Source of the DNA: Lysobacter enzymogenes | GTDB lineage: Bacteria; Pseudomonadota; Gammaproteobacteria; Xanthomonadales; Xanthomonadaceae | DNA length: 64,000 nt | Direction of reading: 5' to 3' | NCBI RefSeq assembly: GCF_900106525.1 | Contig: NZ_FNOG01000005.1 | Coordinates: 62,001 to 126,000 of the forward strand | Part shown: positions 1-64,000 of the stretch, one piece after another | Layout of the letters: the number at the start of each line of letters is the position of its first letter | How positions within the stretch are numbered: the first letter of the stretch is position 1 | Notes under the pieces: model-generated | Seen by the model: only the letters and a program-made list of their open reading frames with translations | What the model was told of the DNA's origin: nothing | Database searches by the model: none | Made by a program: the position numbers and the translations under genes

Positions 1-413
1 GCGAACGAGGCCAGGAACAGGCCGATGAACGCCAGCGTCAACGAGTTCGCATAGAGCTTGCGCCATACCCCGCCCTTGCGAACCGGCCAGGGAGTGGGGC
101 CCGGATCGATCTTGTCGGGCTCTTCTTCGAATCCGCGCGATTCGGCCGAACCCAGCTGCCGCAGCCACACCGTCAGCAAGACGTACATGCCCATCTGCAG
201 AAACTCGCTTTCCCAGTTCTCGAACGTCGCGGAGATGAAATGCCCGCTGCTGAAGTAGGCCGTCAGATCCAGTGGCGGCCGCCCCGCACGCACGAGTTCT
301 TGGTTCCAGCTCGCCTGCCCGGTCAGTACCTGCCCCAGCAGAAACACAACGAAGATCGCGGTCAGCACCAAGCTCAGTGCGTTGCGTTGCCAGAAAGACG
401 GTTCGCGTCGCAT
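1..413 (-). CDS. DUF6766 family membrane protein (C-terminus beyond window)
   Basis: This leftward gene starts at the ATG on the complement of 411-413 and runs off the left edge. About 137 residues are visible, beginning MRREPSFWQRNALSL. A hydrophobic segment follows near residues 10-30, and a second pair of hydrophobic stretches is separated by an acidic, proline-rich loop. The segments WNQELVRAGRPP, FENWESEFLQMG and WRKLYANSLTLAF are the pattern I associate with the DUF6766 family, short inner-membrane proteins of unknown function common in Proteobacteria. No clear Shine-Dalgarno lies before the ATG. The rightward ORFs that overlap it are shadows. The family call is from memory of the motif pattern; the function is unknown. 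Confidence 0.7.
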   Translation of the reverse strand, partial: MRREPSFWQRNALSLVLTAIFVVFLLGQVLTGQASWNQELVRAGRPPLDLTAYFSSGHFISATFENWESEFLQMGMYVLLTVWLRQLGSAESRGFEEEPDKIDPGPTPWPVRKGGVWRKLYANSLTLAFIGLFLASF

Positions 414-573
414 GGGCGATGGGTTCCGGTCGGAGGATCGTTGCCGCAACCATCCGCCGGTCGCTGTTAGCGCGATGTTCACGCCAAAGTTCACCAGTAC
501 TGAATTCCATCGGCATTAGGTTGCACTACGCAAGCAACGCACCTTCGCCAGCAATCGCCCCGGAGAAATAACG

Positions 574-1191
574 ATGGCCAGCAAGAAAAACGACCGTGCG
601 CAGTTGAACGAGCTGCTCTACCAGGCCTTGGAAACCGAAAGCGGCGGAATCGAGATCTACCAGACGGCGCTGGAATGCGCGGTCAACGACGATTTGCGCG
701 AGGAATGGCAAGGCTATCTCGACGAGACCCGCCGCCATCACCAGATACTGACGACGCTCCTGACCGAGATGGGGCTGGATCCGCAGGCGGGTTCGCCCGG
801 ACGCGAGGTAGTCGCGCACATCGGCGCGTCCCTGGTGAAAGCCATGCGCATGGCTCAGCAAGCCGGCGACCCCCAGGCCGCCGAACTGGTCGCGGCCGAG
901 TGCGTCGTGCTGGCCGAGACCAAGGACCACCAGAACTGGGAACTGATCGGCCACGTCGCCAAAAACACCAGCGGCAAGCAGGCGCAAGTGCTGATGGACG
1001 CTTACGAACAGGTGGAAAAGGAAGAGGATCACCACCTTTATCACACCAAGGGTTGGGGCCGGGAACTGTGGATCGCCAGTCTCGGCTTCAAGGCGGTGCT
1101 GCCGCCGCCGGAAGAGATCAAGCACGTCGAAACCGCGATCGGCGCGTCGCGCGCCGAACAGGCGCGCGAGCAGATGTTGAAGAAGAACTGA
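574..1191 (+). CDS. Ferritin-like domain protein (205 aa)
   Basis: A soluble, almost entirely helical 205-residue protein. Glu/His residues are spaced as in a four-helix ferritin-like bundle: ESGGIEIY near residue 20, DETRRHH near 50, AAECVVLAETKDHQNW near 110 and EKEEDHHLYH near 150. This arrangement suggests a di-metal carboxylate site related to rubrerythrin or DUF892-type stress proteins. A role in iron or peroxide handling is an inference from the fold. The gene stands alone and is followed by a strong intrinsic terminator. The start follows a weak purine-rich stretch (cggagaaataacg). An antisense ORF over the same region is a shadow. Confidence 0.75.
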   Translation: MASKKNDRAQLNELLYQALETESGGIEIYQTALECAVNDDLREEWQGYLDETRRHHQILTTLLTEMGLDPQAGSPGREVVAHIGASLVKAMRMAQQAGDPQAAELVAAECVVLAETKDHQNWELIGHVAKNTSGKQAQVLMDAYEQVEKEEDHHLYHTKGWGRELWIASLGFKAVLPPPEEIKHVETAIGASRAEQAREQMLKKN

Positions 1192-1231
1192 GCGACGGCT
1201 GCTCCGGCCTCGCATCGCTTCGTTACCGCCG

Positions 1232-1268
1232 CCGCCCGGAAGCGTCGCTTCCGGGCGGTTCGCGTTTT
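1232..1268 (+). terminator. Rho-independent terminator of the ferritin-like gene
   Basis: A perfect 12-bp inverted repeat (arms 1232-1243 and 1247-1258, 3-nt loop) is followed by a short T-containing tail (ttcgcgtttt). It begins about 40 nt after the stop codon at 1191. Confidence 0.8.
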
Positions 1269-1473
1269 CGCCGCTCGCAACGCACGCACGGCTGCCGCCT
1301 CGATGCGCCGCTAGCGTGAGCGATTTCCTACTTCTGCGCTGAACGGTTAAGCCGCATCGGCGAATAGAAATCTATCTTCCGCGAATGCCGTTTTATTCAC
1401 GTTGCGGCGACCCTGCGCTGCTTACGGTCGGCGACCTGAGGGACATCCTCTTCAACGCTAAGGAACGCTCACG

Positions 1474-1851
1474 ATGGGTATGCAAGCTTTCGAGACCACG
1501 CATGAAATCGCATTGGTAGTGGATGCCGATGCCGAACTGGCGCATTGGCGTTCCGGATTTCGGCAGTTGCCGCATTGCCGGTCGCTGCGATGGGACGAGG
1601 TCAAGCCGGCGCTCAAGCTGGGCATCGATGCCTGCCTCAAGGCCAATGGCCGCGACCTGACCGAAATGGTCGAAGAACTGGAAGCCCGTTACCGGCGCAC
1701 CGGCAACGAATCGCGCCTGGACTGGCGCCAAGCACGCGACCTCGTCGCCATGGTGTGGGTCCGCATCTGGGAGCGAAGCCGGAACCCGACGATCGCGTCG
1801 ATGGCGCCGATTGCCAGCGGCAGCGCGACCTTGGGACTGCGCGTGCGCTGA
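1474..1851 (+). CDS. Hypothetical protein (125 aa)
   Basis: The start is an ATG preceded by aaggaa at an 8-9 nt spacing; a second ATG two codons on is less well placed. I do not recognise the family. The protein appears soluble. Its middle part ([27 protein letters not shown]) is charged and probably helical, and the C-terminus is rich in Ala, Ser and Arg. No signal peptide or membrane segment is seen. It lies upstream of the DUF1328 gene on the same strand with an 82-nt gap and may be cotranscribed with it. The codon pattern favours this frame over the overlapping 168-aa alternative frame. Confidence 0.55.
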
Positions 1852-1933
1852 TCTCGCGCCTGCGCCGATCGCGCCGTCAGGGGCGATCCCGCCGGTGCTC
1901 GCCGCCCCCCACCCTGTCCCTTGGAGAACTCTC

Positions 1934-2095
1934 ATGCTGCATTACGCCGTGGTATTCCTGGTTATCGCGCTCATCGCCGGCGTGCTCGGCTTCACCGGCA
2001 TCGCAGGAGCGGCCAGCCAGATCGCCTGGATCTTGTTCGTGGTGTTCTTGATCCTGGCGGTGATTTCGTTCTTCCGCGGGCGCCGCGTCGGCTGA
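1934..2095 (+). CDS. DUF1328 small membrane protein (53 aa)
   Basis: A 53-residue peptide starting [16 protein letters not shown]. It has two hydrophobic helices and a short basic tail (FFRGRRVG), the typical length and layout of DUF1328/YtjA inner-membrane proteins. The chosen ATG has ggagaa 5 nt upstream, so the longer in-frame extension starting at 1811 is not needed. YtjA-type proteins are often stress-inducible; their biochemical role is unknown. A strong GC-rich hairpin lies just after the stop. Confidence 0.85.
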
Positions 2096-2112
2096 CCCCA
2101 GGCAGGACGACC

Positions 2113-2145
2113 GCGCTGCGGCGCCGACAGCCGGCGCCGCAGCGC
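2113..2145. terminator. GC-rich hairpin between convergent genes
   Basis: A perfect 14-bp inverted repeat (2113-2126 and 2132-2145, 5-nt loop) sits between the stop of the DUF1328 gene (2095) and the stop of the leftward gene ending at 2187. It has no T-run. It could act as a bidirectional terminator or as mRNA 3'-end protection. Confidence 0.5.
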
Positions 2146-2186
2146 ATTGCGCTGCGCGCATCGCGAGCATCGCCGCCGGGCGGGTT

Positions 2187-2516
2187 TCAGCGCTCTTCGG
2201 CCTCGCCGGCATCCGCGGTCATTGCCGCGTACCAGGCTGCGTAAGGGCTGCGCCGAACCATGCGCCGGTTGTAGTCGGGCGCCCCGTCGGTCCACCACAC
2301 CGGGCCACGTTCGCCCAGCGAGCGTTTGGCCAAGTCGACGCGCCGGCGCGCTTCGCGCAGGGCGTCGGCCCGCCCCGCCGCTGCGGCCACCGCGCGCCGC
2401 GCCGCCATCAGCTCGTTCACCGCCTGCGACTTCTGCGCTGCCGACAGATGCGGAGACGTCGCTCGCCACAGCCGGCCTTTCACCACGATGTAGCGTCCGT
2501 CCGGCGTCGTCAGCAC
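2187..2516 (-). CDS. Conserved hypothetical protein (109 aa)
   Basis: A GTG start (complement of 2514-2516) is chosen because the recognisable protein begins here as VLTTPDGRYIVVKGRLWR. This start also places it 11 nt after the stop of the upstream PNPOx-family gene, forming a two-gene unit. The N-terminal DGRYIVV.GRLWR pattern and the C-terminal WWTDGAPDYNRRMV stretch occur in a family of small proteins seen next to PNPOx or NHEJ genes in Xanthomonadaceae and other Proteobacteria (from memory). A basic, helical centre separates the two motifs. The function is unknown. The longer ORF upstream of the GTG runs through the neighbouring gene in another frame. Confidence 0.65.
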   Translation of the reverse strand: MLTTPDGRYIVVKGRLWRATSPHLSAAQKSQAVNELMAARRAVAAAAGRADALREARRRVDLAKRSLGERGPVWWTDGAPDYNRRMVRRSPYAAWYAAMTADAGEAEER

Positions 2517-2527
2517 GCGCGCACGTC

Positions 2528-3013
2528 TCAGCGCTTGAGATCCACTTCGCCGACCTTGTCGGCGTATTCGCGCTTGGGGTCCATGCCCAGCAATAGCTTC
2601 ATCCCGGCAAGCAGGCTGTTCTCGTTCAACCACACTTCCGCGCTGCGCGCATCGAACCGCAGCAACGCCAGGTTCGGATCGTCCTTGCCGCCTTCGTACC
2701 AGGCCGCGATGAACGGGTTCCACAAGCGGTCTATCACCGCAGGGTCCATATCCAGCTGCAACTCGCCTTCGATGCTCGCAAACACAGAGTGATCCTTGGC
2801 CGCGAACGCGGCGACGGCGCGGGCGGGCCGCTGCAGGCGGCGGACGAGTTCGTTGTCGCGCGCGGTGAAGAACCACAGCGGCGAGCGGTCGCCCTCGGCC
2901 AACGCAGTCATCGGCCGGCAGTGGCCGTTTTCGCCTTCAATACCCAGCATGACCGTGCGATCGTCGTGCAGGTGCTTCCACAGTTTGCGTTCGAGCGTTT
3001 GGGAATCTGTCAT
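2528..3013 (-). CDS. Pyridoxamine 5'-phosphate oxidase family (general stress protein 26-like), 161 aa
   Basis: The start ATG (3011-3013) has an aggaga ribosome site 5 nt upstream. The protein opens with SQTLERKLWKHLHDD, followed by VMLGIE and the FTARDNELVRRL segment. Later segments (AAFAAKDHSVFASIEGEL, WNPFIAAWYEGGKDDP) are typical of the split-barrel flavin-binding fold of general stress protein 26-type PNPOx proteins. These bind FMN or F420-like cofactors; the substrate is not predictable. Its length is normal for the family. It is first in a two-gene unit with the 109-aa protein. The 321-residue open frame upstream of this ATG is not coding. Confidence 0.85.
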   Translation of the reverse strand: MTDSQTLERKLWKHLHDDRTVMLGIEGENGHCRPMTALAEGDRSPLWFFTARDNELVRRLQRPARAVAAFAAKDHSVFASIEGELQLDMDPAVIDRLWNPFIAAWYEGGKDDPNLALLRFDARSAEVWLNENSLLAGMKLLLGMDPKREYADKVGEVDLKR

Positions 3014-3210
3014 ATCGTTCTCCTGTAGGCGCCTGCAGGCGCTGCAACGCATAGCGCGGCGGCCCGGGCGGGTGGTGGGATCGGTCTGAAGCCGGTGCCT
3101 GAAGACGCTGACAGCGATGGCGTTAACGGGGCGCCTGAGCCGCGCGAAGAGCCCGCAAAACTGGCGTTCGGACGCCGGCCAGGCGCCGACCCTGCCGGTC
3201 TTCTCCAGCC

Positions 3211-3440
3211 GCCGCCGCTGCGCCACTTGTTGCAGGTCTTGCCGCACCTCGTCGATGCCTGCCCAGGCGGGCCGTGCAAGCGCTTGATCCGCGCTTGCGC
3301 CGAGCGGATGTCGAAGGCGTGGCCGCTCTTGCCCCGTCCGAGTTCCTCCCAGCGCATCGGCATCGCCGCCGGCACGCGTTCGCGTGCGCGCAGCGAGAAG
3401 GAGGCCACGCTGGTGGCGCCGCGGCCGTTGCCAGAGCCCA
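3211..3440 (-). pseudogene. Decayed fragment of LigD polymerase (PolDom) domain
   Basis: On the minus strand one frame reads GNGRGATSVASFSLRAR and then MPMRWEELGRGKSGHAFDI. It continues RSAQARIKRL, after which the reading shifts to another frame giving GIDEVRQDLQQVAQRRR. This order matches the C-terminal end of the polymerase/primase domain of the NHEJ ligase LigD (NGRGAT.VASFSLRARPGAPVA, PLRWEEL, FDI..A..R, GI..VRQDL). The frameshift and the absence of the rest of the domain mark it as a relic. The neighbouring PNPOx-like gene is of a kind sometimes found near NHEJ genes. Exact limits are approximate. Confidence 0.65.
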
Positions 3441-3613
3441 GGGACAACAGCCGGCAAAAAGTCGTGGTGATCGCCCTCGGTGACTACCGTCACAACGGTG
3501 TGGCGGCAGCTGGCCGTTCCTGCGTGCGCTCTGCGTTGTGCCCTGAGCCGGATTCAACATTTGCGCCCTGTTACGGCCGCGCCAGCGCGAGGACGCCCAC
3601 GAATCGAACGCGG
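3441..3613. other. Non-coding stretch upstream of sulfatase
   Basis: I see no convincing gene here. An ORF open through it in frame with the sulfatase lacks recognisable sequence. With the LigD relic this gives about 600 nt without an intact gene between 3014 and 3613. Confidence 0.5.
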
Positions 3614-5611
3614 ATGCCCATGACCAATTCGCCCAACCCGTCGGTCGCTGCAAGCGCAGCGCCCGAATCCGATACGCAAGCCCGCCCGAACATCCTGATC
3701 ATCCTTGTCGACCAACTGCGCTTTCCGCGTTACGCCTACGGTCCGCAAGCAGGTTTCGCGCCGGACCTCAAGGATATCGTCGGCTTTCAGGGCGAGCCGG
3801 ATGCGGAAAACACGTATCGCCAGTACTTCCCGGGCTTGTGGTCTCTGCGCAAGCATTCGGTGGTGTTGCGCAACCACACCATTGCGTCCTCCGCCTGCAT
3901 TCCCAGCCGCACGGCGCTGATGACCGGACAGTACGGGGCCCGCACCGGCGTGACCCAGACCGATGGCTTGTTCAAGAACGGCGACGCACCGTCGTTTCCA
4001 TGGCTCGCCGCCGACGGAATCCCCACGCTCGGCCATTGGTTCCGCGGCGCCGGCTACAAGACCCACTACTTCGGCAAGTGGCATGTCAGCAATCCGCCGG
4101 AGCATTCGCTGCAGCGCTACGGCTTCGACGACTGGGAACTGTCGTGGCCCGAGCCGCACGGCTCAAGCATCAACAACCTCGGCGCGTACCGCGATGTCGG
4201 TTTCCGCGATCTGGTCTGCGGCTTCCTGCGCGGGCAAGGGCTGGGGCTGGGCTACAACCGCCGGCTCGCTCAGCACGATCAGAGCCGGCCGCTCACGCCC
4301 GATCCGGCTACCGACACCAAGCCCTGGCTTGCGGTGGCTTCGTTCGCTAATCCGCACGATATCGCCACCTATCCCGGCTTGCCGCGCGGGCTCGATCCCG
4401 ACGCGGCACCGCTCGGCCCCTTGCGGGTGCCTGCGCAAGGCACCCGCAGCAATCCACCGACCGCCGGCAGCCTGCGTCTGGCGCTCAATCCGCAAGGCTT
4501 CCCGCAAGACAACGCCGCCGTGCCGCCGAGCTTGGAGGAGACGCTGGCCAACAAGCCTGCCTGCCAATTCGACTACGCCTACAAGATGGGCTTGGCGCTC
4601 GCGTCCAAGAGCGGCCTGGCGGCGCAACAACAAGCCGGCCTGGATGCGGTCAATGCTGCGCTGCTGTCGGGCATTCCGTTCCAGCTCACCGCCGATCCGC
4701 ACGAAGCCGCGCTGCGTTTCATGCAGTACTACGCTTGGCTGCAACATCTGGTCGACGGGCATATCCGCAGCGTGCTGGACGCACTCGACGAATCGGGCCA
4801 GCGCGACAACACCATCGTCGCGTTCATGGCCGATCACGGCGAGTACGGCGCCGCTCACCACTACATGATCGAGAAGTGGCATACCGCCTACCAGGAAGTG
4901 CTGCACGTGCCGGTGGTGATCCAGTCGGCGCGGCTCAATCCGAACGCCGACATGCGCCAGATCGATGCGCTGACCAGCCATGTCGACATCGTGCCGACCC
5001 TGCTCGGCTTGGCCGGCGTCGATGCGGACGAGCTCGCGCGAATCGGCGCGGACCTGCGCACGACCCGGCCGGTGCCGCCGTTTCCCGGCGTCGACCTGAG
5101 CCCCGTCATCCGCGGCGAAGCGGCCGAACCGCGCGAGCCGGATGGCCGCGTGCGCGAAGGCGTGCTGTTCGTGACCGACGACGAGATCACCGAGCGCTTG
5201 CCGGGCCCGCCCGATCCGCACGAATTGCACGCCGACCGCGAGTACCGGATCTATTTGGACATGGTCGACGTGGTGCGCGACGGCAGCAGCGTACTGCCGC
5301 ACAACGGCCCCGTTCCGCAATTGACGCCCGGCCCCGTGCGCCAGCCCAATCATGTGCGCTGCGTGCGTTCGGGCGCCTGGAAGCTGGTCCGCTACTGGGA
5401 TCCTCGCGGCGTGGAGTCCAATCAATGGGAACTCTACGACCTGGATCGCGACGGCTGCGAGGTCGACAACCTGCTGGTCACCGGCGCCCGCTTCCCGACG
5501 CCTGTCGCTGACTTGCCTGAGGGCTATACCCAGGCCGGCATCGTGGAAACCGCCGAGCGCCTGCATCGGCTGTTGCAACGATACGAATTGGAGATGCTTT
5601 CGAACCCGTAG
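3614..5611 (+). CDS. Sulfatase family hydrolase (about 665 aa)
   Basis: An arylsulfatase-type enzyme of the alkaline phosphatase superfamily. N-terminal ARPNILIILVDQLRFPR carries the first metal-binding Asp, with Asp-Gln in place of the more usual Asp-Asp. The signature CIPSR (SSACIPSRTALMTGQYG, near residue 100) holds the Cys converted to formylglycine by a maturase. Further active-site elements are HYFGKWH, MADHGEYGAAHH and IEKWH. No signal peptide is apparent, so it is probably cytoplasmic. The start at 3614 (MPMTNSP) is uncertain, and the ATG at 3620 is equally possible; no strong ribosome site supports either. The upstream 170 codons open in frame are not similar to anything expected. 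The substrate is unknown. It sits just outside the biosynthetic block, convergent with the ABC exporter. Confidence 0.85.
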   Translation: MPMTNSPNPSVAASAAPESDTQARPNILIILVDQLRFPRYAYGPQAGFAPDLKDIVGFQGEPDAENTYRQYFPGLWSLRKHSVVLRNHTIASSACIPSRTALMTGQYGARTGVTQTDGLFKNGDAPSFPWLAADGIPTLGHWFRGAGYKTHYFGKWHVSNPPEHSLQRYGFDDWELSWPEPHGSSINNLGAYRDVGFRDLVCGFLRGQGLGLGYNRRLAQHDQSRPLTPDPATDTKPWLAVASFANPHDIATYPGLPRGLDPDAAPLGPLRVPAQGTRSNPPTAGSLRLALNPQGFPQDNAAVPPSLEETLANKPACQFDYAYKMGLALASKSGLAAQQQAGLDAVNAALLSGIPFQLTADPHEAALRFMQYYAWLQHLVDGHIRSVLDALDESGQRDNTIVAFMADHGEYGAAHHYMIEKWHTAYQEVLHVPVVIQSARLNPNADMRQIDALTSHVDIVPTLLGLAGVDADELARIGADLRTTRPVPPFPGVDLSPVIRGEAAEPREPDGRVREGVLFVTDDEITERLPGPPDPHELHADREYRIYLDMVDVVRDGSSVLPHNGPVPQLTPGPVRQPNHVRCVRSGAWKLVRYWDPRGVESNQWELYDLDRDGCEVDNLLVTGARFPTPVADLPEGYTQAGIVETAERLHRLLQRYELEMLSNP

Positions 5612-5641
5612 CCGGCCTGGTGTTCGAAGCCGGCCGTATCC

Positions 5642-5664
5642 GTCGAGGACAGGGAGTCCTCGAC
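5642..5664. terminator. Hairpin between convergent sulfatase and ABC exporter genes
   Basis: A perfect 9-bp stem (5642-5650 and 5656-5664) with a 5-nt loop, 30 nt after the sulfatase stop and about 60 nt beyond the ABC gene stop. There is no T-tract, so it is a possible bidirectional terminator only. Confidence 0.45.
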
Positions 5665-5726
5665 CTCGGCTTCGACCTGGTGGCAGCGGTCCGATCCCCT
5701 GCCCTGTGCGGCCCGTCGAAGGCGCG

Positions 5727-7598
5727 TTAAACCGCGTCTTCGGCCGCCATCTCCACCGCCGTTTCCTCGGCATCGTTCTGGCGCAGGCTGGCGGCGCGCA
5801 GGTTCGCGTAGTCGACCGAGGTCTGCGCCAGCACCGCTTCCGAGCCTTGCGCAACCAGCCGCCCGTCGACCATCACCAGCACTTCGTCGAAGTGGCGCAG
5901 CAGGTCGAGGCGGTGCACCGAGGCGATCAGGCAGGCGTCGGCGAATTCGGCGAACAAGTTGCGGTACACCGCCGCTTCGGTGCGGGTGTCCAGGTTCGCG
6001 GTGGGCTCGTCGAGCAGGATCAGCGAACTGCCGCGCGCGGCGAGGATGCCGCGGGCCAGAGCTACGCGCGCGCGCTGGCCGCCGGACCAGTTGGAGGCGT
6101 GCTCGCCGATCGACACCTGCAGCGGATCGCCTTCGGTCGGCAGGAAGTCCATGACCGCGGCCAGTTCCAGCGCGCGGTGATAACCCTCGGGCTCGGGCTG
6201 GCCGTGCAGGGATTCGCACATCGCCAGATTCTGTTCCAGCGAGGCCTCGAACAGTTCGGCCTCCTGCGGGATCAGCGTGGTCGATCCGCGTAGGAAGCGC
6301 GCGGCCTTCAGCGGCGCCTGGATCTGCGCGCCGGCGGTCGCGCCGTTGGATGCCTGCACCTCGATGCGCTCGGCGACGTAGAGCCCGGCGAGCACCCGCA
6401 TCAGCGTGCTCTTGCCCGAGCCGCTGCTGCCGATCAGCGCATAGCGTTTGCCGCGCTGCAGGTTCAGGCGGACATGGTCGAGGGTCGGGCCGCTGTCGCG
6501 CCCGGCGACGTGGCGGAACACCAGTCCGTCGATCTCGCACTGCTGCCAGCTCTGGGTTTCGACCGGCTCGTGCAGGCTCTCGTCGACCGGATGGTGGCGG
6601 ATGACGTCGGCGCTTTGGTAGTTGGCGTACTGGGTGGCGAAGGTCTGGAAGTTCGCCGCCACCGCCGCGACCACCGCGCCGGACTGCAGCGCGTATTCCC
6701 AGACCATGTAGACGCTGCCGAACATGAGCTTCTGGCCGTCGCCGGGCGCGCGCAGCACCAGCCACGCGTACAGCGCGACCAGACAGCAGCTCAGCAGCCG
6801 GCTGGCGACGTCGACCGCGCACCACTTGACTTCGTTGATGACGATCATGCGCCGCAGCGGCTCGAACACGTCTTCGACGCGCTGCTGCAAGGTGCGGATG
6901 AACGGGCGCGCCTGACGCAGCGCGAGCACGCTGGTGGCGTTGCCGAGCGCGTCGGCCAAGACCGAGGTGTAGCGCCGTTCGGCGTCGTTGGTGCGGATCG
7001 CCAGACGCACGATCGCGCGGTCGAAGCCGACCACCGCGCCGCAGATCGCCAGCAAACCGAACGAGGCCAAACCGCCGACCAGCGGATGGATGGCGATCAG
7101 CGCGCCGATCGGCCCGACCAGGCGCACGGCGCTGCGCAGATAGATGAACTGGCTTTCGGCGAAGGTGCCCAGCGACGAGCTGCTCTGGTGCACGCGATGG
7201 GCGCTGGCGACGGAATGGTTGCGGTCGTGCCAGGACAGCGGAAACGCGAGCAGCCGTTGGGTCAATGCGGTGGCGACGCGTTGCCGCACGGCCAGCGCGA
7301 CGTTGCGCTCGAGGATCCGGCCGGGGCCGTGGATCAGCCAGCTGACGATGGTGGCGCCGAGCACCGCCGCCAGCCAGAACGCCGCCTCGCCCGCGCCGTC
7401 GTTGCCGCGCGCCTGCAGCACGTTCAAGGACTTGCCGACCAGATAAGGCACCGCCAGCAGCACCACCTGCGCGCCGACCAGCAACAGCATCGAACCCAGC
7501 AGCGCGGCGCGATGGCCCTTGGCCTGAAACCACAGTTCCCGATACAGCTGCAGGACCGGGGCGCGGTGGATGCCCGGCTTTGCGTCGTCACTATCCAT
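5727..7598 (-). CDS. ABC transporter, fused permease/ATPase exporter (623 aa)
   Basis: The N-terminal half carries about six hydrophobic spans, for example AALLGSMLLLVGAQVVLLAV, WLAAVLGATIVSWLI and PLVGGLASFGLLAICG. The C-terminal nucleotide-binding domain has Walker A GSSGSGKST, Q-loop LIPQEAELF, signature NWSGGQRARVALARG, Walker B LILLDEPTANLD and an H-loop His in SVHRLDLL. All motifs are intact. The layout is that of a half-size homodimeric exporter (MsbA/YddA type). The start ATG at 7596-7598 is chosen because the sequence before it is not protein-like. It diverges from the methyltransferase gene across a 173-nt promoter-containing gap, which suggests it may export the metabolite or a glycolipid-like intermediate. 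The substrate is an inference only. Confidence 0.85.
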   Translation of the reverse strand: MDSDDAKPGIHRAPVLQLYRELWFQAKGHRAALLGSMLLLVGAQVVLLAVPYLVGKSLNVLQARGNDGAGEAAFWLAAVLGATIVSWLIHGPGRILERNVALAVRQRVATALTQRLLAFPLSWHDRNHSVASAHRVHQSSSSLGTFAESQFIYLRSAVRLVGPIGALIAIHPLVGGLASFGLLAICGAVVGFDRAIVRLAIRTNDAERRYTSVLADALGNATSVLALRQARPFIRTLQQRVEDVFEPLRRMIVINEVKWCAVDVASRLLSCCLVALYAWLVLRAPGDGQKLMFGSVYMVWEYALQSGAVVAAVAANFQTFATQYANYQSADVIRHHPVDESLHEPVETQSWQQCEIDGLVFRHVAGRDSGPTLDHVRLNLQRGKRYALIGSSGSGKSTLMRVLAGLYVAERIEVQASNGATAGAQIQAPLKAARFLRGSTTLIPQEAELFEASLEQNLAMCESLHGQPEPEGYHRALELAAVMDFLPTEGDPLQVSIGEHASNWSGGQRARVALARGILAARGSSLILLDEPTANLDTRTEAAVYRNLFAEFADACLIASVHRLDLLRHFDEVLVMVDGRLVAQGSEAVLAQTSVDYANLRAASLRQNDAEETAVEMAAEDAV

Positions 7599-7693
7599 GC
7601 GATTCCGGCAAGGTTGGCAGGACACGGCAGACCACTCTAAAGCACCCGTCGCGAAACACAATCGGCTTGAGCGGGCGCGCCTGGCGTATGCGA

Positions 7694-7732
7694 TGTGAGC
7701 GCCTTGTGAGCGCACAATCGGCATGCAATACT
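7694..7732 (+). promoter_or_regulatory. Candidate promoter with two phased direct repeats
   Basis: The sequence tgtgagcgc occurs at 7694-7702 and again at 7705-7713, eleven nt apart, or about one helical turn. The second copy overlaps a possible -35 (ttgtga, 7704-7709), which is 17 nt from a possible -10 (aatact, 7727-7732). Transcription would start near 7739, ahead of the methyltransferase ATG at 7772. The repeats could be an operator. Confidence 0.45.
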
Positions 7733-7771
7733 CGGCCGTCGATGGACGCGGGTCGAGCGGCGGGGACAAGC

Positions 7772-8563
7772 ATGTCACAACGAGCCATGATCGACGGCTA
7801 CGACGCCGCCATGCAGGGCGCCGTGATCGAGGCCTATTACGGTTCCAGCGACTTCTACAATTTCGGCTTCTGGTCCGACGCGACCCAGAACCAATCGCAG
7901 GCGTCCGAAGACCTGGTCGCGCGCTTGCTGGAGTTCATCCCTCCCGCCGACCGCGGCGGCCGCATCCTCGATGTGGCCTGCGGCCTGGGCGCTTCCAGCC
8001 GTCATCTGCTGCGCCATTTCGCCGCCTCGCAGATCGTCGGCATCAACGTCTCCGAACTCCAGCTCGAACGCGCGCGGCACAATGCGCCGGGCTGCGAATT
8101 CCGGGTGATGGACGCGACCCGCCTGGATTTCCCGGACGCGTCCTTCGACAACATCCTGTGCGTGGAAGCGGCGTTCCACTTCGATACCCGCGCCGCGTTC
8201 CTGCGCGAGGCGCTGCGCGTGCTCAAGCCCGGCGGGCGGCTGGTGCACTCCGACATCCTGATGTCGACGCTGCCGCCGACCACCGAGGTGCGCACCCACA
8301 TCCCCAACGCCAACGCCATGACCGATCCGGCCGAACTGGAGCGCGCGATCCTCGCCGCCGGTTTCGCCCGCACCGAGGTGGTGGACGCGACCGCGCAGTG
8401 CTGGACGCCGTTCCTGCGCTCGGTGCGCCGGTTCAAGGCCGCGCACAAGCGGCCCGGCGTCGCCGCGGCGCGCCGTTCGGCGCCGTTGTTCTTCAATCCC
8501 GAATACCTGGCGCGCTTCATCCGCCACTACGTGCTGGCCTGTTCGCAGAAAGCCGCGGATTGA
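7772..8563 (+). CDS. Class I SAM-dependent methyltransferase (263 aa)
   Basis: A Rossmann-fold methyltransferase. Motif I is ILDVACGLGASSRHLLRHF near residue 68. FRVMDATRLDFPDASFDNIL and AFLREALRVLKPGGRLVHSD follow as motifs II-III and post-III. N-terminal YYGSSDFYNFGFW resembles small-molecule C-/O-methyltransferases of the UbiE/sterol type. The start MSQRAMID at 7772 has gggg-rich sequence 5 nt upstream; an in-frame ATG at 7742 is an alternative. It is the first gene of the rightward tailoring series, behind a candidate promoter and divergent from the exporter. It probably methylates the polyketide or a sugar; the position and substrate are unknown. Confidence 0.85.
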   Translation: MSQRAMIDGYDAAMQGAVIEAYYGSSDFYNFGFWSDATQNQSQASEDLVARLLEFIPPADRGGRILDVACGLGASSRHLLRHFAASQIVGINVSELQLERARHNAPGCEFRVMDATRLDFPDASFDNILCVEAAFHFDTRAAFLREALRVLKPGGRLVHSDILMSTLPPTTEVRTHIPNANAMTDPAELERAILAAGFARTEVVDATAQCWTPFLRSVRRFKAAHKRPGVAAARRSAPLFFNPEYLARFIRHYVLACSQKAAD

Positions 8564-8730
8564 ACCGCGCGCCGCAGTTTTCGATGCACCGCAGCAAACC
8601 CCGGCGCGCGCATCGCCCGCGCCGGTCGCTCTGACAGAACTCCCCCGCTACGCACCATGGACCCCAGCCGTCGCGCGTCGCGCGCGCCGGATTGGTTCGA
8701 CCGTCGTACCCAGCATCAGGGAAGGCTCGA

Positions 8731-10860
8731 ATGGATGTCGCTGCGCAACACGGCGTCGAGGCGAAGCCCGGCGCGAACGATGAACTCGATGCGATCCTGG
8801 ATCGCGACCCGGCCGGCGCGTACCCGCGCATGGACGCTCGCTCGCGCCAGGACTACCGGGCCTGCGCCGAGGACTGGGCCGCGCGCGCGCGGCGCGCGCC
8901 TGCGCAGGCCGCGCAGGCGGCGCTAGAGCTGGCCATCGCCGCAAGCCAGCGCCACGGCCGCGACGACCGCCGCGCGCATGTCGGCTATTTCCTGCTCGAC
9001 CGCGGCGTCGGCGAACTCGCCGCCGCGCTCGGCGCGCCCCTGGACGCACGCGAGCGGATCCGGCTGGCGCCGACCCCGCGCAAGCTGGCGCTGTACTACG
9101 CCGCGTTCTTCTCGGTCTGCCTGCTGTACGGCCTGCTCTCGGTGCGCCTGTTCGCGTTCCGGCTGCCGCCGTTCGGCCACGCGCTGATGGTGGCGCTGGC
9201 CGCGCTGTACCTGTGCCCGATCCTGCAGAGCTGGATCAACATGGCGATGCCGCGGGTGCTGCGCTCGCGGCGCCTGCCGCGGCTGGATTTCGCCGCCGGC
9301 CTGCCCGCCCGCGCGCAGACCCTGGTCGCGGTGCCGTGCCTGCTGACCTCGCGCGAAAGCGCGCACAAACTCGCGCGCGCGCTGGAGACGCTGTACCTGG
9401 ACAATCGCGACGCCGGCGCCGGTTACGCGCTGCTGTCGGACTTCGTCGACGCCCCCGGCGAGCATGCGCCGGGCGAAGACGCCTTGCTGCAGGAAGCCTG
9501 CATGCAGATTTCGGCTTTGAACGAGCGTTACGGCGGCGGCTTCGCCCTGCTCCACCGTCCCCGCCGCTGGAATCCGAACGAAGGCGTATGGATGGGCTGG
9601 GAGCGCAAGCGCGGCAAGATCGAAGAGCTCAACGCCTACCTGCTCGGCGGCCCTTCGCCGTTCCGGCTCGAACACGGCGACCTGTCAAAATTGACGGGGA
9701 CCAAGTACGTGTTCGTGCTCGACGAGGACAATTCCGACCTCACCGCTGGCGCGGTGCAGCAATTGGCCGCGGTGCTGGAGCATCCGCTGCAGCGGCCGGC
9801 GTTCGCCGCCGACGGCATCACCGTGGAGGCCGGTTACGTGCTGGTGCAGCCGCGCGCGACCGTGGTGCTGTCCAAGGACTCGCGGCCGAGCCGCCTGGAA
9901 ATCCTCGTCCAGTCGATGATCCAGATCGAGACCGGCAAGCCGCACGACGACGGCCTGCCGCCGGTGGACGCCAACCTGGAACTGTTCGGACAGGTGCCTT
10001 ACGTCGGCAAAGGCTTCTACGACGTCGCCCATTTCCACCGGATCATGCACGGCCGGGTTCCCGAAAACAGCACGCTCAACCACGACGTGCTCGAAGGCGG
10101 CACCGTGCGCGCGGCGGTGGTCGGCGACATCGTGCTGCGCGACACCTTCACCCCGAGTTTCTATTCCGCGGTCAACCGCATCCATCGCTGGATGCGCGGC
10201 GACTGGCAGCTGCTGCCGTGGCTGCTGCCGCACGTGCGCAACGCCGCTGGCGAGCGGATCGTCAACGCGCTGTCGCCGTTCGCGCGCTGGCAGATCTTCT
10301 ACAACGCGGTGCGCATGCTGTTTCCCAGCGCGTCGCTGCTGTGTTTCGCGCTCGGCTGGGCGAGCTCGCCGACGCCGGGCGGATGGACGCTGTACCTGCT
10401 CGCGGTGGCCTGGGTGCCGGCGCTGGTGGAGCTGGCGCCGAAACTGCTGCGCAACCTGCGCGCGTCCAGGCTGCGCGCCACCGCCAGCGGCGCCTGGTCC
10501 TGGCTGTGCCTGCGCTCGGCGAGTTTCCTGTTCGGCGTCGATCAGGCCCACAACAGCCTGGACGCGGCGCTGCGCTGCAGCTATCGGATGCTGGTGTCGC
10601 ACCGGCGCATGCTGGAATGGACCGCCTCCAGCGTCGTGTCCGCGCGCGATCCGGGCCTGGCCCAGTACCTGCGCATGATGTGGAGCTCGCCGGCCGTCGC
10701 CATCGCCGTGACGGGCGTGGTCGCCTGGGTCAATCCGCCGGCGCTGAGCAGCGCGCTGCCGTTTGCGACGATGTGGTTCTTTGCCCCGTTCATCGCTTGG
10801 TGGTGGAGCCAGAAGCCCGACCGACAGGTCTATCCGGCGATTCAGTCCGCGCCGCCGTAA
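8731..10860 (+). CDS. GT84-like membrane glycosyltransferase, copy 1 (709 aa)
   Basis: This resembles the glycosyltransferase part of cyclic beta-1,2-glucan synthases (NdvB/ChvB, GT84) but has none of their C-terminal GH94 phosphorylase region; those synthases exceed 2700 residues. A helical N-terminus contains RRAHVGYFLLDRG. Two membrane spans follow near residues 115-175. The catalytic part has VPCLLTS, YALLSDFVDA, FVLDEDN (Asp-x-Asp), YVGKGFYDV, NHDVLEGG and HRWMRGDWQLLPW. Membrane spans follow, ending FIAWWWSQKP. The start ATG at 8731 has aggg/aagg upstream. It is a close paralogue of the next gene. It presumably transfers glucose or a related sugar at the inner membrane. Its association with a polyketide cluster is unusual. 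Confidence 0.8.
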   Translation: MDVAAQHGVEAKPGANDELDAILDRDPAGAYPRMDARSRQDYRACAEDWAARARRAPAQAAQAALELAIAASQRHGRDDRRAHVGYFLLDRGVGELAAALGAPLDARERIRLAPTPRKLALYYAAFFSVCLLYGLLSVRLFAFRLPPFGHALMVALAALYLCPILQSWINMAMPRVLRSRRLPRLDFAAGLPARAQTLVAVPCLLTSRESAHKLARALETLYLDNRDAGAGYALLSDFVDAPGEHAPGEDALLQEACMQISALNERYGGGFALLHRPRRWNPNEGVWMGWERKRGKIEELNAYLLGGPSPFRLEHGDLSKLTGTKYVFVLDEDNSDLTAGAVQQLAAVLEHPLQRPAFAADGITVEAGYVLVQPRATVVLSKDSRPSRLEILVQSMIQIETGKPHDDGLPPVDANLELFGQVPYVGKGFYDVAHFHRIMHGRVPENSTLNHDVLEGGTVRAAVVGDIVLRDTFTPSFYSAVNRIHRWMRGDWQLLPWLLPHVRNAAGERIVNALSPFARWQIFYNAVRMLFPSASLLCFALGWASSPTPGGWTLYLLAVAWVPALVELAPKLLRNLRASRLRATASGAWSWLCLRSASFLFGVDQAHNSLDAALRCSYRMLVSHRRMLEWTASSVVSARDPGLAQYLRMMWSSPAVAIAVTGVVAWVNPPALSSALPFATMWFFAPFIAWWWSQKPDRQVYPAIQSAPP

Positions 10861-10907
10861 GTGCGACTGCGAGCGCCGCCGCGCCCGATTCATGGAGATC
10901 TGCCAGG

Positions 10908-10937
10908 TTGACGCTGTGTGTGGATTTATGGAGTATT
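10908..10937 (+). promoter_or_regulatory. Weak candidate promoter before second GT84-like gene
   Basis: ttgacg (10908-10913) is a good -35 match, but the -10 17-18 nt downstream (gagtat or agtatt) is poor. It lies in a locally AT-richer 161-nt gap between the two glycosyltransferase genes. It also overlaps a 26-codon ORF (10894-10974 region) that lacks a ribosome site. Confidence 0.25.
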
Positions 10938-11021
10938 CGGTGAAGAAGTATCCAGCGTCTCAAGTGCACTAATGTGTCTCGCGCGAAACCCTCGCCGAGC
11001 AGGCATCTGGGGAGATCGTGG

Positions 11022-13145
11022 GTGGACTTGGACGTTGTGGCAGGGCGCGCTGCCGGGCTCGAGGACGGTGTCGACGCGATTCTTCGCGACGACCCGATCG
11101 GCGCCTACCCGCACATGGACGCGCTCTCCCGTGAAGACTACCGGGCCCGGGTCGAGACGTGGGCGGCGCGCGCACGGCGCGATCGCGCACAGACCGCGCG
11201 CATCGCGCTGGAACTCGCGCAGCAGGCCGGCCAGCGTCATGGCCTTGCCGACCGCCGCGCCCACATCGGCTATTACCTCACCGATGCCGGCCTGGCCGAA
11301 TTCGCCGCCCGGCTCGGCGCGCGGCTGAACTGGCGCGAGCGGCTGCGGCTGCGATCCACCTCGAGCTTGGTGCTGGCCTATTGCGCGGTCGTGTATTCGC
11401 TTTGCGCGGCGTTCGGGATCGTCTCGGTGCGGATGTTCGAGATCGCCCTGCCCTGGTACGGCCAGGCGCTGCTGGCCGCGGCGACCGCGCTGTACGCCAA
11501 CTACATCGTGCAGAGCTGGATCAACCTGCATCTGCCGCAGTTGCTGCTGCCGCGGCGGATGCCGCGCATGGATTTCAGCGCCGGCATTCCGGACTCGGCC
11601 AAGACCCTGGTCGCGGTGCCTTGCCTGCTGACCTCGGTCGAGGGCGCGGACAAGCTGGCGCGCACGCTGGAGCGGCTGTATCTGGCCAACCGCGATGCCG
11701 GCGTGGGTTATGCCTTGCTGTCGGATTTCGTCGACGCCGCGAGCCAGCACCGCGACGACGACGAGGCGCTGCTGCAGGCGGCCTGCGCGCAGATCTCGAT
11801 ACTGAATGCGCGTTACGGCGGCGGCTTCGTCTTGCTGCACCGGCCGCGGCGCTGGAACGCCAGCGAGAATCTGTGGATCGGCTGGGAGCGCAAGCGCGGC
11901 AAGGTGGAGGAGCTCAACGCCTACCTGCTCGGCGGCCCTTCGCCGTTTCAGACCGCGCACGGCGATCTGGCCAAGGTCGCCGGAACCCGTTACGTGGTCG
12001 TGCTCGACGAGGACAACGACGAACTCACCGCCGGCGCGGTGGCGGAACTGGCCGCGGCCATCGCCCATCCGCTCAACCGCGCCACGACCGGCGCCGACGG
12101 CCGCCAGGTCGAAGCCGGTTACGTGGTGCTGCAGCCGCGCGCGACGATCGCATTATCCCAGGACGCCGCGCCCAGCCGCCTGGAGCTGATGATCCACGCG
12201 ATGGTCGAGATCGAAACCAGCAAGGATTTCCGCGCCGACAAGCCCGCGGTGCATATCGACCAGGACCTGTTCGGCCAGGCCGCGTACGGCGGCAAGGGCA
12301 TTTACGAGGTGGCCATGTTCCACCGCCTGACCCAGGGCCGCATCCCCGAGAACACCATCCTCAGCCACGACGTGCTCGAGGGCGGCATGGTCCGCGCCGG
12401 CGTGGTCAGCGACGTGGTGCTGCGCGAGAACTTCGTGCCGACCTTCTACGCCGCCATGCGCCGCAGCCATCGCTGGATGCGCGGCGACTGGCAGCTGCTG
12501 CCGTGGCTGCTGCCGACGGTGCGCACCGCCGCGGGCGTGCGCGAGCGCAACACCTTGTCGCTGTTCGGGCGCTGGAAGATCTTCCACAACGCGATGCGGA
12601 TGATCCTGCCGATCGCCTCGTTGCTGTGCTTCGTGCTCGGTTGGGCCGCGTCGGCCGAGCCCGGGCTGTGGACGCTGAACCTGCTGGCGATCGCCTGGGT
12701 GCCGGCGGCGATCGGGCTGGCGATCGGCCTGGTGCGCAATCTGTTGGCCGGCAGCCTGCGTTCGGTCGTGCGCGGCTTGTGGTCGTGGCTTTCGCTGCGC
12801 TCGGCGAGCTTCATCTTCGGGGTCGATCAGGCCCAGACCGCGTTCGACGCCGCCGCGCGCGCGAGCTTCCGCATGTGGATCTCGCGGCGCAAGCTGCTGG
12901 AGTGGACCGCATCGAGCGTGATGGCCACCCGGCGCGACCCGAGCCTGGGCCAGTATCTGCGGATGATGTGGTTTTCGCCGGCGTTCGCCGTCGCCGTGGT
13001 GTGGATGATCGCCCGGGTCAATCCGCCGGCGCTGTCCAGCGCGGTACCGTTCGCCACCTTGTGGAGCTCGGCGCCGGTGGTGGCGTGGTGGTGGAGCCAG
13101 AAACCGCAGGCGCGCGGCCGCGCCGCCCCGCCCTCGCCGGCCTGA
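11022..13145 (+). CDS. GT84-like membrane glycosyltransferase, copy 2 (707 aa)
   Basis: A tandem paralogue of the preceding gene, with the same order of features: [26 protein letters not shown], two spans (residues about 110-165), VPCLLTSVEGADKLAR, VVLDEDNDELTAG, YGGKGIYEV, SHDVLEGG, HRWMRGDWQLLPWL, C-terminal spans and the end WWWSQKPQ. It also lacks the GH94 region of true cyclic glucan synthases. The start is taken as GTG at 11022, because ggggag lies 7 nt upstream and the alignment with copy 1 begins just after. A GTG at 10974 is possible but has no ribosome site. All catalytic motifs are intact in both copies, so the two may form a heteromer or act successively. Confidence 0.8.
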   Translation: MDLDVVAGRAAGLEDGVDAILRDDPIGAYPHMDALSREDYRARVETWAARARRDRAQTARIALELAQQAGQRHGLADRRAHIGYYLTDAGLAEFAARLGARLNWRERLRLRSTSSLVLAYCAVVYSLCAAFGIVSVRMFEIALPWYGQALLAAATALYANYIVQSWINLHLPQLLLPRRMPRMDFSAGIPDSAKTLVAVPCLLTSVEGADKLARTLERLYLANRDAGVGYALLSDFVDAASQHRDDDEALLQAACAQISILNARYGGGFVLLHRPRRWNASENLWIGWERKRGKVEELNAYLLGGPSPFQTAHGDLAKVAGTRYVVVLDEDNDELTAGAVAELAAAIAHPLNRATTGADGRQVEAGYVVLQPRATIALSQDAAPSRLELMIHAMVEIETSKDFRADKPAVHIDQDLFGQAAYGGKGIYEVAMFHRLTQGRIPENTILSHDVLEGGMVRAGVVSDVVLRENFVPTFYAAMRRSHRWMRGDWQLLPWLLPTVRTAAGVRERNTLSLFGRWKIFHNAMRMILPIASLLCFVLGWAASAEPGLWTLNLLAIAWVPAAIGLAIGLVRNLLAGSLRSVVRGLWSWLSLRSASFIFGVDQAQTAFDAAARASFRMWISRRKLLEWTASSVMATRRDPSLGQYLRMMWFSPAFAVAVVWMIARVNPPALSSAVPFATLWSSAPVVAWWWSQKPQARGRAAPPSPA

Positions 13146-13238
13146 CGGCGATACCGCCGGGGCCGCGCATGCCACCGCCGCAACGTATTGCAATTCCCAG
13201 CTTCGGTCGCGTCTCAAGCAAGGAAACGGAATCGGCAC

Positions 13239-15218
<1,980 letters not shown>

Positions 15219-15264
15219 AACGTACTCAGCCGATGAATCCCATTGAGCCGACCCTGGAGAGGGC

Positions 15265-16191
15265 ATGTCCTTGATCGCGTCCACGCCGCAACCGACCCTC
15301 GCCGACGACGTCGCGCTGAACCCGCACGCGCGCTACGCCTGGCACGAACTCGAAGGCCCGGGCGGGCTGCCGATGCTGGTGATCGACGACGCGCTCGAGG
15401 ATCCGCACCGCGCGCGCGCCGCCGCGTGGAATTCGCGCTTCCACCTGCCCGGCCCCAACGAGTACTACCCCGGCTGGCAGGCGACCGCGCAGATGTCGGG
15501 CGAAAAGCGCCTGATCCAGGATCTGGCCAAGCTGTTCCTCGACCGGCTGTGGTCGCGCGGCTGGCCGCCGCCGCTGCGGGTGACCGACCTCAAGCCGCAT
15601 TCGACCTTCTCGGTGTTCGGCATGGACCACGAGGTGGCGCGCCGCAACGGCTACATCGACCAGCACGTGGACACGTTCTCGTGGATCGCGGTGGTCACCT
15701 ATCTGTTCGAGCACGACGAGCGCTCCGGCGTCGACCGCGGCACCGCGTTCTGGAAGCACCGGCCGACCGACCTGAAGACGTTCTTCCTCGGCGACCTGCT
15801 GCAGGCCGCGCAGATCGAGCACCTGTTCGGGCTCAACTTCATCGACCCGTTCCGCAAGGCCAGCCTGCGCCTGCGCGCGGCCAGCATGGCCGAAGCGCAG
15901 AAGCAGATCCTGGAGAACCCGTCCTCGACCCGGCGCCTGTTCTCGCTGGAAGAAGACCATCAGTGGAGCCTGCTCAAGTTCGTGCCGGCGCGTTTCAATC
16001 GCATGGTCGCCTACCCGACGTGGCAGTTCCATTCCATCGTCGACACCTCGCCGCCGCAGGCGCTGTCGACCCGCAACGCCCGGCTGACCTACAACACCTT
16101 CATCCCCTACCCCGTGCCCGCGGACCTGGGGCCGCAACCGAAGTACCAGGGCGGCGGCTACGCCGCGATCGACGGCATGCGCGTGGAATGA
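15265..16191 (+). CDS. DUF6445 family protein, putative Fe(II)/2OG oxygenase-like (308 aa)
   Basis: The start has ggagaggg immediately upstream. LPMLVIDDALEDPHRARA opens the core. DQHVDTFSWIAVVTYLF contains a His-x-Asp pair near residue 135, GTAFWKHRPTD follows, and RFNRMVAYPTWQFHSI supplies a further Arg and His. This order (HxD ... H, ending in a double-stranded-helix-like half) is that of DUF6445 proteins, which look like distant prolyl-4-hydroxylase relatives. Catalytic activity is not proven for the family. It lies 46 nt after the carbamoyltransferase and 55 nt before the amidohydrolase, so it is part of the rightward tailoring unit. A hydroxylation or modification role is an inference. 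Confidence 0.65.
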   Translation: MSLIASTPQPTLADDVALNPHARYAWHELEGPGGLPMLVIDDALEDPHRARAAAWNSRFHLPGPNEYYPGWQATAQMSGEKRLIQDLAKLFLDRLWSRGWPPPLRVTDLKPHSTFSVFGMDHEVARRNGYIDQHVDTFSWIAVVTYLFEHDERSGVDRGTAFWKHRPTDLKTFFLGDLLQAAQIEHLFGLNFIDPFRKASLRLRAASMAEAQKQILENPSSTRRLFSLEEDHQWSLLKFVPARFNRMVAYPTWQFHSIVDTSPPQALSTRNARLTYNTFIPYPVPADLGPQPKYQGGGYAAIDGMRVE

Positions 16192-16246
16192 ACCGCGCGG
16201 CCGCGCCGCCCCGCGACCCAATGCAGTTTTCAGGAGAATGACCGCA

Positions 16247-17602
16247 ATGAAGCCATACACCTTGATTTCCGTCGACGGCCACGCCGGCCTGCCGACCGCG
16301 CAGTACCGCGATTACCTGGAGCGCAAATACCACGCCGCGTTCGACGACGAGATCGAACAGTTGGCCGCGTTGCGCAAGGGCTTTCTAAACGCGGGCAAGA
16401 ACGCGACCAAGACGCCGCTGATGTACGAGGCGCACATGCATCGCTATTCCGATCCGGACAATCACGAGATGCAGGAACGCATCCGTGGCGCCTGGGACCT
16501 GGACGTGCGGCTCAGGGAGCTCGACGCCGAAGGGGTGATCGGCGAGGTGCTGTTCCCCGACGGCCAGGGCTTCAACTCGTTCCCGTTCGGCGGCTTCTTC
16601 GGCGAGCATCCGGTGCCGATCCGCGATCCGGAGCTGCGCGCGGCCGGCGCGCGCGCGCACAACCGCTGGCTGGCCGAGTTCTGCGGCGCCAGCGGCGGGC
16701 GCCTGCAGGGCGTGGCGATGATCATGCCGTTCGACATCTGGCAGGCGGTGGCCGACGTGCGCTGGGCCTACTCGGCTGGCCTGCGCGGCATCGTCCTGCC
16801 GCCGCCGGACGAGACCTACCCGCCCTACCACGAGGCCGTGTTCGATCCGCTGTGGGCGGTCTGCGCCGAGCTGGGCATGGCGGTGCACTCGCACGGCGGC
16901 GATCCGCCGAAGATCTACGGCCAGAGCATCGCCTCGCAGACCCTGGCGATTCTCGAGCTGGGCTTCTTCCGCCGCCGCGTGCTCGCCCAGATGATGCTCG
17001 GCGGTGTGTTCGTGCGCCATCCGAACCTGCGCTTCGTCTACACCGAAGTCGGCATCGACTGGTTGCCCAACTTCATCGACCTGCTCGAGCACGTCTATCA
17101 CAACGACTGGCTGCGCATGGGCCAGCCGCCCAAACGCTGGCTGTCGCTGTCGCCGAAGGACGCCTGGGCGCGCAACTGCGCCGCCGCGGCCACCGCCGCG
17201 ACCTTCGACGAGATCCAGCAGGCGCGCCGGCTCGGCTTCGAGACGGTGATGTGGGGCGCCGACTATCCGCACGTGGAAGGCGGCTGGCCGCACTCGTGGC
17301 AGGAGATCCGCCAAGCCTTCGCGACCGTGGACGATCAGGAGCGGCGGCAGATGGTCGGCGAGAACGCCGCGCGTTTCTACCGCTTCGACCCGCAGCTGAT
17401 CGAGTCGCTGGTGGCGCGGATCGGCCCGCCGGCCGGCACTTTCATCAGCGACGAGGTGCCCGAGCGGCCGGAGTTCAGCGTGCACGACTTCACCAACGGC
17501 TGGGTCAACAGCTACGGCGGCTTCGCCCGCAACATGCGCTGGTCGCTGGACAACACCGAGGGTTATCCGGACTCGCGGCCGAGCGCCAAGCCGAACGCCT
17601 GA
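16247..17602 (+). CDS. Amidohydrolase-2 (ACMSD-like) family protein (451 aa)
   Basis: A TIM-barrel metal-dependent hydrolase/decarboxylase of the amidohydrolase-2 group. SVDGHAGLP sits at the N-terminus with Asp-x-His in place of His-x-His. MAVHSHGGDPP supplies the mid-barrel His, and WGADYPHVEGGWPHS provides the C-terminal Asp motif. The start at 16247 (MKPYTLIS) is preferred because aggag lies 10 nt upstream, whereas the in-frame ATG at 16238 is only 1 nt from it. It is the last of six rightward genes. Members of this family cut C-N bonds or decarboxylate; related proteins occur in natural-product clusters with no assigned step. The substrate here is unknown. Confidence 0.8.
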   Translation: MKPYTLISVDGHAGLPTAQYRDYLERKYHAAFDDEIEQLAALRKGFLNAGKNATKTPLMYEAHMHRYSDPDNHEMQERIRGAWDLDVRLRELDAEGVIGEVLFPDGQGFNSFPFGGFFGEHPVPIRDPELRAAGARAHNRWLAEFCGASGGRLQGVAMIMPFDIWQAVADVRWAYSAGLRGIVLPPPDETYPPYHEAVFDPLWAVCAELGMAVHSHGGDPPKIYGQSIASQTLAILELGFFRRRVLAQMMLGGVFVRHPNLRFVYTEVGIDWLPNFIDLLEHVYHNDWLRMGQPPKRWLSLSPKDAWARNCAAAATAATFDEIQQARRLGFETVMWGADYPHVEGGWPHSWQEIRQAFATVDDQERRQMVGENAARFYRFDPQLIESLVARIGPPAGTFISDEVPERPEFSVHDFTNGWVNSYGGFARNMRWSLDNTEGYPDSRPSAKPNA

Positions 17603-17643
17603 GCGCATCGGGCACGCGGTCTTCAACTCGAGCGATATGCGAC

Positions 17644-17666
17644 CGGCCGCTTCGTGCGGCCGCGTC
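17644..17666 (+). terminator. Candidate terminator of the rightward tailoring unit
   Basis: A 7-bp stem (17644-17650 and 17656-17662) with loop ttcgt is followed by gcgtcgttt, about 40 nt after the amidohydrolase stop. Confidence 0.5.
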
Positions 17667-17826
17667 GTTTCCGGCGGGCGCCGGCGCGACTCGACCGCGT
17701 TTGCGCAAGCGGCGGCATCCTGCGTCAGGCGCGCATGCTTATCGCCGCCCTATCGAGGTCGGCACGGGATCTTGCGTCTCGCCGCGTCCGGCCCGCCGGA
17801 CAAGAATCTGAGGGCGGCAAGCCTCC

Positions 17827-17858
17827 AGCGGGGCCTGCGCTGCGCGCAGCGCCCCGCT
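17827..17858 (-). terminator. Candidate terminator of the leftward PKS-associated unit
   Basis: A long, nearly perfect hairpin: 8 bp plus 6 bp with one bulged base and a 3-nt loop. It lies 14 nt beyond the stop of the DinB-family gene, the last leftward gene. It has no T-run. Confidence 0.5.
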
Positions 17859-17872
17859 GCGACCGCGCCGCC

Positions 17873-18379
17873 TTACAGCGCGTCTTCCAGATTGATGCCC
17901 GGCGCGCCGTAAATGGTCGGCGGCTGTCCGCCGGCGACCATCATCAGGATGCTCAGCTGGCCGCGATGGTGCGCCTCGTGGCGCAGCATCAGGTTCAGCA
18001 GCTCCATGCGCGTCCACGGATTGCCGTAGAAATCGATGGCTTCGTCGATCCAGGCCTCGTCCTTGGACGCCACCGCCTGCACCAGCGCCGCGTGCGAGCG
18101 GCGGAATGCGGCAGTCATGCCTTCCACCGTGTCCGGCCAGGCGTCGGGAGGCACCGGGTTGTCGCCGTCGGGGCTGGCGCCCATCACCTCGGCGCAGAAC
18201 CAGCGTTCGCTGATGCAGATGTGCCAGACCAGGCCGGCCAGGGTCCAGCCCTTGTCGGGCACCACGGTCTGTTCGTTATGGCCTTCCGGCACCGTCGCGA
18301 ACACTTCCAGGGTGGTTTCGTTCTCGCGTTCCCAGGTCTTCAGCACGCTCTGGATATCGGCTCGCATGTCGGCTCGCAT
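17873..18379 (-). CDS. DinB family protein (168 aa)
   Basis: A four-helix DinB/YfiT-type protein. GLVWHICISERWF carries the first metal His near residue 52, and LMLRHEAHHRGQLS carries the two later ones near residues 131-138. This is the usual three-His metal site, which in relatives binds Ni, Zn or Fe; some act as thiol-dependent transferases. The start contains a 12-nt tandem duplication that encodes MRAD twice, so translation could begin at either ATG (18379 or 18367). It is the last gene of the leftward series, 34 nt after the oxygenase-like gene. Its role in the pathway is unknown; thiol-dependent detoxification is one possibility. Confidence 0.8.
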   Translation of the reverse strand: MRADMRADIQSVLKTWERENETTLEVFATVPEGHNEQTVVPDKGWTLAGLVWHICISERWFCAEVMGASPDGDNPVPPDAWPDTVEGMTAAFRRSHAALVQAVASKDEAWIDEAIDFYGNPWTRMELLNLMLRHEAHHRGQLSILMMVAGGQPPTIYGAPGINLEDAL

Positions 18380-18413
18380 GGATGTTTGGAAGGTTGGTTG
18401 GATGGGGGCGCGG

Positions 18414-19694
18414 TCAGCGCAAGGCGCCGCCGGGCGATCGCATGTAGACCATGAACTGCACCGCTTCGGTCTTGCTCAGCGCGTCCAGGTCGGATTTGCC
18501 GAGCCGGTTCCACAGCAGATGCTCGAGCAGTTCGTCGGAATAGCCCAGGCGCGTGGCGGTGTTGCGGATGGTCTGCTTCTGCACCGGGCTGATCGGCCCG
18601 GTCGGGCGCGATTTGGCGGTCAGCTCGGGGTCGAGGTAGCGCGCGGTCTGGCCGATGTCGGCGATGATCTTGTCCAGCTCCTGCTCGTCGAGCTGGGGCG
18701 GACAGAAGCGCGCGGGCTCGGTCTGCGGCAAGGCCTGTTCGCAGGCGCGGCGCAGCGCGGCGCGCATGCCGCTGACCTTCTCGCGCAGGCTCGCCGCCGG
18801 GCGCAGATATTCGGCCTCGATCTGCGGCATCGCTTCGGCCAGGGCCGGGTTGTCGCCGTCGCTGGCCAGGTGCGAGCCCAGGTTCTGCACGTAGGAGTCG
18901 CGGTGGATGTTGTCCACGCACAGGAACCGGCCGTAGCGGTTGCGCTTGAAGCGCAGGTTGAACGACATCGCATCGTCGACGTAGCCCAGGTAATGCCAGA
19001 TCAGCGCCGGCATGTAGATCGTCTCGCCGGGCTCCAGCACCGCGTGGTAGCCGCCGACTTCGGCGATGAAGTCCAGTTGCTCGGCGGTCGACATGCGCTC
19101 CAGGTACACGCCCGACGACCACGGCGCGCCCGAGGTGGTGCGCAGGTCGACGCAGGCCTCGGGCTGGAACAGCAGCACCTGCTTGCGCCCGAACATCTGG
19201 TGCAGCAGCACCTGGCGGTGGTCGCCGTCGAAATGCAGATGGGCGCGGTTGCCGGCGTTGGCCACGAAGATGTTCGAGCACAGGTCGTGGTCGCCGTACT
19301 TGCGCGGCATGTCCAGCACTTCGGGCCGGTCCAGGTCGTCGGCGAGGCAGAACTCGGGCAGGCGGAACATCTGCATGATGTTGGCCGGGATTTCGTACTC
19401 GGTGCACAGCAGCGCCGTGTCCGGATGGGCGCGCACGTGCGCCCAGTACTCGTCGAAGGTCATGGTCGTCTCGACCGCGCTCTCCGGCGCGCTGGCGGCG
19501 ACGGCGTACTCGGTCTGCACGTGCATCGGCACGTTGCCGAACGCGGCGCTGGCGTCTTCGATCGTGCGGATCGCATCGATCGGCTGGCCCGCGAACAGGT
19601 CGGTGATGATGACCGGCGTGCGCGTGCGCACGTAGTCGCGCAGGAACCGCTCAGGGTCGGGCCTGGAGATTCTTGCGATTTCCTTCGCTGCCAT
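18414..19694 (-). CDS. JmjC/cupin-8-like Fe(II)/2OG oxygenase (426 aa)
   Basis: RPDPERFLRDYVRTRTPVIITDLFAG matches the N-terminal part of cupin-like JmjC proteins. AHLHFDGDHRQVLLHQMFGRK gives the His-x-Asp metal pair near residue 153 and a Lys for 2-oxoglutarate. ETIYMPALIWHYLGYVDDAMSFNLRF gives the distal His near 237. The C-terminal 150 residues are helical (PVQKQTIRNTATRLGYSDE, a possible dimerisation region). It is likely a non-heme iron hydroxylase acting on the polyketide or on a carrier-bound amino acid. The gap to the upstream permease is 70 nt. The motifs are clear; the substrate is unknown. Confidence 0.8.
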   Translation of the reverse strand: MAAKEIARISRPDPERFLRDYVRTRTPVIITDLFAGQPIDAIRTIEDASAAFGNVPMHVQTEYAVAASAPESAVETTMTFDEYWAHVRAHPDTALLCTEYEIPANIMQMFRLPEFCLADDLDRPEVLDMPRKYGDHDLCSNIFVANAGNRAHLHFDGDHRQVLLHQMFGRKQVLLFQPEACVDLRTTSGAPWSSGVYLERMSTAEQLDFIAEVGGYHAVLEPGETIYMPALIWHYLGYVDDAMSFNLRFKRNRYGRFLCVDNIHRDSYVQNLGSHLASDGDNPALAEAMPQIEAEYLRPAASLREKVSGMRAALRRACEQALPQTEPARFCPPQLDEQELDKIIADIGQTARYLDPELTAKSRPTGPISPVQKQTIRNTATRLGYSDELLEHLLWNRLGKSDLDALSKTEAVQFMVYMRSPGGALR

Positions 19695-19764
19695 GTTCGT
19701 CCCTCGCTCCTTGGTTCTGGATGGAAAAATTGCGATCTGCGGCGCCGTCGCGACCGGCCCGCGG

Positions 19765-20952
19765 TCAGATCGCGCGCAAGTCGTCGACCACCTGGCTGCG
19801 CACCGCGCGCAGCGCCGGAATCAGCCCGCCGAGCACGCCGATCGCCAGCGCCGCGGCCATGCCCTGCAGCACCACCGGCGGGGTCATCGACACATCGAAC
19901 ACCAGCTGGCGCAGATCCGCGCCGACCGCGGTGCTGACCGTGCGGCCGCCGGCGACCAGCGCCGCCAGCGCCGCGCCGAGCGCGCCGCCGAGCAGCGCCA
20001 GCAGCATCGATTCGAACACGATCGAACACACCACCACCAGCGGCGGGAAACCCAGCGCGCGCAAGGTGGCGATCTCGCGGCGGCGGTCGTCGATGCTGGA
20101 ATACATCGCGTTGATCGCGACGAACATCGCGCCCAGGGCCATGATCCCGCCCATCACATAGGCCATGAAGCCGAGCAGGCCGTTGAGGCTCTGCGATTCG
20201 CGCTGCAGGAACTCCGGCTCGCTGAACACGTCCATGGCGATGCTGGGATTGGCCGCGATGGCCTGCTTGAAGCCGGTCACGGCCGCGGCATCGGGCAGCA
20301 CCGCGGTGACGTTCTGGAACATCGGCCGGCGGCTGACGTCCATGACCACGGTGGCGTCGGCCATCAATTCGGATTCGCGCATGCTGCCCTGGGCGGCGAA
20401 CACGCCGACGATCTTCCACTGGGCGCCGTAGGCGGCGACCTGGCCGCCGAGGCCGAGGCCGCGGAACTGCTCCAGCGCCTGGCGCCCCACCACCACCTCG
20501 AACTTGCCGGGTTCGAACATGCGTCCGGCGACCAGGTGGATCTCCGGGCGCACCGCGAGGATCTCCGGGCCGACGCCGCGGATGGTGCCGTTGACCTCCA
20601 GGCCGCCGGCCTTCTCCACCAGGGTGATCGGGCCGACCGCTTCGGCGGTGATCAGCAAGGTGCCATCGGCGGCCTTGCGCACCTGGGTCGAGTTGCGGAT
20701 CGCGCGCAGGTCGTCGAGCGAGATCGCGCTGGCGATCTCCACGGTCGAGCCGGCGCGCAGCACCAGGGCGCGGTCGGGCCGGCCGGCGTCGCGCATGGCC
20801 CCGTCGAGGCCGGCGTTCATCGCCAGCACGCCGCAGAACACCGCCACCGCGCCGGCGATGCTGACGATCATCACCAGTGCGTTGAGGCGCCGGCGCGGCA
20901 GCCCCTGCAGGTTCATCAGCGCGGTCGAGGCGATCAGTCTGAGCATGGACAT
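19765..20952 (-). CDS. FtsX/MacB-type ABC transporter permease (395 aa)
   Basis: An N-terminal membrane span (RRRLNALVMIVSIAGAVAVF) is followed by a large periplasmic domain of about 220 residues. Three C-terminal spans follow (FMAYVMGGIMALGAMFVAIN, VCSIVFESMLLALLGGALGA, VLQGMAAALAIGVLGGL), with the coupling segment DDRRREIATLRALGF before the second of these three. This is the MacB/LolC-E permease topology. The start (complement of 20950-20952) has ggag 8 nt upstream and lies 11 nt after the stop of the other permease gene. With that permease and the ATPase at 23148-23834 it probably forms a heteromeric MacB/Lol-like pump, perhaps for export of or self-resistance to the product. Confidence 0.85.
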   Translation of the reverse strand: MSMLRLIASTALMNLQGLPRRRLNALVMIVSIAGAVAVFCGVLAMNAGLDGAMRDAGRPDRALVLRAGSTVEIASAISLDDLRAIRNSTQVRKAADGTLLITAEAVGPITLVEKAGGLEVNGTIRGVGPEILAVRPEIHLVAGRMFEPGKFEVVVGRQALEQFRGLGLGGQVAAYGAQWKIVGVFAAQGSMRESELMADATVVMDVSRRPMFQNVTAVLPDAAAVTGFKQAIAANPSIAMDVFSEPEFLQRESQSLNGLLGFMAYVMGGIMALGAMFVAINAMYSSIDDRRREIATLRALGFPPLVVVCSIVFESMLLALLGGALGAALAALVAGGRTVSTAVGADLRQLVFDVSMTPPVVLQGMAAALAIGVLGGLIPALRAVRSQVVDDLRAI

Positions 20953-20963
20953 GGCCCGGTCTC

Positions 20964-22112
20964 CTAGCGTCCGGACAGCGCGGCGGCGAGGCTCAGGCGC
21001 ATCGCCCGCACGATCGGCAGCAGCGCGCTGACCGCGGCGACGCCCAGCGCGATCGCCAGCCCGCCGACGAACACGCCCGGCTGCATGCGCATCGCGCCGA
21101 ACAGTTCGGCCACGCTCGGGAACGCCAGCGCGGCCAGGGCCAGGCCGCTCGCCGCGGCGAGCAGGCTCAGCAGCACGGCCTCGCCGAGGATCAGGCCGGC
21201 GATGCGCAGCGGAGTGAAGCCCAGGGTCATCAGCACCGCCAGTTCGGCGAAACGCTGGCGCACCGACTGCATCATGGTGCTGGCGCTGACCACCAACAGG
21301 GTGAACAGCACCGCGCCGATGATGAAATTGCCGACCAGGCGCAGATCGTTGATTTGCCGCCACTGCACCGCGGCATAGGCGTTCTCGCTGCGGGTGCGGG
21401 TCTGCAGCGGCGAGTTCTCGGCGAGTTCGTCGATCTGCCGGGCGATCGCGCCGCTGCGCGACTGGTCCTTGACCCGCACGATCATCAGGTGCACCTGGCC
21501 GGCGCCGAACGCGCGCGCTTCGTCGAACTGGTCCAGATTGACGAAGAACAGATCGTTGAGCGCCGGCGAGGCCTCCGCCGGCTCGTAGATGCCGACGATG
21601 TCGAAGTTCCAGATGTCGCTGCCGTCCTTGCGCGGCCAAATCGCCGACTTGATCGGCACGCGGTCGCCGATCTTCCAGCCGAAGCGCCGCGCCAGGCTCT
21701 TGCTGATCACCGCGCCGGACTTGACCACCTCCATCGCCTGCAGCTGTTCGCGCGGCAGGCGCAGCTCGGGATACATGCGGAACATGCGCTTCACGTCGGC
21801 GGCGACGATCGGCAACTGCACGGTCGGGCGTTGGTAATAGCCGACGAAATACGCCCAGTAGGCGATGTCCTCGACCCCGGGGATCTTCTCCACCTGCTGG
21901 GCGAACGGCAGGATCAGCGGGTGGTACATGCTGATCCGGTTCATCACGTACAGGCGGTCCAGATGGAAGCGCTCGCTGACGTGGTCCAGGCCCTGGTTGA
22001 TGCCGTTGAGCAGGCCGAACAGCAGGAACGCCACGGTCATCGAGGCGTAGGTCAGCGCGGTGCGCACGGGCTTGCGCCACAGGCCTTTCCAGATCAGCAG
22101 CAAGTGATTCAT
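20964..22112 (-). CDS. FtsX/MacB-type ABC transporter permease, partner (382 aa)
   Basis: MNHLLLIWKGLWRKPVRTAL opens a typical FtsX-family N-terminus with a span to about residue 37. A periplasmic domain of about 200 residues follows, then spans VGNFIIGAVLFTLLVVSAST, GLILGEAVLLSLLAAASGLA and VGGLAIALGVAAVSALLP. RQRFAELAVLMTLGF is the cytoplasmic coupling helix. It is diverged from, but homologous in layout to, the gene immediately downstream. It needs the separate ATPase two genes upstream, with the aldo/keto reductase gene lying between. The interruption of a transporter operon by a reductase gene is a mark of a pathway operon. Confidence 0.85.
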   Translation of the reverse strand: MNHLLLIWKGLWRKPVRTALTYASMTVAFLLFGLLNGINQGLDHVSERFHLDRLYVMNRISMYHPLILPFAQQVEKIPGVEDIAYWAYFVGYYQRPTVQLPIVAADVKRMFRMYPELRLPREQLQAMEVVKSGAVISKSLARRFGWKIGDRVPIKSAIWPRKDGSDIWNFDIVGIYEPAEASPALNDLFFVNLDQFDEARAFGAGQVHLMIVRVKDQSRSGAIARQIDELAENSPLQTRTRSENAYAAVQWRQINDLRLVGNFIIGAVLFTLLVVSASTMMQSVRQRFAELAVLMTLGFTPLRIAGLILGEAVLLSLLAAASGLALAALAFPSVAELFGAMRMQPGVFVGGLAIALGVAAVSALLPIVRAMRLSLAAALSGR

Positions 22113-22184
22113 GGGTCGCGCATCTGCTCCGTGGGTGCCGTCGTGAAGCGGCCGTCGCGGCGGCCGCCCTGCCCTGCCTGCGTG

Positions 22185-23138
22185 TCAGCCGCTACTTCGC
22201 AACGCCCGCGCCAGCGGCTCCAGCAGCGCCGGGTACGGCAGGCGCGGGGCGCCGGCCTGGTCCAGCGCCGCCATCTGCGCCGGGTCCAGCTGCAGATCGG
22301 CGACGCCGAGGTTTTCCTCGGCCTGGGCCAGGGTCGAGGCGCCCATCGCCGCCGCGGCCACGCCGGGGCGGTTGAGCACCCAGCGCAGCGCCACCTGCGA
22401 TCGCGGCCGCTGCAACTGCGCGGCGATCTGCGTCAGCGCCGCATCGATGCGCGCATGGGTCGCGGCGGTGTCGGCCGAAACCGCGTCGCCATCGCCGGCC
22501 TTGGCGCCGGTCAGCGCGCCGCGCGCCAGCGGGCTCCAGGCGATCAGGCCCAGGCCCTTGTGCTCGCACATCGGCAGCAGCTCGGCCTCGATCTCGCGTT
22601 CGCGCAGGTTGTACAGCGCCTGCGCGCAGCAGTAGCGGGCGAAGCCGCGGTCGAGCGCGGTCCACAGCGCTTCGTTGAGCCGCCACGCGCAATGGTTCGA
22701 GGCGCCGATGTACAGCACCTTGCCCTGGCGCACGAGTTGGTCGAACGCGCCCAGGGTCTCCTCCAGCGGAGTGAGGAAATCGTCGGAATGGGCCAGGTAC
22801 AGGTCGATGTAGTCGGTGCCGAGCCGGCGCAGCGAGGCCTCGCAGGCCTGCACGATGTGCTTGCGCGACAGCCCGGCGTCGTTGGGCTCGGGGCCGGTCG
22901 GGCGGAACACCTTGGTCGACAGCACCAGCGACTGGCGCCGCCCGCGCATCAGTTCGGCGAGCAGGGTTTCGCTGTGCGCGCAAACATCCGCGGTGTCGAC
23001 GAAGTTGACGCCGGCGTCGAGGCAGCGGCTCCAGATCCGGCGCGCTTCGTCGGCCGGCGTGTTGCCGCCGAATTCGGTCGCGCCCAGGCACAGCTGAGAG
23101 ACTTTGAGGCCGGTGTTGCCGAGAAAGGAATAGCGCAC
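22185..23138 (-). CDS. Aldo/keto reductase with substituted catalytic Tyr (317 aa)
   Basis: A (beta/alpha)8 aldo/keto reductase: LGNTGLKVSQLCLGA, NFVDTADVCAHSETLL, VLSTKVF, YIDLYLAHSDD, IGASNHCAW and WSPLARGALTG. The Asp (DTAD), Lys (STKVF) and His (LAHSDD) of the tetrad are present. The catalytic Tyr, normally in DTADVYG, is Cys (codon tgc) here. The gene starts with GTG (complement of 23136-23138), gagg lies 7 nt upstream, and the ABC ATPase gene stops 9 nt before it. Activity may be altered or lost; it may still bind NADPH. A tailoring reduction is inferred from the operon. Confidence 0.85.
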   Translation of the reverse strand: MRYSFLGNTGLKVSQLCLGATEFGGNTPADEARRIWSRCLDAGVNFVDTADVCAHSETLLAELMRGRRQSLVLSTKVFRPTGPEPNDAGLSRKHIVQACEASLRRLGTDYIDLYLAHSDDFLTPLEETLGAFDQLVRQGKVLYIGASNHCAWRLNEALWTALDRGFARYCCAQALYNLREREIEAELLPMCEHKGLGLIAWSPLARGALTGAKAGDGDAVSADTAATHARIDAALTQIAAQLQRPRSQVALRWVLNRPGVAAAAMGASTLAQAEENLGVADLQLDPAQMAALDQAGAPRLPYPALLEPLARALRSSG

Positions 23139-23147
23139 GGGCGGGCC

Positions 23148-23834
23148 TCAGTGAACCTGCGAGGCGTCGACCACGCGCCCCTTGTCCAGATGCAGCCGGC
23201 GCGTCGCGCGCGCGGCTGCGGCCGGGTCGTGGGTGACCATCACGATGGTCTTGCCGTGATCGCGGTTGAACGCGCCGAGCAGGTCCAGCACCTCGTCGGC
23301 GCTGGCGCGGTCGAGATCGCCGGTGGGCTCGTCGCAGACCAATAGCGGCGCGTCGGTGACGATGGCGCGGGCGATCGCCACGCGCTGCTGCTGGCCGCCG
23401 GAGAGCTGGGCCGGCTTGTGGTCGTTGCGGTGCGACAGGCCGACCACGTCCAGCGCGATCTGCACCTGGCGCTGGCGCCGCGCGCGGTCGAGCCCGCTCA
23501 GCAGCAGCGGCACCTCGACGTTCTGCGCCGCGGTCAGGGTCGGCATCAGGTGATAGAGCTGGAACACGAAGCCGATGTGGCGGCCGCGCCAGCGCGCCAG
23601 GTCGGCCGCGCCCATCGTCGCCAGGCGCGCATCGGCCACGGTCAGCTCGCCCGAGCTCGGCCGGTCGAGGCCGGCGATCAGGTTCAGCAGGGTCGACTTG
23701 CCGGAGCCCGACGGGCCCATCAGGGCGACGAACTCGCCTTCGGCCACGTCCAGATCGACCCCGTGCAGGACCTCGACGCTGCTCGCGCCGAGGCCGTAGG
23801 ACTTGCGCAGGTCGCGCGCCGACACCAGGCTCAT
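23148..23834 (-). CDS. MacB/LolD-type ABC transporter ATPase (228 aa)
   Basis: The protein begins [16 protein letters not shown], then has Walker [20 protein letters not shown]-loop [14 protein letters not shown], signature [15 protein letters not shown], Walker [13 protein letters not shown] and H-loop VMVTHDP. The length and the [12 protein letters not shown]-type spacing fit the MacB/LolD group that pairs with FtsX-like permeases. The in-frame extension to 23897 overlaps the deacetylase gene and is rejected, because gaggg precedes the ATG at 23834. It is the ATPase for the two permeases at 19765-22112. Confidence 0.9.
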
Positions 23835-23844
23835 GCGTGCGCCC

Positions 23845-24813
23845 TCATGCGAAGCTGCGGTCGTAATGGTGCGGCTGGGCTTGCGCTGCGAACGCATCGC
23901 GCAGGCGCGCGCCGAGGTCGTCGCCGGCGTGCACCGCCAGCCGCGGCAGCACCAGCCGGTGGCTCAACGGCGAGGCCGGCTGGTTGCCGGTGGTGACCGC
24001 CGCGGCGAAGCCGGCGCGCTCGGCGACCTGCACCGCGTCCTCGTCGAAGGCGCCGTACGGATAGCAGAAGCTCAGCACCTCGCGGCCGAGCAGGGTTTCC
24101 AGCTTGCGCCGGCATTCGAGCATCTCGTGTTCCTTGACCGCGCGCGGATGGGCCGGCAGCAGCAAGTGGTTTTCGCTGTGCGCGCCCAGTTCCATGCCGG
24201 GCATGGCGTCGAGCCGGCGCAATTCCTCGGCCGTCATCGCCCGCACCTGCCCGGCCTCGCCGGCCGCGGCCAGCCCGCTCCAGCGCAGCAGCTCGGCGAT
24301 GCGCTCGCGCCGCTGCTGCGCGCTCAGCGGATAGAACCCGCGCCGCACCGCGTCGAAGGCCGCGCGCCTGCGTTCGGGCGTGTCCAGCGGCATCGGCGCG
24401 GCGCCCTCGCCCAGGGCGACGTCGAGCGTCGCCGGCAAGGCCTCATGGTCGGCCACGCGTTGCAGGCTTTCCCACCAGAACTCGCCCGGCCCGTCCAGGG
24501 TCGAGGTGACGATGAAGAAAGTCGCCGGATAATCGAATTCGCGCAGGATCGGCGCGGCGTCGGTCAGCGCGTCGAGATAACCGTCGTCGAGCGTGATCGC
24601 CACGCTGCGTTCGGGCGCGTCGCCGCGCGCCAGCGCCTGCGCCAGCTCCAGCAGCGGCATCACCCGGCAGCCTTGCGCGCGCAGCGCGGCCATCTGTTCG
24701 CGGAACTCGGCCGGCGACACGCACAGGTCGGTGCCGGCGTCGGCGATGCGGTGGTACATCAGGATGACGGCATTGCCGGCGGCGGAATCGCTGCGCATCG
24801 GTTCTAAGTCCAT
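23845..24813 (-). CDS. NodB-type polysaccharide deacetylase (322 aa)
   Basis: A carbohydrate esterase family 4 fold: VILMYHRIAD, then motif 1 AITLDDGYLDAL with the Asp-Asp pair, motif 2 ELGAHSENH with the two zinc His, and motif 3 SFCYPYGAFDEDA. An insertion of about 90 residues separates motifs 1 and 2. No signal peptide is seen, so it is likely cytoplasmic, unlike cell-wall deacetylases. The start lies 4 nt after the acyltransferase stop, and an alternative ATG is at 24798. In this setting it could N- or O-deacetylate a sugar or an acylated intermediate laid down by the cluster's glycosyltransferases. That role is inferred. Confidence 0.85.
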   Translation of the reverse strand: MDLEPMRSDSAAGNAVILMYHRIADAGTDLCVSPAEFREQMAALRAQGCRVMPLLELAQALARGDAPERSVAITLDDGYLDALTDAAPILREFDYPATFFIVTSTLDGPGEFWWESLQRVADHEALPATLDVALGEGAAPMPLDTPERRRAAFDAVRRGFYPLSAQQRRERIAELLRWSGLAAAGEAGQVRAMTAEELRRLDAMPGMELGAHSENHLLLPAHPRAVKEHEMLECRRKLETLLGREVLSFCYPYGAFDEDAVQVAERAGFAAAVTTGNQPASPLSHRLVLPRLAVHAGDDLGARLRDAFAAQAQPHHYDRSFA

Positions 24814-24817
24814 GGAG

Positions 24818-25696
24818 TCAGTGCGCCGTCGCGGGCGCCGCCGCGGCCGCGCGGATCTGCGCGACCAGTCGGGTCAGCACGTTGCCCGGTCCGGCTTCGA
24901 GGAAGGTGTCCGCGCCCGCGTCGAGCAGGCTGCGCACGCATTTCACCCACAGCACCGGGCGCACGATCTGGCGCACCAGCAGCGAGGCGATCACCGCGGC
25001 GGGCGCCTGCGCGGGGTAGAAGGTGCCGGTGACGTTGGAAATCACCGGGCGCTGCAGGCGGCCGAATTCGACGCCGTCGAGGAACTGCGCATAGTCCAGC
25101 GCGGCGTCGTGCATCAGCCGCGAATGGAACGCCCCGCCGACCGCGAGCCGCACGCAGGTGGCGCCGGCGGCCTCGAACAGTTGGGTCGCGCGGTCGATCT
25201 CCTGCGGCGGCCCGGACAGCACGGTCTGGGTCGGCGCGTTGTAGTTGCCGATGTCGACCGCGTCCAGGCCGTGCGCGAGCAGGGTCTCGGCGATGCGTCC
25301 GGATTCGAGCCCGAGCACGGCGGTCATCGCCCCGCCGCGCGCCTGCGCCATCAGTTCGCCGCGCTTTTGCACCAGGCGCAATCCCGTCAGCAGATCGAAC
25401 GCGCCGGCGGCGTGCAGGGCGTTGTATTCGCCCAGGCTGTGGCCGGCGTAGCAGTCCGGCGCCGCGCCCTCGCGCTGCGCGCGCAGGCCGTGCAGCGCGT
25501 TGACCATGTACAGGCACGGCTGGGTGTAGCGGGTATCGGCGAGCCGGGCCGCGTCGTGCAGGCACAGCTGGCGCAGCGAATAGCCGAGCAACGCGTCGAC
25601 CTGGGCTTCGATCGCCGCGTAATCGGCCAGATCGAACAGCTCGCCGCCCATCCCGGCTTTCTGCGCGCCCTGCCCCGGAAAGATCATCGCCAGCAC
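24818..25696 (-). CDS. Stand-alone malonyl-type acyltransferase (trans-AT), 292 aa
   Basis: A discrete acyl-CoA:ACP transacylase. IFPGQGAQKAGMG is at the N-terminus and GHSLGEYNAL carries the nucleophile Ser near residue 87. KRGELM carries the substrate-carboxylate Arg, and VGGAFHSRLM carries the catalytic His and the AFH signature typical of malonyl specificity. The end is LEAGPGNVLTRL. It starts with GTG (25696) behind aggga; an ATG three codons on is possible. All PKS modules in the window lack AT domains, so this enzyme should load malonyl onto their ACPs. There is no second AT domain or fused proofreading hydrolase here. Confidence 0.95.
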   Translation of the reverse strand: MLAMIFPGQGAQKAGMGGELFDLADYAAIEAQVDALLGYSLRQLCLHDAARLADTRYTQPCLYMVNALHGLRAQREGAAPDCYAGHSLGEYNALHAAGAFDLLTGLRLVQKRGELMAQARGGAMTAVLGLESGRIAETLLAHGLDAVDIGNYNAPTQTVLSGPPQEIDRATQLFEAAGATCVRLAVGGAFHSRLMHDAALDYAQFLDGVEFGRLQRPVISNVTGTFYPAQAPAAVIASLLVRQIVRPVLWVKCVRSLLDAGADTFLEAGPGNVLTRLVAQIRAAAAAPATAH

Positions 25697-25741
25697 CGGA
25701 CTCTCCCTGCTTTCATCGGTGTGCTCTCATCGGTCGCGGCC

Positions 25742-26848
25742 TCAGGCTCGGGCGAAACGCCAGCTGGCCCAGGCGATCGTGCGCAGCCGCGGCCACAGCG
25801 GCATCGGCCGCTGCCACAGTTCGCGGACCAGATCGCGATAGACCCGCGGGCGTTTGCCGAACGCGCGCGGATTGCCGCGGAAACCGGCCAGGTCAAGCGG
25901 TACGTTTGGGAAATCGCCGGCGCCGGCGACCGCCAGCCGGTCGGGCTTGGGTTCGAACAATCGCAGCACCTGATCGTTGCCGAAGTGGTTGCTGACCACG
26001 AAGGCCTCGACCGCGTCGCTGAGGTCGACGAAGCGCACCGCCTCATTCGCGTGCGCGTCGTCGCCGGCGTCCAGGCAGGCCTGGGCGCGGCGCTGGAAAT
26101 CGTCGATGCGTCCGGCGATGAACTCGGTGGCCTGCACCGCGCGGGCGTCGTCGAGCGACCAGCGCTCTTGCAGCAACTGCATCAGCGCCGCGCCGCGCTC
26201 GGGCAGGAACCACAGGTCGGCGACTTGGTGGTGGATCGCCAGCACCGTGAGCCGGTGCTGCGGCCAGCGGCACAGCAGCGACAGACCGGTCGAGAGCACC
26301 CAGCCGCCGCGATGCCAGGCGCAGCGATAGCCCAGCGGCGCGCGCCGGCTGCGCACCAGTTCCCATTGCTGGCTCTTGCGGCTGGCCAGGGTCGCGATCG
26401 GCGCGAGTTCGGCCGAGCGCGCGGCGACGGTGCGCTGCATCTGTTCGACGAAATCCGCCGGCAGCGCATCGTCGTCGTCGAGCAGCGTGGTCAGCAGCCG
26501 GGTGGTTCCGGCCGGCGCGTAGGGTTGCAGCCACTCGGTCGAGGTCAGATCGCGGGCGGGGTCGTATTCGTACAGGTGGGTGCGCGCGCGGCCCGCGACC
26601 AGCGCCTGCAGGCGCTCGCGCCAGACCGGCGGCAGCTCGCGGTCGATGACGATGAACCAGTCGAAATTCTGTTCGCTCTGCCCCAGCAGCGACGGCAGGC
26701 AGGTCAGCTCGAACAGCGAGAAGCGGAACGCCAGGCGCTCGGGCTGCAGCGGATCGCGGCGCAGCAGCGAGACCAGGACGCCGTCGAGGCCGGCGGCCGT
26801 GGTGGTATGGCGATAGCTGAAACGGGTGATGACGGCATGCCAGAGCAT
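25742..26848 (-). CDS. Putative rhamnosyltransferase-like glycosyltransferase (368 aa)
   Basis: The N-terminus AVITRFSYRHT and RFSLFELTCLPSLLGQSEQNFDWFIVID match the putative rhamnosyl transferase family (PF11316-type, GT-A fold). TTRLLTTLLDDDDALPADFVEQM provides the acidic metal-binding run. RPLGYRC/AWHRGGWV and later NHFGNDQVLRL are typical of the family. It stops 45 nt before the acyltransferase gene and starts 3 nt after the alpha/beta hydrolase stop, so it is cotranscribed. It is a soluble enzyme probably attaching a deoxysugar or hexose to the product. The sugar donor is unknown; no dTDP-rhamnose genes are present here. Confidence 0.7.
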   Translation of the reverse strand: MLWHAVITRFSYRHTTTAAGLDGVLVSLLRRDPLQPERLAFRFSLFELTCLPSLLGQSEQNFDWFIVIDRELPPVWRERLQALVAGRARTHLYEYDPARDLTSTEWLQPYAPAGTTRLLTTLLDDDDALPADFVEQMQRTVAARSAELAPIATLASRKSQQWELVRSRRAPLGYRCAWHRGGWVLSTGLSLLCRWPQHRLTVLAIHHQVADLWFLPERGAALMQLLQERWSLDDARAVQATEFIAGRIDDFQRRAQACLDAGDDAHANEAVRFVDLSDAVEAFVVSNHFGNDQVLRLFEPKPDRLAVAGAGDFPNVPLDLAGFRGNPRAFGKRPRVYRDLVRELWQRPMPLWPRLRTIAWASWRFARA

Positions 26849-26851
26849 CGT

Positions 26852-27721
26852 TCAGGACACCGGGTCGGCGTGGAGGGTGGGTACGGGCCGTGCGGCGAGC
26901 CATTGCGCCGCGTACTGGCGCAGCAGCTCGCCGAAGCGCGCGGGGTTGTCGAGCATGACCGCGTGCCCGGCGCGCGCCACCGTTTCGATCGCCGCCTGCG
27001 GTACGCGCGCGGCGAACTCGTCGCACCAGCGCTTGTTGCACAACGCCGACACCGCGCCGCGGATCAGCAGCAGCGGCGCCGGGTGGCGGCCCAAGGCCTG
27101 CCACAGTTCATCTTCGATCGACGGCGCCTGCACCTGATAGCCGAGCGCGCGGTCGGACTTGAGCCGGTACTCGTCGGCGCCGAGCGGTTGCAGCGAATCG
27201 ACGGCCATCGCTTCCAGCAAAGACGCCGAGGCCAGCGGCATCGACGTACGCAGGCGCTGCAGGTACTCGTCCGGCGAGCGGTAACGGAATTTCAGGCGCA
27301 GGAATTCCTCGCGGATGTGCGCCGAGGCCTGCGGACTCAGGCCCGGCCCGCCGTCGACCAGCACCAACGCCCGCGGCGGCCGCGGCAGGCGTTTCGCGGC
27401 CAGCGCCGCGACCGAGGCGCCGAGCGAGTGGCCGACCAGGACATAGTCGCGCAGGTCGAGCGCGCGCGCGGCGACGACCACGTCGTCGACGTGGTCGTGG
27501 ATCGAATAACGCCGCTGCGGATCGTGGCTGGAGTCGCCGTGGCCGCGCAGGTCCAGCGCGGCCAGGCTGTACTCGGGCAATGCCGCTGCCAGCGCGCGCC
27601 AGACGAAACCGCCGTGGCTGAAGCCGTGCACGAGCAGGAACTGCGGCGAACGCCCGCCCCACAGGCGCGCGTGCAACGCCAGTCCGTCGGCGACGTCGAT
27701 GCGCACCGACGCGTCGCTCAT
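26852..27721 (-). CDS. Alpha/beta hydrolase (289 aa), candidate release or editing enzyme
   Basis: LLVHGFSHGGFVW supplies the oxyanion-hole region, VGHSLGASVAAL the nucleophile Ser near residue 100, and ARAGHAVMLDNP the catalytic His. The usual acidic residue after strand 7 is not obvious (RGAVSALCNK), so the triad Asp may sit elsewhere or be missing. The start ATG (27719-27721) overlaps the MbtH-gene stop by 4 nt (ATGA), indicating translational coupling. The last PKS module has no thioesterase domain, so this enzyme is the best local candidate for chain release or for removal of stalled acyl groups. The hydrolase fold is certain; the role is inferred. Confidence 0.8.
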   Translation of the reverse strand: MSDASVRIDVADGLALHARLWGGRSPQFLLVHGFSHGGFVWRALAAALPEYSLAALDLRGHGDSSHDPQRRYSIHDHVDDVVVAARALDLRDYVLVGHSLGASVAALAAKRLPRPPRALVLVDGGPGLSPQASAHIREEFLRLKFRYRSPDEYLQRLRTSMPLASASLLEAMAVDSLQPLGADEYRLKSDRALGYQVQAPSIEDELWQALGRHPAPLLLIRGAVSALCNKRWCDEFAARVPQAAIETVARAGHAVMLDNPARFGELLRQYAAQWLAARPVPTLHADPVS

Positions 27722-27996
27722 CCGCCGTTCCGGGCGCGGTCGGCGGCTTCCTGCAGGCGCAGCCGGACGCTGCGCGGGGTGAGGTCCTTCCAGACCTCGT
27801 CCACGTAGTCCAGGCAGGCCTGCTTGGCGGCCGGGCCGTAGGTCGTGCGCCAGCCTGCGGGGATCGCGATCGACGCGGACCACAGCGAGTACTGCTCCTC
27901 GTCGTTGATCAGGACGATGAAGTCCTGCGACGCATCGGCGGCGGCGCCGGACGCGGATTCGGACGCGGATTCGGGCGGGGTTTGTGAGCCGGACAT
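27718..27996 (-). CDS. MbtH-like protein (92 aa)
   Basis: After an Ala/Ser/Glu-rich leader of about 25 residues, the MbtH fold reads FIVLINDEEQYSLW, IPAGWRTTYG, ACLDYVDEVWKDLTP and RSVRLR. This keeps most signature residues, but the usual Pro after the first Trp is Ser. MbtH proteins bind and activate NRPS adenylation domains; here the partner should be the single A domain encoded near 52.6-54.0 kb. The start ATG (27994-27996) has gaggt 4 nt upstream. The upstream in-frame extension to 28065 runs over a perfect palindrome and is rejected. Confidence 0.9.
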   Translation of the reverse strand: MSGSQTPPESASESASGAAADASQDFIVLINDEEQYSLWSASIAIPAGWRTTYGPAAKQACLDYVDEVWKDLTPRSVRLRLQEAADRARNGG

Positions 27997-28014
27997 CGTT
28001 ACCTCGAACTCTCG

Positions 28015-28030
28015 GCGGGACGCGTCCCGC
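28015..28030. promoter_or_regulatory. Perfect 16-bp palindrome upstream of MbtH-like gene
   Basis: gcgggacgcgtcccgc is self-complementary and lies 19 nt upstream of the MbtH start codon, in the 148-nt gap after the last PKS gene. It could be an operator or an mRNA leader hairpin; the function is not known. Confidence 0.4.
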
Positions 28031-28099
28031 GCTTGCAGGGGCAGGCACGACTGTTGCGTACCCATAGTAGTGGCCGCCGCGCGACGGCGTCCATCGGCG

Positions 28100-28140
28100 C
28101 GCGCGCATGCGCAGCGCAGTCGGCGATGCGCATGCGCGCG
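28100..28140 (-). terminator. Strong hairpin just after the last PKS gene
   Basis: A perfect 14-bp inverted repeat (28100-28113 and 28127-28140) with a 13-nt loop begins 5 nt past the stop codon at 28145. There is no T-run. It may attenuate rather than end transcription into the MbtH-like and tailoring genes. Confidence 0.5.
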
Positions 28141-28144
28141 AGGC

Positions 28145-31100
28145 TCACAGCGTGTAGCTCATCGGCTGCTCGCGGCGTTTCGGCGGCGTCGCCGGCGCCG
28201 GCGCAGCGACGCCCTGCTCCGCCGCGGCGCCGTCGTCTTCGCCGTGGGTCTGGGCGATGTACTGCATCAGTTCGTCCAGGGTCGGATAGTCGAACGGGCT
28301 GGTCGTGGTGAGCTCGAGCTGCAGCGACTGGTTCAAGCGTTCGACCCATTGCACCGCCAGCATCGAATCCAGGCCGTAGTCGGTGAAGGGCGTGGCGGGG
28401 TCGAACTCGGCGGCGTCGATCTGCAGCACCGCCAGCAACTCCTGCAGCACGCGTGCGCGCAGGCCGCCGGTGCGCGCGGGTGCCGCAACGGCGGCCGATG
28501 GTGCGGCCGCCGCCGGCGCAGCGCTCGCAGTCGCTGCCGCGGCGATTGCCGGAGCCGCCGTCGTAACCGCGCTCGGTTGCGGCGCCGACTGGGCCACCGT
28601 CGTCCACGGCTGCGGCTGCGCCCAAGCCGGCAGCTGCGCTTGCGTGCGCAGCGGCGGTTGCGGTTGCGGATCGGCGGGCGCGACCGGCGCGGCTTCGCCG
28701 CCGCCGGCGCTGGCCAGCAGATGCGCGACCAGGGCGTCGATGGTCGGATGGTCGAACAGGCTGGTGGTGGTCAGTTCGACCACCAACCGCCGGTTCAAGG
28801 CTTCCACGATCTGCACCGCCAGCATCGAGTCGATGCCGTAGTCGACGAAGTCCACATCGCCGCGGATGTCGCCCGCGTCGATGCCGGCGATCTCGACCAG
28901 GGCCTGGGCGATCGCCTGGGCGATGCCCGCGCTGGCCGCGGCCGGCGCGCGCGTCGGCGCCGGTGCGGCGGGCGCCGGTGCGGCGGGTGTCGCAATCGCC
29001 GCCGCCGGCGCGGGCGCCTGCACGGGGCGCGCTTCGACTACGGGCGCAGAGGCCGCGGTGCGCGGCCGCATCGACAGCAGGTGGGCCACGACCGCGTCGA
29101 CGCTGGGATGGTCGAACAAACTGGTGGTGGTCAGTTCGGCGCCGGCGTTGACGTTCAACAACTCCACCGCCTGCACCGCCAGCATCGAATCCAGGCCGTA
29201 GTCGGTCAGCGGCGCGTCGTCGTACAAGGCCTGGGCGTCGATCTCGAGCACGCGCACCAGGGTGTCGCGAACGATGCGGCGAATCGCCGCGTCCACGTCG
29301 GCCTGCGCCGACGCCGGCTGCGGTGCGGGCTGCGCCACAGGTTGCGGCACGGGTTGCGGCGCAGGCTCGGCCTGCGGCGCGGGCGCGATGGCCGGCGCGG
29401 CGGCGGACGCCGTCGCCGGCTGCCGCACCCAACCGTCGCTCATCGCCACCACGATCTGCTGGCCCAGTTCGCGCGCGCTTTGCGCCGGCAGGCCGATCGC
29501 CTCGAAGCCCTGCTCGGCCAGCACCGCGCGCCACGATTCCGGCGACAGCGCCGGCGAGCCCGGGATGCGCAGGTGCGCGTCCTGGTACAGCCACCAGCCC
29601 TTGAGCAGGCCGAAGGTCACGTGCGCGAACAGGCTGGTCGCGCAGACCTCGTTCAACAGCAGCACGCCGTTGCGCTTGAGCGCGGCCTTGGCGTTACGCA
29701 GGGTGCGGGCGATGTCGCCGGTGGCGTGCAGCACGTTGGCGGCGACCACCAGGTCGAAACCGCCGACCTCGATGCCCTGCGCCGCGGCGGCGCGTTCGAC
29801 GTCGAAGCTGCCGTACGTCATGTACGGCGCGCGCTGGGCGTACTCGTCCTGGGCGGCGACGGCGAAGGAACGCGAGATATCGGTGAAGCGATACTCGGCG
29901 ATCGACGCCGCGTAAGGCTGCAGCGCCTGCACCAGCGGCGTGGTGGTGCCGCCGGTGCCGGCGCCGATCTCCAGGATGCGCAGACGCACGTCGGGATCGA
30001 TCCGGCGCCGGCGCTCGATGTAACGCACCAGCGTCGAGCACAGCACCTTGTTGAAGTAGTCCGGCACCGGGCTGTCGCGGTAGATGCCTTCGACCAGATG
30101 CGGCGAGGACTTCGGGAACAGCACGTCGGTGGCGGCGCGCTGGCCGCTCAGCACCGGGCGCAGTTCGCGCAGGGTCGCCTCGGCCAGACGCACCGGCGCG
30201 GCCAGCTCGGCGCTGTCGAGCCATTGCGCGGCGTTGCGCTCCCATTCCTGCCACGGCGAAGCCGCCGGCATCGGCCCGACGACCTGCCAAGCACCGTCGC
30301 GTTCGACCGCCATGCCGCGCTCGGCCAACAGGTTCAAGGTATGCCGCAGCCATGCGCGGTACTGCGGCGCCACGGCTTGCTCGCGCGCCGCCGGGTCGGC
30401 GGCGGCGAACACGCCGAGCGCGTCGAGCTCGTGGCGCAGCAGCTCCAGCAGCAAGGTCTCGAAGCGTTCCGGCAGGCCCTGCCCGGCCAGCGTGGCCGGG
30501 TCGATGTCGACCGCCGCGTCCAGCGGCACCACCGGCAAGGTCGCGCCGACCCGCCACACGCGGTCGTCGGAGAACTGCACGCCGGTCAGCGCGTCCGCGC
30601 GTTGGGTCTTGAGGAAGGCCAGCTGGCGTTGCGGGCCGGCCAGCAGACGCTCCAGCGCGGCCATGCCTTCGGCCGGCTCGACCGAGCCCATGCCGGCCTG
30701 GGCGATCCAGTTGCGGTAGCCGCTGGAGATCGCGGCGAAACCCACGCTCCCCCAATAGCCCCAGTTGACCACCCGCACCGGGCAGCGCCATTCGCGCGCC
30801 AACTGCGCGGCGAACGCGTCCTCGACCGTGCAACCGGCGGCGTAGTTGGCTTGCCGCGGGGTCTTTTCCAGCGCCTGGATCGAAGAGAAGAACAGCACGA
30901 AGTCGAGCGGCAGGTGGGCGAAGGCCTGGGCCATGCGCACCGACACTTCGATCTTGGCCGCCAGGCCGCGCCAGAAGCGCTGCTCGTCCATGCGTTCGAG
31001 CGGATCGCCGGCCATCAGCAGCGCGGCGTGGACCACGCCGTGGATGGCGCCGTAGCGGCGTTCGATTTCGGCGCAGGCGCGCTCCAGCGACGGCTGGTCG

Positions 31101-34100
31101 GTGGCGTCGGCGGAGATGTAGTGCGGCGCCGGACCGAGCTGGCCCAGCCGGGCGATCTTTTCCTCCACCACTTCGTCGCGCTTGCGCAAACCGATCCACA
31201 CCACCTGCGCGGCGTAACGGCGGATCAGGTATTCGCTGAACGCCTCGCCGATGCCGCCGGCGCCGCCGACCACGACGTAGACGCCGTTGTGGCGGAACGC
31301 GGTCTGCTCGGGTTCGGGCAAGGCGCAGGCGATCCAGCGCTGGCGGTGCCAGCGGCCGTGGCGGTGCGCCCAGGCGTTGCCGTCGCGATCGGCCGGCAGC
31401 GCCAGCAGCTCGTCCAGCGGCCACGGCGCATCGGCTTGCAGATCGAGCAGACGCACCTGCCAGGCCGGGTATTCCTTGGCCAGGGTGCCGACCAGTCCGT
31501 GCACGCCGGCGTGGGTCGGGTCGATCGATTCGTCTTCCAGCACCGGCTGGGTGCCGGCGGTGATCACGCTCAGGCCCAGCGGCTTGGCCGCGTAACCGAG
31601 CTTGAGCAGCGCCTTGACCAGACGGAAGCCGGCCATCACCCCTCGTTGCTGATCGACCACGATGCTGTCGCTGTCGACCGAGCGCGCCTGCGCCGGCGGC
31701 ACCAGCCAGAACACATGCTCGATGTTGCCGGCGCCGCGCAGCTCGTCGGCGGCGCGGTCGGCGGTGTCGGCGATCGCCGCCGGCAGCTGGCGCGCGCGCG
31801 GGAAGCGCTTGCGCAATTGCGCGAACTGGGCCTCGTCGCCGCCGATCACCACCACCGCGACCCGGGCCTGCGGCCACGCTTCCGATTCCGGCGGCACGCT
31901 GGCTTCCCACGCCGGCGCCAGGGTCAGGGCGCCGACCCGGTCGTTGCCGGCGAAGGCTTCGCTCTGGCGCGGCTGCGCCGCGGCCGTCGGGGGCTGCGAC
32001 GTCGGCGCCGGCTGAGCTTGCGTCTGCTGAGTCTGCGCAGGCTGCGCCGGCGCGGGCCTGGCGGCCGCGGGCGCCGACGCGCGCGCGGCCGGCGCCCCGG
32101 CTTCGCGCGAGGTCACGCCGCGCAGCGCGGCGACTACACGCCCGGTCGGTTCGCACAAGTCGATGTCGAGCTTGTTGCTGGCCTGACGGCGGTCGCGGCG
32201 GATCCACACCCACATCTGCTCGCTGCACGGTCCGTACAGTTCGATCTGGTCGAGCGCGAACAGCATCAGCGAACGCGGCGCGGCGCCGTCGGAGGGCTGT
32301 TCCTCGCGGCCGTCGCCGATTTCGAAGCCGATCGAGGCCTGCAGCGCGCTGTCGAGCAGGCTCGGATGCAGGTGGAAGCCGTCCTGCGCCGAGGCCACGG
32401 CCGGCAGGCGGATCCTCGCCAGCAACTGGTCGGCGCCGACGAAGGCCTGCTCGATGCCGCGGTAGCTCTCGCCGTAAGCCAGCCCCATGAGGTCGAATAC
32501 GCGGTAATAGTCGCTGCCGGCGACGGTGCGCAGATCGCAGCGCATGCGCACGGTGCCGACGTCGACGAACGGCGCGCGCGCGACCGCGCCCAGGGCGATG
32601 CGGCCCTGGCAGTGCGGCACGTCGCTGCCCGCGCCGGTCAGGCGGAACGCGAACTCGGTGTCGGCGCTCTGCGCCGCGGCCTGGACCGGTTCCAGCGCGA
32701 TGCGCAGGTCGACCGGCTCGGACACAGCCAGCGGCCGCAGCCAAACCACATTGCGCAACTGCCGCACGCGCTGGCCGGGCCGCGCCAGTTCGGCGGCGGC
32801 GCGGGCCATTTCCAGGCAGGCCGCGCCCGGCAGCATTGGCGCGCCCTGGACCACATGGTCGCGCAGGAACGGTTCGCGCCCGCTCCAGCGGGTGGCGTAA
32901 CGCGGGCCGTCGGCGCCGGGATCGGCGGCGTGCACGAAGGGATGCAGCGCGGCGCTGGAAACGCTCGGCGCGGCGGCGTTGACCGTCGCCACCGCATCGA
33001 CGCGCGCGGCGGGCGCCGCGACCGGCGCGCTGGCGCTCGTTGCGAGGCTTGCAGTCGCTGCGGCGCCTGCGGCTGCCGCAGCGTTGTTGCCCTGCGCCTG
33101 AGCGAGTTCGGGCACCCAATGGCGCTTGCGCGAGAACCGGTACAGCGGCAACGGAACCCGCCGCTGCGCGGCGAACGCCGGGCTCAGGTCGAGCGCCAGC
33201 CCCTGCACGTGCAGCGCGGCCAGTTCGCCGAGCGCACGCGCGCGCTCGCCATCGTCGCGCGCCTGCGCCAGCGCCTGCAGACGGCCCTGCCCTTGCGCCA
33301 GCAGATCGGCGCGGGCGTTGCCGGCGGCGGCCTGCCCCGCGAGCACGCGCGAGCCGGTTCCGGCCAGCCAGCGGCGCAGTTCGGCGGCGGCATCGGCGGC
33401 GTCGGCGGCGACCAGGGCGAGACGATGGCGGTGATGGCGGCGTCCGCGCGCCAGGGTGTAGCCGGCCGCGGCCAGTTCCAGCGCCGGGTTGCGCTCCAGG
33501 TGTTCGGCCAGGGCCGAGACCTGAGCCGGCAGGTCGTCCTCGCGATAGCCCGACAGCACCAGCAGGGTCGGCTGCGCCGGATTCGCTGCGGCCGCCGCGG
33601 GCGGCGCTTCTTCGATCACGACGTGGGCGTTGGTCCCGCTGAGCCCGAACGAGCTCACCGCGGCCAGACGCCCGCCCGCGGCCGGGGCGTCCCAGTGCTT
33701 GAGGCGGGTGTTGACCGTCAGCGGGCTGTCGGCGAAGGCGATGTGCGGATTGGGCTGGTCGAAGTGCAGCGACGGCGGGATCTGCCGGTGCTGCAGCGAC
33801 AGCAGCACCTTGATCAGCCCGGCCACGCCGGCGGCGGCGCCGGTGTGGCCGATGTTGGTTTTGATCGAACCGATCGCGCAGAAGCCCTTGCGGTCGGTGT
33901 AGTGGCGCAGCGAGCGGGTCAGCGCCGAGGCCTCGATCGGATCGCCGAGGATGGTGCCGGTGCCGTGCGCCTCGATCATCTGCAGGCGCGAGGCGTCGAT
34001 GCCGAAGCTGTCGTAGACGTGGCGCTGCAGGCGCTCCTGGGCGGCGGCGCTGGGCGCGGTGATGCCGTTGCTGGCGCCGTCCTGGTTGATCGCGCTGCCG

Positions 34101-37100
34101 CGGATCACGCCGTAGATGTGGTCGCCGGCGTCGAGCGCGTCCTGCAGGCGCTTGAGCACGACCACGCCGACGCCTTCGGACGGCACGAAGCCGTCGGCGC
34201 CGGCGCCGAACGCGCGGCACTGGCCGGTCGGCGAGAGCATGCCGGCGCGGCTGGAGGAGATCAGGAATCCGGGCGTGCACTGGATCCACACGCCGCCGGC
34301 CAGGGCCAGATCGGTCTCGCCGGTCCACAGCCCCTGGCAGGCCAGATGCACCGCGACCAACGAGCTCGAACAGGCGGTGTCGAGGGTGATCGCCGGGCCT
34401 TGCAGGTCCAGGTAATAGGCGATGCGCGCCGACAGCACCGAGGCGGCGTTGCCCCACATCGCGTGCGGCGGCAGCGAGGGCTGGCCGTGCAACAGCTCGC
34501 CGTAGTCGCCGCCGTTGAAGCCCATGTACACGCCGCAACGCGCGCCGGCGATGCTTTCGCCGGCATAGCCGGCGTCTTCCAGCGCATGCCACGAGGATTC
34601 CAGCAGCAAGCGGTGCTGCGGATCCATGAAGTTGGCTTCGGTGCCGGAGATGTTGAAGAACAGCGGATCGAACTGGTCGATGTCGCTGAGAAAGCCGCCG
34701 CGCGGGCAGACCTGGGTGCCGTCGGGCAGCGCCGAGGCGTCGACCTTCCAGCGCGAGATCGGCTCGGTGACTTCATCGCCCGCGGCCAGATGCGCCCACA
34801 AGGCCTGCAGATCGGGCGATTGCGGGAAGCGGCCGCTCATGCCGACGATGGCGATCGGGCCCGGCGCGGCCGGGCCGGCCTGCGCGCGCGCGGGTTCGGG
34901 CTGGACGCTGCGTCCGGCCGCGCCGCTGTCGCGGTCCGGCGTTGCCGCGGCTGTCGCTGCGGCCGCGGTCGGCGCCTGCGCGGCGCGCGCGGCGTTGCGC
35001 AGCTTGTCGCCGTCGTGCTCCTGCAGCACGTGGCGCACCAGCTTGTTGACCGAACTGTGGTCGAACAGGCTGGTGCCGGCCAGTTCGATGCCGAGCGCGT
35101 CGTTGAGCGCGCGCACGATCTTGACGCTGCTGATCGAGTCGACGCCGTAGCCGGCGAACGCGCCGTCGGGGTCGATGCGCTCCGGCGCCAGCTTCAGGGT
35201 TGCGGCCAACTGCGCGAGCAGCGCGTCCTTCACATAGGCTTCGAGGTCGATGACGGCCACCGTTCGGTCGGATGCGGGTTCGATTTCGGATTCGGATTGC
35301 GGTGCGGGTTCGGAAACGGTCTGCGTCTGCGTTGCCGGCGGCGCTGCGGCCGACGGCGCGGACGGCGCCCGCGCTTCGGCGGCGGGCTCGGGCACGCGCA
35401 GGCTTTGACCATTGAGGCGGTGCAACGCCGCCAGCTGCGGCAACGCGGCGTGCGCGAACGCTTCCAGCGCGGCCATCGCCTCGACCGGCTGCAGCGCGCC
35501 GATGCCGGCCTGGGCGAAGCGCTCGCGCACCCGCGGCGGCAGGGTCGCGGTCGCGCCGATGTCGCCCCAGAAACCCCAGTTGAGGGTCTTGACGCGGCGG
35601 CCGTAGCGCGTGGCCAGATGCCGCGCCAGCGCGTCCTGATACAGGCTGCCGGCGCTGTAGTTGCTCTGGCCGGCGTCGCGCGAATAGCTCACCAGCGAGG
35701 AGAACAGCAGCAGGCTGTCGAGCCCGTCGTCGGCGAAGGCGCGCAGCAGATTCACCGCGATGCGCGCCTTGGTCGCGAAGGCCTGCTCGAAGCTCGCCGC
35801 GTCCATCGCCGCCAGGGCCTGGTCGTGCAGTTCGATCGCGGAGTGGATCACCCCGTGGATGCGGCCGTGCGCGCGCAACACCTCGGCGCGCACCCGCGCC
35901 AGCGCGGCCGGATCGGTCGCGTCGGCTTGCAGATAGGTCGGCGCGGGCCCGAGCGCGGCGAGCCGGGCCAGTTTCGCCGCGATCTGCGCGTCGGCCGGAC
36001 GCCGTCCGACCCAGACCACGCGCGCCCGATAGCGGCGCAGCAGATGCTCGGTGAAGACCTCGCCGACGCCGCCGGCGCCGCCGACGATCAGATACACGCC
36101 GTCCTCGCGGAAGCCGCCGTCGGTGCGCGCGGGCAGCGGCACCGGACGCAGGCGCTCGCGCGACCACTGGCCGGCGCGGTGGATCCAGGCGCGGCCCTGG
36201 CCGTCGGCGGGAACCGCGGCGATCTGCGCGACCGGCAGCGGATCGGCCGCGGCGGCGTCGCCCAGATCGATCAGGCGCAGGCTCCAGCCCGCGTGTTCCT
36301 TGACCGCGCTGGCGATCAATCCCTGCAGCGCGGCCTGGGTCGGATCGCCGTCGCCGTCGCGCACGATCAGCGTCCATTCCAGCGCCGCTTCGCCATAGCC
36401 CTGTGCGAGCAGGGCCTTGATCGCGTGGAAGCAGGCCAGCACTTCGGCGCTGCTGGCGCGATAGTCGAGCAGCGCATCGACGCTGGCGGCGCCGTCGCCG
36501 GTGGCGAACCAGACCAGATGGTCGATGCGGCCGAGCGCGCCGGCCGAGGCGGCCCAGGCGTCGATCGTCTGCGCCGTCGGCGCCGCGAGCGCGCCGGCGT
36601 TGGGCCACAGCCGGGCGAACTGCGCGGCCTGCTGCGCGTCGGCGCCGACCAGGACGACGCGCGCGCCGGCGTCGATCGCGCCCGGCGTCGGCGCCGGCAC
36701 CGGCTCGCTGTCGGCGATCAGCAGTTCCAGCGCCGCCAGTTCCGCGGGCACGTTGAGTTCGGGCTCGGCCGGCGGCGGCGGCGGCGCGGCGTCGGCGCTG
36801 TGGGCCAGGTCGCTGGCGAGGTCTTCGCGACGCGTGGCGCGGTTGTTGGCGAACACATACTCGGCGCCATCGACCCAGCAACGGTCCTTGGCGAAGCGAT
36901 AGGTCGGCAGGTGCGCCGGGCGCACCGCCGCGGCGCGCGGCAGTTCGCGCCAGTCCGGATCGAATCCGCCGACCCAGCGCGCGGCGAGTTCGCGCAAACC
37001 CTGCGCATCGCTGCGCAGCGGCGCGGGCGCGTCCGCTGCGGCGCGCAGGGCCTCGCGCATCTGCGCGGTGACCCGTCCGGCGAACAGCGCCGGCGCGGCG

Positions 37101-38817
37101 CGGCCGGCGAGAAAATCCTCCAGCCGGGCCAGCGCTTTGGTGCGGCTGGCGGCGACGAAGGCCAGGCGATGCTCGAATCCGGCGCGCCCGTGCTGCAGGG
37201 TGAAGGCGACATCGGCCAGGGGAATGTGCGGATTGCGCGGCAGCCACTGGGCCAGCGCGTGGCACTGCTCGCGCAGTTCGTCGGTGCCGCGCGCGGACAG
37301 CACGAATAACTGGGCGTCGCCGGCGGCGTCCGCCGCAATCTCGGTCTGCGGCTCGCTCCACTCCTCCAGCACCAGATGCGCGTTGGTGCCGCTGTAGCCG
37401 AACGAACTCACCGCGGCGCGGCGCGCCGAAGCGCTGCGCCATTCGCGCAGTTCGGCGTTGATCACGAACGGCGAGCCGCGCAGCTCGATGTGCGGATTGG
37501 GCCGGGTGTAATGCAGGGTCGGCGCCAGTTGGCGCTGGCGCAGGGCCAACACCGTCTTGTGCACGCCGGCGACGCCGGCCGCGGCGGAGGCGTGGCCGAT
37601 ATTGCTCTTGACCGAGCCCAGCGCGCACGAATACGCGGCCGCGCCGGCTTCGCCGAACACCGTCGCCAGCGCTTCGAATTCGATCGGGTCGCCCAGGCGG
37701 GTGCCGGTGCCGTGCGCTTCGACATAGCTGATCGAGCCCGGATCGATGCGGTGGCGCCGATAGACTTCGCGCAGCAGCTCGACCTGGCTCTTGCCGCTGG
37801 GCGCGGTGATGCCGTTGGTGCGTCCGTCCTGGTTGATGCCCGAACCGAGCACGACCGCGTGGATGCGGTCGCCGGCGGCGATCGCGTCGCTCAGGCGCTT
37901 GAGCACCAGCGTGCCCACGCCTTCGCCGGGGACGAAGCCGTCGGCGGAATCGTCGAACGCGCTGCAGCGCCCGGCTGCGGACAGCATCCCGGCGGCGCAC
38001 ATGCTGACGTGGGTTTCCGGCGTGAGATACAAGGTCACGCCGCCGGCCAGGGCCATGTCGATCTCGCCGGCCAGCAAGGCCTGACAGGCCAGATGGGTGG
38101 CGACCAGCGACGACGAGCAGGCGGTGTCCACCGCCAGCGCCGGGCCCTTCAGATTGAGGTGATAGGCGATGCGCGCCGCGGCGATCGAAGAGGAATTGCC
38201 GGTGACCTCGCCGATGCCGGCGCCGGCCAGTTTGCACAGGCCGACGTATTCGTTGCCCATGATGCCGAGGTAGACGCCGCAGCGCGCGCCATCCAGCGCG
38301 GCCGGCGCGTAGCCGGCGTCCTCGAACGCGCGGTAGCTCTCCTGCAGGAACAATCGGTGCTGCGGGTCCATCGCGGTGGCTTCGGCGGGCGAAATGCCGA
38401 AGAACAGCGGATCGAAATACTCGACTTCGTCGATCGAGCCCAGGGCCGTGCAATAGATCTTGCCGGGCTGCTGCGGCCGCGGGTCGTAGAACTGTTCGGC
38501 GTCCCAGCGCGAGGCCGGGACCGTGCGCACGCCCGAGCGGCCGGCGGCGAGCAGTTCCCAGAACTCGTCCAGCGATTGCGCGCCCGGATAGCGGCCGGAC
38601 ATGCCGACGATGGCGATGCGCTCGTCCGCGGCGGCGGGCGCCGCGGTTGCGGCCGTGGCCGACGATGGGACGGCTTGCGGCGCAATGGCTTGAGGCGCGG
38701 CGGCCTGCGGCGCAACGGCAGGTGCGGCGGCGGTCGGCGCGGTCGCGGCGAGCATGCGCTTGGCCTGCTCGGGCGTGATCTGCCGGGTCTGCAGCGCGCG
38801 CAGGATGTCTTCTCGAT

Positions 38818-38821
<4 letters not shown>
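28145..38821 (-). CDS. trans-AT polyketide synthase, two modules, triple terminal ACP (3558 aa)
   Basis: The start ATG (38819-38821) overlaps the upstream PKS stop by ATGA. An N-terminal docking-type helix ([19 protein letters not shown]) precedes module 8: KS (about 68-486, active Cys near 235), KR (nucleotide site near 911) and ACP (Ser about 1229). Module 9 follows: KS (about 1322-1740, Cys near 1485), DH ([10 protein letters not shown] near 1989, DSALQ near 2158), KR (near 2518), C-methyltransferase ([11 protein letters not shown] near 2948) and three ACPs (Ser about 3212, 3332, 3486). There is no AT domain after either KS; each KS runs into the LPTYRF linker. There is no thioesterase, reductase or condensation domain at the C-terminus, which ends in a short Pro/Ala-rich tail. 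Module numbers count from the right window edge. Confidence 0.95.
28230..34865 (-). other. Module 9: KS-DH-KR-cMT-ACP-ACP-ACP
   Basis: The KS has DTACSSS and [10 protein letters not shown]. The DH, KR (YAAGC variant) and C-methyltransferase all have intact core motifs. The three ACPs (DSMLAV each) have serines at 29186-29188, 28826-28828 and 28364-28366. No releasing domain follows. Confidence 0.85.
35020..38625 (-). other. Module 8: KS-KR-ACP
   Basis: The KS has DTACSSS and [10 protein letters not shown]. The KR has GGAGGVGE near 36085, with YSAGS after Tyr. The ACP Ser is at 35135-35137 (YGVDSIS). There is no DH. Confidence 0.8.

Positions 38822-64000
<25,179 letters not shown>

Follow-up and report, generated by a model that had tools for sequence, protein, structure and literature searches.

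A gene cluster of about 72 kb in Lysobacter enzymogenes encodes what appears to be an orphan trans-AT NRPS-PKS system, whose product would be glycosylated by a pair of free-standing GT84-like proteins; we consider this explanation probable as a whole, tailoring by the GT84-like pair included. The sequence under study (hereafter, the window) is a stretch of 64,000 nucleotides (G000:C8:62001-126000) from a genome of 6.26 Mb, and flanks from the same contig were included in the analysis. Genes were called with a codon-usage script, which predicted the start positions, and were annotated with Pfam and NCBIfam. Based on the neighbouring contig sequence and on three relatives, namely G573 (another Lysobacter), Xanthomonas maliensis LMG 27592 and Lysobacter sp. 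yr284, the cluster extends over window positions 5727-78036, its right part lying beyond the window end. Thus, the cluster that the original prediction had placed at 5727-64000 is real but was truncated. Its features, in window positions, are the following.

5727..7598, minus strand: ABCB-type exporter (ABC_membrane and ABC_tran; 86% to G573, 67% to X. maliensis)
7787..8563, plus strand: SAM methyltransferase (Pfam/NCBIfam; kept in relatives)
8731..10860, plus strand: free-standing GT84-like domain, copy 1 (63% identity to copy 2; no Pfam/NCBIfam match)
11022..13145, plus strand: free-standing GT84-like domain, copy 2 (match to Cgs, 8rf9)
13239..15218, plus strand: O-carbamoyltransferase, GdmN/NovN-like (Pfam and match to solved structures)
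15265..16191, plus strand: DUF6445 protein (Pfam; without match in the X. maliensis contig)
16247..17602, plus strand: amidohydrolase-2 family protein (nearest solved relatives, DitZ and PtmU3)
17873..18367, minus strand: DinB-like protein (Pfam)
18414..19694, minus strand: Cupin_8 protein, putative JmjC-like oxygenase (Pfam; JmjC_2 match slightly below the cut-off)
19765..20952, minus strand: MacB-type FtsX permease (Pfam)
20964..22112, minus strand: MacB-type FtsX permease (Pfam)
22185..23138, minus strand: aldo-keto reductase (Pfam/NCBIfam)
23148..23834, minus strand: ABC ATPase that probably works with the FtsX permeases (Pfam)
23845..24798, minus strand: polysaccharide deacetylase family protein (Pfam)
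24818..25696, minus strand: discrete malonyl-type acyltransferase (trans-AT), FabD-type (Pfam/NCBIfam and solved relatives)
25742..26848, minus strand: Rhamno_transf (PF11316) protein, putative glycosyltransferase (Pfam)
26852..27721, minus strand: alpha/beta hydrolase, candidate release enzyme (Pfam/NCBIfam)
27718..27996, minus strand: MbtH-like protein (Pfam)
28145..38821, minus strand: megasynthase C, 3558 aa, KS-KR-ACP / KS-DH-KR-MT-ACP-ACP-ACP
38818..55413, minus strand: megasynthase B, 5531 aa, C-A(Phe)-T / KS-DH-KR-MT-ACP-ACP / KS-DH-KR-ACP / KS-ACP-ACP
55410..74312, minus strand: megasynthase A, 6300 aa, A(Thr)-MT-T / C-A(Tyr-like)-T / C-A(Gly)-T / KS-KR-ACP / KS-KR-ACP / KS-ACP (in-window part, 55410..64000)
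74309-75091, minus strand: Stf0 sulfotransferase (4-base overlap with megasynthase A)
75805-76578, beyond the window, after the Stf0 gene: methyltransferase
77023-78036, divergent: GalE (NCBIfam galE, 413.7 bits against a cut-off of 262.3)

The exporter gene marks the left end of the conserved cluster, and a sulfatase gene (3620-5611, plus strand) lies beyond this edge. The right end, past the window, is formed by the sulfotransferase, methyltransferase and GalE genes; GalE is adjoined by a gene for a kanamycin-nucleotidyltransferase-like protein (L005:14191-15021, plus strand), for which neither the G573 stretch nor the contig of X. maliensis gave a match. The order on the minus strand is sulfotransferase, megasynthases A, B and C, MbtH-like protein, hydrolase, glycosyltransferase-like protein and AT, followed by further genes.

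A chance arrangement is unlikely, since the cluster is conserved in other genomes and dN/dS between L. enzymogenes and G573 was 0.17-0.45 in all 24 genes (24/24). In G573, the 24 genes of the 5727-78036 region recur in the same order with 71-91% protein identity, and there are in addition genes for a luciferase-like monooxygenase and a hydrolase between the positions corresponding to 17602 and 17873, as well as two small genes ahead of GalE. X. maliensis (NZ_NSET01000042.1) also keeps the order, with 61-63% identity for the megasynthases and 52-84% for the other genes found; no match to the DUF6445 protein was present in the contig, and one GT84 gene adjoins the carbamoyltransferase gene while the other lies beyond GalE, so that there is no tandem pair. 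In yr284 the region from the exporter to the methyltransferase at 75805-76578 lies in one stretch, whose plus-strand block is overwritten but alignable, and gene content and order agree with the cluster across the readable part.

The overwritten block of yr284 is a peculiarity of its record (NZ_FNPT01000003.1, ~357,050-368,300, ~11 kb). Each position there reads as the alphabetical maximum of the expected base and a second, unrelated base, with sharp ends and normal flanks. Taking G573 as a proxy for the expected bases, A was kept at a rate of.149 and turned into C, G or T at.335,.322 and.195, respectively; C turned into G (.34) or T (.147), and into A at 0; G turned into T (.139), C (.019) or A (.001); and T was kept at.953. 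There were few indels, and 500-base windows outside the block, edge windows excepted, were 91-96% identical to G573. Two stored copies of the record were identical over ~1 kb of the block (357 to 358 kb), and no origin for the second sequence emerged from the stretches compared. The possibility that the tailoring genes of yr284 had undergone hypermutation or been exchanged in a divergent cassette swap was rejected in view of the alphabetical-maximum pattern, the few indels and the normal flanks. The block is probably an error in the public record.

The three megasynthases are collinear, all on the minus strand, and contain together four A domains, three C domains and eight KS domains, with C-A-T units in line with KS modules, as corresponds to an NRPS/PKS hybrid. 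The Cys-His-His motif set is complete in all eight KS domains, DH domains occur in three of the eight PKS modules, and tandem ACPs close two modules of megasynthase B (two in each case) and one of megasynthase C (three). A domain search of 14 pieces covering all three megasynthases gave no ER or TE domain at E <= 1e-5. The A-domain codes, read by alignment to GrsA, are in order DFWNIGMVH, DASTVAAVC, DILQLGLIW and DAWTIAAVC, and they are identical in three Lysobacter genomes. From published codes, we take them to specify Thr, a Tyr-like residue, Gly and Phe, respectively. The closest solved structure to the MT inserted in the first A domain is the NRPS 5wmm (E 1e-61), presumably the A domain of TioS, which is interrupted and N-methylating. 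The code residues of the first three A domains look the same by eye in X. maliensis, while the fourth was not found by motif; a motif scan gave one DSxxxxxW ACP at the end of its megasynthase B, versus two in the window.

The original prediction of a glycosylated, carbamoylated polyene/polyol with one Phe does not agree with this architecture. Its Phe domain (DAWTIAAVC) stands, but there are four A domains and not one, as megasynthase A begins A-MT-T / C-A-T / C-A-T and would add three further amino acids (Thr with methylation, Tyr-like and Gly); moreover, only three of the eight PKS modules contain DH and no ER was reported. Domain order and the four adenylation codes rule out a single-Phe polyene product. 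Instead, Thr would be loaded on megasynthase A and N-methylated by the MT set in its A domain; a Tyr-like residue and then Gly would be added, followed by three malonyl extensions, two of them ketoreduced. Megasynthase B would add Phe, after which five malonyl extensions would follow, two of them C-methylated. The PKS carriers would be loaded by the discrete AT, and the chain would be freed after the triple ACP, perhaps via the alpha/beta hydrolase (26852-27721). By collinearity, the predicted chain is MeThr-Tyr-Gly-PK(OH)-PK(OH)-PK(=O)-Phe-PK(Me, ene)-PK(ene)-PK(=O)-PK(OH)-PK(Me, ene).

The trans-AT assignment is well supported, and the elements named in the original prediction were encountered: AT-less megasynthases (28145-38821, 38818-55413 and 55410 onward), the 14 pieces that span all three being free of Acyl_transf_1 matches at E <= 1e-5; a discrete malonyl-type AT of the FabD type at 24818-25696; and an MbtH-like protein at 27718-27996. 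The discrete AT scored 268.8 bits with the fabD model (cut-off, 260.9), and its best solved relative was DisD, followed by 6mhp, PksE and PksC. The RhiE-like model of KS linkers was over its cut-off in all eight KS domains, but the CurL-like model also matched all eight, with a higher score in three. Among solved structures, the first KS of megasynthase C matched best 7zma and PksL, then CurL, and the first KS of megasynthase A matched 7zma, 6mhl and 5elp. The linker and KS matches by themselves do not prove the trans-AT clade, because the CurL-like model matches too and cis-AT KS domains (CurL) also match well. With known trans-AT PKS/NRPS hybrids (DisD-, PksE- or PksC-type AT, RhiE-type KS linkers) the cluster has in common AT-less modules, a discrete AT, tandem ACPs and KS-DH-KR-MT modules; it differs in that here the line opens with an A-MT-T NRPS loading block.

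Tandem ACPs with the DSxxxxxW motif, a sign of beta-branching, lie at 38821-41613 and 28148-32071 (minus strand). No HMG synthase (PF08540) match was found in the G573 or yr284 genome, both of which have the same DSxxxxxW ACPs, and beta-branching was thus rejected as a requirement of these carriers. The sole PF08540 match in the window genome, at C8:242483, adjoins another PKS. This belongs to a second, separate cluster (C8:235445-314683), annotated by motif and by eye except for the HMG synthase, with AT-like genes, hydratase-like genes and DSxxxxxW ACPs, which is probably a trans-AT system with beta-branching. The same contig holds a large NRPS operon of four synthetases (C8:172120-209268), with a TE motif in the last gene in reading order.

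Neither of the two proteins from the plus-strand block that we call GT84-like exceeded a cut-off in Pfam or NCBIfam; they are so named because copy 2 aligns (E 4e-96) with residues 291-967, out of 2799, of Cgs, a cyclic glucan synthase of solved structure (8rf9), and copy 1 is 63% identical to copy 2. The open frames of the free-standing proteins measure 716-782 aa overall; those of X. maliensis have 731 and 716 aa, and the Lysobacter proteins themselves are 706-710 aa long. According to PMC10901819, UDP is held in Cgs by D527 and D624, the base is D739, R773 is part of the RW motif, and Y694 is the primer site that becomes auto-glycosylated. We aligned six free-standing copies (two each from L. 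enzymogenes, G573 and X. maliensis; yr284 was left out as unreadable) with the Cgs segment and 23 full-length synthases, a subset of all matches in which 12 come from the genus and the other 11 from outside it. D527, D624, D626, D739, R773 and W774 are kept in all six free-standing and all 23 full-length proteins. In contrast, position 694 is Tyr in 23/23 full-length synthases and Ser or Gly in 6/6 free-standing copies, in which the loop has five extra residues. A Tyr lies three residues from this position in G573_24; the remaining five copies have none there. Thus, the GT84 region of Cgs aligns and the equivalents of D527, D624, D739 and R773 are present, but the window proteins are free-standing, lacking the primer Tyr694 and any counterpart of the Cgs sequence on either side of the GT region.

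In a tree that included 11 of the 23 synthases, the six free-standing copies grouped in a single clade (100/100) whose stem is long, and the program issued a warning about a long branch (L086) meeting this group. The X. maliensis copies were sisters (100/99) and the four Lysobacter copies grouped at 90/84, below the program's starred level. A separate duplication or conversion in the Lysobacter and X. maliensis lineages is likely from these groupings. In a Pseudomonadota sample, 52 of 398 genomes matched at E <= 1e-30, and in the 51 besides that of the window the match fell within an open frame measuring 2109-3023 aa; in one of these frames a stop was read through. In the family sample, three of 395 genomes matched at E <= 1e-140 (L. 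enzymogenes, G573 and G1105, whose contig number and coordinates are the same as those of X. maliensis, G574), and all three carry the cluster; both searches scored the two best candidates per genome, and a distant free-standing GT84 could be missed. Close relatives of the free-standing proteins were thus found, among the 395 family genomes at E <= 1e-140, only in genomes with the cluster, to which yr284, with unreadable copies, is added.

In the cyclic glucan synthase, the GT84 domain primes glucan on its own Tyr694; here the Tyr and the flanking domains are gone and the catalytic residues stay, from which we infer the assembly-line product, at the inner membrane, as the acceptor. The two enzymes would glycosylate the product using UDP-glucose, or UDP-galactose supplied by GalE, a role strongly suggested by the residue loss together with the gene company, although the acceptor could instead be a lipid or a polysaccharide. 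The full scenario, to which we assign equal chances of being right and wrong, is that the GT84 domain was cut once from a cyclic glucan synthase, lost its self-priming Tyr, underwent duplication (apparently as independent events in Lysobacter and in Xanthomonas) and turned into a membrane-bound glycosyltransferase that builds beta-1,2-linked hexose on an NRPS-PKS product bearing carbamoyl and sulfate groups. It is possible, if unlikely, that the hybrid cluster is indeed an orphan but the GT84-like pair makes a short beta-1,2-glucan or an envelope sugar for resistance or the cell surface, leaving the product untouched. The solved relatives found are glucan synthases, in keeping with such an activity, and the same genome has a full-length synthase with the primer Tyr (C8:157120-165822); however, the free-standing proteins lack that Tyr and the Cgs parts flanking the GT region, and among the 395 family genomes their close relatives (E <= 1e-140) were found only in cluster-bearing ones, with yr284 in addition.

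Glycosylation of the product would be accompanied by other modifications. The plus-strand block (7787-17602) contains every gene that had been predicted in it, namely those for the methyltransferase, the two GT84-like proteins, the carbamoyltransferase, DUF6445 and the amidohydrolase. Similarly, the predicted rhamnosyltransferase-like enzyme, deacetylase and JmjC-type oxygenase correspond to the PF11316 protein, the polysaccharide deacetylase and the Cupin_8 protein with a JmjC_2 match slightly under the cut-off. The proposed glycosylation, carbamoylation and oxygenation genes are thus present, but the sulfotransferase and GalE, outside the window, were missing from that account. The carbamoyltransferase aligns with GdmN over residues 1-655 of 659 (E 2e-161) and also matches the novobiocin enzyme (E 5e-158), 7xb6 (E 8e-91) and TobZ (E 3e-78). 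The Stf0 protein is related to trehalose 2-sulfotransferase, with a score far below the cut-off of that model (122.9 versus 400).

Among 20 genomes of the genus, three have the PF11316 gene (25742-26848), that of the window being one of them; in an even family sample it was found in one of 198, which was the window's own, and in a class sample of 369 genomes there were three further matches, all weak (E 1e-14 to 3e-4). Scanning contigs with a three-sequence alignment yielded two loci, in yr284 and X. maliensis, with a procedure that used two short patterns, left out records near the window and detects close relatives only. The protein had no match among solved structures, and its fold model was poor (mean pLDDT, 39).

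Assigned from family membership, the substrates of these enzymes would make the product O-carbamoylated by the GdmN-like enzyme, sulfated by Stf0 and oxidised by the Cupin_8 protein, and its export may proceed via the MacB-type and ABCB-type transporters. That two clusters adjoin here, with the plus-strand genes (7787-17602) making a metabolite other than that of the PKS/NRPS operon, seems quite unlikely to us: although the block is on the opposite strand and is variable, the luciferase-like monooxygenase and hydrolase of G573 and X. maliensis not being there in the window genome, it adjoins the assembly line in G573, X. maliensis and yr284 (overwritten but alignable), and its carbamoyltransferase is of the GdmN/NovN product-tailoring type.

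To our knowledge, the spliceostatin assembly line does not have a Thr-Tyr-Gly start. We consider it very unlikely that the product is a known Lysobacter or Xanthomonas compound for which just the link to these genes is missing. A 2024 survey by Bierman and Walker (PMC11451712) reports three orphan hybrid clusters that occur in more than one Lysobacter genome, two of them with a trans-AT PKS; these two are of the same genus and class and could include the present cluster, but the survey terms them uncharacterised. The trans-AT product reported from X. cannabis is spliceostatin (PMC7930024).

Within the open-licence PubMed Central literature, we found no described product or paper for the gene set of the cluster, no tailoring set combining a GT84 pair, Stf0 and a GdmN-like enzyme, and no precedent for GT84 joined with a natural-product pathway. 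As judged from its genes, the cluster would join a well-known class, and the apparent novelty is the recruitment of GT84, for which no precedent was found.

The analysis delimits a bounded cluster for an undescribed peptide-polyketide, which is probably glycosylated, carbamoylated and sulfated. If our reading is true, a cut-out GT84 enzyme acting on an NRPS-PKS product would represent a new kind of natural-product glycosylation. The cluster also makes it possible to examine how a polysaccharide synthase that primes itself may turn into a small-molecule glycosyltransferase, with one known residue lost and the catalytic set intact.
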